DNA from: Nereocystis luetkeana
Lineage: Eukaryota; Sar; Phaeophyceae; Laminariales; Laminariaceae
Length of the DNA stretch: 64,000 nt
Assembly (NCBI GenBank): GCA_031213475.1
Contig: JARUPZ010000002.1
Coordinates: 15,314,738 to 15,378,737 of the forward strand
Direction of reading: 5' to 3'
Below the pieces are notes generated by a model, which saw only the letters and a list, made by a program, of their open reading frames with translations, was not told where the DNA came from and ran no database searches. Made by a program: the position numbers and the translations under genes. Each line of letters opens with the position of its first letter. Position 1 is the first letter of the stretch. Positions 1 through 64,000 of this stretch are shown piece after piece.

Positions 1-31
1 CATTTTAATTTTTTCTTGATCGAGGATGCAC

Positions 32-135
32 ACACCCCACCCCACCAAAAACCCCACCCCACCCTACCCCGCCCCACCCCACCCCACTCCATCCCACCCC
101 ACCCCATCCCACCCCATCCCACCCCACCCCACCGA
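32..135. repeat. (CCCCA)n microsatellite upstream of the GH114 gene
   Basis: An imperfect pentamer array of CCCCA/CCCAT-type units about 120 bases upstream of the start codon. It would be strongly G-rich on the other strand. No TATA box is evident between it and the start. Confidence 0.8.
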
Positions 136-251
136 GGGCACTCTCCTCTGGGCATCCATCACCGCCATCACCATCAAATCATCAACAATCACCAGCATCA
201 TCATCGTCTTAAAATAGTCAGAGCGTGTGTGTGTGGAAAATAATAAGCAGA

Positions 252-798
252 ATGAAGTTCGGCACCATCGCTTGCATCTGCATCGTCGCGGCGGCAGCTG
301 TGCCGCGGTCCGCGACTGCTCAAACCTGTACCGAGCTCGAGGAAGAAGCCGCAGCGCTGAAGACGGTGGCTGACGGTTCATTGGACAAGTACACCCAGGA
401 TTATGAAAAGTGGGAGGCCAAGGTCGCCGACTTCCAGATCTGCGACGCCATCACCCCTGCTCCTTCTCCAGCGCCTACTCCCGCACCTACTACTCCCGTA
501 CCTACTCCGGCGCCAACTCTCGCGGCTACTCCCTCGCCTACTCCCTCGCCTACTCCCTCGCCTACTCCCTCGCCTACTCCCTCGCCTACTCCTTCGCCTA
601 CCTCTGCGCTTACCCCCGGGCCTACCCCCGGGCCTACTCCCGGGCCTACTCCCGGGCCTGCCCCCGGGCCTACCCCCGGGCCTACTACCGACGATGGAGG
701 AGGTTCCAACCTCATCACCCGCGGGCAAAGCTGGAACTACAACTTGGACACACCCGTGGACACCGACGTGAACGCGAAAGTGTTCTTCATCGATATGG
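252..798 (+). CDS. GH114 gene exon 1: signal peptide, linker, start of catalytic domain
   Basis: The start is the second ATG of the open frame: it puts a hydrophobic signal peptide at the N-terminus, with likely cleavage after ATA (residues 21-23). An ATG nine codons earlier would add MCVWKIISR ahead of it. The exon carries a coding minisatellite (about 515-690) giving PTPSP and then PGPT repeats. It ends at a GTGAGT donor beginning at 799, leaving one base of a split Asp codon. Confidence 0.85.
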
Positions 799-1202
799 GT
801 GAGTCCTGTTCGTTGGTGATGTTGTTTGTTACCTGGTATTATTGGTCTCGGTTTATTGTGTGTTATCGTTGTGTTGTAGCCGGTCGCCCCGGTGGTTCAA
901 GTGGTTAACCTCGAATTCTACTTGTTTGAGTCCTGGGTTCGAGCCCTAGGAGGGTCGGACTTTGACTTTATTTGCAAAAATAAAAAAAGGGATTCAATTG
1001 TTGAGAGCGCCTTGCAGCGTGGGTAGGCACAATTCGATGCGAGTCGACGAGGGAAGAAAAGGCTGAAATCTTCTCGCGATAAAAATGAAGGCACGTACCG
1101 TAGCGGGAAGGGGGGAGAAGAGCCTGCTATGTGACCCCGGATCTGAGTTACGAGTTGGAAGGAGAGAGAGAAGAAGATGTGCGAAGATAATGAATGGGAT
1201 GG

Positions 1203-1241
<39 letters not shown>

Positions 1242-1474
1242 GTGTTACTGCTGTGCTGCTGCTGCTGCTGTCACTGTGATGTTGTTCGTTGTGTGTTGCT
1301 GTTCTGTTGTTTGTTGTCTGTCTGCCTGCCTGCCTCCCGTCAGGGAGACATCAATCATATACGGCAATGAAGCACATACAATGTGGTTGTTGTGAGGGGT
1401 CGAAACAGCAGCAGCAGCAGCGGTACAGCAGCAGCAGCAGTAGTAGTAGTACTATTAATAGTAGTAGTAGTACT

Positions 1475-1531
<57 letters not shown>

Positions 1532-4500
1532 TAGCAGGATCGCGCTGTACACGCAGCAGCAGCTACTACTGTGTCGCTGTGAGTCACAGTTTTTTCTTTC
1601 TGTCGGATGTATTTCCCTGGGGGGTTTTGCGCGGCTCGTGGGTGGACGTCGAGACAGAGGGTGAGATGTACCAAATGTGCTGGCGATTTTTTCCTTCCTT
1701 TTATTTGTTCTGTTCTCGACGCAGTTTCGCCGAAAATATTTTCTGGTATCTTGTACCAGGTGTACCTGGTACTCGTAGGTATACTCGTATATGTTTTGGG
1801 ACCCTCCGTATTCTCTGTTCTTCCGCGATGCCCGTTATGACGGATGGCGGGCAGTTTCGTTTTCCATCTTATACCTCGTACATCTTACCAGGTACATGAA
1901 TGTTCCTTTCCGACTTGAATCACGTATCTTCTTTATTTAGGGCCGTGCTTGTCGCAGAGTAGTTTTTTGGGTTTTAGCTGAAATCAGGTATAATACCTGG
2001 CCACTTTTCGGCCAATATCAGTTACATACTAAAAACAAGTGTAAAACACACGTCAGAAAAGCCCTCCTATTGGCCAAGCCGACATCGTACCTGATTTTTG
2101 CTCGAAAAGGCCCAGGGATACCTGACTTTGTCTACTACTACTCTGTCTAGCTTTCAACTGATTTTGGCCAACTTTGAAACAATCAGAGAGACCATACCTA
2201 CACTGTATTTTCTCTGCGTATGTATGCATCTGTCTGTTGTCGCTCGGTTGAGTTTCTTGTTGTAATAAAACTCTGTACGCATGGACGTATTTATACAAAC
2301 ATACGTACGAGTACGTACGCTGATTTCGCTTTTTCTTCTCACCCGATGTGCTTCAGGGGGTGTCTAATGTCTAAGGCCACTTCTTATGCAGTCGGATTTG
2401 GAGAGTCAGTTGAAAAAGTCCCTTTCAGCACGACGTTCGCATGATGAGCTTTTGCCCCGGGAATGTTGGAAGTTGGTATTTCTCGCCTCAGCATGTATGT
2501 ATGTATGTGTCCGACCTCTCACCAAGATCTATCTGGCGGTGTTTCCCGCTTCTTCTCCAGGCACTTAGATAGATAGATACTGGAAATTGCCGACCGCACT
2601 TTTTCGATCCAACTCGGTCAAGTAGTACGATCGATCCAAAAACGCTCAATCAAGCGGATCGAAAAAAAAGCGTATTTATTTTCGATCCGATCCACGATCG
2701 ATCATCATCGCAATCATATTCACCTCACCTCACTTGGATCGAAAAAGTGCCGACGGTGATTTCTTGCAACCGGGTCCCCCGAGAAGCGGGAAACACCCCC
2801 TGATAATTATTGGAGATAACTATTAATAATACGACATATTTCATTCTGAGGCGAGAGAGACCAATTTTCAGCATTTATTTATTTCCGGGGCAAAAGCTCA
2901 TTCATGCGAACATACATACATGCTGAAAGGAACTTTTTCAACTGACTCTCAAAATCCGACTGCATAAATAATAAGAAAAGTGGCCTATAAACAGAAAAAA
3001 AAGCGCAATCGAAAATCGAATTCATTCATTTAGCTGAGGTGCCCAAACATAATCGAAAAGTGAAATTAGAAATCCAGGCGAAAAGCAACGGGAGAGCACA
3101 ACCTATACTTGGGCCGTTCACAGCAACAGTGCACACATGCCGGCAATCTAGCGCTCGGCAACCCAGATCCACCACAGAAGCAGGCAAACGCGACGGCAAT
3201 TCGATTCCGGGAGGTCGTTGGGCCTCCCATGGAGGTGGTGGCCCGTCCAACGTTGACGCCCCGAGATCAAGCTTGAACTTATACTGAGAACGAACTTCCG
3301 ACCTCGTTCTAGAGGGCGGTATCATCCTGATTTTTCTCAAACTATGTTCGCTTTGGCTCGAATGCCGGGATTCGAAGGCCCGAGAACGTCGGGGCTGGTG
3401 TTGCAGTTCCCCTGCTGGCTGTTTACGGGGGGGTCTGTGCGGCTGTGCGGCCGTGCTAGCTGTGGGTAGGATGCTGTGTACGGCGGTCCTGATGTGACAT
3501 TTTGACGTGGCTGCGCTGTGCAGTAGGACGCGCTGAAATTTTGCTGTTCGTGCTTTCGATTTTCTCTTCGATTTCCAGCCGTCAACTTTTTTATTTCGGC
3601 ATTGATTGGGTTGTAAATCGTTCATTTTCTCGGAACCTAAAAAACGAAGGGGGAACGAACATGTTTTGACCAGGGACCAATCAGGGCCAAGGTTATGCTC
3701 ATCTCGATTTTCGATCTTCGATTTCGATTCTGTTTGGACATGCCCTCAGTTACTTGTTGTGATACGTACGTACTCTGTTGGTTTCTATGTGTCCATGGTG
3801 CTGTAATATGACTCCAGTGGCCATAGAACATTATATGGTCACAGGAGTGCTGTAATATGACTCCAGTGACCATAGAACATTATATGGTCACAGGAGTCAT
3901 ACATATTACAGCACCATGGACACACACACGGCACTTCGCCTGCACTGCCCCCCGTCGAGGTGGTCTCAGGCTTGGTACAGCAAGATAATTTCGTGGGCGA
4001 GCAGGCGGTTCCGCGAGAATGGTCGGGAAGCTTCAAAGCTGTCAACGGGGGGGGGAGGGCGCCAGAATAAACACTGTTCTTGGCGCTCCCGCCGTAGCGA
4101 AACAAACGAAGCCTATTATTTAAGGGTCATTCTTATCGGAGAGTTTTTTTTCCAAATTTTCGACTTTTTTTTTCGCGCAATTTTTCAATTTTCTGTATTT
4201 TCCTGATTTTTTTTTCCAAATATTGGAATGTTGCGAACTTGATATTTTTGCTTCTTCTGGAGAATTTCACGAAAAGTGACACAACGCCTCCGTATATTGA
4301 TACATAGCTCTAATTATTTCCAAACTTTGGAATTTTTGGAAAAAACGCTCTCCGATAAGAGTGAGCCTAGTATTAATAGTGACTCTCTGAAGGTCCAAGT
4401 GGAGCCCGTGGTGCCTATACCTTAAAGAAAACAAAGCACTTCAGATTTTGGAGGCCACACGCTGAATGTTCAGGCGTTTTGCGATTTCTCATGGGCAAAA

Positions 4501-7500
4501 TCACCGCTCGTGGCGTGTGTTGATTTCACTTGGTCACACTATGTACCTTTTTTTTGCTCGAATGGAACATGTGCACCTGATTTTGGCATGAGTCATTTTT
4601 CTCTTTATGGGTAGTATCCATCCACCCATCCATCCATCCATCCATCCATCCATCCATCCGAATCCAATTTATTATCCTCGCCCTACTCCCGCCCCCTCCC
4701 AGTACAGTAACTCTAATCCGGGGTCCCATACATATGTCATACCGGTCACTCCTCCCCCTTCCCTATTATTGCGGGGGTATACGTGCCTTGACTTTTATCG
4801 CGGGAAGAACCCAGCGTTTTCTTCCCCTCTCGTCGACTCGCCTCGAATTTTGCAAACCCCACGCTTGCGCCTTCTGCCTTTTTTTTCTTTTTCTTTTTCT
4901 CGAGAGCTAGAAAAAAAAAAAACTGCCTTGGCTGGGCTCGAAAGCATGACCTCGGCGTTGGTATATTCACCAGGTCTAACCACCATAGTATATGGCAAGA
5001 GAAATAATAATAATATACCTGGTATATCAGATATCACCGAGGGCGCGTACCAGGCTAATAAATAGTCCGACTGCTGGGGCCGCGACTGAATATATTGTAG
5101 TCCCAGTTCGGCCTGAAATATGAGCATAAAAAGGAGACCGTATTCCCGGTGACAGTGGCGCATTTTAGTTCCGCCCGTGCTTATTTCTTTTTTCGAAGCC
5201 CCCCCCCCGAAGGGGTTATGGAATGTTTCTAGCCAATCAAAAGCCAGCAGCAGTTACAGCAGTGTACGGACCGACCGGGTAGCAACCAGAAACGACTTTC
5301 TCGTGCTGCATACATACTTACTCTCCGCCGTCCGGCTCGCTCCTCGAACAAATCTCTCTCTCGTCGTGCCCGTTGTTTTTCTTTTCCCCTGCTCCTTCCT
5401 GTTTGAGAGGCGATCAGTGCCTATGTATAGGGCGTGCTCCTAATATATTACGGGAGGCCATAGTAAATAGGACCTATGATACACACAAAAAAAACTATAG
5501 ATTTTCTTATTTTTACCGACAATGCTTGGTCCTATTTACTGTGGTTCCCCGTAACGACACAAAAGATAGCGAGAAAAAAAACAGGACAAAGAAACATACC
5601 AGATACAGTATAAGGTCTTGTTGCTATTGGTACTACTGCCGTACATTTCGTGCAAACAAAAAAAAAAACAGAAAAAAATCGAGCCCGAAACTGAATAGCT
5701 TCCGAATGTTCCAGGAAGGGCTGTCTGTCTGCTGGCCCCGCAGCTTGCTGTAGTAGGCGCGGCTTCGAATCCATCTACGCACCCGCACCCGATACGTCGG
5801 AGGCTGCATGGTAGGGGGAGAGGTCGCCTCTTTCAAGCCCCTGGTTTTTCACCCGCTCGGAGCCGAGTGACTTTTTATCGCAAGTATTTGCAGTCCTACG
5901 CACCGTACCTGGTAGGCTTTTTGCGGAAGAAACGCCTTTAGGTTTCGCGATTACGCACTGACTGTTAGACTACCCGCCCCCACGTGCACGGGGGGGGAGG
6001 GGGGGGGGAATGCTCGGCTCACGGGGAGCGGCAGGTGGAAACCCCCAAGACGCCAGCCACACTAAGGCGGTGTGGGGAAAAAGAAACCACTATTAATTAT
6101 ACCGCCGTTTAAGTCTTCCCCCCTTTTTAGGGCTAGCTGCAGTTTCCCGTTTTTTTGGGGGCAAAGCACTCGAGCGCTAAGTAAATGTTTGCCCTCGTAG
6201 GTCAAGTACGAGAATGGGAGATCCCCTCTCACCCGCTTACCCCGCGACCCTGCGACGGGCTGGCTCCACACTAAAAAGTTTTTTTTTTCTTGTACCCTTC
6301 CGCGGAAACAGAAATCCTGCCGCAATCTCCGCGGACGAAACAATGAATTGCAGTTACTACGCACAATTCGATCACACCGCAACCCGCACACTCGAGACTT
6401 ACATTACTATTATGGGGGGCGGGGGGGGGGGGGGGCATAGTAAACAGGACCAAACATTGTCAGTAAAAAGGGGGAAATGTGTAGGTTTTGGTGTGAACTG
6501 TAGGTCCTATTTACTGTGGTCCCCCGTAATCGACACGGGTACGACTATTATTACGGGAGACCACATTAAATGAGACCTACGTTAAAACACAAAAAATATA
6601 TATATATTTTGCTATTTTTACTAACAATATTTGGGTCCTATTTACTATGGTCCCCCGTAATAGACACGGGGACGACTATTACGGGAGACCACATTAAATG
6701 AGACCTACGTTAAAACACAAAAAAAAACATATATATTTAGCTATTTTTTACAAACAATATTTGGGTCCTATTTACTATGGTCCCCCGTAATAGACACGGG
6801 TACGACTATTACGGGAGACCACACTAAATGAGACCTACTTCAAACACAAAAACATATACCATGGTATATATTTACCTATTTTTACAAACAACATTTTGTC
6901 CTATTTACTATGATGGTCCCCCGTAATACTGTAGCATGACAACACGGCTATGACCGACATCGCACCACTGCTGCCATGGAGTTTGCTCGATGGCGCTGCG
7001 TCGACGTTAACCATTTTTTCCCCAAGTCCAGAATATTTTTTTGAGTGAGGTATACAGAGCCACTGCGTAGTAGTGGCACAGCCCCGAGTGGCCGAAACTT
7101 GGCAATGAAAACTGAGGTAGCGTATATTATAGCCTACCGTGCCAACACCAGTCAGTTACGTTACGCACACACAACAATAATAACCACTACGCTGTCATTC
7201 GTCGTATGTATGTACCCGTCCCCGCTCTTCCCCCCCCCCCCCCCCCCCCCCCTAGTCCCCCCCCCCTCCATTTTATATACCTGGTATATATATAGGGTGC
7301 TGGCGTCGGTTGGCAACGACGCTGTAAAACACGCCTCTCACTGCGTGAGCTAGACAGCCAGGGTACCGTTTTTTTTTTTTGGCGGTTGCCACGGCTGGCG
7401 GTCAAGTTAGGTCATTTTTGGTGCGGGGGGGAACCTTTACTCCGCACAAGGGGGATGATCGTATATCGTAGTGTGTATATGGTGAAGCGCCCACGAGGCA

Positions 7501-8583
7501 GTTGCATAGTACACCCAGCACCGTCTCTGGAAGTGTCAACACCAGAAATTGAATGAATTAATTGATGCTGTCATCCAAATGCAAGAAAATCCGTATTTTA
7601 AAGCGGTTCTTAGTAGGATGCAGCTTACCCCTCATGCGACTCGCCCAACACCTCACGGCGCTTCGCGCTTGGTGCAAGGTGATGTCTGCCTGGTCGGTGA
7701 AAACCCGACGTGCTCCGTCCCGGCATTGTACGAAGGGATGCGGGTCTATGGTCATACGACTACGGCCATGCACGATAATGAGTACCCCCCCCGCAGTCCG
7801 CCTCGAAAGCGGTTCTTAGTAGGATGCAGCTCACCCTTCATGCGACTCGCCAGACACCTCACGGCGCTTCGCGCTTGGTGCAAGGCAATGTCTCCCTGGT
7901 CGTTGAAAACCCGAAATGCTCGGTCCCGGCATTGTACGAAGGGACACGAGAGGGTCTATGGTCAAACGACTACACCCATGCACGAGATCGAGTACATATC
8001 TCGTATCGAGTACACCCCCCCCCCCCCCCCCCGCCCCCGCCTCCCCCCTCTCGCCCCCCCCAATCAATCGAAGACTTTGCCCAGGACACCATCGACGCCC
8101 TCCACGCCAAGGACAAGATTGTGGTGTGCTACATAAGCATCGGTACTCGCGAGGAGTGGCGCTCAGACAAAGACGACTTCCCTTCGGCGGCCATCGGTAG
8201 TAGCGTGGGCGGCTGGCCCGGAGAGACGTGGATCGACGTCAACAACGCAGCCGTGAAAGTCATCATGGAAGAGCGCGTCAAGAAGGCCCAGAGCATGAAA
8301 TGTGACGCCATCGAGCCGGACAACATGATGGTCTACTCCGAAGGCAGCGACACCGGGGTCTCCGTGACGAGGACGGAGCAGATCGAGTACAACAAGTGGT
8401 TCGCGGGGCTGGTGAAGTCAACCTACGGCATGCAGGTCGGCTTGAAGAACTCGGTGGAGCTGGTGCCCGACCTCGTGGACGACTTCGACTTCACCCTCAA
8501 CGAGGAGTGTCACCAGTGGGAGGAGTGCGATGTGAGTTCATATATATATATAGTCATAAAAAAGAGATGCAAAATAACTTGTG

Positions 8584-8623
<40 letters not shown>

Positions 8624-11600
8624 GCTTTTGTTGTTTTTTGGGTTTTTGTTACGTCAGGCAGGCAGTAAGTTACAGTAGGTAAATCGGCACCACCAATCTA
8701 TCTCTGCAGTCGCTGACAGACAGCACAACAACGTCGTCTGGCTGCAAAAGCGGCAGGCGAGGCAGGCAGTGCGAGTGATAGATATATAGCATATCGCCTG
8801 TGCATGATGAGGCAGCGAGCGGTTGACTAAAGGGGTTTGCGACCAAGGTCGCAAGCAAACCCCTAGAGGGGTTGCAAGCAACACTTGCAACCCCTCTTTT
8901 GGGGTAAATCTGACGTCCAGGCTTAACAAACTGGCACAGACGGGCCCTGGATTGTGTGCTTCGTCAGGGTGTACACCCCATACCCATTGAATCGTTCGTG
9001 TGGCAACCAGAACGAACTACCGTTATGAAATACTGTAGCTCAGTGGTCACCGTTGTACATCGTCTCCTGAAATAAAAAAATCGGGGGACCATATTAAGCA
9101 GGACCTACGGTACAGACAAAGAAAAACTATATATTTCGCTGTTTTTACCAACAATATTTCGGGTCCTATTTACTATGGTCCCCCGTAACAATTAACCAAC
9201 ACCTATTTACCTACTTTTACTAACAATTTTCGGTCCCATTTACCGTGATACCCCGCACTATTACGGGGGACCATAGCTAACAGGACCAAATATTGTTAGT
9301 AAAAATGCTTAAATATATAGGTTCTTATGTATACCATAGGTCCTATTAACTATGGTCCCCCGCAATACAATAACATTATATCACGAATACGTTCCTAGTA
9401 ATATTTGTCTGCAAGTGATTGCTACTACTTTATAATCAAGTCAAAACAGTTATATTGGGAAGAAGGGGGCGTACTCATTTGGTTCTTTCCTTAGTCTTTC
9501 GACCATTGACCACGCATGCATCCCTTCCGAGACTGAGGGGGGGGGGGGGGGGGGGGGGGGGCGTACTCACTTGTTGCTTGTCTTAGTCATTTGACCATTG
9601 ACCACGCATCCCTTTCGAGACGGGGGCGGGGGGGGGGGGGGGGCGTACTCACTTGTTGCTTGCCCTAGTCATTTGACCATTGACCACGCATCCCTTTCGA
9701 GACGGGGGGGGGGGGGGGGGGGGGGGCTATGTTACAACACGATCGGTAGTTCGCTAACCCGATAAATTATCTAAAGCTATAGACCAGACTACCTGCCACC
9801 TGTTAACCCTTTTTAGAACTGCAGTCTCATTTTGGGGGCAATCCACTCAAATTTCAAATAGTTTGTCCCCAAATCGGGACCGCGGTTCTCTTGGGAATTC
9901 CGAGGGAAAAAGTTGACGACGAAAAAAAAAGGAATAAAAAGCGACGGTTTCAGCGACCATTGTGGTCGGTGGTCACTGCGTGTTTTGTGTCCGAGCTCCG
10001 ATTCTAAGGAGTACTCTCGTACGCCAACACGAGCCAACACGGCCCTACACGTGCTGCTGTGGGCGCTCACTCGCTCACTCCGCTCGTGTACACGAGACGA
10101 GCTCGATACACAGCACCAAGAGATATCGTTGTTGCCGGCCCCCGTTTTAGAGCAAACTGCAGTCGGAGCCTTGTCGGGGACGAACTACTTAGAATGAGAC
10201 TGGTTTGTCCCTCCCCCCCCCCTAAACGGGGCTGCATTTTTTCGGCCTAAAAGGGTTCAAGCGTATTCATTCCGGTCTATCGGTGCGCGAAACCACGGAA
10301 GATCTAATTTATCGTACGTAATGAGGCGTTCTACGATAGAAAAGACAGAGGTCCACCCTAATTTTTCTGAGGCTCTTCACAGAAGGAGTGAGCTCCATTA
10401 CCTCACCCGAAAACTGACTTCAGCAAAAATCAAATTGCCACTCGATGGATAATCCCACGGCCCCAGTATACTAAAACGCCATTTTTCGAGACAAGATTGG
10501 CGTTCCGACGATTTCGGGATAAGGAACCCCCGGTCATTCATAAAACGCAATATTCCGGGGGGGGGGGGGGGGGGGGCATAGTAAATAGGAACAAATATTG
10601 TCCGTAAAAATAGCGATATATATAGGTTTTTGTGTGTACCGTAGGTCCTATTTACTATGGCCCCCCGTATTAGCGGAAATGTGCAACCTCTATCGCATAT
10701 CTCCGGAGACTGTTGTCGTGCACGTATATATATAGGCGCTCTCGCCCGAAGCTTGGAAATAGAGCAAGGCGGTTTGCAAACAAAGCTCCGTATTTTCCCA
10801 AAAAAACAAAAACAGAAAAAAGTGCTGCAACAGAAAAAGGCAAGAAATAACTACCAGTTTCAAGTACATACGGAGTGAGCTCCTGTGGTCTTAAGCCAGA
10901 TACTCTATTTATTAATATTAATACAGTAGTTTTTTTCGTTGGGCCATCCCCCACTGCTGTTCAGGACAAGTTTCAACCCGATATCACAATCAGCTGAATT
11001 ATTCCAGCCCACGTACCTTGGTATGATGCCAGTCTGCGGTGTTCATGCTCACTCCGTCCCTCTCTCTCCCTCTTGCCCCGTTCCGATTGGCGCATCTCTT
11101 ATTCTTGTCCCGCTCTGATTGGCGCATACCTACCCCCCACATCTTTTTGTCCAGTTCCGATTGGCTTATCTCCTGTCCTTGTCGGTCCCCTCACATCGCC
11201 CGTTCGTTCTGATTGGTGTATTGCATCTATTGCTTTTGTCCCGTTCTGATTTGGTGCATCTCTCGTCCTTGTCCCGTTCTGATTGGAGCGTATCCCCCTT
11301 CCGTTCTGATTGGTGCACCCCCCCTGTTCTCGTCGGCCCCCTCACATCTCCTGTTCTGATTGGTGTATTGCATCTATTGCTTTTGTCCCGTTCTGATTGA
11401 CCCGCATCTCCTGTTGTTCTTGTCACTGACCGGTGTCTCTCATGTCTCTGTCCGTTCTGGTTGGCTCGCACCTCTTTGTTTCTTCTTCTTGTGTGTTTTT
11501 GATATCTCAGCTATGCAAGCCCTTCCTAGACCAGGGCAAGGCCGTCTTCAACGTAGAGTACAACCTAGGCAAGACCATGTGCAACGATGCAAACGCCATG

Positions 11601-14475
11601 GGCCTGGACACCATCGTGAAGGTAAGCAGAAAAAACCTCCCGCCTGTTTCCTGTGTGTTTGTGTTTTCTTCACATTTTACCATTCTTTCTACCGGTCGAA
11701 CACCCGGCAAGCTGCCGTGCGTCGGTTACCGCACAATAACTGGTACGGTACGCAACAACAGCAGTAGTAGTAGCGTTTCTACTACTGCAGTAGATATTAA
11801 TATTAATACTGGGCGTACGCAACTGGCACACGTCTGGCACACACAGCTGGCACACATCTGCTAATACGGGGGGCCATAGTTAATAGGACCTATCGTATAC
11901 ATAAAAAACCATATATTTAACCATTTCTACTAACGATATTTGGTCCTATTAACTATGGTCCCCCGTAATAATAGCACTTGATACACAACTTTGTATACAA
12001 CAGGATAGTTGGGCAAGTACGTACGTAGCCTATATATCGGTTTGCTGTCTTGGACAACAGCAGTGGTCTGACGATGAAAAGCGGATTCGGGTATAACCCC
12101 GACCGAAGAAGAAGTGCTCACCTCTGTCTGACGCGCTGTTGTGGTGGTGGCCTGGCCGTCCGGCGCGAGAAACTCGGCGCAAGGCCTACCACACGCGCGC
12201 GCATGGATGAGAGCTAGCTATACGAGCTACCCTCGTTACAAGTATGACCTTTTTAGGACCCCAGTCCCGTCTTGGGGACAAACTACCCAGAATAAGACTG
12301 CTTTGTCCCCAAAACGGGGCTGCGCTCCTAAAGGGGATTTAAGAGGAAAATACCTTTCGCCGCGACAGAGTGTAGCACTGCATCAGTAACACGCAGGGTA
12401 GCATATGCACCTCTTGATAGGGATGGATTTCCGAGCACTAATAATCGTAGCTGCTGCGAAAACAGGGGGGGGGGCGGGGGGGGCGTACTCATCTGTTGCT
12501 TGCCTTGAGTCATTGGACCATTGACCACGCATTCCTTTCGAGACGAAACGGAGGGGGGGGGGGGCAGGCAAGCACATAACGAAAATGGTGCCTTTGTCGA
12601 GGGAGGCTTCAAATCATGCAGCCCGAATATCAATCTCCGGTAGGCTTGTCTTATCTTATAGCTATGACCTGTCGAGGCTGATTTGTTGTTTTTTTTTGCG
12701 CCAGTTTTGGTGTTCAATGATGGTTTCCTTGACGACTATCCGTTAGGTAGGGTGAAAGTGTACTGTTTTTAGTGTTCCTTGACGACTTCCCTGACGGCTA
12801 TCCGTCAAGGTGAAATTTACTAGTTTTAGTGTTACTTGACAGCTTCCTTGGCGGCTTCCTTGACGGCTATCCGTCAAGATGCAAGTGTACTATTTTTAGT
12901 GTTCCTTGACGACTTCCTTGACGGCTATCCGTCAAGGAGCACGTCCGCTAGTGTTTGTGTTACTTGACGGGTTCCTTGACGGCTGCCCGTGAAAGGGTAA
13001 GTGTGCCGTCAAACGGCATTATTTGCCCACAAGCCGTGTCACGGGAATGTAAAGACCGTCCTTGTGGGAATTATTATAGTGTGAATACCCAAACGGCCCC
13101 ATTCATTTCCAGACAAGAGCGGTAGATAAAGCCGTTTTACCGCATGAGTTACAAGTAGGGATTGCAATTAGGTATTGCAACTAGGGATTGCAATTAGGCA
13201 TTGCAACTAGGGATTGCAATTAGGGATTGCAATTAGGGGTTACAATTAGCGATCGAAATTAGGGATTGCAAGTAGGGATCGCTTTCAGGGGTTGCAATTA
13301 GGCGTTGCAACTAGGTGCTGAAATTAGGATTGCAAACAGGGGTTCCGCTTTTGAGTCTAAACATATTTCCCAATGGCGGTACTGCTCAACTCGCAACCTA
13401 TGAACAATTCTGTCCCAATATATAAGGACCTTTTGCTTATTGAAGTCTAGTCAAAACGGTCCTTACTTTTATCTCGAGACAGAGTAGTACCCAACATCTT
13501 TGTGGACTCGATGTTGGATGTTGGGCAACGCCACCGGCTGTGTAGGGGATGTTTTTGTGTTTCTTTTTCAAAGTAGTGGCTCACACGGCTGAGCTCAACT
13601 AGCCTTTACACCCGAAACTTATATTGCGCTATTGTTGGCCCTAAAACAGAAGATACCATAATACGTACGAGTATATACAGTAGTAAAATGACCATACTCT
13701 ATACCAGGTGAAATAACCCGCATACGATAAGTCAACCGGTCAGAAAAAAAAACTGAGTCGAAATGACCTCAACCGGTCAGAAAAAAACCGTTTCGAAAAG
13801 TGCAACAACCTCTCAATGCAGCGCTTCGTGGGACGCGTTTATGGTACTTTTGACAGAAGTGTTTCGTGAGATACGTACGTACGCAGTCTCTCGTGTGGGG
13901 TTGTGTGTAGCAGGGGCTAGGGTAGAGGTATTACGGGGGACCATAGTTAAAAGGACCTATGGTATAAATAAAAACCTATATATTTCACCATTTTTACCAA
14001 CAATATTTGGTTCTATTAAATATGGTCCCCCGCAATAGCATTCGTTTTTTTCCCCCGAGTTCGGTTGTTGGGGAAAAGGGTAAAAAATACGTCGCCCTCT
14101 TCCCTTCAAGGGATAGAGAATCCCCAGAAATGTTAGCTGACAGCCCCTATCTACCGTATAACTTGTCCCATAACGCCTGCCTACTTCCGCAAACCCCTGA
14201 CACATGACTTGTGACAGGTCTCTTTTATACACCCCCCCCCCGCACTCGTCCGATACCGCCCCCTCTGCGTGCATACTCCTTTGGTACATGACGTATGACA
14301 GGTTTCTTGTTTATACACACCCGTTCCCCCCCCCCCCCCCTTCCCTCGTCCTTTTTGCACCCTTTGCACGTTTTCGCTCTCACAATAATGGTGGCAGAAC
14401 TACGACCTGGGTGCACCCCTATGCAGTTGCCTCGACTCGTCGAGGGACTCGGGCTGCGAAAGCCTGCTATCGTGA
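252..14475 (+). CDS. Secreted GH114-family glycoside hydrolase (polygalactosaminidase-like), four exons
   Basis: Exons 252-798, 8074-8531, 11511-11621 and 14398-14475 give 1,194 nt: 397 residues and a stop. Junctions are GT-AG with matching phases (1, 0, 0). The product has a signal peptide (about residues 1-23), a short Cys-containing segment to about residue 67, a Pro/Thr/Ser/Gly linker (68-147), and one GH114 domain (about 158-385). Family hallmarks seen: [15 protein letters not shown] (199-207), [16 protein letters not shown] (229-238), CDAIEPDN (259-266), [14 protein letters not shown] (304-309), [11 protein letters not shown] (324-334), VFNVEY (347-352) and DTIVKNYDLG (368-377). Family members are TIM-barrel enzymes cutting galactosaminoglycans; the acidic EPD/NEE residues suit catalysis, but the substrate here is unknown. 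It is probably exported. The introns are 7.3, 3.0 and 2.8 kb and full of mobile elements. The family call is firm; the last exon is less certain than the others. Confidence 0.88.
515..690 (+). repeat. Coding minisatellite in GH114 linker
   Basis: About six 12-bp units (CCTACTCCCTCG) followed by about seven 12-bp units (CCTACTCCCGGG type). They encode Thr-Pro-Ser-Pro and Thr-Pro-Gly-Pro repeats. Units are whole codons, so length changes keep frame. Confidence 0.85.
881..1239 (+). mobile_element. SINE-A, full-length tRNA-derived copy
   Basis: A tRNA-like head with A box (TGGTTCAAGTGG, about 893-904) and B box (GGTTCGAGCCC, 936-946), a body of about 260 bp, and a poly(A) tail of about 37 bases. 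A near-identical full copy lies reversed at 44384-44721. It sits in GH114 intron 1 in the sense direction. Confidence 0.85.
1407..1531. repeat. CAG/TAG trinucleotide microsatellite
   Basis: CAGCAG units grade into a long (TAG)n run, interrupted once by the palindrome ACTATTAATAGT. Long open frames through it are repeat artefacts. Confidence 0.85.
2372..2987. mobile_element. Large foldback (inverted-repeat) element
   Basis: Arms of about 190-210 bp (2372-2560 and 2776-2987) are inverted copies: GGCCACTTCTTATGCAG against its reverse complement near 2960-2985, and GTTTCCCGCTTCTTC against GAGAAGCGGGAAACACC. A second, nested inverted pair (GCACTTTTTCGATCCAA / TTGGATCGAAAAAGTGC) lies in the loop. 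No open frame; probably a non-autonomous foldback DNA element. Confidence 0.7.
3788..3923. repeat. Near-perfect palindrome with internal direct duplication
   Basis: The outer arms TGTGTCCATGGTGCTGTAAT and the inverse around 3902-3923 pair almost completely. The 46-bp inside carrying GTGCTGTAATATGACTCCAG is present twice in tandem, so several alternative hairpins are possible. Confidence 0.75.
4616..4658. repeat. (CATC)n microsatellite
   Basis: About ten units of CATC/CATCCATC, read as TCCATCCATCCA; tetranucleotide tract in GH114 intron 1. Confidence 0.8.
4709..4855 (-). mobile_element. Diverged SINE-A body fragment
   Basis: Matches the reversed SINE-A body with many differences: CCGGGGTCC, then TACGTGCCTTGACTTTTATCG and CGTCGACTCGC in the same order. 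Head and tail are not recognisable. Confidence 0.5.
5448..5554. mobile_element. MITE-1 copy
   Basis: About 105-bp palindromic element. Family termini are TTACGGGGGACCATAG and its inverse, next to TTAATAGGACC or TAAATAGGACC, around an AT-rich centre. Intact copies are flanked by TA on both sides, pointing to Tc1/mariner-type mobilisation. There is no coding capacity. This copy has the TAAATAGG subtype. Confidence 0.8.
6409..6926. repeat. Tandem array of four MITE-1 copies
   Basis: Copies at about 6409-6530, 6551-6660, 6679-6790 and 6809-6926 repeat with a period near 130 bp. Spacers between the later copies are nearly the same (TAGACACGGGTACGACTA), so the array grew by tandem duplication of MITE plus flank, not by repeated insertion. 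Confidence 0.8.
7229..7266. repeat. Long poly(C) run
   Basis: About 20 consecutive C, TAGT, then another C run. One of many exceptional G/C homopolymers in the window. Confidence 0.85.
7599..8032 (+). repeat. Two tandem copies of the C-tailed repeat
   Basis: Units start at about 7599 and 7806 with AAGCGGTTCTTAGTAGGATG, are about 85-90% alike, and each ends GAGTAC(A)CCC followed by a C run (8 and about 18 bases). The second C run supplies the pyrimidine tract of GH114 exon 2. Related copies lie at 9466-9726, 12465-12564, 30190-30283, 33150-33252 and perhaps 36510-36590 and 62521-62560. Confidence 0.75.
8074..8531 (+). CDS. GH114 gene exon 2: core of the catalytic barrel
   Basis: Acceptor AAG follows a long C-rich pyrimidine tract. 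The first two bases complete the Asp codon begun in exon 1, giving [15 protein letters not shown] with no gap against the family. The exon encodes residues 183-335 with nearly all diagnostic GH114 motifs and ends at a GTGAGT donor at 8532, on a codon boundary. Confidence 0.92.
8584..8650. repeat. (GTT)n microsatellite
   Basis: About 14 GTT units, 50 bases past exon 2 of the GH114 gene. Confidence 0.85.
8831..8899. other. Twin adjacent hairpins in GH114 intron 2
   Basis: Hairpin 1 (8831-8864) pairs AGGGGTTTGCGACC with GGTCGCAAGCAAACCCCT, with a small bulge. Hairpin 2 (8865-8897) has a perfect 14-bp stem, AGAGGGGTTGCAAG, with a 5-base loop. They abut with no spacer and share the GGGGTT core. 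Function unknown. Confidence 0.6.
9082..9188. mobile_element. MITE-1 copy
   Basis: Full-length but diverged at the left end. A half copy (about 9205-9250) and a second full copy (9261-9365) follow at once. Confidence 0.75.
9261..9365. mobile_element. MITE-1 copy
   Basis: Well-preserved palindromic copy flanked by TA on both sides. Confidence 0.8.
9466..9726 (-). repeat. Three-unit array of C-tailed repeat with G-run linkers
   Basis: Three minus-oriented bodies (about 9472-9536, 9562-9619 and 9645-9703) read CGTACTCACTTGTTGCTTG then GACCATTGACCACGCATCC and TTTCGAGACG. They are separated and followed by G runs of about 20-25 bases. Confidence 0.8.
9805..9895. mobile_element. MITE-2 copy
   Basis: About 92-bp palindromic family: CCCTTTTAGAACCGCAGTCC, then GTTTTGGGGACAAAC, and the inverse. 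Better copies are bordered by TTAA, matching piggyBac-type targets. Here the left end reads TTAACCCTTTTTAGAAC; the right terminus is eroded. Confidence 0.7.
10142..10257. mobile_element. Diverged MITE-2 copy
   Basis: GGGGACGAACTACTTAGAAT followed by the inverse and the CTAAAAGGGTT terminus. It carries a C-run expansion in its right arm. Confidence 0.6.
10323..10705. repeat. Dispersed repeat D, copy 1, split by MITE-1
   Basis: Shares AGGCGTTCTACGATAGA, TTCTGAGGCTC, CATTTTTCGA and TTCCGACGATTTCGGG in order with 17092-17350. Repeat D is interrupted at 10557-10670 by a MITE-1 copy; GCGGAAATGTGC resumes after the insertion. No open frame recognised. Confidence 0.7.
10557..10670. mobile_element. 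MITE-1 copy inserted in repeat D
   Basis: The left terminus has a G run of about 20 bases where other copies have five or six. The right arm is normal. Younger than the host repeat. Confidence 0.75.
11040..11470 (+). repeat. TCTGATTGG minisatellite in GH114 intron 2
   Basis: About ten irregular units of 30-50 bp, each with CCGTTCTGATTGG followed by a GC- or GT-rich CATC segment, end just before exon 3. The ATTGG core is a reverse CCAAT box; regulatory meaning unknown. Confidence 0.75.
11511..11621 (+). CDS. GH114 gene exon 3
   Basis: A 37-codon phase-0 exon between a TCTCAG acceptor and a GTAAGC donor. It encodes residues 336-372, including KAVFNVEY and MGLDTIVK, which match the end of the GH114 barrel. 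Confidence 0.9.
11864..11968. mobile_element. MITE-1 copy
   Basis: TTAATAGG subtype with both termini; in GH114 intron 3. Confidence 0.8.
12246..12336. mobile_element. MITE-2 copy
   Basis: Both arms recognisable (CTTTTTAGGACC and GGCTGCGCTCCTAAAGG), with GGGGACAAACTAC inside. TTAA borders not kept. Confidence 0.7.
12465..12564 (-). repeat. C-tailed repeat, single copy
   Basis: Reversed copy: G run, CGTACTCATCTGTTGCTTGC, GACCATTGACCACGCATTCC, TTTCGAGACG, then a second G run. Confidence 0.75.
12735..13010. repeat. Minisatellite of CCTTGACGRCTTCC / GACGGCTATCCGTCAAGG units
   Basis: Four to five diverged units of about 60 bp. Each contains a small internal inverted repeat (TTGACGG / CCGTCAA). 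Confidence 0.75.
13155..13345. repeat. 13-bp minisatellite GATTGCAATTAGG
   Basis: About 14 imperfect units, mostly GGATTGCAATTAG or GGATTGCAACTAG. Confidence 0.85.
13931..14035. mobile_element. MITE-1 copy
   Basis: Full palindromic copy flanked by TA on both sides, 362 bases before GH114 exon 4. Confidence 0.8.
14398..14475 (+). CDS. GH114 gene exon 4: C-terminus and stop
   Basis: A pyrimidine-rich stretch and GTGGCAG acceptor precede 25 codons and TGA. NYDLGAP directly continues IVK from exon 3 and fits the K-x-x-D-L ending usual in GH114 proteins. The tail holds three cysteines (residues 381, 383 and 392). The exon was found by motif and phase, so it needs transcript support. Confidence 0.7.
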   Translation, partial: NYDLGAPLCSCLDSSRDSGCESLLS

Positions 14476-14964
14476 AGAGAACCAACTCCTGCCTATGAAT
14501 ATTAGAGTTCGGATGCTTCTGCCGGTTCTTAACCACAACCAAAGAAGGCCTCTCCCTCGTGCGTGCGGCAACTAAGTGCTGTAGTTCGTGCTTAAGCCGG
14601 TTTTGGATATACAGCCGTTCGTTTTTGATTGGGGGTAAACATACACACACAAACAAACAGCAGAGGCTGGCTGGCTGGCTGGTGGTGTGAAGAAAAGCTG
14701 TCGTCCATGACAAGCTACCGGAGCTGATTGTTATTACTATTATCATTATTATTATTATTATTATTGGTGATAAAAAAACACCACTGTACGAGTAACTGGT
14801 AGCTCGGGAATACAGCAGTCAGAAACCTCTGCTTGCTCGTTGGCGTGCGGCGTTGTCCGTAGCGTCTGGTGCTTCGATCACACCCCCGAGGGCTGAGCTG
14901 ACGCAGATGTAGACGGCCGCTGCACGCCCACCACGGGAGGGGGGAGTGACTATCTTCCCTTCTG

Positions 14965-15082
14965 TTACCGGGAAACATAGTTATCAGGACCAAAGACGAT
15001 TAGCAAAATTTAATATACTGAAATATATACCAGGTAGTAATTTGTGTGTATGGTGGGTTCTGATTACTACGGTCCCCCGGAG
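14965..15082. mobile_element. Diverged MITE-1 copy
   Basis: Arms CATAGTTATCAGGACC and GATTACTACGGTCCCCCGG are still readable. A TACCAGGTA motif lies in the centre. Confidence 0.55.
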
Positions 15083-15123
15083 TACTTCCCGTTGTTTCCC
15101 CCAAAAACGGATGTAACTTTTTC

Positions 15124-15232
15124 TTACGGGGGGGGACCATGTTAAATAGGATCAAACATTGTGAGTAAAAACACGTAACTATATAGATTTTTGTGTTACC
15201 AAAGGTCCTGTTTACCATGGCCCCCCAGTAAT
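15124..15232. mobile_element. MITE-1 copy
   Basis: TAAATAGG subtype, 40 bases after the previous diverged copy. Confidence 0.75.
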
Positions 15233-15644
15233 AAATAGTACCTGGTACGTTTTTAGAAGCAACGTGTTTCAAGTTTCGTTAGGCACACACACGTCGTCAT
15301 GTTCGATTAGTTCGGGCAAGTCTGGGTGGGCGTTTGACTGCTCCCTTTTTTTTTCCCCGGACGACGAAGGTCAAGCCTTTTTTGGTTGTCAAGTCCCGGG
15401 GAATAAATAGTCTAGGGGGGGGGGAAGCGTTTGTTCGCTCTGATGGCGGTTGCGTTTCCCGTCGGCTTTTTGCTGAGAAGGGGTAGGAGGGGAAGAGGAA
15501 GGGGAAGAGTAGAGGAGAACGAGCGTGCGGTGTGGGTGTGGGGTCTCTCCTCTTCCACCAGCCGAAAGAAAATGCGGAGCAGTACAATCGGCGTTCGTTC
15601 GCTCGTGTCCGCAGTTCGAGCAGGCAGGCCTCCTCTCGCTTGCT

Positions 15645-15722
15645 CGTTTGGTTTGGTTTGGTTTCGTCTGGTCCGGTTTGGTTTGAGTTGGTTTGGTTTG
15701 GTTTGGTTTGGTTCGGTTTGGT
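15645..15722. repeat. (TTTGG)n microsatellite
   Basis: Imperfect GGTTT pentamers, about 14 units. Confidence 0.85.
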
Positions 15723-16459
15723 ACGAGTATAGTTTCAGTTTTGGTTTTCGGATGTGTGTACCTCGGAGCGGAACTGCATGCGGCGGTACGTGGGCAAACA
15801 GAGCCACGGCACGATTACTGCAAGACCCGAGGGGGATGTAGACGTGGCTGTCGTTCTTTTCCCCCCCTTTCTCCTCTCGTCCGCTATGCGCTACCCGTAG
15901 GGCACGGGGAGGGAGAGACGCTCACTCACACTCGCAGGCTTAAGAAACCTTTTTTTTTAACGTTTTTTTTCGGTTGTTTGTTGATACCGATATGTTGCAT
16001 CGAGGTGAGGGGGGGGGGGGGGCGAGAAGAGAGCCTGCACTTCGGAGCTTTGTTTAGAGCTGGGTAGCAGAGGGTGGAGAACATCTGATTGGTTTGATTT
16101 TATGAGCACGCAACGGATTTTTGATCGAACTCCACGATAGCCTAGGCACGCGGATCTCATGATATATACATATATAGGATATAAATAGATACGTAGGCGG
16201 GAACAGTGCAATTGGTCTGTTTCCCTTCAGTTAGTTTTCATTAGGGGGGGGGGGGGGGTTGTTTTTTTATGAACGCTCGATGTTGATTGAAGCTGCCATG
16301 CTGCACGAAAAAATGCCAGACGGGAAACAAACGCGATAATTTTTATTCCATTTAAATTGTTGACCGGTCGATAGTATTAATATTTTAGTAGCATTATCGA
16401 TAGTGGTGGTGATTGGGTGTGGGTGGGCCTGTAGATTGGCGACCCCGCTGGCGGTGGTA

Positions 16460-16564
16460 TTACGGGGGACCACAGTTAATAGGACCAAATATTGTTAGTA
16501 AAAATGGTCAAGTACATCGGGTTTTATGTGTACCATAGGTCCTATTAACCATGGTCTCCCGTAA
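16460..16564. mobile_element. MITE-1 copy
   Basis: TTAATAGG subtype flanked by TA on both sides. Confidence 0.8.
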
Positions 16565-17091
16565 TAAGAGCAGCGGAGTCGTGCATGAACCGCCCATTTT
16601 TATCTCAGGAACAGAAACAATCGATGTATTATGTGGTACTTCCGTCAGGAATAAGAAAATCGATTCGGCATGCAGATCTCACGGGAGTAAAAAAATCGAT
16701 TCGGCATGTACTCGTACTCGTATACACGAGCATTTTTCGGGGAAAAGAAAACCGATTTGGTATGTATCTATTCATACCAGGTATTAATTAATCAGGGAAC
16801 AAGACAATCGATTGAGAAAACCGATTTGTAACCAAGTATCGGGAATCAGACACTTGATTTGACGTGTACTCGTACTCCCAAGGGATAATCGTCAAGAAAC
16901 TCGATTAACTACTACAGTAGATGTCTGCACTCAAGAGTTCAATTACCAGCGAACAATATCGTAGTGGACGATGACAAAATCAATCAACGCGCGTCAACGA
17001 GTACCAACGACCGACCGACACAAACACACGCTACTCGTAGGTCTTGCATGCACGCACGGCACCAGCAGCACCAAAAATCATCCAACCCCGA

Positions 17092-17350
17092 GGCGTTCTA
17101 CGATAGAGGTTCACCCTCTATTTTCTGAGGCTCCTCACCCGAGGAGCTCCACACATCACGCGAAAAATGACGTCAGCTAAAATCAAGTTGCATCCAGATG
17201 ACTATTAATAATTCCATTACCCAAGTATGCGCAAAGGTCATTTTTCGAAACAAGATTTGGCATTCCGACGATTTCGGGTTAAGGAGCCCCGTCATCCAGA
17301 AAACGTTTTGGCGGAAATGTGCTATTCATACCTCTATCGTCCCAAGACAG
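17092..17350. repeat. Dispersed repeat D, copy 2
   Basis: Uninterrupted relative of 10323-10705, running from AGGCGTTCTACGATAGAGG to GGCGGAAATGTGC. A short piece with the TTTCTGARRSTYCTCAC / GAGGAGCTC core also occurs near 28545-28575. Confidence 0.7.
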
Positions 17351-17654
17351 TAATAATCGCCTCCACCTTGTTCCGCAATCTTCCACCAGCAACCAGACAT
17401 TGGCCTTTTTGAAGCTCCTCTGCAAAAATGACCGCGAACTCTAATTCCAGGCCCTGTTCACTGATTGTTCAGCTTGTTATAATTCTAAATTTCCCGATTT
17501 CCAAATGTCCAAATTTTACCGCCAAGGGCTGCGCTGGTATATCAGAGGAAAAAAGGTCTTTGAAAGAAAATTTGGAATTTTTGGAAAATTCGGAAGTTTG
17601 GAAATTTGCCAAAAAGACTATACCGGTAGTGGAGAAGGCGTAACAGTAGTTATG

Positions 17655-17985
17655 AGGACCTTTACCAATCTGGGAGAAGGGATCTTTAGGTTGGTAGGAT
17701 GTTCGGGTGTTTTGGTTCCTGTTGGGATCAAGGTACGGGCGAAGACCCAACCCACAACCCCAGACTCTATATAACCCTAACCCTAACCCTAACCCTGACC
17801 CCAAACCGCAGCCAAAACGGGCCAAAACTCGCCCTAAACGCGGCTGCGCCGCGTTTGCATCGAACCAGGAAACTTCTCAGTTGCGGACGACGATTCCGAA
17901 GTGCAGACCACGCTACGCATTTTTTAAGTCAAAAACATCCCTGAAGATCCCTTCTCCCAGATTGCTAAACCTATTCGTAGCTATA
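17655..17985. mobile_element. Foldback element with (CCCTAA)n in its loop
   Basis: Arms around 17665-17690 (ATCTGGGAGAAGGGATCTTT) and 17940-17970 are inverted copies. Between them, at about 17773-17797, lie four CCCTAA-type units, then CCCTGACCCC. Confidence 0.65.
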
Positions 17986-18597
17986 TATTTTTAGTTGTCT
18001 ACCAGGTATAAAACATTCGTTGGCTACAGCAGTTATTTTTGAGGGGTTCAAAATGATACCAGTATAGTAGTTGTACCAAAAACCCCTGTGCCTGGTACGT
18101 AAGAAGGAGAAAAAAAACAAAAACATAGCGTTCAATAATAACATCGGCACAAGCGCCTCAACCGCTGTGGACTCCCTCCCCTCACCACCGTCCTATACGC
18201 CAGCACCCAACAAAAAGTACTGCAACCTCGCCCGAAAACGTCAGGCCGTAAAACACAATAACGCACGGAGATAGATGTACCCTCGACGGTACTCGAGGAG
18301 CGCACAACAACGCACGCGGAGCACGCACGAACGCTATCAATAGTCGACAGTCCACGGCGGAACCCTCGACCTCCCCTCCTCCCCCTTCCCGCCAACAGTC
18401 AGTGTGCATCAGACGCCCTCCTCCGGAGTTTCCTATTCGGCTGGCATCGCTGTTCACCGCCGCCATCGTTCATCCTGAAAGCTTTGAGCAAAGAAATCAC
18501 GTACGAATACCCCCCCCCTCCCCCGAGAGCGCGTGCACGCCTCACCTCTTCCGTGTGTGGAACTCCCGAACGTCGTGCCTAATTTAGGTACATACTA

Positions 18598-18702
18598 TTA
18601 CGGGGGGCCATGGTTAACAGGACCAAATATTGTTAGGAAAAATGGTTAAACATATAGGCTTTTATGTATACCATAGGTCCTGTTAACTATGGTCCCCCGT
18701 AA
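18598..18702. mobile_element. MITE-1 copy
   Basis: Full copy flanked by TA on both sides. Confidence 0.8.
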
Positions 18703-19129
18703 TACGATTTTTAACAAGTAGAGAAATCACGATATGTCAGGTCCAACAACTGCTTGCGGGCCTGCTGCTATTAATAACAGCAGCATCTAACTGTTCGGGG
18801 TTTCTACCAGGCAGTATCCACTACCTGGTAGGCATTGCCATTCTCTCTCTCTCTCTCGACCAACCACACAAGGTCTGCCAGCGAAGGTCAATGCTTGAAA
18901 AAGCAAACCCAGAATAGACAAAAACCAACACGCCTCAATATCTCTCTTGCGACAAACCACGTAGTTCCTCGGTTCGGTCGCCGATCTCTGATAAAACCCT
19001 CTTTCTTCCGAAAGGTGAGCCATGAGCATGATCTGCACGCTATCACAAGCTACAGGCACGCTCCTGGTATCCTGCACGTTGTGAGCATATATAGCAATAG
19101 TTAGCCGCTCATTCTCCTTCGGCTAACAA

Positions 19130-19565
19130 GAACGTGGACCTCTCGTCTGGACTGACTTGACTGTATTCAAGCTTAGACCAGTAATAACCCGTAAATTGCA
19201 TATATTCTCATTTGACTAACAAGAACTTGGGCCTCTTTTCTGGACTGACTTGACTGTATTCAAGCATAAACCGGTAATAATTAGCCACAAATCGCATACC
19301 AGTATATTATCTTTCGATTCACAACAAGCTCTCTTCTGGACTGACTCGCCTGTATTCAAGCACAAACCAGGAACTAGCCGCAAGTCGCATATATTTTCCT
19401 TCGATTCACAACAAGCTCTCTTTTCTGGACTGACTTGGCTGTGTTCAAGCATAAACCAACCATTAGCCGCAAATCGCATACGAAGTACAGCAGTCTCCTT
19501 TTGATTCACAACAAGAACGCACTGCTCTTCTGGGAGGGCTTGACCGTATTCAAGCATATGCATTT
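19130..19565 (+). repeat. Tandem array of about 80-bp units
   Basis: Five to six units with CTGGACTGACTTGACTGTAT, TCAAGCATAAACC and TTCGATTCACAACAAG. Open frames through it repeat the same peptide and are not taken as genes. Confidence 0.8.
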
Positions 19566-20359
19566 GGTATCAGGTCATTCGACACTGCACGTACAAAAAG
19601 GCAAAACACCTCCAGCTACAAACCGGCGAACACTGAGCCCCCCGTACTTCATCACCACACTCAGGGGCGCACGTAAAAAAACAAACAACAAAAACCGACA
19701 CCCCCCTAAGAATCAATTTTCGAGACCCAGGCGAGAGCGGGGAGGGGGGGGGGGGGGATACAAAACCCAAGCCGAACAAAGAAAAAAGAAAAAAAGAGAG
19801 AAAAAAATGCTTCTCGTAAATATCGTCCAGAAATCAAATCATACCACCCCCACGCTTTTTTCTTGTTTCTTCTTTCATTACAAGTATGGCCTTTTTAGGT
19901 GTCCGGTGCCGTTCTTTCGTGGTTTCTTTCGCGTGCGCCCCTGACGCACTGATAATGATGGTGATCCCTGCCATCCTGCTGACGGGTACCAGGCACGGCG
20001 GCGGGGTCAAAGGAAAAGCTTCTCGTACCTACCGAGGACGGCCGTGTAAGCATGTGGAATTTTGGACCAGTTTCTTCGACAAAATGGTTGGAACGTGCCC
20101 CCCCACTTCGGGCGGTAAGTTAAACACTATTTAGGCTCTGATGTCCATCTCGATACAAAATGGGAGTGCCCCGGAGATCGACGCTACGACATGTTGACCG
20201 CAAAAAAACAGGAACAGGAGACCTGCTGTCTATCTACGGTTTCTGTTTGTGCCTGCATACCACGCACACGGCCGGACTTGCAGCGAGGATGTATGAATCC
20301 AAAATAAGAGGGTGTTCCCTTCCCGCTGAGTAGGTCCTTTTGGCTTTCAACCCTTTTTC

Positions 20360-20540
20360 TACCGCAAAAATCAATCAATCAATTAATCAATCAATCAATC
20401 AATCAATCAATCCATTTATCCATCAATCAATCAGTCAGTCAATCAATCAATCAACCAACCAAACCGAAACAAACCAAAACCAAACCGAAACAAACCAAAC
20501 AAAACCAAACAAAACCAAAACCAAACCAAAACCAAACCAG
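20360..20540. repeat. (AATC)n followed by (AAACC)n simple sequence
   Basis: AATCAATCAATC units grade into AAACCAAAACC units, ending just past the stop codon of the minus-strand exon at 20562. Confidence 0.85.
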
Positions 20541-20561
20541 CCAATCAACCACTTAAATCAG

Positions 20562-20970
20562 TCAGTCCTCGTCCATCCGCTTCATCATCTCCGCCAGCTT
20601 CCGCTCCATGTCGTCCGCGTTATCCTTTACGCTCTTCTCGAAGTCCGCCTCGATCCGATCCATCTCCTCCTGGAACGGCTTCACCGCCTCCCGTACCAGC
20701 TTCCCGGGCTCTCCGAGGTCGGCCACAGCACCCGCCGCCGCCGCCGCAATCCCCCCCCCCCCCCCCCCCACCCCCCCCCCCCTCCGCCCTCCCCAAGCAA
20801 ATCCGAAGCCTTGAGCGAATCCAACCCCTCCTTTGCGGCTACAGAGCCCCCCTCCCCCTCCTCCTCCTCTTCTTCCTCAGCAGCAACAGCAGCAGCAGCA
20901 GCGAAAGCGTCGTCTTCGCTTGTTCCCGGGGTGTCTTGGGATCGGATGCGGGTGGCGCTCGACCGGGGGG
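20562..20970 (-). CDS. Last exon of an unrecognised gene: acidic, Ala-rich, coiled-coil C-terminus
   Basis: The minus-strand exon has a plausible CTCCAG acceptor just above 20970 and a TGA stop at 20562. It reads an acidic segment (DTPGTSEDDAF, Ala run, Glu run), then KEGLDSLKASDLL, then a Gly stretch, then a helix-forming tail (EAVKPFQEEMDRIEADFEKS to MKRMDED) with heptad-like spacing. The two halves lie in different frames and meet inside a very long G run (plus-strand C run 20752-20782). Either the run length is variable or miscounted, or an unrecognised splice lies there. The protein family is not recognised. See 25008-25206 for a possible first exon. Confidence 0.5.
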
Positions 20971-21319
20971 CTGGAGCCAAAAGCGCGGTGCCGTGAGGGC
21001 GGGAAAGCGGGGGGTGAGGAGGGGGGGAGGGGGAGGCGTTTGACCCTGTTGTCTGTCTGTCATGACCCTGTACGTACGGCAGTGAGGAACCCCGCGATGA
21101 GAGCAAGCGGTGTACAACGGACATCAGTTTTCTGCCCACCATTTTTGCCCACTACTACTGCTGACTGCAAGGGGCCCGTACCGACACTACTGCTGTAACT
21201 TTGGTAAGGGACCTTGGCACCTATATAAGGAACGTCGGTATATACGGGAATGCACTAGGAGCAGAAACAGGGTCCCTTACATGGGGCTAGGGTCCCTTCA
21301 AAAGGGGCTACCTACTGCA

Positions 21320-21880
21320 CATGTTTTTTCACGACAGATCACGATCTACAGTAGATCATCTAGACCCATATATTTTATAGACAGATTGGACAGATGTCAG
21401 ATATTTCTGCATGCAACATCAAATCCATCACGATCTCTACCGTAGATCACCTATAGACCCACACGTATAAACAGATTGGGCAGATGCTACTGCTGTAGAT
21501 CTGTACGTATGCAACATCAAACACATCACGATATCTACTATGTACATCACCTACAGACCCATATCTATATGTACAGATTGGACACAGATCGTTAATAGAT
21601 ACTTACGTAAGCACCATCAAACACATCACGATCTTAACTGCAGATCACCTAGACCTATATCTACAAACAGATTGAACAGATATTATATATTTATGTATGC
21701 AACATCAAACACGATCACGATCTCTCCTGTAGATAATCTAGACCCATATCTACGAGTATAAACATGTTGGACAGATGTTAGATCTCTATGCACGCAACAT
21801 CAAAAACCATCACGATCTCTTATAATACTACTGGTTGTAGACCATCTAGACCCATACTTACATGCATATTGGACACGTAC
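21320..21880. repeat. Tandem array of about 85-bp units
   Basis: Six to seven diverged units with CATCACGATCTCTACTGTAG, ATCACCTAGACCCATATCTA and AGATTGGACAGATG. Unit spelling varies strongly, so the array is old. Confidence 0.8.
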
Positions 21881-21949
21881 AAGAGCTCCTTCTACAGTAG
21901 CAAGTGAAGAGCCCCACATGAAAAAAGTAGGTGCACTCCTATCGTACTA

Positions 21950-22047
21950 TTACGGGGGACCATAGTAAATAGGACCTAAAAGTAAATAAATGTAGACCTG
22001 GTATGTTTTTGTGTTCACCGTAGGTCCTATTTACTGGTTCCCCGTAA
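21950..22047. mobile_element. MITE-1 copy
   Basis: TAAATAGG subtype flanked by TA on both sides, with a shortened centre. Confidence 0.75.
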
Positions 22048-22059
22048 TATTAAGGAAAA

Positions 22060-22140
22060 CATTATTAGAGATCGGGAACCGATATTACAATAATCTGCAG
22101 TTTGTTGTTGTAAAGAGAATTAGGCTTTATGGTTCACATG
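22060..22140. repeat. Dispersed repeat E, copy 1
   Basis: About 80 bp (GATCGGGAACCGATAT, CAGTTTGTTGTTGTA, then ATGGTTCA) related to 23683-23762. Confidence 0.55.
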
Positions 22141-22146
22141 CATAAT

Positions 22147-22242
22147 AACCCTTTTAGTACTGCAGTCCCGTTTGGGGGACAAATTACTTGGAATTTGAGT
22201 GATAGTCCCCAAAACGGGACTGCAGTTTGCGTTGAAAGGGTT
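22147..22242. mobile_element. MITE-2 copy
   Basis: Both arms clear. The right border reads GGGTTAA. A second copy follows 16 bases later. Confidence 0.8.
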
Positions 22243-22258
22243 AATAGCCTGTGTCGTG

Positions 22259-22351
22259 AACCCTCTCACGACTGCAGCCCCGTTTTTGGGGACAAACTAC
22301 GTAGAATTTGATTGGTTTGTCCCCTAAACAGGACCGCACTCCTAAGAGGGC
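22259..22351. mobile_element. MITE-2 copy
   Basis: Arms CCCTCTCACGACTGCAG and CACTCCTAAGAGGG around GGGGACAAACTACG; diverged from its neighbour, so probably a separate insertion. Confidence 0.75.
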
Positions 22352-22794
22352 TATAACCCTAGCCCCAACCGAATCAACCACTTCTCCGTTTGCCTCGTAC
22401 ATAGTCTGCTTCGACCCCAGCAGTGTCCAAAGAGTGGGTAACTCCGTTTACTGCGCCAAACACACCCTCTCCGTGTCGTAATGCTTGCACGTACAGTATA
22501 CTACAGCACGGCGAAAACTCCTTGAAAACTAACTGCACCCACGCTTTTTTTTTCTTTTTTTTTCTGGCGGGTGGGGGGGGGGGGAGGGGGGGGGCAGACT
22601 ACTTGGAATTACGAGGGCGAATACGTAGTCTATCTCTGTACATACCACTCAGGCCGGGAATACAATCCCCATCTGAGATTCGTATCAGAGACCTAAAACC
22701 TCTTTATGACAATGGAAACGCAAAGTTTCAAAAGAAAAAAAATGAATTGCAAATAATTGGAATGGCATCTACGCTATCTTGTCGGAAGGCAAGC

Positions 22795-22831
<37 letters not shown>

Positions 22832-23682
22832 TTGCAAATACACCCGCCATAATATTTCAGTACAGCTTTTGCTATTAATATGAGAATGATTCTTCAAACG
22901 GAAAGTTCCAAACTTTTGGAAAACCCCGGAAAAAAACAATTCTGGAGCAGATGTTGGGCCAACGTCGGCTTCAGAAAAACTCAGGCGGATGCTTATAATA
23001 GTTCGAAGCCGAATCCTCGACAGATATCCATCGACAAAACAAATGGCTGCGTCATGAAATCTGAATGGGGTGCGCTAGTTAGGGGCTCCGACCCACCCTA
23101 GGGTCACCGTGTTAGCATATTGGCCGGTGATACGTGGCGGGCGTTGACCAGGTGTAGGTATGGTAAAATAAACAATTTGCCGCTGGTGTGCAGAAAACAA
23201 ATGACAACAATGCTCGATCCGTCTTGAATGGCAACAAAAATAGGCTTGTTTTCAGGTTTGGGAGGAGAGCGTAGGACGCCGCCGACGAGCTATCGCCCCC
23301 TTGACCATTGATCCACCTGATATGTTCGAGGCCGCCATCTGCACTCGTTGGCCTTGCCTGGCACCAAGCGGTTTGGCCGTGGGGTGCGTCTATGCCGAGA
23401 TCGAAGGTCCATCGTCGCACGAACTGATTTTTATCAGCGTGTTGACGAGTTGTGTACAACGAGAAAAACAATTGATTGCGCCGCCTGCAGAAGTGTGCAA
23501 AAAAAAAAACGAAAAAGTCAAACATTTTCCCCCTTTTTTTCCACACGGCGGCGGTACGAGAATATCTCCGGCTGTTTCTTGAAATCACTATTTTTGAAAG
23601 AAAACTTTCGAACTTCGCGTTCCCATTGTCATCGGTCTAATGGGGATTATAGCCCAAAAGTGGCCAAAGGAAAATATTATCA

Positions 23683-23762
23683 GGGATCGAGAACCGATAT
23701 GCTAATAATATAATCAGTAGTTTGTTGTAGTAGACAGCAGTAGTAGGCGTTACGGTTCATAT
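23683..23762. repeat. Dispersed repeat E, copy 2
   Basis: GATCGAGAACCGATAT, then CAGTAGTTTGTTGTAGTA and ACGGTTCA in the same order as copy 1 at 22060. Confidence 0.55.
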
Positions 23763-24129
23763 TATTTGGCTGGGTACGTATCAGTAGTACGTACCTGGTA
23801 CTATTTGGTCGATCGCGCTTGTGGGAATACCAAGCACGGAACAAGCAAGCAAGTGGATACCGCACGGAACGGAGCTGGCAGACTGACTGGCAGAGCACGC
23901 GAACGGACAGGGCCGGTGGCTTGCACCTGGGCAGCGGTCGCTCGCTGGGCCAGGTATATTCGTGAATTCTGAATTCATCTCAAGGCGGCGAATGGTGAAA
24001 AATGAAAAAGCGACATCGGAGGTGGAGCGCCTCGTACGGGGTTCATACGTGGCACAGCACAGGCAGCAAACAACGCGGAAGCGGGGACACTCGCATTTTT
24101 TTTGTGTTGCTTTCTTGGAGGGTCTGGTG

Positions 24130-24328
24130 TTTTTTTTTTTTTTTTTTTTTCCATCCCATTCATTCTCTTCGCACATCTTCTTCTCTCTCTCCTTCCAACT
24201 CGTAACTCAGATCCGGGGTCACATAGCAGGCTCTTCTCCCCCCTTCCCGCTACGGTACGTGCCTTCATTTTTTATCGCGAGAAGATTTCAGCCTTTTCTT
24301 CCCTCGTCGACTCGCATCGAATTGTGCG
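24130..24328 (-). mobile_element. SINE-A, 5'-truncated copy
   Basis: Poly(T) of about 21 bases, then the reversed SINE-A body up to GCATCGAATTGTGC. The tRNA head is missing. Confidence 0.8.
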
Positions 24329-25007
24329 TATGACACACCGTAACTACAGTACAGCAACTTCATGGATCATAATATGTGTGAACTTACTTCATCGTCACAG
24401 CTGAAGGTACGAGCACCGAAAATACAAAAAATACGAAAATACAGGACATTTTCGGACAAAACGGGAAAACGAGCATCATTTTTGCAAGTTTGGCAGGACG
24501 GCGTTGACGCCTTGTGTCGCTTGCCGGTGTTGTGCGAATACCAGGTATGTACCAGTACGCAATTACGAGATGTGGAAATGATACGTATACACGTATACAA
24601 TCGGAAACGGATCGGAAACGGATCGGAAACTGGAAAACGACTGTTTCTGTCCACGTGCGGGAGGCGAGAGGAGAGAGGATGAGAGGATTTATTTCAGCGT
24701 TTATTAAATTGTCAATATTTCTACGAGTTCCGTTTGACATCCCACAATGTGCAGCATGGGCTTCAACGTTGATCACTTTAAAAAACATTGGCCCTCTGTT
24801 ACAGATCGGTACATCGGCTGTGAGTTCGACCGATTGAGTGGTTGATGTTTTGAAATCATGGTCTATATTATTATTGATTGAAGCACATCAGCAGCAGCAG
24901 TAGCAGCAGCAGCAGCAGTGACGTGTTTGGGCAGCAGGCGACCCTACCACCGGGTGCTTACTACAGCAGTAGAAGACGGAGCCATGCAGCAGGGTTCTCT
25001 TTCGCAC

Positions 25008-25206
25008 CTGGCATTGCCGTGACGGCACACTTCCCGTAAACGTGGAAGCCTCCCTTGCCAGTACCAGCACCAGTACAGGCATCATGTCGCATGTGCTCCT
25101 GAGTAGTAACGGATGGTGATGGTCGCGGCGCTCCCGGAACGCAAACGAATGAAGCAGCTTGCTGCTGCTGCACTGCCAGCAAAAGGGCGGCGGTCGACGC
25201 TCTCAT
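25008..25206 (-). CDS. Possible first exon with signal/plastid presequence
   Basis: From ATG at 25206 the minus strand reads MRASTAALLLAVQ, four Gln in all, then AASFVCVP and a Pro/Ser/Arg stretch. This resembles a signal peptide ending at an A-S-F motif plus a transit-like region, as in heterokont bipartite plastid targeting. A CAG/GTGCGA donor follows 25008, leaving phase 1. The exon starting at 20970 needs exactly one leading base, so the two could join in frame; chance agreement is one in three. No middle exon was recognised. Alternatively this is a chance open frame. Confidence 0.28.
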
Positions 25207-26937
25207 GGTGCAGCTACGTAGTGCGGTGCGCACGCCGGGGATCGGGAGTTGCTGTGAGTTGTAAGGTGGGTTTGGCAAAGCATAGGTTTACAGGAGAATA
25301 AGAGGGCATGTATGGGGGAGGGACACGGGACATGTATTCTCCCCAACATCTGCCGTTGTCTTCGAGCCTCGGCACGCTCGCGCTCACCCCGGGGAGGCTG
25401 GACTAGGGCTGGAAAGATGGAGAGGGGGTCACTTCATGCTGAGTGCAGCGCCCGAAATGCAGGAAGTACCTACGACCAAGGCGTACTCCACTTGTATACG
25501 TAGTACTGCTGTTGTAGCTCTACTCTTTCGCTCGGCAGGTTGCGCCGCAAAAGCTTTACCATTTGTCCGGAAATGTAAGGTGCGTTTTGTATTACTATTT
25601 ATATCCAAAAAATCCTTAAATTTCCGTACATAGTGGTTGCTTGTTTCTTTACATATCCCTGGTCGGTAGCTGTTATAGCCGTGTTGCTGTGTGCCACGTG
25701 TGTGCACTCGGCAACCTTGACCTTGCCATTCCTGGTGACGTATTGAATTTATGCGTGCTGGCTTTCCTTCCTCGATGGAATGGTGCACTGAATCTTGCAG
25801 CACTACACCGTACCAGCAATAGTGCGTACCAGGTATAGCAACGAAAATGAGGTTGTTGTTGTTGTTGTTGTTGTTCTCACATTAACTCACAATTCAATGC
25901 AGTCCGTGGTCGCAGGACAGGCTCCAATAACTCTGGAGTGGAAGAAAATGAGGTATCGAGCACCAGCCGTGCCCGCTTAGCTGGTGACACCCACCCGCGG
26001 TTTGTCTTCCACTGCTCTTGAGACCGTGAAACGCCGGCGATCTCTCGTGCATCCGACTACGCTGCCTCGAGCACAACAAAAGTTTTGGAGCCCGCCGTCT
26101 TTCCCTATCTATGCACGGTTGTACTCTGCAGCAGTACGATCGTATATGGGTGCGAAAAAAACGTTCCCACAGGTTTGAAAGCTTTTTACACCTCGTCCAT
26201 ACTGATGACCAGGTACGTATACATCACAACATTTTTTTGTTTGTTTGGCGCCCACTCTCCCTCTTCCCCCCACCACCGATCGCCTGAGAGTGCCTCCCCT
26301 TTTCCACATTCGTCCTTGCCTTCCTTCTTCGCCACCCCCCCCGCCCCTCCTCCGCCACCGACCCCCCGCGCTCAGCCTGCCGCCATCCGCTCGCATGGCA
26401 TGTGGACATCGCGAATTCTCAGCCATGTTTCCCGTTATATGACCCATTGATGATGCCCTTGTGGCATACCTGGTACTTCTTTCGCCGGCACACGTACGTA
26501 TAGCACCCTTCCACAACGACCGCACTGTGCTAAAACGAGCATCTGAGTCTATTGTAGTACTACAGTAAATTCAAGCAATCCTGAAGAGGTTCACAACAAT
26601 ATGCCCCTTTGGGGCTTCAGACGGAAATATCGCCGAAAAAAAAGGCCGCTGCATTACTGCAGCATCGACTACACGAAAATCCCGGGCTGCCGGGGTACGG
26701 TGCGTTTCGGAATATCACTAAAGCAGCAGTAGTGGTCCCTCTATAGTGCCGGTATGCGCCAGCCTGTAAAACCTGTGAAGGTAGTCCAGAGATATAAGCT
26801 GGCAAGAGACACGGGGATATCGATGTTGGATATAGGGCACGTTGGGCTTCGTCGGGAACACAACTCAGTCCAGACGTTGACCAAAACTAACCTGCATGTA
26901 TGTGCAGGTACGAGTCTACTGGGACGTTCCTTCAAAG

Positions 26938-27105
26938 AAGATGCCCAAAGCGCGCTACGTGTAACCATAATATATATGAGGTTCGCATGCGGGTATGTTC
27001 CCAAAGCACAACGTGCAACCATGTAGGATTCTCGCCCCACGGACATATTCCCAAAAGCTCTACTTGTAACCATATGAGATTCGCATACGGGTTTGTACGT
27101 CCCTA
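26938..27105. repeat. Three-unit tandem repeat of about 55 bp
   Basis: Units share TTCCCAAA, CTACTTGTAACCATATGAG and GTTCGCATGCGGGT-type segments with moderate divergence. Confidence 0.65.
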
Positions 27106-27363
27106 TGCGGTGGATGTACTACTTATTATTTAATAGTCCATCACATACCGGTACTACAGCAGCAACCGGCACTACTCCGCACAAAGCCAGACTGGTACGT
27201 AAATCCCATCTGCGCCCGCGATTTCGCCACCACTGATTGGTCAATTTTTCAGGATGGAAATCGCAACGTGTGCAGCGTCTTGAAGTCACTAAATACGCGA
27301 CCTGAAAGGCCGAACTCAACCGACGCTGCTGAAAAGGGGCCACTGCTGTACTGTGCTGTGCCG

Positions 27364-27447
27364 TATACCACTCTGTCCCTAAAAATAGTGACCGCTTTAT
27401 TGAATATTAGCACACAAAAGTTCATTATTTTTAGGGGCAGAGTAGTA
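27364..27447. other. Short hairpin element
   Basis: CTCTGTCCCTAAAAATA pairs with TATTTTTAGGGGCAGAG around a 43-base loop; MITE-like but seen once here. Confidence 0.5.
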
Positions 27448-27860
27448 TGTAACACGGGTTGATAATATAACACACCGAACTTCAGAGCCGATCTTCCCTC
27501 AAACGTGGTGGGGGGGGGACAGAACCGACATGGTGGTGGCTTTGGAAGTTTATTAATCATCGAGCCATTTTTTCTATGAACGTGTCGTCGCTCGGCGATT
27601 CCACTCTCCCCCGCTTTGTTGCCGAGAAAACCAGCTTTCTTTGAAGATCATCCGAGGGGTGTGTCGTGTGTGCGTGATCTTGAGTGTTAGATACGGGTAG
27701 CATAGTAAGGAGCTGTATATGTCTGCCAGCAGGCGCGTTTGTATTTTTTCACGTACGTATAAGTAGCTCTACGTCTGTTTTTATTGAGAACAACTACGCC
27801 ACTTTTGAGCTGGCTTTTCTTCGCCACCGAATTCACGACAAGCCGTGAACAAAAATCCAG

Positions 27861-28077
27861 TTGTGGAAATGCCTACGCATCTTCCTCATATGTGTTTGTG
27901 ATCAATGTGCAGCAACACTGTTCTATATACTTCATGAATGAGTAGAAGCATGTGTGATCGGTATGATAAGTGCCGGCACACATGCTTCTGCACGTACGTG
28001 AAGTACGTAAAACAGTGCTTTTTATACTGAACATTGATCACAAACATAATAAGGAAGATGCGCAGGCATTTCCATAA
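27861..28077. mobile_element. Foldback MITE, about 215 bp
   Basis: Outer arms pair TGGAAATGCCTACGCATCTT with its inverse near 28050-28076, inner arms pair TGTTTGTGATCAATGT with ACATTGATCACAAACA, and AGAAGCATGTGTG pairs with CACACATGCTTCT at the centre. No coding capacity. Confidence 0.75.
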
Positions 28078-28365
28078 CAGCTTACATGCCTTTCCCCGCG
28101 GCCTTTGCAACAACATACTTATCACCCCGAAAAAATGCCAACCCCAGCAAAGAAAGAGAGAGAGAAATTTCGTGGCTTGCCTTCTAAAATCTTGCTAGGT
28201 AGGGTCAAGTGTGACGAGAGATGGACCACCAAGAGATGACGTCGTCTCCCCGTGCCAGTTTTCATTATCTGGAGTGGCTCTTATCTGGAGTGGCTCAGCT
28301 GGTGGTGGGGTTCCCTTTATTTTTGTCCTCAAATCACCTCCCCTGCCTGCCTTTCCCGCCTACTT

Positions 28366-28460
28366 ACCCCTCTTTTAGGGCTGCAGTCCCGTTTGGGGGA
28401 TGAACGACACTCCAATTCCAAGCAGTTTGTCCCCAAAACGGGACAGCAGTCCTGGAAAAC
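28366..28460. mobile_element. MITE-2 copy
   Basis: TCTTTTAGGGCTGCAGTCCC on the left and GGGACAGCAGTCCTGG on the right, with diverged ends. Confidence 0.7.
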
Positions 28461-28645
28461 CAGAGTAGTAGTAGTAAAAAAAGAAATGACGAAAAACGGA
28501 ACGATGTAAAAGCATGCTCGAACGGTAGGAGTGGGCCGGATTTTTTCTGAAAGTTCCTCACTCGAGGAGCTCGATAATTTCGAGAACAAGAAGATGTAAG
28601 TTCACAAACCCGACTAGCCATCCATGTGGCCTTAAACACATGACG

Positions 28646-28738
28646 AGAACCCAGGCCCGTTTTGGGGACAATCCACTCAAACTCCAAGTATTTTTCCCCC
28701 AATTGTCCCCAAAACGAGACGGCAGTCCTAAAAGGGTT
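28646..28738. mobile_element. MITE-2 copy
   Basis: Right terminus GTCCTAAAAGGGTTAA keeps the TTAA border; the left terminus is eroded. Confidence 0.7.
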
Positions 28739-29159
28739 AAGAACCCCCCCCCGCCCCGACGTTTTACGGATAGTTCCTCAGTTAAGGGCCCCCGTTAGAC
28801 TGGAATCTTGCCTCAGAAGGCACAAAGTGTCACCCCGACGTACGGTAGCACGGGTCAAGAGTACGCACGTACGTGGTACGTAGCAGGGGGTATTCAGAGG
28901 GACAAAGACGGGCCTATGTGCGCAAACCCGATGCTAGGCACACGGTGCTGTTACAAGGCGTAGATTGGGTAGGCGATGTGGTTTGCTCATTATTACCAGT
29001 ATGTAGCCCAACGGATTTAAGACCTTTACAATACAACGATGTCAGTAATAACGTGAACAGAAACACGACATAAATGATAGCATTGCAACGCTGTTGGGTA
29101 CTACGTAGCTCGTCTAGGTTGATTTGAGGAGCGCGCTCCTCCCTACCGGGCTGAAGAGA

Positions 29160-29227
29160 TAACCTATCTATGCTGGACCACTCAGTCGACGCTGAATCCG
29201 TAGCTGACTGAGTGGTCTGGTAGGTTA
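29160..29227. mobile_element. 68-bp hairpin element
   Basis: TAACCTATC...GGACCACTCAGTC pairs with GACTGAGTGGTCTGGTAGGTTA almost fully around a short loop. Confidence 0.6.
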
Positions 29228-30189
29228 TGGCTTTTGACCAATAAGTGATACCGGGTATGCATGAGTTCGATATAAATGCTACCTCATCAACTTATCCAGG
29301 TGGAAAAAATAAGGGGGGAAGGCGGATTCCCCAGTTCTGACCAGCAGTAGTAGCGTGTGGCGAGGGGCTTCGCCCCGGAGATAACGCCGAGACTGAGTCG
29401 CACTCACAAAACACGCGGTATACCTGGTACCTGGTATATTTTATTGGGCGGAAGGGATATATAACCTACTACTACTGTAGACCAATCAGCCACATCACTT
29501 GGAGTAGTATTGATAGTACTATAGAACTAACATTCCCGACTGTCAGAATAATAAAAATGGCACCCAAAGTACCCCCCCCCCCCTCTAATGTGGTGTGGCT
29601 TATTATCCGGAGAGTTAGAGGTTTCCGTTGTTGCATGCAGTTGCTTGCTTGATTGTCGGACGTCTTCTGAGCGCAGGGGCGAGGTATTAGTCAGCCACGC
29701 AGGCGATAACGCCTGCCAGGTATTATGAGGGGACACTTGCTACAAATCAGAACGCCGCAACAGGGGAGAGGCGATACCATAACACCGTGGTATCGCGCGC
29801 GCACCCGTTTTCTCGAAAAAAAAACACACACACACACGGGAAAACACTAAATACAGGTAGTACTACTATTAATAGTAAAAGGTACAGCAATCGATCATTA
29901 TGTCACTGCAGACTTTTCGCAGTAAAACTGGGAATAGTGCTGATGTGCTTCTGGCTTCTGTGTAATTGCAGCTACAATATGTTTGTACACATATGTATAC
30001 GTACGTGCGTACAGGAGGAGGCCAACCAAGTCACGATACACAGACTGATCTGTAGGTGGTTTGGCCTTTTTCATGCTAGAACTGGAGAAGTTAAATGCCC
30101 CGCGGCCCCGCAGTTCTATCCTTTGCACAGCCGCTACATGATCTCCGGCCATCGCGCCCAACTGTTAGAGGTATCTCTATTGGGAGTAG

Positions 30190-30283
30190 GAACGGTGCTC
30201 CGTCTCGAAAGGGGTGCGTGGTCAATCGTCAAATAAATGACTAAGGCAAGCAACAAATGAGTACGCCCCCCCCCCCCCCCCGT
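30190..30283 (+). repeat. C-tailed repeat, single copy
   Basis: CTCCGTCTCGAAAGGGGTGC, GTGGTCAATCGTCAAATAA, AGGCAAGCAACAAATGAG, then TACG and a C run of about 16. Confidence 0.75.
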
Positions 30284-30751
30284 CCCGAGCCTGTGTTACA
30301 GCTGGTGCTCTCGTCCGACGGTCTGACCGCCGGCGGATCGGCGGAGAAATGCGGGATTACGAAGAGCCCTCTGTCGGATAGAATACTACCGAATACTGCG
30401 CAACATATGGCGAGATTGGATTGTAAATATTCCGACGGACATAGAGATTCTATCTACTACCTTATTTAGAAGATAGAATGTGCGAATTTTATATTAGTAA
30501 AAAAGCCACGGAATGGAAACTAACTGCTGTAGTTTACGTAGCTCGTCGATGTTGCCAGCTTACTTACTGTAGGTCGCACCAGTATGTATGAAGGTCGTGC
30601 ATATGAGTGTGGTGCTGGGGTGGAATTTCAGCTGTATTCTGCTCCGTTTTTTGGTGCGGTATATACTTCGCACGACTCATTCATATCGGTAGTCGGATTG
30701 CATTTTGTTCTGGTCTCCGCTGTTTGATCTGTGCGGTATATATATATATTA

Positions 30752-30982
30752 TTTTTTTTCTCATCCCATTCATTATCTTCGCACATCTTCTTCTCTCTCT
30801 CCTTCCAACTCATAACTCAGATCCGGGGTCACATAGCAGGCTCTTCTCCCCCCTTTCCCGCTACGGTACGTGTCTTCATTTTTATCGCGAGAAGATTTCA
30901 GCCTTTTCTTCCCTCGTCGACTCGCATCGAATTGTGCCTACCCACGCTGCAAGGCGCTCTCAACAATTGAATCCTTTTTTAT
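30752..30982 (-). mobile_element. SINE-A, 5'-truncated copy
   Basis: Short poly(T), then the reversed SINE-A body to TTGAATCCTTTTTTATT. The tRNA head is absent. Confidence 0.8.
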
Positions 30983-31044
30983 TGGTATAGAAAACCGTAG
31001 AGGTGTACGATGAATGCAATATATGCATATATATACACGTATAC

Positions 31045-31262
31045 CACGTATAATATACCAGGTATAATCTACCAGGTAATATATTATACCTGGTATATGA
31101 TACCTGGTATACATACATTATATCTGTGTATACCTGGTATATACTTTAGATACATATATATATGTATATATTATACATATACCAGGTATATATTATACAC
31201 ATACCAGGTATATATTATAGATATACCTGGTATATAATATATATACCTTGGTATATATATTG
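31045..31262. repeat. AT-rich cluster of eight TACCWGGTA motifs
   Basis: Eight TACCAGGTA/TACCTGGTA motifs separated by TATATA-type sequence in about 200 bp, both orientations. Strongly self-complementary. Confidence 0.85.
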
Positions 31263-31533
31263 GTGCCGGAAGATATTATTACGGCAGCTGTCGTGTTCAC
31301 ATGCAGTATATTTTCTATCTCGCATACCTGGTACTTCATAATGCCTACCTGGCTTGCTGGCTGTGTAGCAGGTGCATTTACGGTATTTTTACGTTGAGAA
31401 AGTCACCGCCGTAGGCTTGTTTCATTCTTGCCGGACCTGGTACTATGTATGATTCACACGAACAACGGGTGAACGGTCGGCACGTTGATGTTGTAGGATG
31501 CATCGTATCGATGTACTGCGCAGGCAACTACAA

Positions 31534-31541
31534 CTGGCAGC

Positions 31542-31578
<37 letters not shown>
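31534..31578. repeat. (AGT)n microsatellite
   Basis: About 13 AGT units following GGCAGC. Confidence 0.85.
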
Positions 31579-31623
31579 CCACTATTTACTTTGTCAAAAC
31601 ATACCGCGCGACAGTTCAGCACG

Positions 31624-31714
31624 AGTTTTAGAACCGCAGTCCCGTTTTGGGGACAAACCAGTCAAATTTCAAATAGTTTGTCCCCAAAACGGGACTGCGG
31701 TTCTGAAGGGGTTT
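31624..31714. mobile_element. MITE-2 copy
   Basis: One of the best preserved copies: TTTTAGAACCGCAGTCCCG against CGGGACTGCGGTTCTGAA. Confidence 0.8.
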
Positions 31715-32477
31715 TAAGCTTCGCACATACTCATTCCACGTAGAAAATCGTCAAGCAGAAGAAGAATGAGAGTGAAAACAGTAAGTACTTAGTGCTGACC
31801 ACTAAGCGCGATGCTCGTAGTGCTATCTATCATAGTGCACGTTACGGTTCAAGGCACAGAAAGAGGGACGGCGCGGTCTACTCTGACGCCGGGCTGTGGT
31901 TGGGAGTAACAACATTAAATTTATATATACAAATAACTAAAAATGCGTTACAGGACGCGCAAAAACACCAAGCCTTTAGCTATAATAATCGTGGAACAGA
32001 AACGGACGACGCACATAAATATACCAGATATATACTATTAATAAAAGGGAGAGATTCGACGCCCTTCGTTTTGCGAGTCAAGCAGCAAGGAACAAGCGTA
32101 ACCAAAACAAGAAAGAGCAACTAACCCTATATACTTCTACATATATATATATCTTACTCTGCAAACAATACGGCGATATCATGTCGCAACTTCATAGATT
32201 ATAGGTGGTCCCACCTATTTGATTTCGCATGGAGCACTCCTCTGTAAGTATACAATGTCATGGCATCTTGAGTTCTCCCGAAAGCTCTTTTGCGGGGGGC
32301 GTCGCGTTTACTGGCTCTACGAGAGCTCTACAAAGCTCCCCGGGAATACGGGGAGGTGATACACGAGTATACATACGTATTATTAATATGTGTGCCCTCC
32401 AAGGAATGTATCGTACGTGTTTCGTTCCATCTTGAATAAATCATATCGCAGTATTAATAGTAGTTCCTCTTCTATCA

Positions 32478-32586
32478 CTCGGAGCCAATATCTAGCTCGT
32501 TATCTCTCGTTAAGGGCTCCTACTTGCGTCTTCTTCTGACATACATATATCGTACGTACTCCGTCTATGAGCTAGATATTTGGTCT
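32478..32586. other. Hairpin element
   Basis: GCCAATATCTAGCTC pairs with GAGCTAGATATTTGG across about 80 bases; single copy here. Confidence 0.45.
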
Positions 32587-32674
32587 ACATAGTATCCCGA
32601 AACCGTGAATAGGCACATTTACCGGTAATAATCCCGATCCATCCTCCTGGTAGGTGGTGGCCACAGACGACGAA

Positions 32675-33060
32675 ACAGGAAGGTGTTATAAGGATTACTC
32701 TGGGCTGGGTACTCGATCGATCTTTTACTCCTCCTACAGCTCAGTAAGCAACACCCTTCACATTTGACATCGTCGAGGACATGGTCTCGAATCTCACTTC
32801 GAACGTTTATTTTGTAGAAACGCTCGCTTGCGGTCCCAAAAGACATACCAGGTACTTCGTATCTCCGTGGTTCCTCAGGTGTTGCCCCTAAACGGCTATA
32901 AGTCAGCGTACGGCCGTGTACGGTACCGACGCCCCAAAGATCCCGCCGTTTAGAGGGAGGGGGGAAGCGTTTCTAAGGATTACCCTGGGCTGGGTAATCG
33001 ATCGATATTTTATCCCAATAGCTCAGTAGGTGTTAATAACACCTTGACGAAGGGGACATG
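32675..33060 (+). repeat. Direct repeat pair with tRNA A-box-like motif
   Basis: TAAGGATTACTCTGGGCTGG followed by GTACTCGATCGATCTTTTA near 32690 recurs near 32976 as TAAGGATTACCCTGGGCTGG. Each ends in AGCTCAGTA(G/A); the second has TAGCTCAGTAGGT, an A-box consensus. No B box was found, so it is not called a tRNA. Confidence 0.5.
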
Positions 33061-33149
33061 AGAAAAGCAAAATGTGTATTCTATGTAATGCATGGAAAAA
33101 CTCGAAATGAGCGTCCAAGGCAGGTGTTGGAAGTGCCTCCATAAAGAAT

Positions 33150-33252
33150 AGGAACGGTGCTCTCCGTCTCGAAAGGGATGCGTGCACGTCAACGATCAAA
33201 TTACAAAGGCAATCAACGAAGCGAGCATACACTCTCCCGCCCCCCCCCCCCG
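33150..33252 (+). repeat. C-tailed repeat, single copy
   Basis: GTGCTCTCCGTCTCGAAAGG, GATGCGTGCACGTCAACGAT, then a CGAGCATACAC end and a C run. Confidence 0.65.
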
Positions 33253-33548
33253 CCCCGCCTCCTGTTCTCACCCACCCGGTCGTTTGCTGCTCGGGTGGAC
33301 TGGAATTTTTCGTGTCGGAGGCGCAGCAGGGTGGAGAGACTCCGCGTCGTCGACGACGAGAGCTTTGCTGCGAGTCTTTTTTGCTCGCTCCGTAATCAGT
33401 TCGTTCTCTGATTTTGAGGAAGGTGCTTCGTATTGTTTGTTTTTTTTCAGATACGAACGATAATTTATCGTGCATTGTGTGATCCTTGCAGTTTTCATCA
33501 ACGAAATATTACAGTAGGTTGGCGCATACACAATCAATCGTCCTCGTC

Positions 33549-33777
33549 GTTTTTTTTTTCTTTGGTTCCATTTTCATTCCTTATAATATTCGCAATTGTT
33601 TCTCGCTCCCTCCTCTCAACAGTATCGACTCAGATCCGGGGTCGCATACGTAGCAGGGAATATTTTCTCCCTCCCCTTCTTTTTTCCCGCTACGGTATCT
33701 ACGTGCCTCGTGTTTTTATTGCGAGGGGACTTCAACCCCAATCTTCCCTCGCCAACTCGCATCGAGCCGGTACGAAT
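33549..33777 (-). mobile_element. SINE-A, diverged copy
   Basis: Poly(T), then CTCAGATCCGGGGTCGCATA, TACGTGCCTCG, TTTTTATTGCGAGG and ACTCGCATCGA in SINE-A order with many changes. Confidence 0.65.
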
Positions 33778-34021
33778 GCAGACCTGTACATACATATATT
33801 GTACCTGGTATGATACCTGGCACCCATCGTGTGTGCCAGGTACACTATTTAGTGTTATTAACAGCAGTATACCTGGTATGAACTTTTGTGCACCCTCTTC
33901 AATCTTCGAGCTATTCGTTGCGCTGGAGATTGGAGAGTGGGAGAGTCTTGTATTAATACGCTATGCGGAGTAACATGTTCCGGTTGGCATTGATTGGATA
34001 GATAGTTGTCCGAGTATCCTA

Positions 34022-34128
34022 TTGCGGGGGACGATAGTTAATAGGACCTATGGTATACATAAAAAAAACTATATAATCAACCATTTTTACTGACAATATT
34101 TGGTCCTATTAACTATGGTCCCCCGTAT
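34022..34128. mobile_element. MITE-1 copy
   Basis: TTAATAGG subtype; left end slightly eroded. Confidence 0.75.
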
Positions 34129-34374
34129 TAGTTACCTGGTAGAAATTACATGTTGTTTTGAGTTTGCGTGTGTGTATGCATTTGCCAGGTACTGGTGGTA
34201 CAACACACAATCATACGGCCATTAACATAATACTCCGTCTATACGTAGCAGTTTGAACTTTCAGGTTGATTGTGCTGTCTCCAAAATGTTGTTGAGTATT
34301 AGTGCGGTAAGAAGGGTGCGGTAGGGACCCGGTATATGGGGAAAAATCTTCGTGCCTCTCGCGATTTTCCTGTC

Positions 34375-34612
34375 ATCTATAATTCATACAATGTGTACAT
34401 CGTGTCTGTCGTATCCAGTACAATGACACGACATTGCGCTGTTTAATCTGCTTACTGCATACCCTGGTAACAATGAGGTATCTCTGTGGCGGCCACATTG
34501 CCCGGATCTCTCTAGGATTGATGAATCGGCAGGGACACCGGTCGTGATGGGTATCGACGGGTAGAAAGAACGGTTTAATGTGAAGAACACACACAGCACC
34601 ACCACACCGCAA
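34375..34612 (+). repeat. Dispersed family F, copy 1
   Basis: About 240 bp ending CGACGGGTAGAAAGAACGG, TTTAATGTGAAGAACACACA. Related copies at 38090-38328 and 62105-62320 and a partial at 51400-51510, all on the plus strand. No coding frame; type unknown. Confidence 0.65.
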
Positions 34613-35094
34613 CGATCCGCGTTCAGTTGGTCATGACTCTCCATGATGTGCAGAGCAAGAAGCGAGCAGGCTTGCTCGAAACGGGACTATTAATAGTGAT
34701 TGATGTTTTCTAAAAAAAACAGACTGCACAACAAACAATGCAAACCACCAACAGCATTCCATCACCGCGGTTTTCCGATACCGTATGTACCAACTGTTAA
34801 TACTTTAGATACCGCCTGGTACCGGTAACAAATACCTGGTACCTGATCGCTAAATATTCGTAAATATGATTCATGTTATTCCAATCTGACAATGTGTTGA
34901 GTTATTGTATGTATTCGTATGTATACGTAGAGATACATGGAAGCAAGCGTTAGTTTATATTGATATTTTCGTATCAGTCTACTGTAGCGTCTTTCATTAC
35001 CGACGTCTGACTTTCTAGAGTATTTACTCCACCCGTTGCCTATTATCCAACCTTTTTCTTTTATTTCACGCTCGTCTCCCATCTGATCCTCGAA

Positions 35095-35640
35095 TCCTGA
35101 AATGCTTTAATCGCATCCAGACCCCATCCCCACGTCATGGGTGTGGGTCTGCCCCCCCCCCCCCCCCCCAGCCGAGGGGTCTGTCACTCCCCCCCCCCCG
35201 CCTCCGCCGTTCCTCTCGTCTTCCCTCTGATCCTTGAATCCTTAACCGTATACAGATCCCACCCATTACCGCGTCATGACTGGGAGTCTGTCACCCCCCC
35301 CCCCCCTCCACTAGTGCTCCTGCTCCTACTAGACTCTTGGCGATGCCGCGGTTGGTATTCAAAGAAGCGGGACACCCCCTCCCCGCGAGATGTCAAATTG
35401 GGCGGTCATCGAGACGGCCTTGTCTGCCGAACAAGGCGCTCCTCGACTACCTGTGTGTTAATTTCCTCGCCATTAGTCTTCCTTATCCTTGTCCTGAACC
35501 CTGCATCCTTCCCCTTCCACCCCCCCCCCCCCAATGGAAGTCACTGCCAGCTGTGGTGGTTGAAGGCTGCCGCCCTCCACCCCAAGGCGCCCAGAGCTTT
35601 CCAACCTGAAGAAGGTGGATAGATTTATGGCACCGCTGCC
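35095..35640 (+). repeat. Dispersed repeat G, copy 1, with internal module duplication
   Basis: Shares the CATCCAGACCCCATCCCCAC/TGGGTGTGGG block and the CTACCCC-AAGGCGCCC-AGCTTTCCA block with the reversed copy at 38925-39235. The left module is present twice (about 35084 and 35226), each ending GTCTGTCAC plus a C run. Confidence 0.6.
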
Positions 35641-36479
35641 CGTCGGAGGGCACATGCTATGTTGTCCCGGCCGAGCGTGGAACTATTGGGGCGCTTACGC
35701 ACGACGACAGACGAAGTAGAGTAGCCGCAGCTTATCCACCACGATCAGCGCTCTGGCCTCCTCGCAGCAGGTGTGCACTCTAACTTGCGCGAGTCTGTGT
35801 GGATGCGTGATGTCGAGTAAAGGATCTACATGTCGTCGAAACTCCGGGGGTGGGGGTGACCCCGAAGATCACCTCCTCTCCCGCGATTACCTGCGGGATG
35901 CCCAAACTCTTATCGGCACATGCTTCTGTAAGCGGTGACAGGCTTCCCGCTTCCCACTCTTGGTGAGGGACTCCAAGCCGCTTCAGATGCGAGACACCTG
36001 GTGAACCAGCGGCTAGGAGGGTTAGTCCACCTTTGCTCCAGCGGGGGCAGACAAATCCTCGCTTGCTGGGTGTCTACGCGCACTGCGTTACATCTTGCTT
36101 GGGTACGTTGTCGCCACATGTACTCCTCGATACATTATTCCCCTCTGCCTGTGCGCAGGAACTCCAGCGCCGGGGGTGATTTCGAAGGGGATACATTAGC
36201 CGCGCCCGACGACGGCAGGCGGAATTTCCCGCTCCGGAGGGGCTCCTGGCGGGTCTTGTCCGATTGAGGTGGACTTGCCGTATTGGGAAGCTGGGCCTGG
36301 GCATAAGGCGATGTCCGCGGCGCTGCGTGGCGAATATGGGCATAATCAGTTTTCTTGGCTATTGCAAAGATTGGGCAATGCGGGGGGTTAGTAGTTAGCG
36401 CGTCGTGCTCCAGTCACAGAGGGGGCGAGACGGCGAGGAGACTCTCTCTTCGGTAGGACCGTGTGTCTATCTACCATTG

Positions 36480-36600
36480 TGTTCGAGGGGGGGGGAAGGG
36501 GGTCGGGGGTGGGGGGAGTTGGGGGGTACTCATGTCCTGCATGGTCGTGTAGTCCGAGTCGTATGACCCTAGACCCTGGTGGGGGGAGGGTGGCACACTA
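36480..36600 (-). repeat. G-rich tract with diverged C-tailed repeat
   Basis: G runs, GGTACTCATG, a GACCCTAGACCC core and another G run resemble the reversed C-tailed repeat, but divergence is large. Confidence 0.35.
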
Positions 36601-37762
36601 TACTTGGAGGATTTGAAAAAAAGAATGTATCGTGAGGTCTACCGTGCTGCTATGTACCTGGTACCTGGTACTCTGTAGGTTCGTTCGCGGTGCTTGGCTC
36701 TTTTTTTTTTTTGTTGGTACACCGTGGTGCCACGTGAGCGATCGCAACGTGATGGGGGGGCGTGAGACGTGTTCTATTCGCATTCCTACAAATCGAAGTC
36801 CTAAATTCTAAGTTCCCATATAACCGATGCTTTTTAATTTGTGGTGGTTAGTGGAGAGCAAAACGTGCATCTCGTGTTGGAGCTTCGCCGCCGTTGTTTT
36901 GTCGTAAGACTTACTTGCGAACGCAAGGTGTGGGATTGTCCGCGCACCGTACATTCCACGTATTAAATAGTAAATACCTGGTAGTACATAGAAGAAGGTA
37001 ATCTTACTTACTACGGGCCGAGAAGAAGGTAATCTTACTTACTACGGGCGTTTTTTTTGCTTAAAAATGCACCCACCCCTGTCGTACGTTCCCCGTCGTG
37101 GCCGCGAACCGAGAACCGTGGGTGGTGTAAGTTGATGTGCACACCAACCACAGCAGTATACACAACATGTCATGTTGCAAATGTGTGCATATATATGTTG
37201 TCCACATGCATGTGTGATTTCTTAAACCGTCCGCCCGCAAGACCATCTTTTCCACTCCGTAACAACGCCGGTCGCTCGTATAGCAATTTCATTCGCTGAG
37301 TTTGGGACTTAGAATCTGTGTACGGGACCTACCTATATACGAACTCGTACTTTGTATAATGGTACGGCCTTGGAGCACGTAGATAGGTCAGAGCGCATAT
37401 ACCTTCGTATTCGCAGAGCTCTGCTACAGGTTCGTACTGCTTTGTTTGCTGTTTGTATGGTTGATTCACTCGCAGTAGTTATTATACCACAGGATTTTTA
37501 TCACACCCACCACGCGATAATTCTGATTGCACCACACAGCATGATGTCTCCTGCCTCGAGATCTTCCCTTCTTTATTCGAATACAAGCAGTTCTACGGTA
37601 GTGCCAGTAGGAGTATGGAACTATTATGTGCATGTATGTGCGACGTTTGCGAAAAGCTCAGAAGTCCAGCCACAGGCGAAAGCTACGTCGTACCAGTTAT
37701 TTGATAACACTTACTTAAAGTACTATTAATACTATTATATTGTAGTGGTATGGTTGATGCTA

Positions 37763-37799
37763 TTACGGGGGGCCAGAGTAAATACTATGGTCACCCGTC
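37763..37799. mobile_element. MITE-1 internal-deletion remnant
   Basis: Only the two termini remain (TTACGGGGGGCCAGAGTAAA and TACTATGGTCACCCGT), joined with the centre missing. Confidence 0.6.
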
Positions 37800-38089
37800 A
37801 TGGCGCTTTACGTATACGGAATAATGCCGCTACCACCATAGACTACTCATCGTATGATGGTACCAGGTATCAGACGTACACAAAATACGTATACCCTACA
37901 ACATGCATCCCTACCTACCTTCAACATATTACACCCTACCAGGTAATACCAGGTACCTGGTATACATCATGCTGTCTGAGATACTGCTGTCTGTAGTCAG
38001 TAGTATACACATTTTTCTTTTTCTCTTTCGATTTGTCTACTTTGTTTTTGTTTTCTCTTTGATTGTTTTTTTTCGTTTCTCTATTTCAT

Positions 38090-38328
38090 AGATTGTGTAT
38101 GTCGTGCCTGTCGTATCTAGTATGATGACATACATGGCTTTGCATCGCCCACTGCAGTGCTTACTGCACACGTGGCAACGTAGTATCTCTGTGGCGTAGC
38201 TTTGTGACCACATAACTTGTATCTCTTCTTCTATTAATAAGATTGGAGAATCGGCACGGACACTGGTTGTGCTGGATGTCGACGGGTAGAAAGAACGGTT
38301 TAATGTGAAGAACACACACACACAGATA
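38090..38328 (+). repeat. Dispersed family F, copy 2
   Basis: GTATGTCGTGCCTGTCGTAT, TAGTATCTCTGTGGCGTAGC, then the ending GTAGAAAGAACGGTTTAATG and a CA-rich tail, matching 34375-34612. Confidence 0.65.
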
Positions 38329-38924
38329 CACAGATATATATATGTATAGAATATGTATAGTATGTGTATGTGCACAACCGCCGTGAGCCGTGGGATTATC
38401 TTAGAGGCGAGGGGAGACATTCTGCGATACACAGATAGATATAGGCAGACGTGCTTTCCCGCATACACTTCCGCCGTATGGACCATCAGGCAAACCACAA
38501 CCTATTGATGGCTGTTGGGGGGTGGGGCGTCCTGCTCCCGCCGTGCTATCGTACCACTGTTGTTGTACTGGTATATATATACTCTGTCTCGTACTATAGT
38601 AACCGTTGACAATGAGAGGCGCGCGAGCGCGAAGCGGGAGCCTTTCGTTCTTGGTTTTCAAGGGGAAAAAGCAGACTTTCAGTCTGAGAGCCAAACCCCG
38701 CCTACTACTGTGGGGTGCCGTCTGTGTCGGTGCCGACTGTGGTCTCTCTCCACACTCGCACCAACTCCAACTACTACTACGACTTCACAGAAAAAAGACA
38801 AGCAAACTGAGAACACAGCGCTCGCATGCATTTATTTCATCGAGGGCAATAATACCAATATAATATATACGCGCGTCCGGGACTTACTTGTGTCCTTCGA
38901 CGAGCGGAGCCACAAACTAGCCAC

Positions 38925-39235
38925 CTTACTTAGCGGTGGAAAGCTTTGGGCGCCTCGGGGTAGAGGGCAGCAACTTCATCGACCAGCGGGTAGCTAGCGT
39001 CGTAGGGGGGGGAGGGATTGTGGGTCGATGGCAAGGAAGGGGGTGTGGTGAAGGAACGCCTGCTCCAAATCGTCTCGGTGACCGCACAGGTCGCCATTAT
39101 TTCGAGGAGGGTGTCGAGGTTCAAGCTACAGCTGAGGGACCGCCAAGAAGGAAGAAGGAACAGGAGGGGGAGGGACGACAGCCCACACCGATGGCGTGGG
39201 GATGGAGCTTGGATGCAGCTTAGGATCTAAGAATA
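38925..39235 (-). repeat. Dispersed repeat G, copy 2
   Basis: Reversed relative of 35095-35640; the internal C-rich part is different. Its GC-rich stretch gives a minus open frame ending LYPEAPKAFHR, echoed in copy 1 as LHPKAPRAF. Confidence 0.55.
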
Positions 39236-39540
39236 GAACGTAATGAGAAGGAAGGAGCAAAGACAACAGCAAACAGAGTAGACAAGCCGAAAGTTGGCAC
39301 AGAAGGGAGGTAGACTTGGTGCGTGGGTTTCCTTTTGTTTCCGAGGTTTTCTTCTTTCAGGAAAGTGATGAGTTATCAATGTTGAAGATCATGCTGCACA
39401 TTGTCGGATGGCAAGGGCAATACCAATATAAAATACCTGGCAATATTAAGTATGTATATGTATGTGCACTTGTACCGAATACACATAAATAACGGGTATA
39501 TCCTCGGTACTTCGGTACCACTATTAATATCCACTAAGAG

Positions 39541-39836
39541 GCCGGCGTCCCCGGTGGCTTGGTAGGTGGTTCGCGTGCCTATCAAGATCAATTTCGTGGG
39601 TTCGAGTCTCACGGAGTGCATGCATGCTCTCGTAGGGACTTTTTCTTGCATAAAATTGTTTGTTATTATAGTGGAAAGCGCGACGACAGCGTGTGAGTAT
39701 AGCTACATTCGACGAAAATCAACGAGCAGTGGACATGCTGAACCCTATGCGCGACTAAAAATGAAGGCACGTACCGGGGGGGAGAAGGGAAGACACCTGT
39801 AACCACGGCTTGTCCAAAAAATAATCGCTGAGGGTA
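39541..39836 (+). mobile_element. SINE-B, tRNA-derived, full copy
   Basis: tRNA-like head with A box (TGGCTTGGTAGG, about 39556) and B box (GGTTCGAGTCTC, about 39599-39610). The body contains TCAACGAGCAGTGG and AAAAATGAAGGCACGTACCG, the latter shared with SINE-A. It ends GGCTTGTCCAAAAAATAA. Confidence 0.75.
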
Positions 39837-39866
39837 TACACACAGTATATATTATAGTGTAGAACC

Positions 39867-40716
39867 TATTAAAGGTTTATGGCGCATAACCTACTAGGTA
39901 TGGCGATTGGCGTGTGTACCAGCTCGTAGCTGGTGTGTACGCCTAGACTCGATTGCCGATGGCCGGCAATACACAGTCAAAATGTTCGAGGCAAACACGT
40001 AGTCACTGTCAGGTGACTAGTACGTGAAGCTTCAACATAGAAGAGAAGAAGATGGTGTGGTGACCCCAAGCCACATTGTTGATTGATTGCTCAGCTGGAA
40101 GCTGATGATGATGAGCAGATGTAGAGCAAAAGTAGAGTGAGCTCAAAGGGGAGGGCGGTGCGCGTGTGCGCTCGCAGCTCGCAACAAAGGACGACCCTTG
40201 CACTTCGGTCAAACAAAAACAAAATGAGGCAATACCCTCGTATTCCGTTCAAAATAAAAACAACGAAGAGAACCCCCAGATTTACTGTAAAGAACAATAT
40301 ATCTTGGGGTACATATCCATGACCCCAGTGTAGCCTATGTTGTTCCTCCAACCAGAACTACATTGTAACAGTAAAACTATGCTACCGGTCTCGGAGGGAT
40401 ACTGAAGATATCCTTTCCATTATGCACCAATGATAGCACGTACTAAATGTGCTGTCTACCGTAGATCATGTACGTACGTACCACAACAACAGTAGATCCA
40501 TGGCACTACTCGTCATTGGGACTTTATTTTGTGCGTACGGGTGCACAGCAGTATATGCGTAAAAAGACAGCTAGCTGCTGCTATCCTGCTATACAGTATA
40601 ACTCAGACTGGAAAACTGTCTGTTGTACATATAATGCGTAAATGTATACCAGATGATGTAAGTGTAATCGAGTAACGAATATGATGGTTACTGACAAGTA
40701 AGTATCATCTCTAATA
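39867..40716. repeat. Left terminal direct repeat of the LTR-like element
   Basis: Starts TATTAAAGGTTTATGGC and ends ATCTCTAATA; pairs with 43101-43946. Confidence 0.8.
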
Positions 40717-41197
40717 CCTCCTCCCGTTGAGCGTACACTTTCTTACTCTGCGTTACATGCTAAAACTTCTTAAAAAGAAACACACATAACATGCAACATC
40801 AAGGAGTGATATTGTTTTGGGAACACTTACTTGTACATAATGTACCTGTATGATGGTTCCAAGGATATTCAGTTGTACATGATGTACCTACCGGATGAGA
40901 TCCAAGGAGTGAATTCAACACATAAAAGGGCAATAAAATAACCGAACATAGAATCGTTCTGTTCTATATAATACTACTGCAACACCTGCTTGTATGAGGT
41001 GGGTGTGTATACCTAAACTACAGACGAGGGTTGCTACAGGAGTACCTGGTAGTCTTTATAAAGTGAAAATGGTTTGTCGATCCGCTACAATCACAGGAAA
41101 GAATAAACCTGGTCGAAAGTTCCTGCCGCCCCAAAAATAAACAAAGGAACAATGTGGACGATCACTGCAAGTGGTTTACTGCTTGCTCAAAAGACTA

Positions 41198-41302
41198 TTA
41201 CGGGGGACCATAGTTAATAGGACCAAATATTGTTGGTAAAAATAATTAAATATATAGGTTTTTATGTATACCGTAGGTCCTATTAACTATGGTCCCCCGT
41301 AA
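41198..41302. mobile_element. MITE-1 copy inside the LTR-like element
   Basis: Very regular copy flanked by TA on both sides. Confidence 0.8.
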
Positions 41303-42285
41303 TACCAGATACAGTAAGTAGTACATTACCAGAGTTCCCTGCTGTATACCCCAGGTGCGTCCCCGGGTAAAAAAGAAGATGCACACGATGATACATCCTG
41401 ATGATGATGACACTCCAGCTTGTGGCGGTGGTAGTGTTCCATTCTCTGATGATGACGTTCCGGTCCCTGATGAGGAATCTTTTGTTAAATATTGTAGTTC
41501 TTGGTGATGTGGTGTTTCCCGGCCCCTGGCGAGGATACTCCAGCTCCCTATAATAGATTTTGCTCGTGATTCACGAGGCTGACAAATCTACAGTAGTGGA
41601 TGGCGCCTAGCAATGCCTCTAATCTACAGGAGTACTGTGATTGTCTTTGGAGTAGCTATTAAAACAGCACCAAGCTACGTAAGTACTCGACGCGATGCAC
41701 TATCGAGATTTGAGTTATTTCCAGGGGCCTCTCCTTGATGATCCCGCGGGGAGGTCCCTGTTGGAAATTTGTGAAGTCAGGGTCCCTTTTTACAGACGGT
41801 GGTACCGCTGGGAGTTACTTCTATACAACTGCAGCTCGGATTGCCCGAGGCTGACGATCCACGATGTGGACTACACTAGGCAGAGCTCCTTAACCCCAGC
41901 GGTGCTGTGAGTTGTGGCGAAGTTGTCCTTGACAGCGTACAGCAGTACCAGGTATAATAATACTCGACGTTGAGTCAAGATTTTTCGAGTCCACACTTCG
42001 TATGAGAAATATGGCCGGAGGTGAGATGCACACAGTAGATAGCAGTACTGCTCTGTGCTGTGTGATCAAGACACGAAACTAAACTGTTGTCGTACGTATC
42101 CTCCTCGGAGAAACTATTTGCTATTATAATAGTTCTTGTTTCAATGGTCGCGTGGGGTCACGGATCCACGTGGAGTCCAATGACGACTGTCGAAACAAAA
42201 TCTCTCTGGGGCCGATGGCCCTCTTGGAGAAAAGAAAATCTCTCTGGGGCCGAAGGCCCTCTTGGAAATGTATCGAAATAAGTTC

Positions 42286-42635
42286 AGAGACAGCAGAACG
42301 CTTGTCGGGAGATAACTTCAATGTCGCTGTTGCTCAGAGTAACTGAGGCTTACGATCCACGAGATGGACTACGCTCAGCAGAGCTCCTAACCTTCAGATT
42401 TACTGGGTTGTAATGTGGAGTTGCTGTTGGGCAGCGTACAGCGGGTTAATTTATTTATCGAAGTTCAGCGCTCCTTTAACAGACAGCAGAAATGCTTGTC
42501 GGGAGTTGACTTAAATGTCGCTGTTGCTCAGAGTAACTGAGGCTTACGATCCACGAGATGGACTACGCTCAGCAGAGCTCCTAACCTCAGGTTTGCTGGG
42601 TTGTAAAGTGGAGTTGCTGTTGTTCAGCGTACAGC
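42286..42635 (+). repeat. Two about 150-bp tandem units inside the LTR-like element
   Basis: Units near 42286-42440 and 42478-42635 share GCTTGTCGGGAG, GTAACTGAGGCTTACGATCC and ATGGACTACGCTCAGCAGAG. A more diverged relative lies at about 41824-41945. Confidence 0.75.
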
Positions 42636-43100
42636 AGCAGGTACACTCAAGGTTTTCTCGAGATTATTGGTCCTCGTCTATCTATGGAAAGACAAAGCGG
42701 AGAAGGTGAGATTGTCACAACTCCTACGCGGTGGTACTCTGTAGGTGTCTCTATCGTAGTTACAGCAACTAGACTACAGCAGCAGTGAACTACAGCAGTA
42801 CAGCAGTAGTGAACTACAGCAGTAATATAATGCCCTACGCAGGACCCTCGTACAAGCACGCGGTATATGTACCACGTGACACTCACGTTTCAACGAAGTA
42901 CGTGGGCCTTCGATGTTTCGTTCCTCTCGTCGCAGAGGAAGCTTCCTTTTCGTCGTACGTAGCAGCAGGTTTCTTGATCTTGAAAAAGTCCAGTCCTCCT
43001 CCTGCTGTATGTATAGCGAGCCAGTAGCAGTCCAGGGTGGCAGTCTTGGGCCACCGCTGCTAGTAGCTTGCCGCGTTTACGCGTTTCGAGGCTCATAACC

Positions 43101-43946
43101 TATTAAAGGTTTATGGCGCATAACCTACTAGGTATGGCGATTGGCGTGTGTACCAGCTCGTAGCTGGTGTGTACGCCTAGACTCGATTGCCGATGGCCGG
43201 CAATACACAGTCAAAATGTTCGAGGCAAACACGTAGTCACTGTCAGGTGACTAGTACGTGAAGCTTCAACATAGAAGAGAAGAAGATGGTGTGGTGACCC
43301 CAAGCCACATTGTTGATTGATTGCTCAGCTGGAAGCTGATGATGATGAGCAGATGTAGAGCAAAAGTAGAGTGAGCTCAAAGGGGAGGGCGGTGCGCGTG
43401 TGCGCTCGCAGCTCGCAACAAAGGACGACCCTTGCACTTCGGTCAAACAAAAACAAAATGAGGGAATACCCTCGTATTCCGTTCAAAATAAAAACAACGA
43501 AGAGAACCCCCAGATTTACTGTAAAGAACAATATATCTTGGGGTACATATCCATGACCCCAGTGTAGCCTATGTTGTTCCTCCAACCAGAACTACATTGT
43601 AACAGTAAAACTATGCTACCGGTCTCGGAGGGATACTGAAGATATCCTTTCCATTATGCACCAATGATAGCACGTACTAAATGTGCTGTCTACCGTAGAT
43701 CATGTACGTACGTACCACAACAACAGTAGATCCATGGCACTACTCGTCATTGGGACTTTATTTTGTGCGTACGGGTGCACAGCAGTATATGCGTAAAAAG
43801 ACAGCTGCTGCTATCCTGCTATACAGTATAACTCAGACTGGAAAACTGTCTGTTGTACATATAATGCGTAAATGTATACCAGATGATGTAAGTGTAATCG
43901 AGTAACGAATATGATGGTTACTGACAAGTAAGTATCATCTCTAATA
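43101..43946. repeat. Right terminal direct repeat of the LTR-like element
   Basis: Nearly identical to 39867-40716. It is followed at once by the GAACC duplication. Confidence 0.8.
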
Positions 43947-44383
43947 GAACCTACTATCGTATGGAAGTTAAAAAAAAGTGATGATGAAAATAAAATAAAA
44001 AATGTGTATATACGCGCCGGCGTCGTAACTCGTAACTTTCACTTACTACTATTAATACTTCTTGCTGTGTACCAGGTATATTTTTTCATTTATATATCAT
44101 TTGGCCGTGTATTGACCACAGCATCGAGAGGTTGACACGGAAATAAATCCTAGTGAAAAACGCTCCTCCTTATATTCCCGCCCAAACTGGTACAACAGTA
44201 GTACCGAGTGCAGAGTACAGCACATAGTACAAGTATATATGTATATATATCTCGTCGTACGTACCCCTCGGTCCTGTGCCCGTTCGTCTACGTCGTCTGT
44301 ACGTATAATGCCTGGCACATATTATTGTGTGCTATACTACTATTAATACACACATACAGCACAACAAGCAGTAACTTATAGTA

Positions 44384-44721
44384 TTTTTTTTTTTTTTTTT
44401 TTTTCCATCCCATTCATTATCTTCGCACATCTTCTTCTCTCTCCTTCCAACTCGTAACTCAGATCCGGGGTCACATAGCAGGCTCTTCTCCCCCCTTCCC
44501 GCTACGGTACGTGCCTTCATTTTTATCGCGAGAAGATTTCAGCCTTTTCTTCCCTCGTCGACTCGCATCGAATTGTGCCTACCCACGCTGCAAGGCGCTC
44601 TCAACAATTGAATCCTTTTTTATTTTTGCAAATAAAGTCAAAGTCCGACCCACCTGGGGCTCGAACCCAGGACTCAAACAAGTAGAATTCGAGGTTAACC
44701 ACTTGAACCACCGGGGCGACC
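44384..44721 (-). mobile_element. SINE-A, full-length copy
   Basis: Poly(T), full reversed body and complete tRNA-like head with B box GGTTCGAGCCC. Best match to 881-1239. Confidence 0.85.
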
Positions 44722-44876
44722 GATACTACCAGGTACGAGAGTATTCTGCAGTATCAATATGACAATAATAGTGGCGAACAGCCGGCGTCTCGGGTGGCTT
44801 GGCAGTATACTACGTAGTAGGTGGTCCGTGCCTATCAATATCAATTTCGCGGGTTGTTCATCAATCCCACCAAGAT

Positions 44877-44960
44877 AAAACCGTAGTCCCGTTTTGGGGA
44901 CAAACTACTTGAAATTTGAGCAGTTTGTCCCCAAAATGGGACTGCGGTTCTAAAAGGGTT
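44877..44960. mobile_element. MITE-2 copy inside SINE-B
   Basis: Regular copy; right border GGGTTAA. Confidence 0.8.
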
Positions 44961-45000
44961 AAGGGCTTTTTCTTGCATGAAATAAATTGATTAGCTTTTT

Positions 45001-45305
45001 TTTTTTTTTTTTTTTTTATCCTCCGACGGATTGGTAAAAATAAAGCTTAAGCTCACCACACTTCCACGTTCGTGTCGTGTGTCAATTTAGCCCAGTTGGG
45101 CACGTTGACCCGACCTGACCCCCGAGAGGAGCAGGTGCGGTGGAGATAGCCACCCGGGAGAGTCATCTCTCCCGGGTAGTGTGGGACTTGCGTTTGCTCA
45201 CCCACCAACAAAAACCAAGGCTATGAGGCCTTCCCGCCGGACTCGGACCAGTTACGGTCCACCCTACCCGTTGGGGCGTTGGGAAAGTGCGAGGTCGTGA
45301 GAGTT
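45001..45305 (-). mobile_element. Poly(A)-tailed retroposon (SINE-C) inside SINE-B
   Basis: A T run of about 18 bases at the left and a duplicated TTAGCT just outside both ends mark a minus-oriented retroposon of about 300 bp. It contains a perfect hairpin (ACCCGGGAGAG/CTCTCCCGGGT, about 45151-45178) and a B-box-like GGTCCGAGTCC on the minus strand. Origin unknown. Confidence 0.6.
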
Positions 45306-45450
45306 AGCTGATACATTCAATGAAAATCGACGAGCAGTGGGAATGCTGAACCCTATCTATGCGCGTCAAAAAATAAAGGCACGTACCGGGGGGGAGAAGC
45401 GTAGACACACCTGTGACCACGGCTTGTCCAGAAGGTCTCGTCGAGGGTAT

Positions 45451-47995
45451 AAAACCTCCTACGAGTAGGCTGGAAAGTGAGAAAAGTGATGATTAAAAAA
45501 AAGGGAAAAAAAAAGGTTTTGTTGGGTGCACGACCCCTGGGTTCTTGATGTGGTCTCGAGCCACACGAGCGGTCCCTGGCCGCGGATCTTCAACCGGTCA
45601 ACTTTTTGAGCCGCGCTTCTACGAAAGAATGTGTAACCATGTGACCACAAGCATGCAAGTCACAGGGAGAGAGTCCAGTCCAGAGTCGAGGAATTGATGA
45701 GAAATGATGATCATGAGATCATCTTCTTCGAAGACGGGGCGGTTCTTTTTCTATACGCTTCCACGTTCCACGGCGGCGCGCGGGGTGTGTGTATACGATG
45801 GGTCGCTCTTCGAAGCATTTGCTCCTCCACTGCTCTTCTATTACTACCTGACCTGTTGTGGCTTTCTTTCCCTGTGGGGTTTGCTCTTCTTGCTGTGTGC
45901 GGCTCGGGACACAGCAACCGACCGGTATCTCGTCGCGCAAGACCAAGAGACTTTGTCTTTTTTGGTGCTTCCTATCGGTAAAATCGTAAAATCCTGTAAT
46001 CGACACCAGTACCTGGTACACTTCCGTTCCCCTCGCTGCCTCGGCAAGGAATGCTGCGAGGCATGCCCTATCAGGCTAATAGCGAGTGGGGTAGGTCTTT
46101 CTGGCGGGTGTAAGGCCGGACTCACCCTCAAGGAGTGATACCTTCTTGCTGCTGCCTGTGGCCGCGAGGCTCAGGCGGCAGTAGAGTTGGGTCGTACGTG
46201 GTGCGTCAGGCACGGAGACCTACGATTCGCGCGTCTTTTTAGGCAGCTGCGGCAGAGCAGCAATGCTCAATCGGGGTGTCCATGCGCGGAGGCAGGCGCC
46301 ACCACAGGCCACACTACGGCACAGTCTATTGCGCCGGTAGGAGGCTGGATTCGACGACGAGGGAGGAGGGAGACTGAGCGTCGACGTGCGGAGAAGAGAC
46401 GGATTGACCTCCCCCTGCGCGAGAATTTTTATTTCCCAGATCAGAACCGCAAGTGCGAGGAGCATTTTGTTTTTCAGGATGACGGAGAAAGGGAAACGAC
46501 TGGAAGGGAATGGCAACGAGTGCACGCGCAAAGGAGCGGGTGGATTGGGCCAAGGCGATGATGCGGCCATGAAGAGCGGCAGGAAGACGGTGCATGGAGA
46601 CCCATGATTTGCGCGCACACTATCATCACGAGAGAAGCAGTCATAGTTTGTTTTTTCCCTGGTATTGTTTTTCACGAGGCAGAATAGTATCTACCGGTAC
46701 TCGTCACTGGTCTTAGTAGTTTAACGAGTTGTATACCCTTCATGGGGAATAACCTACGCAATTATCAGGGACGTGGTATCAAAACTGTGCTGCACCTTTT
46801 TGTGTCAGACAGTCCAGGAAGAGATGGCGATCGTTGATATTCGTGTGGTAGTAAGGTTCGATTGCTCCTTTTTTCACTGCATATCCGCGAGTCTTCACTC
46901 TGACAGCACTCCAGATAGCAGGCAGGAGGTGTGTTCCTCTTTCGTTTTCACGACTACCGTGCGTTTCGTACGGTGCAGGCAGCACTTCAGACAGCATCCG
47001 CTGTAGTCAGCAGCCACGAGTTGGTTAGTGGTGGGAACGGGGGTACTCTTCTATATTATAGTTGAGAGGATATACCCGCGGCCATGTTAGTTCAGTTTTG
47101 CACATTGGTTTTATCTTGTGTGCGCTTTTTCCGTCTCGTGTATTTTGAGGCAGCCGAATTTTCGATTTTTTTTTTGTTTTTCGGATCTTCCTAGGGCTCC
47201 AGCACCTTTGTGTGACCACGGACTCCTTCGTCAGAGAGTTAATGTGAGAACAACAACAACAACAACAACGATCTATACAACAACAATAATGGATGGGGGA
47301 GCCCGCCTCTCGTCCTATGATTGGCCAATAAATAATAATGAAAACTATTCTCCACCTTCGGTAAATTCCCGATATCATGAAATCACGACGTATTCAACGA
47401 GGTTCAACCGTTGAACGTTCCGCCTGTCAGCGCGTTCAGCTTTCCGAAAGATTCCGACTCATCTACCTTTTGAGCCTCGACCAATCAAATCCCTGAAATA
47501 GTCCTCCCGTGCCCCTGTTCGACACAAACGCGTACGTACTCAGGAATTGTTGAGGATGCTGCGTACAATAATAGCAGCCCAATCAACTGACGTGGACATG
47601 AAATTTATAGACAAGTTTCGCGGACGACTTTTTTGCTTCCCCGGCTACCACTTCAAACTTTCTTCTTCCACCATCACACAACCAGCTGATCACAACTATT
47701 CCTCGTCCGGCCCCTGGTCACTCCCCTCAAGCAAGTTCCCAGCACCACCACCATCACCACCGCCCTCTTCTCCTTCGTCATCTCCCCGTATATCCCCCGC
47801 GATATTCCGATCCAGCCGAGCAGCAGCACCCAACCACAGTAGTAGCAGTAGTCGCAGTTTGAAGAATCGAGATCAAATAACAGCAGCAGCTGCAGTGCAC
47901 AGCAGCAGAAACTCTCCACACTCCACAGCAGCAGTAGTAGCGTATCTGCGGCAGGCGTCTCTCGTGCGTAGCTTCTTCGACGTTGCAAGCAAACC
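45451..47995. other. Stretch without a supported gene
   Basis: Several GC-rich open frames of 90-150 codons overlap on both strands near 45700-46670, but none resembles a known family. The stretch just before the PX exon is rich in CAG/CAC triplets and may be its 5' untranslated region. Confidence 0.45.
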
Positions 47996-48559
47996 ATGAG
48001 GTCTGGAGGCTTGCTAGTTGGCGTGGCCAGCCTAAGGCACGACGCAGCAACCCGCCCTCTCCGGACGGCAGTGTCGGACGCGCGGTGCGGCGAAGACCTG
48101 GGGGCTCGCGGCGCCGCGTACCTCTCCGGCTTCAGGATCGTGAGAGATGCCAGCAGCGCAACGCGGCACGCCGAGTACCGTGTCGTGCTGGTCAACGCGA
48201 GGTATGAGAGGTGGCATCGCTTCTCCGAGATCAAGGCCCTTGCGGGCCTGCTTGCGATATCGGGGGACTCTATGCCCGACGCCAGCCGCGAGGCCTGGAA
48301 CATCGTGCGAGCCTGCAAGGCCCCCAAGCGCCGCGTCCTCGACCCCTCTCACCTCAGCCGAAAGTGCCTCGCGATCGAGATGTTCCTGAGCTCGCTGCTG
48401 GAGAAGCTGTGCGCGTTCGAGCTGGCCGGGCTTTTGATGCAGGTACCTGGTTCGACGCGTGCCGCGGCCCCGACCAAGAGCTGGGCGCCTTCGTCGTACC
48501 TCGGACCTGCGCTCGCCACGTGCAGCACGGCAGGGCTGGAGATGCACAATAAGCGGTGA
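47996..48559 (+). CDS. PX-domain (phosphoinositide-binding) protein, first or only exon
   Basis: The open frame of 187 codons contains a PX-like module at about residues 42-148: a beta-strand region (SGFRIVRD, AEYRVVLVNARYERWHRFSEI), a Trp at 101, and a basic helix region (KRRVLDPSHLSRKCLAIEMF, LSSLL). The W-x-n-R-x-LD-x-L-x-x-K-x-x-x-IE-x-FL-x-x-LL pattern is typical of stramenopile PX proteins that bind membrane phosphoinositides. GC content is clearly higher than the flanks. The frame may end at 48559, or the exon may stop at 48442 (CAG/GTACCT), because the residues after 148 look unlike PX and a second open frame overlaps. No downstream exon was recognised. Confidence 0.6.
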   Translation: MRSGGLLVGVASLRHDAATRPLRTAVSDARCGEDLGARGAAYLSGFRIVRDASSATRHAEYRVVLVNARYERWHRFSEIKALAGLLAISGDSMPDASREAWNIVRACKAPKRRVLDPSHLSRKCLAIEMFLSSLLEKLCAFELAGLLMQVPGSTRAAAPTKSWAPSSYLGPALATCSTAGLEMHNKR

Positions 48560-49061
48560 ATGGGATTTTGTTGATGAATCCTCGATCCTGTTTCAGTTCA
48601 GTAGTATCGTGATTTTCGCTTGACGGTAGCTTCGTTTGTTTTAGGCTTGTTACAGACAGGTCCCACAACCACGACTACTCCCACGCGACCCCCTGCCCTT
48701 TTAGCCCGGCACAGCAGCAGCAGCAGTAGCAGTATAGCAGCAACAGACAGTAGCGTGAGACGGTACCTCTTTTCCTATTGCGTACCGGTTTGCTGGGCAT
48801 AGTCACAGCGGACGGTTATCATAGCATCCATGTTTGGGGGGGCAGTTATTTTTGGTTGGGCCTTTTCCCCTCTCGATGCGGTCGATCGTTTCCTTTTTTT
48901 TTTTCACGTTCGTTCGCGTTTTTCCTGGCTTCTCGCTGCGGTGTGTGTGTGTTTTTCCGCGGTTTCTGGTTAAGCACCACCGCTGGACGCAAATATAAGA
49001 ACGTTTAGGTATGAAACTGAGTACCCAAACGATCCTTACAATTCCGTTCAGAGCGCCGCTC

Positions 49062-49154
49062 AACCCCTTTAGAACCGCAGTCCCGTTTTGGGGACAAACC
49101 AGTCAAATTCTGAGTAATTTGTCCCCAAAACGGGGCTGCGGTCCTACAAGGGTT
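49062..49154. mobile_element. MITE-2 copy
   Basis: CCCCTTTAGAACCGCAGTCC against GGCTGCGGTCCTACAAGGG. Confidence 0.8.
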
Positions 49155-49159
49155 GACTT

Positions 49160-52100
49160 GCAATTGCATTCCGCAACCCCCCCCCCCCCGCCTCGGTTAC
49201 AAATCATCTTTTTAACTTGTTTTTGTTGTCAACATTCCGAGGCAATGGATTCACAAAAAAAACACGTGTTACGTTGTGTGGTCAAGCGAGAGTTATTATC
49301 GCCTGGCCAACTATGATGTGCGTCGAGGAGGCATTGCTATATATACCGTCGTAGTCAAGGTCGTAGCCGCTATTATTATCAATAGTAGCTGATGTACCAC
49401 CAGGCAGTCGCTGCTGCTGTAGAGCTCGTAGGTTGTATACACTTAAGATCGTTTGCGACAATTTCTTTGTTGGCTGGCTAAGGAAGCCGGTCGATGGAGG
49501 CGACATGCGTGTGCTGCTGGAGCACATCCATCTTCGGTTGGAGTTCTATACTTGAAAAGAACAGAAGGAAGGGAAGGGAGGAGAGGAGGGCACGGCGGTG
49601 GTTGTATTTTAACTTGTTTTTTTTCGAGCGCAGTTTATTTTTTCGGCCGTGGGCTCGTGGGGAGGTTCGCTTGACGGTGGGTGCGGGCGGAAGTGCGCCA
49701 TCAGTTCGTCTACGAAAAAAATGCCGAGCGCATACATAGAGGCGTAGACTACATAGAGGATGTCGCTCGCAACATCAACAGGTAGATGTCGTGAGAAGAG
49801 TGATGTATTTTGTCTTGATGTTAAAGGAGATATTTGGTGAAAGGCGGGCGGTTTGGGACGCAGGGAGCGTGCCGGAAATTCCGGATAATGAAATAATAAC
49901 ATCGGGCGTGTCTGGCGTAGGGTAGGCCCGATTTGTTGTCCCCGCTCTCTCCTATAACCGTGACTTGCTGGTACACACACCAAGTAAACAGGTAGCACCA
50001 AATTGGCCGTGCCGTTTCTGCGAGTCGGCCTCTCGTCCGTTGTATAATTTGCGCCGGTGACGACGACCCGGAACCAGATCGTTGACGGCCCACTTGAGTG
50101 TTTGTTAGCACCCACGTGAGGCGCCGGCTGAACCCCTTCCCCCCCCCCCTCCTTCATTTTTTTCTTGCTTTTGGTGATTTTTTTAGAAGCGAGGCATCAC
50201 ATCACGCGGTGCGATGTGACAACCGAATTAGACTTTTTAACGGCGCGTGCTCTCGGCACTGCGCCGTAAGAGAAGAGACGGTTAGAAAAGTCTACGCAAC
50301 AAAACAGCACGTTGTGTTTGCTTGTCTTGCCCCCTTGGCTCTTCCCTTGCCCATGCTGTGATCTTCTAATTATCAGCGTCCTCGGGATCATCGCCCTCGA
50401 GCAATGAGCTTGCGTGCGGAAGATTTTGTTATGGGCGGCTTGGTGTGTGCTACCTGTCTAGAGACTGCGGTGCCACTGGTTGTAGTACTACCGAGAAGCA
50501 AGTCCCCACAGCGCTGCTGTAGGGGCGCCGACAGGGAGTGTCGTTTAAAGCTAGCTCTAGGGCTGTAGAGCTCAACGTACGGGTCTGGGACGGCGGGAAC
50601 TTCCGCGCCAAATTAGACAGCTTGTTTTCTCTGGGGAGGCCATGACTGGATCCGCAAACTCGTGCGAGTATCATAGCATAAACTGTTATGATGATTGGGT
50701 GCTGTCTGGGTATCGGAGTATAGACGGTCAGTAGCAAAAGTTGGCGGGTTGCACCCGCCTATAGATGTGCGTTTTTTTTCGTGGTCTCGCCTTTAATTTT
50801 GTGCGTTTTTTTTTTTTTTTTTTTTCTCGTGCCCCTCCTAGATTCCGTGCGGTTTTCCCTTCCCCGTGGTTCTACTTTCGATGTTAGTCGTATCTTGTAG
50901 ACGTGATGTATCTTAACTTTTGAGTTAATAACAGTAGTGAATTTTTGTCGGTGTTTTATGCATGAATGACTGCCGTGATTCCGTTTGCGGTGTTGAGCGC
51001 GGCTTTTGGTGTTTTCTAGTTGGTTGAGTGGAAACTCAAGAACGAAAATAACTACTCTGTATCCTTACTTTTTTTTTGCACTTTCGTCTTTTAGATCATG
51101 CATCGGAAGGAAGTCTTTTGACCTGCTCTTTTCTTGCTGGTGCCTCGCACGAGGCCACTACCACCACAGGCCGCGACGAGGTGCTGTTCATTGTGACTCG
51201 CTTATTGTGTTATACTCTTCGAAGTTTGTAGCCATCGCGAGATGCGTGATGACGACTGACTGCGCAATTACTCCACCACAACTCCGCAGCTACGTATATA
51301 TTTCATACGTGTGATATGATATGATCGCAGCTCGTAGTTCACTTTCACCGCACCTGCCTGAGCGCATTGTTAGCCGAAGAACATCGACGTCATCAGCATC
51401 AACGGGCAGTTGAACCCATACCCCATACCTGGTTTGGCACTGCGGTACAGCGGTATGTACATGTCGACGGCTAGAAATAATCATTTAATGTCAAGAACGC
51501 ACACCCACAACATCCGGCAAGATGATATGACGCTCAATGGTTTCGCAGTCGTCAGTAAAGCTGACTCCCGGAAGTCTCCACCGCCGCCGGGGTCGAGGGT
51601 CTGTCACGCCTTTTCTGCATTTCCTCGCCTGTCACGCCTGTTCAGCTTTTCCTCGCCTGTCACGCCTGTTTTGCTCTTCCTCGCCCCGCGGCTACATCCG
51701 CTGTGTGTTGAGACTGCTGTGTTATTGTATATTGAATTCACCGACGGCGCTCACTCGTAGACTATGCCCGAAAATGGGTTATCAACCCGCTTGATCCGAC
51801 GAGAACTCGTCAATGCAAACGCACCCCAATAAAGTCGATCTCCTTCTCCTTCACTCCTGGAGCTCAAAAACACTCTACGCGCGTGCGACGAAAATCTCGT
51901 AATTCCTTTTTCATTCTTTCATGTCTGCTTGCATGTTACCATTCACCCCATTTGTCCCCGCCACTCTCTTGCGGTGGTGTCCAGTGTCCAGCATTTTGTT
52001 TGCGGTTTGCGCCCGTATGACCGTACCATGCGTGAAAGCCGGTGTATTTGAGGCAGTCGACTATGGACCTATAACATACTACTGTTGCCACAGCAGTGTA

Positions 52101-53448
52101 GGCCCATGATTAAGAAAGAGCCGAATAAGAACAAAAGGCTCATTTTTTGGAGCACGCTAAGAAAATTGGGCTGAGGCAAACGGCTCCGCGGCGAACTCTA
52201 CACAAAATCAAAAGTATATAATAGCATATGCTCAAGGTTGTTTGAAGATGGCGCCCCAATAAGAATCTCAGGCTTGTCCAGATTAAGCGTTTCTTGTTGG
52301 CCGGCCCATACTGTATCAAGCAAGATGACACCCTCCGACGATTTTTCAAGGTGAATTCCTCGGGGATAGGTGAAAAAGTGCAAATAAATGCAAATGCCAA
52401 GAAAAAATATGCGTCTATTAAATAGTCTGTGGGAAACTCTCAACAAGATATTCCCGAAGCTTTTGAGCCATCATATCGTTCGTCGTATACGTACCCACCT
52501 CTTTTTTCTGGAGAAAATCGGCTCGGCAATTCACCCAGCTGGGAGGGAGCCGGGTGTGTCGCGTTGCGTGGTATACGGCACACATTCAACGGTTGGTTGC
52601 TACGTCGTCAGTGATGGCGGTTGTAGAACGAACGGTGCATGCCAACTACCTGGTACATGCCAATTACCAACAACCGTAACCCCGACGCGTGGATGCGCTT
52701 GACATTGAGTGAATAGTCTCTCGTGTCTAGTCTATTAATATAATAGTGACATCTGGCACAATTTAAGTTTATTACAAAAAATGTAGGGCTTCCCTTTTGA
52801 GCCCTCGGTGAATGAAGCCGGAGATCCTGTAGAAATGTTGAACCCGGAGACGGCTATTATTACTACAGTATTAACAGTAGTAGAGGAACCTGGAACCAGA
52901 GATCCGCGCTGCCGTGGGATAATGACAGCAGCGTATATCTCCCCCGGCGTATTTCTGAACAGCCACTCTGTTTACGTACTCGTCATACTCGTACTCTTAC
53001 TCTTTCTCGTACGCTTACTGAAATATTTTTTATTTTTAAACATACCTGAAACATGTACCTGGTATATAAAATGAATGGCATTCTGTCCGCTGTCCCTCTT
53101 TCGTTGCTTTTGTTCTTTGTAACTCTCCGCACAAAACGTTGCCGGCATTGCAACATTGCAGCCTTGCCGCAAAAAACGTGCGCACGATACGCATGACTCT
53201 AGATTAATCGGTCGCTGCAGTGGTCAAGAAGAAATCCTCACGTCCCTCCTTCTATTAATAGTGTGTTGATTGATCTGTGAAGGTATAGACGCAGCTGGCG
53301 CGGGAACGCGTGGTTGACTCCAGGCATTGACACGGATTTATATTATATCCGAGCTGTCGAGTCGGCTCGCCTCATATATATGGAGCTGCCTGGTACTACG
53401 AGTGGCATTGGTGGGCACACAATACCCCGATATTCCAATGCCCTACTA
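49160..53448. other. Stretch without a recognised gene
   Basis: Includes a poly(T) tract at 50801-50825 and a partial family F piece (51400-51510: ATGTCGACGGCTAGAAATAA then ATTTAATGTCAAGAACGC). A minus frame near 49609-49800 has a hydrophobic segment (ILYVVYASMYALGIFFV) but no family match. Confidence 0.45.
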
Positions 53449-53552
53449 GTACGGGGGACCATAGTAAATAGGACCTATGGCACACATAAACACCTATATG
53501 TTTACCTATTTTTACTCACAATATTTGGTCCTATTTTGTATGGTTCTACGTA
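53449..53552. mobile_element. MITE-1 copy
   Basis: TAAATAGG subtype with eroded right terminus. Confidence 0.7.
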
Positions 53553-54665
53553 CTACCAGAATCCCCTTCCAGCATGGAACTCCTCAATCTACGATTAATC
53601 TTATGGCTCGTGTCCCTGAGTACAACCAACAGAACCGAATGCACTGATGGAGATACCTCGACGGCGGCATCAGCAGCAGTGGACTGGTATTTCCATCATA
53701 TTCTAGCTATTTTGGACGCTCTTCACCGGGCGGGTGTATGTATGAGCACGTACGGGTGTATGTATATGTATGCGCGTTCTCTTGTCGCCCGAGACAAAAC
53801 GCGCACGATCAAAGGCGGTCAACATCAATCGGTGTTGTTCCGGTTTCTAGAGCGTACTAGCTGCGCTGGTCCACTGAGAAACAGGGATGGGTATAGTCGA
53901 CGCGCGACTACCTGCTGTACTACATGCCAATTTACCTGGACGCTGCGCGGTCTTGTCATGCTGGCATCAACGACAACAATGCACGCATTGTCTTTATCAG
54001 CACTTCTCCCTTTTGATCATCTAAAAGAGAGTGCTATATATACCAGGGGGGGGGGGGGCGGGGGTGGCCTGCTCACAAACGACTCAAACCATCGTCTCCT
54101 CGCCCGAACTCTATGCTCTACCATGCCTGCCTGCGATCCTCGCCACACGGCGCCTCCCACACATTGGACACCAATTGGAGCGAAACGAAGCCCAAGGGGG
54201 GGAAATCGTCTGCGCATACACAGGCGTCTCATCAGCATCTCCTCATCCGGACCTCATGGCATTGCGAAGTACCTGCGGTCCTCGCCGCACGCGCCCCCCA
54301 TCTTGAGCAAGTTGGAGCTAAACAAAAATCACGGCCAAGCTTTTACGGTTACCGCGGCTTTGGCCGCAGTCATCCAACAAGAATCAACCACCCTCTCCCG
54401 TGTTGCGGCGTTGTGATCTGTAGCATGTGCCCCTTCCTCATACCGGGCAGGTGCTATCGCCGGCCTGGATGGTGAATCTCTCACCACTTCGCCCAGGAGG
54501 CATCCGGCGAGCAAGCAAGCAATGAATACAAGAAAACTATAACATCCAAGCATCCACTCACTGTTGAGTACCAGTACATGTTGTACCGTAGCGTGTGGGC
54601 AGCGTGCGGAAGGTAGCACATAGAACCAGTTTCTTGTGGGAATTCCGTTCGCGTTTTTCTTTCAA

Positions 54666-54755
54666 GCCTCTTAGTACACGACACAGTCTCGTTTTGGGGG
54701 CAAACCCTTCAACTTAAAAGCAGTTTGCCCCCACAACGGCAGTCCTTAAAGGGTT
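54666..54755. mobile_element. MITE-2 copy
   Basis: Diverged left arm; right end GTCCTTAAAGGGTTAA keeps the TTAA border. Confidence 0.7.
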
Positions 54756-54934
54756 AACGACAACGGCCTAGAACGACGGCGTCCAGTATGCATCCACAAA
54801 ACGATGCAATAAGCGCCGAAGACATTGATTGACACAACACCAACGGCATGATTAATTTCGTCTGCGTCTCATGCTACTACACTTGTGATGTTGTTGTGGT
54901 TCGTTGTGGCTTCCACTTCTGTCAGTTGTTAATA

Positions 54935-55039
54935 TTACGGGGGACCATAGTTAATAGGACCAAATATTGTTAGTAAAAATGGTTAAATATATAGGTTTTT
55001 ATGTATACCATGAGTCCTATTAACTATGGCCCCCCGTAA
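54935..55039. mobile_element. MITE-1 copy
   Basis: Very regular TTAATAGG copy flanked by TA on both sides. Confidence 0.8.
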
Positions 55040-55220
55040 TAGTGGTGGTGCGGTTGTACGAAATAAACTGACTAGCCAATACTCATCATGTTGGCAAGGT
55101 GCGTGACAACTCGGCGTGTGTCCTATTATACATGGAATACTAGGTGTGGCTTCGTGATTCTCCTATTATAGTAAATGACTGTTAGATATGCTAGGGTAAA
55201 CAGTACGATGTCGTTGGGTA

Positions 55221-55314
55221 AACCCTTTCGGCACTGCAGTCTCGTTTTGGGGGCAAACTATTTAGAATTTGAATATTTTTTGTCCCCGCAATGGGACTGC
55301 AGCGCTGAAAGGGG
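55221..55314. mobile_element. MITE-2 copy
   Basis: CCCTTTCGGCACTGCAGTC against GGGACTGCAGCGCTGAAAGG. A half copy may also lie at 55768-55795. Confidence 0.7.
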
Positions 55315-55319
55315 GGCAA

Positions 55320-57713
55320 ATTCAGTCCTCCTACAGCTACTACTAGCTGTGTAGTAGTCCATGGACCATTATTATTTTTTTGTTTTTCACCATGAACGTA
55401 TACCACCACAGCGTAGGCAATTTGAAACCGTCAACTGCGAGAACGTGCGTCTCTGCTCGTCGATTGCAAGAATGGGAACACCTCAACCACATGCCACGGG
55501 CGGGAGACGGGTTGATGGCGCAGAAGAGAGCAGAAGAGGGCGGGTTTCATCCCTGAGAGTTTTTTTTTTTGCATCTTTATCTAAAAAATGTTTCTTATTC
55601 GAAAAAACGCGTGTTGTTGCGTGAACCGCAAATCATCGCGGGGTCAGCACGATTCGTTATTCGAACGTGCCGCCGCTTGGAGCTCTCGATCACAACAGCC
55701 GCGTGGAAAAATTGTCCCACACTACTACTACTGCCGTACCGTATGCAGTTCCAAGTGATTCGCGCCCAAAATAGAGTGCAGTTCTAGAAGGGGGTGGAGT
55801 GGAGTATAGATTCGAGATCAATAATATTCGTTTTTGCTGCGTTCTGTACGCATTTAATCGTGTGGTTTTTCCTCCGGAGGATAATATTAACCCTCGTTGG
55901 AAAACTGATGACGATAAAAATTGACGAATACAGCGACGGCCACCGCGCGATTGGGGTTATACACGTTGGTGTCCGAGTTATAATGGTTGATGCAAGGTGT
56001 GGCACGGCATGGGCGCAACATGCTCCTTACCCGTGCTGTCTGTACTGCTGAGGGCGCTCCCGCTGCTCGTAGCTAGACGGTTGATCAAAATTAAAGTTGT
56101 TTCGGTCGCTACACATCGGGGTCTCAAACACACACACAACTCACGAGGTATCTATCTTGACTTTAAAATACAGCAGGAAGGGGAAGGACCCGCTTTGTTC
56201 TACACCCGGTACTTCTCGTACGCACCACTTAGCGTTAGCTGCTTAGTGCTTCGTCCACCACTCTCTGCGTGTGTGTTGGGACTGCGAGATTCCAACATCA
56301 ACCTCGAAACTATAGACAATGCTTAAAAACTCGTGATTGAGTGAACACTCGTAGCTTGTGAGTGGGAGCTTTTGTGAGTGTTGACACCTTCTTCTCTAGA
56401 TTGAAACGTCTCGAAAGCATCATCACGCAGCGTTTTCTGTTGAACCATCCAAATATTATCCAAATCCGACATGTAAATAATACTGAAAAAAAATAAATGT
56501 GCGTAATATCACAAGATGTGTGATTCGAAAGACATATATAAACGTTCTGACACGATGTGGCAGTGACGCGATATACTATTAATAACGACCAGTGAATAGC
56601 ATCGGACTGCACCCCAACCCGAACACCTTCCGCAGCCGCACCTTGAACCTCGGACCACAACGCCGTGTGTGTATGCTTACTGTCTTACGTACCTGGTATC
56701 ATACCAGGTACTTCCTTGTGATACGTGCACCGTATTACTGTAAATTGATGGCATCATATCATGGGAGCGCAGTAGTAGCAAGAAGATTGGGTCGTCGAGG
56801 CCAGATGAAAATACAAAACATCTCCTTCAGGACGAGGATCGGAAATCCCCAATTTGTGCGGGTCACGCACGGGTCACGCATACGCTTGACGTGTGACACG
56901 TGGCGCAGACAACAAGCAACGATATTCCGATTAGAATCAGCACCGATATACCTGGTCCGTGAAATGCAACAGACTACCTGGTGCACAGCAGTCAGCCGTG
57001 AGACCGAACTGGTTCGCACGTATAATATCATCGATATGTTATTTTTTGGTCAAGATGGGGAGTACCAGGCATCCTATACCAACGGTACGAGTACATGTAT
57101 TATACATGTATACATACCAGTCAGTATAATATATGTCGCCCAAGCTTGATGTCCTTTTGTCCGTGATATTAAGTTCCACATCTCTCTCAGAGAGCTACCA
57201 GGTATTGCACGTGCGAGCACCGCACAACGGAGCGACGGGATTGACTTCTGTCTGGGATTAACCCTGCGAGCCCCATGCAGCTCGAACAGCAAAACGCCGT
57301 CATGTGGGACGCTTCACCCCCCCCCCCCCCAACATGTGCTGCAAGACATTTCGGTAAAGACTCAGCAGAATCAACCGGCGGGCATTCTCGCTCCAAACTC
57401 ACTCATTCATGCGCTCTGCACTGCTAAAAAAAAACACTCACAACTTTATACCCCGCACGGTACGGCCTTCTCGCCGTCGGATATGACAGCGGCAAGAACC
57501 ATGGGTAGATACCATGATATTAATAGTATCGTACTTGATGACAACTACGGAGCACAAAAAATACTACGAGTTGATTGCTTCTTCCGACACCACAGGCTCA
57601 CGTAAAAAAGATCAGTATTACCACTTGCTAAAATTAGTCGACCCTCCCCCCTCCCCGGACGGCCCCCACCCCCCTTCCCGTCCTTCCCGACTCTACGTAG
57701 CCCTCTCCTGGAT
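55320..57713. other. Stretch downstream of the aldolase gene
   Basis: No exon is recognised on either strand. Contains a C run at 57317-57330 and TACCWGGTA motifs near 56690-56710 and 57199. Confidence 0.45.
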
Positions 57714-57920
57714 CTAGTTGTGGTCTCCCTGTCCGGCCTTGTAGTCGTATTCTCCCCGCGCCGCCGCCCCCGCGATGACGAGCTCCTTCTCCAACAGCGC
57801 CGACATCTCCTGCAGGGGGAGGTCTGAGCCCTTGGGGTTCTTCTTGCAAAGGTCCAGGAGAGGTAGCTGCAGCGCCTGGCTCCAGGAGAAGCTCAGATTC
57901 CAGGGGGAGTTGCCCTTGGC
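57714..57920 (-). CDS. FBA: FBA last exon
   Basis: Acceptor TCAAAAAAAG precedes GCC at 57920. The exon encodes AKGNSPWNLSFSWSQALQ to GEYDYKAGQGDHN and a TAG stop at 57714-57716. The helix and the A-x-x-GEY ending match class I aldolases. The position of the phosphate-binding Arg of animal enzymes (SYGRALQ) is Gln here (SWSQALQ). Confidence 0.92.
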   Translation of the reverse strand, partial: AKGNSPWNLSFSWSQALQLPLLDLCKKNPKGSDLPLQEMSALLEKELVIAGAAARGEYDYKAGQGDHN

Positions 57921-60900
57921 CTTTTTTTGAAGAGGGGGGTGGTGTTTGTTGACGGCCAAGAAAAAACGGGCGGATGGGAGGAGCAGGGAGTGACAAGGTT
58001 GGCATGAGGCACTCGTATGTGCGGAGGGCGAAAAGCTGGAGGCTCCAAGTTATCGGTGCGTAAGCGTTACCAGGTAGTAGACAATTTCTTGCTCTTATGC
58101 CGCCGTGCTGTTGGTTTGGGTGTAGGTACACGTTTTTTTTAGCTGGCACCCTGCGTATTGCGGTCAGTTTGGCGTATCTCGGCACACACAAACATGTTGA
58201 TTGACTGGCCTGCTTAGAAAGTGACGCGACTAGGTAGGCCAGTGCTAAGTATCCAAGAGAACACGACACGCAATAATACAAATACAGATACTTCTGTAGG
58301 TATCACGCCAATTGGCCAAAAATCTTACTAGTAGGTGTGAGGACGTTTTCTATGCGGTTCGATTTTTGCGCTTCAGATTTTGACCCGATCGCTTCGTCAG
58401 ATGTTGAATCTGGTAAATCGGAGGAGTCTTCCTATGCGGAAAAAACAGATTTATTGGGCGTGCAGAGATTCGAGTAAACGCCGAGACCAACTGCTGTTGT
58501 TGTGGTCAGGCGCCGCGAAGAGACGCGCTGGGTGCGCTGCACCGCGCGTAGGACCCAAGCGTCCGAGCCAAGGCTGACTGCCTCTGGTCTGGCGGCGAAA
58601 AGACGTGTCGAGTGTGCTACAGTAGGGTCAACGTGTCTTGGTATTTTGTGTTTCACAAGGTGGCTCACTGCTGCCGCTACTGCTGCTGTACAGCAGTGTA
58701 TTCTACGAGCCGAATCCACGGAGAGGTGCGCGCCAAGTGCACTGCTCGTGGTCTCTAGGCCCGAGCCCGCGCCAGCCGGCTGTAGTCTGGCCACGGACAA
58801 GACGCGCCGACCGCGCGTCGGGCGCGAAGCAACGTCGCTATACAGCTATTGCCATCCAACTCATCGATCGTTTTGCTGCTGTTTGCTGTCGTGGATAACA
58901 TCTTGAATTTGGAGAGCATGCCATTTTTCGATTTGAAAACATAATGACCCAAGTCGTCGGATTTTGGCGCCAAAATCCGATGACTGGGTCATCGGATTCT
59001 CAAATCGAACAAATTCCGGTCGGATTTTGCATATTTGGACTGCATAAGCTGGGGCATTCATATTTGAGATCGAAAAATACAAATCTAAAGCTTGAAATCG
59101 AACCGCATAGGAAACAGCCTAACTCCCTGCACCCTAGCACAATGCAAATGCTGTTGCACTACGAGTATAACTACTACGGTAACTCAACGAATACCGGTCG
59201 GGTCGCTGCTGCTGAGGTCGGCTTTTCAACCCTTATAGAAAACGGCATCCACATTTTAGGGGACAAACGCTTTTACACCATTGACAGATTATCGATTCCT
59301 GCTTGAGATGATCTAAATCTATGAGGGCAGACAGATAGATATATTCCTGATCTGTATGATTTGTATGATCTAGCCGGGTGGGAGCCGTACGATCTGCATG
59401 ATCTACAGGACATGCTTCCTGGGTTGGATCTGTAGTGTACATCTCCTGCATAACATATCATGACGAAAGGTAAGGATCTAGATGATCTATCTGTAGATGA
59501 TCTCTCTGTAGATAATTTATATGTAGATGATCTATCGGTAGATCATCTATATATGATCTATCTGTAGATGATATATCTGTAGATGAACTATCTGTAGGTT
59601 ATCTAAATGTAGATCGTACAAGGCGCTTCGCTCCGCGGGCGGCCTACGCCGCCCGCTACGCTCGCTCAGGAAGGTAAAACACATCAAACTACTATTAAAA
59701 TATGCGAAGCGGACAGAGGTCCATGATTGAATACAGTTTTTTTATTATGATCGTAGTTGCAAACTGGCGACTTGATAATGCCAAGAGTCCCGCTGCCATG
59801 CTTCAGGAGAAAACAGCTCGGACGCCACATACGCTTCGCATCCCGGGCGGTTGCCGCACGTACGTACATACCCCAGGTAGGGTACTTAATTTCTTCTTTT
59901 GATATGCCTGTATGTACGAAAAAAGAGAAAGCTCAACACGGCACTGCAGCACCGCAAAAACAAGGTAAAATGAAAGCGAAAATTTCGGGAAGAAAAAAAA
60001 TCCCCGTCCCTCCTGTAATATTTTTCTGCCTGACTGGAACACCTTGCACCGGTCAAAAAGGAAAAAGAAAAAAACAGTAGAGCTTCTCTCTCAGCCTCGT
60101 ACGCCGCCCGCCCCTCTCGCGACCACCTCGCCACCGATTCGGCCCGGGTAAAGAATTCCTCACTCTCAGCCACAATCAGCCCCGTCGCCCGCCTCGCGTG
60201 AAGCCCGGTGTTCACAGTGGCCGTCGTTCGCCAGCTCGACAGTATTGGTACTCAGACTGGGAGCTCCCTCTTTCAACTCCAGCGTGGTTGCAAAAATAAG
60301 TACCGCATGAATCTTATCTTGCGATTTCGAACGACCCTTATATCTCGTACATACTCCATCCAAAATCACAAATGGAGGCCAGACAGAGCCCGTTCATGCA
60401 TCCCTCATGTCTTGAGGCACACGCGACGCCTAGGCACGAAAGCGGCCACCACGCTCCTTCCAGCGCCCCCTCTACCCGCCCGCACCCGCTGACACCCGCG
60501 ACGGCGCCGGGCTCTCCCACGGTGCCGTGCTCGGAGTACACGCACGCACACGAAACGAAAGAAGAAAAAAGGAAGAAAGGACCGAGAGTGCCAAGAGAAA
60601 CGTAGATCACAAAGAACCGCTGGGAAGGCCCGGCAAGTAATGAAAGGAGGCGGTTTCGAAGTGGGAGCTCTGAGAGGTCAGGGGATGCATCAACCGAGCA
60701 CGCTCAGGGACTTAGATCTAAGTAAGTGGTTCTATATCTGTAGATGATCTGTCGGACGTGCGAAGTATTTGCAACTACTGTAGAATGGGATACTTTTGGG
60801 AGTAGCGCAAGGGTCAGGAGCGTATTGGTCGAGTTTGCACCGCCTCAAACCACACTGTGGGCCTCGAGAGGTTACAGTATGCCAACAAAACATACCTGGT

Positions 60901-63900
60901 AGGATTTTTTCCTAGACTGTTAATCGCCGTTAAAAATCACTATCGCCCAGGCCGAGGCCCCCTTCCAAAAAAAACTCGACCATCATTCCATATTTTTCAT
61001 ACTTGGCTTCTTTGGCGAGGGGGGGGGGGGGGGGGGTACCAGGCTACCATTCCCTCCCCAAGAAATCTCTCCAAAATCCTGTATAAAACTTTTCATACAA
61101 TATTCCCAAGAAAAAACAAATCAGAGGCTATCGTGGGCGAAACAACCGGTTTGAAACCGAAAAAACGCCGCAGGACTCTTCCCTAGACCCCTGCCAACGA
61201 GCAAACCGCGGCGCAAAAGCTCACACAACCGACCTATGAGCTCTGCGGAAGGTGCAGCAGCAGGTGCAGCAGCACCTTCCAATATGGAGGCATGGCTGGA
61301 TACCCACTGCCACAAGAGCCAAGACTGTGAAGATCACGCGTGGATCTGTCGGTGTGGAAAAAACTTCGGGAACGGCTTGACTAGCAGCTTCGACGTGGCA
61401 AAGGGGAAGTGGTCGGGAGAAAAATGAAGGGGGATTATCTATTTCGGGTCCATGGTCAAGTCAAGGTTGACACCTACATGTGGTACAATGCAGACTATTC
61501 AGCTGTGTTCACCGAACAACGAACGGTTGGCGGTTTTTGCATGGCCGGTTCTCTATGAGGAAAAACAAGAAAGTGCATCGTTGATGTAGCGCAAGGAGGG
61601 CTTGTTGTTTTGATTTTTGGGGGTCGGCTGTATCTAGTCTTGGGTTCGTACTTCTGTTCAAGTGTGCTCTTCCGGGTCAAGGCTAGGACACACATAACAA
61701 CGAGACAACTTCCAAACTGGCATCCGACTTGCATTGACTGGCTTTCATCACGTAAGAAGTGCACGAAGTACGGCAACTCTGCATCTTCTTCTCTGATTCC
61801 ATCAAAATCGGCAGCTGATGTTCCTGTACGCTCCAGCTCCGCCATTTCTAGCTCAAAGACCTGTAAACACCACAATCTTGCCTACCGACTGGTTCCCGCG
61901 GGCGCTGGCTAACGTCGCAAACATATCACGCAAGAGCATCGCACTGAGTCACACGGCTGTTTAGATGTTGTGGCATTACTTCTTCTCCATGTTTTGCGCA
62001 ATTGTCTGCCATATCTCCTTCGGGGGGGCACGACACTTGTTTTTTTTTCTCGATTCGATTTGTTTTTTATGTTTCTTTTGATTTTTCGCTCTTTGAACGC
62101 ACGCTATAAAGCGTATGTCGCGCCTGTCGTACTCAGTATGATGCCATGGCATCGCATTGTCTACGCTGCATACTGCATAACAAGGTAGTATCGCTGTGCC
62201 GTAGTTTTGTGACCACACAGCTCGTATCTCTCTCGAATAGCATATAATCAGCACGGACACTGGTTGCGCTGGATGACGACAGGTAGAAAGGGCGGCTTAA
62301 TGCGCAGAACACACACACGGCAGCAGGCTCCACACGGCATACATCTGTCTATTCTCAATCATCACAATCGACGTGAAATCGATTGGAAACAACCAAGCCG
62401 CGCTAGCTGTACTATACGAAGCACAAGAGCTCGGACAAGGTAACGTTCAGGGCTTGTCAATGCGTGTCAGCGAAAGGACTTTCAGGAAAAAAGGCCGAGT
62501 TTTTTTTTTCCTCGGCCCGCTAGGGGGGGGGTGTACTCGATATGATGCATGGCCCGGGAGTGTTGGTCAGGGTTTTTTCTTTTTCGGCCCCCCTGCCCAG
62601 GCACGTGACATGGAAAATTTTAAGAAAAAAAGGCGAACAATGGGAGGCATATGCCTCAAGATTCCTGGCAAACAATGCCTGCAGGACGAAGTTATGATAT
62701 GGACCCGTCTTTCCTGAGAGGAAAATATGCAGCAAAAAGGGCACTTTCGAAACATAGACTGACGCGCCAACGAGGAAAGCAATCTTGTCGTCGTGCCGAC
62801 CGAATCAGCTTTCTCCCCACATTATCAACCCGATTAGAACTGCACCAACGTTTGTGGTGACGAACGACTTGGAAATAGTGTAAAGTAACCTTTGCAGCGG
62901 GAAGGGGGGAGAAGAGCCTGCTATGTGACCCCGGATCTGAGTTACGAGTTGGAAGGAGAGAGAGTAGAAGATGTGCGAAGATAATGAATGGGATGAAAAA
63001 AAAAAAAAGTACAATAGAATACCACGAACCTTGTACCAGGTACCTCGCAATGGTTACCGCTATCAGCTATCGTGTTACGTTGTGTCTGGTACGGTTTCTC
63101 GAACCATCCTTCGATACGCTACTCGTTGCGGAGCGTCCCACCGAATGCTCCGAAGGGTATTCAATTCGCATTCTGGCGCACCCCGTCTTAATCAGACGAT
63201 ACATAAATCAGGTTGGGCGACATGTTCCTAGATACACCACACCCGGTGGAAAGGAAACTTCTGCTTGACAACACTATCAATTAGGTGCAAACTTACCTAC
63301 GAAAGTCAACAGGGTAAAAATATCGTCGAGCCGTATCCCATGTCAGGGCCAAAGCCAGAGACGTAAGTCGAAGGCAACGCACAATCTGCAAAAGCCCGCG
63401 CTGTTTTGACCAGCGAAAATTATTAGAAGGAGCTCCGATTTCACTCATATCAATCCACAACGCATCGCACAGCACACAGCGTCTTTTTCTAAGCATGGGT
63501 TTGCCAAGGCTTGTCACCGTCCTAAAGTCGCTACTCAGCACTATCATGTGCAAGCGTATGAAATCAAAACATTTCGAGATGGCCCGTCTATCCTGGCACA
63601 CTTCAGCGCTCGCACGCGCGAAATATCAACACAGAACGAGCAAAGCACGACAGATTCACCAATTCCTGGGATACAACCACGCAAAACGTAACACAGAGCA
63701 ATTCATAGAACATGCACCACGCCTGCGCGTACAGGTACAACTTTGGACCTCACGCGTCGCACCTGGTTGATGGCGCACAGCCTGGCCGCCGCGTCCTCCA
63801 ACGTCTGCCCCCCGCTGAGGAAGTTAACTCCCGGCATCGCCGCCGGCATCACCCGGCGCAGGGTGGTCACCGTGGCTTCCCCGATCTCCTTCGCCGTGGA

Positions 63901-64000
63901 CTTTCCCTTGCACCCACGCCCTGGGTTCACCATGTTGGGCTTGAGCGTCGTGCCCTCCATGAAAACGCCGTGGTCCAGCATGGCCTTGTAAAGGTGCGCC
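57714..64000 (-). CDS. FBA: Class I fructose-bisphosphate aldolase, C-terminal half (gene runs off the right edge)
   Basis: Two minus-strand exons, 63763-64000 and 57714-57920, join in phase 0 to give AINQ-AKGNSPWNLSFS, aligning with AINKCPLLKPWALTFS of animal aldolases. The enzyme cleaves fructose 1,6-bisphosphate to dihydroxyacetone phosphate and glyceraldehyde 3-phosphate in glycolysis or the Calvin cycle through a lysine Schiff base. That lysine is present (MEGTTLKPNMV). The N-terminal part and any targeting peptide lie beyond the window, so cytosolic or plastid location is unknown. The 5.8-kb intron holds a SINE, a copy of dispersed family F, and tandem repeats. Confidence 0.93.
58927..59009. 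mobile_element. 83-bp palindromic element in FBA intron
   Basis: TTCGATTTGA...ATGACCCAAGTCGTCGGATT pairs with AATCCGATGACTGGGTCAT...TCAAATCGAA. The centre TTTTGGCGCCAAAA is a perfect palindrome. Confidence 0.7.
59460..59625. repeat. TGTAGATGATCTATC minisatellite
   Basis: About nine irregular units of 15-19 bp. Related TGATCTGTATGATTTG units lie at 59347-59410. Confidence 0.75.
59625..59668. other. GC-rich hairpin
   Basis: GCGGGCGGCCTACGCCGCCC with GC closes into a stem-loop, flanked by CTTCGCTCC and ACGCTCGCTC; sharply GC-rich against its AT-rich repeat surroundings. Confidence 0.5.
62105..62320 (+). repeat. Dispersed family F, copy 3
   Basis: GCGTATGTCGCGCCTGTCGT to GGTAGAAAGGGCGGCTTAAT and a CA-rich end, in the FBA intron on the opposite strand to the gene. 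Confidence 0.65.
62896..63008 (+). mobile_element. SINE-A, 5'-truncated copy in FBA intron
   Basis: The last about 100 bp of SINE-A (GCGGGAAGGGGGGAGAAGAG onward) with a short poly(A) tail, antisense to the aldolase gene. Confidence 0.8.
63763..64000 (-). CDS. FBA: FBA exon with the Schiff-base lysine
   Basis: Reads AHLYKAMLDHGVFMEGTTLK, then PNMVNPG, TAKEIGEATVTTLRRVMP, PGVNFLSGGQT and LCAINQ. The Schiff-base Lys codon is at 63940-63942, and the Ser-Gly-Gly phosphate loop (FLSGGQ) is intact. The exon ends at a GTGCGA donor below 63763 and continues past the window edge. Confidence 0.95.

What the first reader, a model, noticed from the sequence alone, without database searches (positions are those of the whole stretch)
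7599..33252. Dispersed repeat whose copies end in long C homopolymers
Copies at 7599-7792, 7806-8032, 9466-9726 (three), 12465-12564, 30190-30283 and 33150-33252 share a body (CGTCTCGAAAGGGATGCG, GGTCAATGGTCA, AGGCAAGCAACAAGTGAG) and then TACGC or TACAC followed at once by 8-25 C. Both orientations occur, and tandem arrays use the C/G run as linker. Poly(C) in the place where a retroposon has poly(A) is unusual; it may be a new SINE-like family or a homopolymer-driven satellite.
Basis: partly seen in the sequence, partly recalled or inferred. Interest (0 to 1): 0.75.

Follow-up and report, generated by a model that had tools for sequence, protein, structure and literature searches.

The report
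Retrotransposon with poly(C) instead of poly(A)
The repeat is the chopped-off end of a LINE-type jumping gene, plus a short partner element, that end in a run of C where such elements often end in A, and that tend to sit in runs of C in one fixed direction.

Summary
The "body" (CGTCTCGAAAGGGATGCG...GAGTAC) is the last 18-20 codons plus stop of a LINE protein; four bases after the stop the poly(C) begins. The 465-Mb genome has 11,031 matches to the body motif. In 88 fetched loci plus the window, 104 copies share a 3' end at poly(C) and differ in 5' truncation. The 7599/7806 copies are a second, 501-nt element (B) with a 5' part unlike the LINE and a similar 3' module. Both sit in C-tracts in a fixed orientation: C-runs, rarely G-runs, precede them (A 51 vs 4 of 86; B 50 vs 0 of 67), and elements close behind a tail have the same orientation in 62 of 64 cases. 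Unoccupied related sites for three insertions hold a C-run. Best reading: a non-LTR retrotransposon whose poly(C) RNA tail pairs with a G-tract primer at C-tracts. Priming, RNA tail and mobilisation of B are inferred; ordinary target-site duplications were mostly not detectable. It is not a satellite; B has no convincing Pol III promoter. None of ten capped paper searches listed a poly(C)-tailed LINE.

The parts
7285..7785 (+).
   Evidence: nhmmer E 5.3e-154; this copy is one of the 13 behind the model
7230..7266 (+). C-tracts (C23, TAGT, C10) upstream of B
7785..7792 (+). C8 tail of the first B copy
7795..8014 (+). Second B copy, 5'-truncated (model 308-501 at 7795-7995), with the extra ATATCTCGTATCGAGTACA end
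   Evidence: nhmmer E 6.2e-60; sequence
8015..8032 (+). C18 tail of the second B copy; C-rich tract runs on to 8061
9471..9537 (-). LINE 3' end, short unit (model length 63); tail of five C at 9466-9470
   Evidence: nhmmer E 2.3e-10
9563..9624 (-). LINE 3' end, short unit (model length 62); C25 tail at 9537-9561
   Evidence: nhmmer E 1.2e-16
9645..9706 (-). LINE 3' end, short unit (model length 62); C16 tail at 9628-9643 and C23 on its 5' side at 9704-9726
   Evidence: nhmmer E 1.1e-16
12485..12549 (-). LINE 3' end, short unit (model length 64); tail 12465-12483 (C8 G C10) and C12 on the 5' side at 12553-12564
   Evidence: nhmmer E 3.6e-14
30154..30264 (+). LINE 3' end, 111 bases (model 778-884); C16 tail at 30266-30281
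   Evidence: nhmmer E 3.7e-31
33049..33227 (+). LINE 3' end, diverged (model 722-875 at 33049-33218); C12 at 33240-33251
   Evidence: nhmmer E 5.4e-25; 3' limit
32649..32691 (+). Separate fragment of the same LINE (model 692-734)
   Evidence: nhmmer E 1.8e-5
36526..36577 (-). Truncated B-type 3' end with C-rich tail (36487-36525)
   Evidence: blastn E 0.002; leave-one-out E 0.024
62532..62571 (-). Probable remnant of a B 3' end with C9 tail (62523-62531)
   Evidence: shared end GAGTACA-C9; not found by leave-one-out
4047..4061 (-). Unoccupied relative of a site that in L009 carries a 605-base LINE copy; holds a C9 run
32955..33023 (-). Unoccupied relative of a site that in L028 carries a B copy; holds C6

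Best explanation
The repeat is the 3' end of a non-LTR retrotransposon (LINE, here 'A') and of a 501-nt element (B) with a similar 3' module. The A body is the C-terminus of the LINE protein: the stop codon TGA, four bases, then poly(C). Shown: RT domain upstream in the same reading frame, common 3' end, variable 5' truncation, poly(C) tail, orientation-locked placement at C-tracts, and C-runs at unoccupied related sites. Inferred: the RNA ends in a C-run, the enzyme nicks at C-tracts, the exposed G-tract 3' end pairs with the C-tail and primes reverse transcription, and cDNA synthesis often ends early, most often about 63 nt from the end. Tails of old copies then serve as new C-tracts, which builds the head-to-tail chains.
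For: RT: Pfam RVT_1 at E 1.4e-18 in L023:3384-4496; that protein matches solved R2 (1.9e-12) and L1 ORF2 (5e-8). In L011 five ORF pieces from 2351 to 5056, the last running through the body, lie in one frame between stops. Matches to the body motif: 5525 + 5506, against 4 + 3 for the reversed pattern. Of 104 A copies with a 3' end, 95 have at least 50% C in the next 20 nt and 98 a C-run of 5 or more within 40 nt (one search gave 97 and 100 of 106 with two B copies still in). C-run of 8 or more within 45 nt: 77 of 104, against 1 of 46 windows 300 nt further on. Collinear 3' ends with 5' extents from 49 nt to at least 4.8 kb. 5' flank C-run of 5 or more against G-run: A 51 vs 4 of 86, and 27 vs 4 of 59 without a recognisable A/B end upstream (two B copies still in the 88 it started from); B 50 vs 0 of 67. 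Neighbours within 120 nt after a 3' end: 62 same orientation, 2 opposite; at 800-4000 nt 39 and 25. Unoccupied related sites for L009:5563-4959, L025:4946-5059 and L028:4732-4862 have a C-run at the insertion point. Duplications CCCCCCCCTGTCTAGCG (L004) and CCCTCTGAACGG (L028, read by eye) begin in the C-run, where a G-tract primer would end.
Against: A strict test found a duplication with non-C content in 1 of 48 solitary copies, and the looser search showed no clear excess (7 of 88 against 14 of 261). The endonuclease match is under Pfam's cut-off (25.7 against 27.4 bits), and the RT and C-terminal pieces of L023 are in different frames. 35 of 86 A copies have no C-run of 5 in the 40 nt before them, so targeting is not absolute. 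C-runs are also raised 40-120 nt upstream (17 and 16 of 88). No RNA data. The shared 3' hairpin lacks statistical support.
Confidence: 0.8

Rival explanations
1. Template jumping: the reverse transcriptase runs off one RNA and jumps to the C-tail of another, so that chains of A and B are made in one insertion event.
For: Predicts the same orientation of neighbours, as seen (62 of 64), and C-run linkers.
Against: Copies with no recognisable A/B end upstream still have 5' C-runs (27 of 59), and unoccupied related sites already hold a C-run. It may still account for part of the chains.
Confidence: 0.25
2. Homopolymer-driven satellite: units multiply by unequal exchange between C-runs.
For: The array at 9466-9726 has two units at 98% identity to the query core with C linkers; local duplication may have added a unit there.
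Against: 72 of 104 A copies have no A/B element within 120 nt after the tail; 5' truncation varies and an RT ORF is attached.
Confidence: 0.04
3. One long LINE whose 3' UTR is B: A and B are parts of a single element with an internal C-run.
For: A is followed by B in the same orientation within 120 nt in 25 of 104 copies, seven times by a B complete at its 5' end.
Against: B behind A starts at many points (model 1 to 458), B also precedes A (23 cases), and 16 of 23 near-complete B copies have no A recorded in front (for one of these the stretch ends there).
Confidence: 0.08
4. C-runs are plain slippage at short C-stretches and have nothing to do with insertion.
For: C and G runs of 8 or more are common here (48 in the window against about 1.5 expected; A and T runs are enriched too, 59 against about 3.7), and G-rich ends of an unrelated palindromic repeat have expanded (6421, 10557).
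Against: It does not explain the C-over-G excess in 5' flanks or the orientation lock. Slippage probably lengthens the runs.
Confidence: 0.05

Closest known systems
L1-type LINEs with poly(A) tails (mammalian L1 and Alu)
   Same: RT ORF, 5' truncation, homopolymer tail, short partner element with the same tail; recalled: the nicked T-tract pairs with the tail
   Different: C and G take the place of A and T; B and A share about 70 nt of similar 3' sequence, not just the tail
Stringent-type LINE/SINE pairs (eel UnaL2 and its SINE; I element; SART1)
   Same: SINE-like element carries a LINE-like 3' end; tails of short repeats, with slippage proposed for UnaL2 (PMC3747384, passages seen)
   Different: Tail is a C homopolymer and the shared module overlaps the ORF and its stop codon; B has a T19 run and no convincing Pol III boxes
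Microsatellite-targeting LINEs (for example (TG)n-specific Togen, some HERO families)
   Same: Insertion into simple repeats (PMC4640811, passages seen)
   Different: Target is a C homopolymer that matches the element's own tail; targeting is partial

Membership tests
Non-LTR retrotransposon (LINE) | Reverse transcriptase ORF | tested here: met
   RVT_1 E 1.4e-18, 67.8 bits; R2 and L1 chains matched
Non-LTR retrotransposon (LINE) | APE or restriction-like endonuclease | tested here: inconclusive
   Exo_endo_phos_2 E 1.1e-5, 25.7 bits, below the 27.4 cut-off
Non-LTR retrotransposon (LINE) | Common 3' end, variable 5' truncation | tested here: met
Non-LTR retrotransposon (LINE) | Target-site duplications | tested here: inconclusive
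   L004 and L028 (by eye); strict test 1 of 48
Non-LTR retrotransposon (LINE) | No long terminal repeats | not tested
   The 5' end of the full-length element was not defined
SINE (element B) | Pol III promoter from tRNA, 5S or 7SL | tested here: inconclusive
   No Rfam match at E up to 5 in one full copy; best B-box match 8 of 11; A-box-like words reach 10 of 11 on both strands; internal T19 run
SINE (element B) | 3' end shared with a partner LINE | tested here: met
   53 of 73 aligned positions identical, E 1e-7; B 1-425 has no match at E up to 1 in the two long LINE copies
SINE (element B) | Short, with a defined 5' end | tested here: met
   501-nt model; 23 of 81 hits start within 15 nt of its 5' end
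Satellite DNA | Copies confined to tandem arrays | tested here: not met
   72 of 104 A and 40 of 72 B copies have no A/B element within 120 nt after the 3' end

The most novel reading that the evidence does not exclude
A LINE that has swapped the A:T pairing of tail and primer for C:G pairing, so that it seeks and enlarges C-tracts, and whose 61-70-nt terminal module moves as a unit of its own with a fixed 5' end, among the smallest of retroposons. 36 of 104 A copies fall in that length class, 12 of them among the 18 copies not used as fetch anchors; 25 start at model positions 820-822.
Probability: 0.5. Interest if true: 0.78.

Novelty: new variant of a known kind. Interest (0 to 1): 0.66.

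Why it matters
In L1 it is hard to separate cleavage preference from tail-primer pairing, since tail and target are both A/T-rich (recalled). An element with the same layout in C/G offers a clean comparison: if pairing rules target choice, a C-tail should demand G-ended primers. The element may also be a main source of this genome's poly(C)/poly(G): 71 of 157 C-runs of 8 or more in the window and 20 loci lie next to an A or B copy on the same strand (the 20 loci were picked for an A copy, so the figure is biased upward).

Tried and rejected
Tried without result: the body in genome contigs and three words in viral contigs, no match; Rfam at gathering scores and ARAGORN on the window, none; low-threshold Rfam scans, chance-level matches (E 2.9 to 9) or none. 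RNA folding: seven single copies gave z from +0.66 to -2.27, the A module z -1.76 and the B module -0.60, so I make no claim of a conserved structure; one copy with an apparent compensatory change I treat as chance. Loose duplication search: 7 of 88 at score 12 or more against 14 of 261 in the control, the top ones mostly nested repeats. Considered and rejected: a 5S- or tRNA-derived SINE; A plus B as one element; a satellite. In one search many printed 'empty sites' are self-matches, A/B tails, C-rich stretches or palindromic repeats; I kept L009, L025:4946 and L028:4732 (L079 lies, by eye, in the same repeat and C-run as L025:4946). Papers: ten searches answered; I saw capped lists of titles and abstract starts, and none listed a poly(C)-tailed LINE or SINE. 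'poly(C)' with brackets cannot be searched, so this is weak evidence.

Full report
The window is part of a 465-Mb assembly in 1987 contigs (window = C2:15314738-15378737). No call identified the organism. A GH114 gene and apparent kb-long introns fit a eukaryote such as a stramenopile alga, but that is recalled, not tested.

Observation. The eight reported copies exist, in both orientations, and are far beyond chance. A C-run follows each on its own strand, in one case after a short gap. Two more copies turned up at 36526-36577 and 62532-62571, both on the minus strand. Runs of 8 or more are enriched in the window for all bases (C 24, G 24, A 26, T 33, against 0.9, 0.6, 1.8 and 1.9 in 30 shuffles), so runs alone prove little; what matters is their position and strand.

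Genome. The body motif has 5525 forward and 5506 reverse matches at up to two mismatches, against 4 and 3 for the reversed pattern. I took 88 loci: eight given, twenty 10-kb stretches and sixty 1.25-kb stretches, all round exact matches among the 100 places listed, on contigs C1 and C2. With the window this is 363,204 bases. The sample is thus picked on the A motif and does not represent the whole genome.

What the body is. Upstream of the body, copies stay alignable for very different lengths, from 49 nt to at least 4.8 kb, with the same 3' end (copy 62571 aligned with none). In L011 and L023 an ORF runs through the body and stops at TGA, four bases before the C-run...[11 protein letters not shown](N/H)GQMTKASN(NN)K*. 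In L011 five pieces from 2351 to 5056 lie in one frame, separated by stops; in L023 the RT piece and the last piece are in different frames. Of six pieces searched, L023:3384-4496 matches RVT_1 (E 1.4e-18); L023:2784-3383 matches RVT_1 (26.7 bits against a cut-off of 29.6) and L023:1718-2803 an endonuclease-reverse transcriptase domain (25.7 against 27.4) below the cut-offs; three have no match. The RT piece matches solved R2 and L1 proteins. So the body is the C-terminus of a LINE protein.

Tail. Of 106 hits that reach the 3' end, 97 have at least half C in the next 20 nt and 100 have a C-run of five or more within 40 nt. Two of the 106 are B copies; without them it is 95 and 98 of 104. 77 of 104 have a C-run of 8 or more within 45 nt, one a G-run; 300 nt further on it is 1 of 46 for C.

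Element B. The copies at 7285-7785 and 7795-8014 are a second element: 501 nt, 81 hits in the sample, 23 complete at the 5' end. Its last 73 nt resemble the last 65 of A (53 of 73 aligned positions); the rest has no match in the two long LINE copies. It has a T19 run, B-box matches of at most 8 of 11 and A-box-like words of 10 of 11 on both strands, and no Rfam match in one full copy. Its end is GAGTAC, in 20 of 60 copies a second TATCGAGTAC or close to it, then C-rich sequence: 55 of 60 have a C-run of five in the 70 nt examined, 31 of 60 at least half C in the first 20.

Short unit. Truncation points are not spread evenly: 36 of 104 A copies have a model length of 61-70, 25 starting at model positions 820-822. 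The fetch motif starts near 823, which inflates the class among anchors, but 12 of the 18 copies not used as anchors are in it too; six of these twelve lie in the window array 9471-9706 or in L020, so they are not all independent. The similarity of A and B begins at about the same point. Short units have C on the 5' side more often than longer copies: at least half C in the last 12 nt in 32 of 36, against 23 of 49. A fixed stop of the reverse transcriptase, or a processed or protected RNA fragment, would both explain this; I cannot tell which.

Where they land. In the 40 nt before A copies C-runs of five or more occur in 51 and G-runs in 4 of 86. Further up, C against G is 17 and 3 of 88 at 40-80 nt, 16 and 7 of 88 at 80-120 nt, and 5 and 7 of 85 at 300-340 nt. 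Leaving out copies with a recognisable A/B end upstream it is 27 and 4 of 59. For B it is 50 and 0 of 67, and 3 and 1 of 62 at 300-340 nt. Elements within 120 nt after another's 3' end have the same orientation in 62 cases and the opposite in 2; at 800-4000 nt it is 39 and 25. A is followed within 120 nt by B (25, plus one in opposite orientation), by A (6) or by neither (72 of 104). The following B copies start at many points. Of 65 A 3' flanks without B, 13 share sequence with another flank; I did not sort out all of these.

Unoccupied sites. Flanks of three insertions lie in repeats of which unoccupied copies are in hand: L009:5563-4959 (unoccupied at window 4051-4119 and in L018, with C9 to C11), L025:4946-5059 (unoccupied at four window places and two in L028, TCTCCCCCCTTCCC or close to it) and L028:4732-4862 (unoccupied at window 32955-33023, CTTCCCCCCTCCCTCT). 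In each a C-run is at the insertion point. L079:896-960 by eye sits in the same C-run of the same repeat as L025:4946.

Duplications. L004 has CCCCCCCCTGTCTAGCG on both sides and L028, by eye, CCCTCTGAACGG; both begin with C, which is where the primer end would be. A strict test found a duplication with non-C content in 1 of 48 solitary copies and 0 of 935 shuffled pairs; a looser one showed no clear excess. If most insertions made duplications, these lie inside the C-run or have decayed.

Mechanism. Target-primed reverse transcription with C:G pairing between RNA tail and nicked strand fits these data and mirrors the recalled A:T arrangement of L1. Pairing, RNA tail and trans-mobilisation of B are inferred. 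Template jumping could add to the chains. Slippage probably lengthens the runs, as an unrelated palindromic repeat also shows expanded G.

Age. A copies of 100 nt or more have a median identity of 88.8% to consensus, best 98.2% (60 copies); B 86.6%, best 97.5% (51 copies), so some insertions look recent.

Known systems. A 2013 review (PMC3747384, passages seen) names poly(A), TAA and TGTAA tails and stringent 3' recognition with SINE/LINE pairs; a 2015 paper (PMC4640811, passages seen) names microsatellite-specific LINEs such as (TG)n Togen. The passages I saw do not mention C-tails, and my searches listed none. I file this as a new variant of a known kind.

Noticed in passing
window 8015-8081: The C-rich tract behind the second B copy ends at 8061, about 12 nt before the first residue matched by the GH114 domain; the tail may now serve as the polypyrimidine tract of that exon.
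   Followed up: no
window 5440-18721, 34018, 41192, 53443, 54929: Palindromic repeat family of about 110-130 nt, TACGGGGGACCATAGTAAATAGGACC; its terminal G-run is expanded to G15 at 6421 and G20 at 10557.
   Followed up: partly
window 9812, 12252, 22266, 28652, 31627, 44874, 49068, 54684, 55237: Second palindromic family CAGTCCCGTTTTGGGGACAAAC...GTTTGTCCCCAAAACGGGACTGCGG, about 87 nt.
   Followed up: no
window 39863-40162 and 43097-43396: 300-nt direct repeat shown at 100% identity, 3.2 kb apart.
   Followed up: no
window 881-1223, 24130-24373, 30749-30983, 44391-44722, 62896-63008: Interspersed repeat with many pieces 95-99% alike; in L025, and by eye in L079, the same repeat holds a LINE insertion in its C-run.
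   Followed up: partly
window 11030-11460: Irregular array of short units holding CCGTTCTGATTGG, inside what looks like a GH114 intron.
   Followed up: no
window 12691-12995 and 13123-13343: Two minisatellites: about 58 nt with TTGACGGCTATCCGTCAAGG, and a 13-nt TTGCAATTAGGGA unit.
   Followed up: no
L013:4998-5060 and L019:4998-5059: Two short units in flanks about 81% and 89% alike on the two sides: an older insertion since duplicated, or two hits in one C-run.
   Followed up: no
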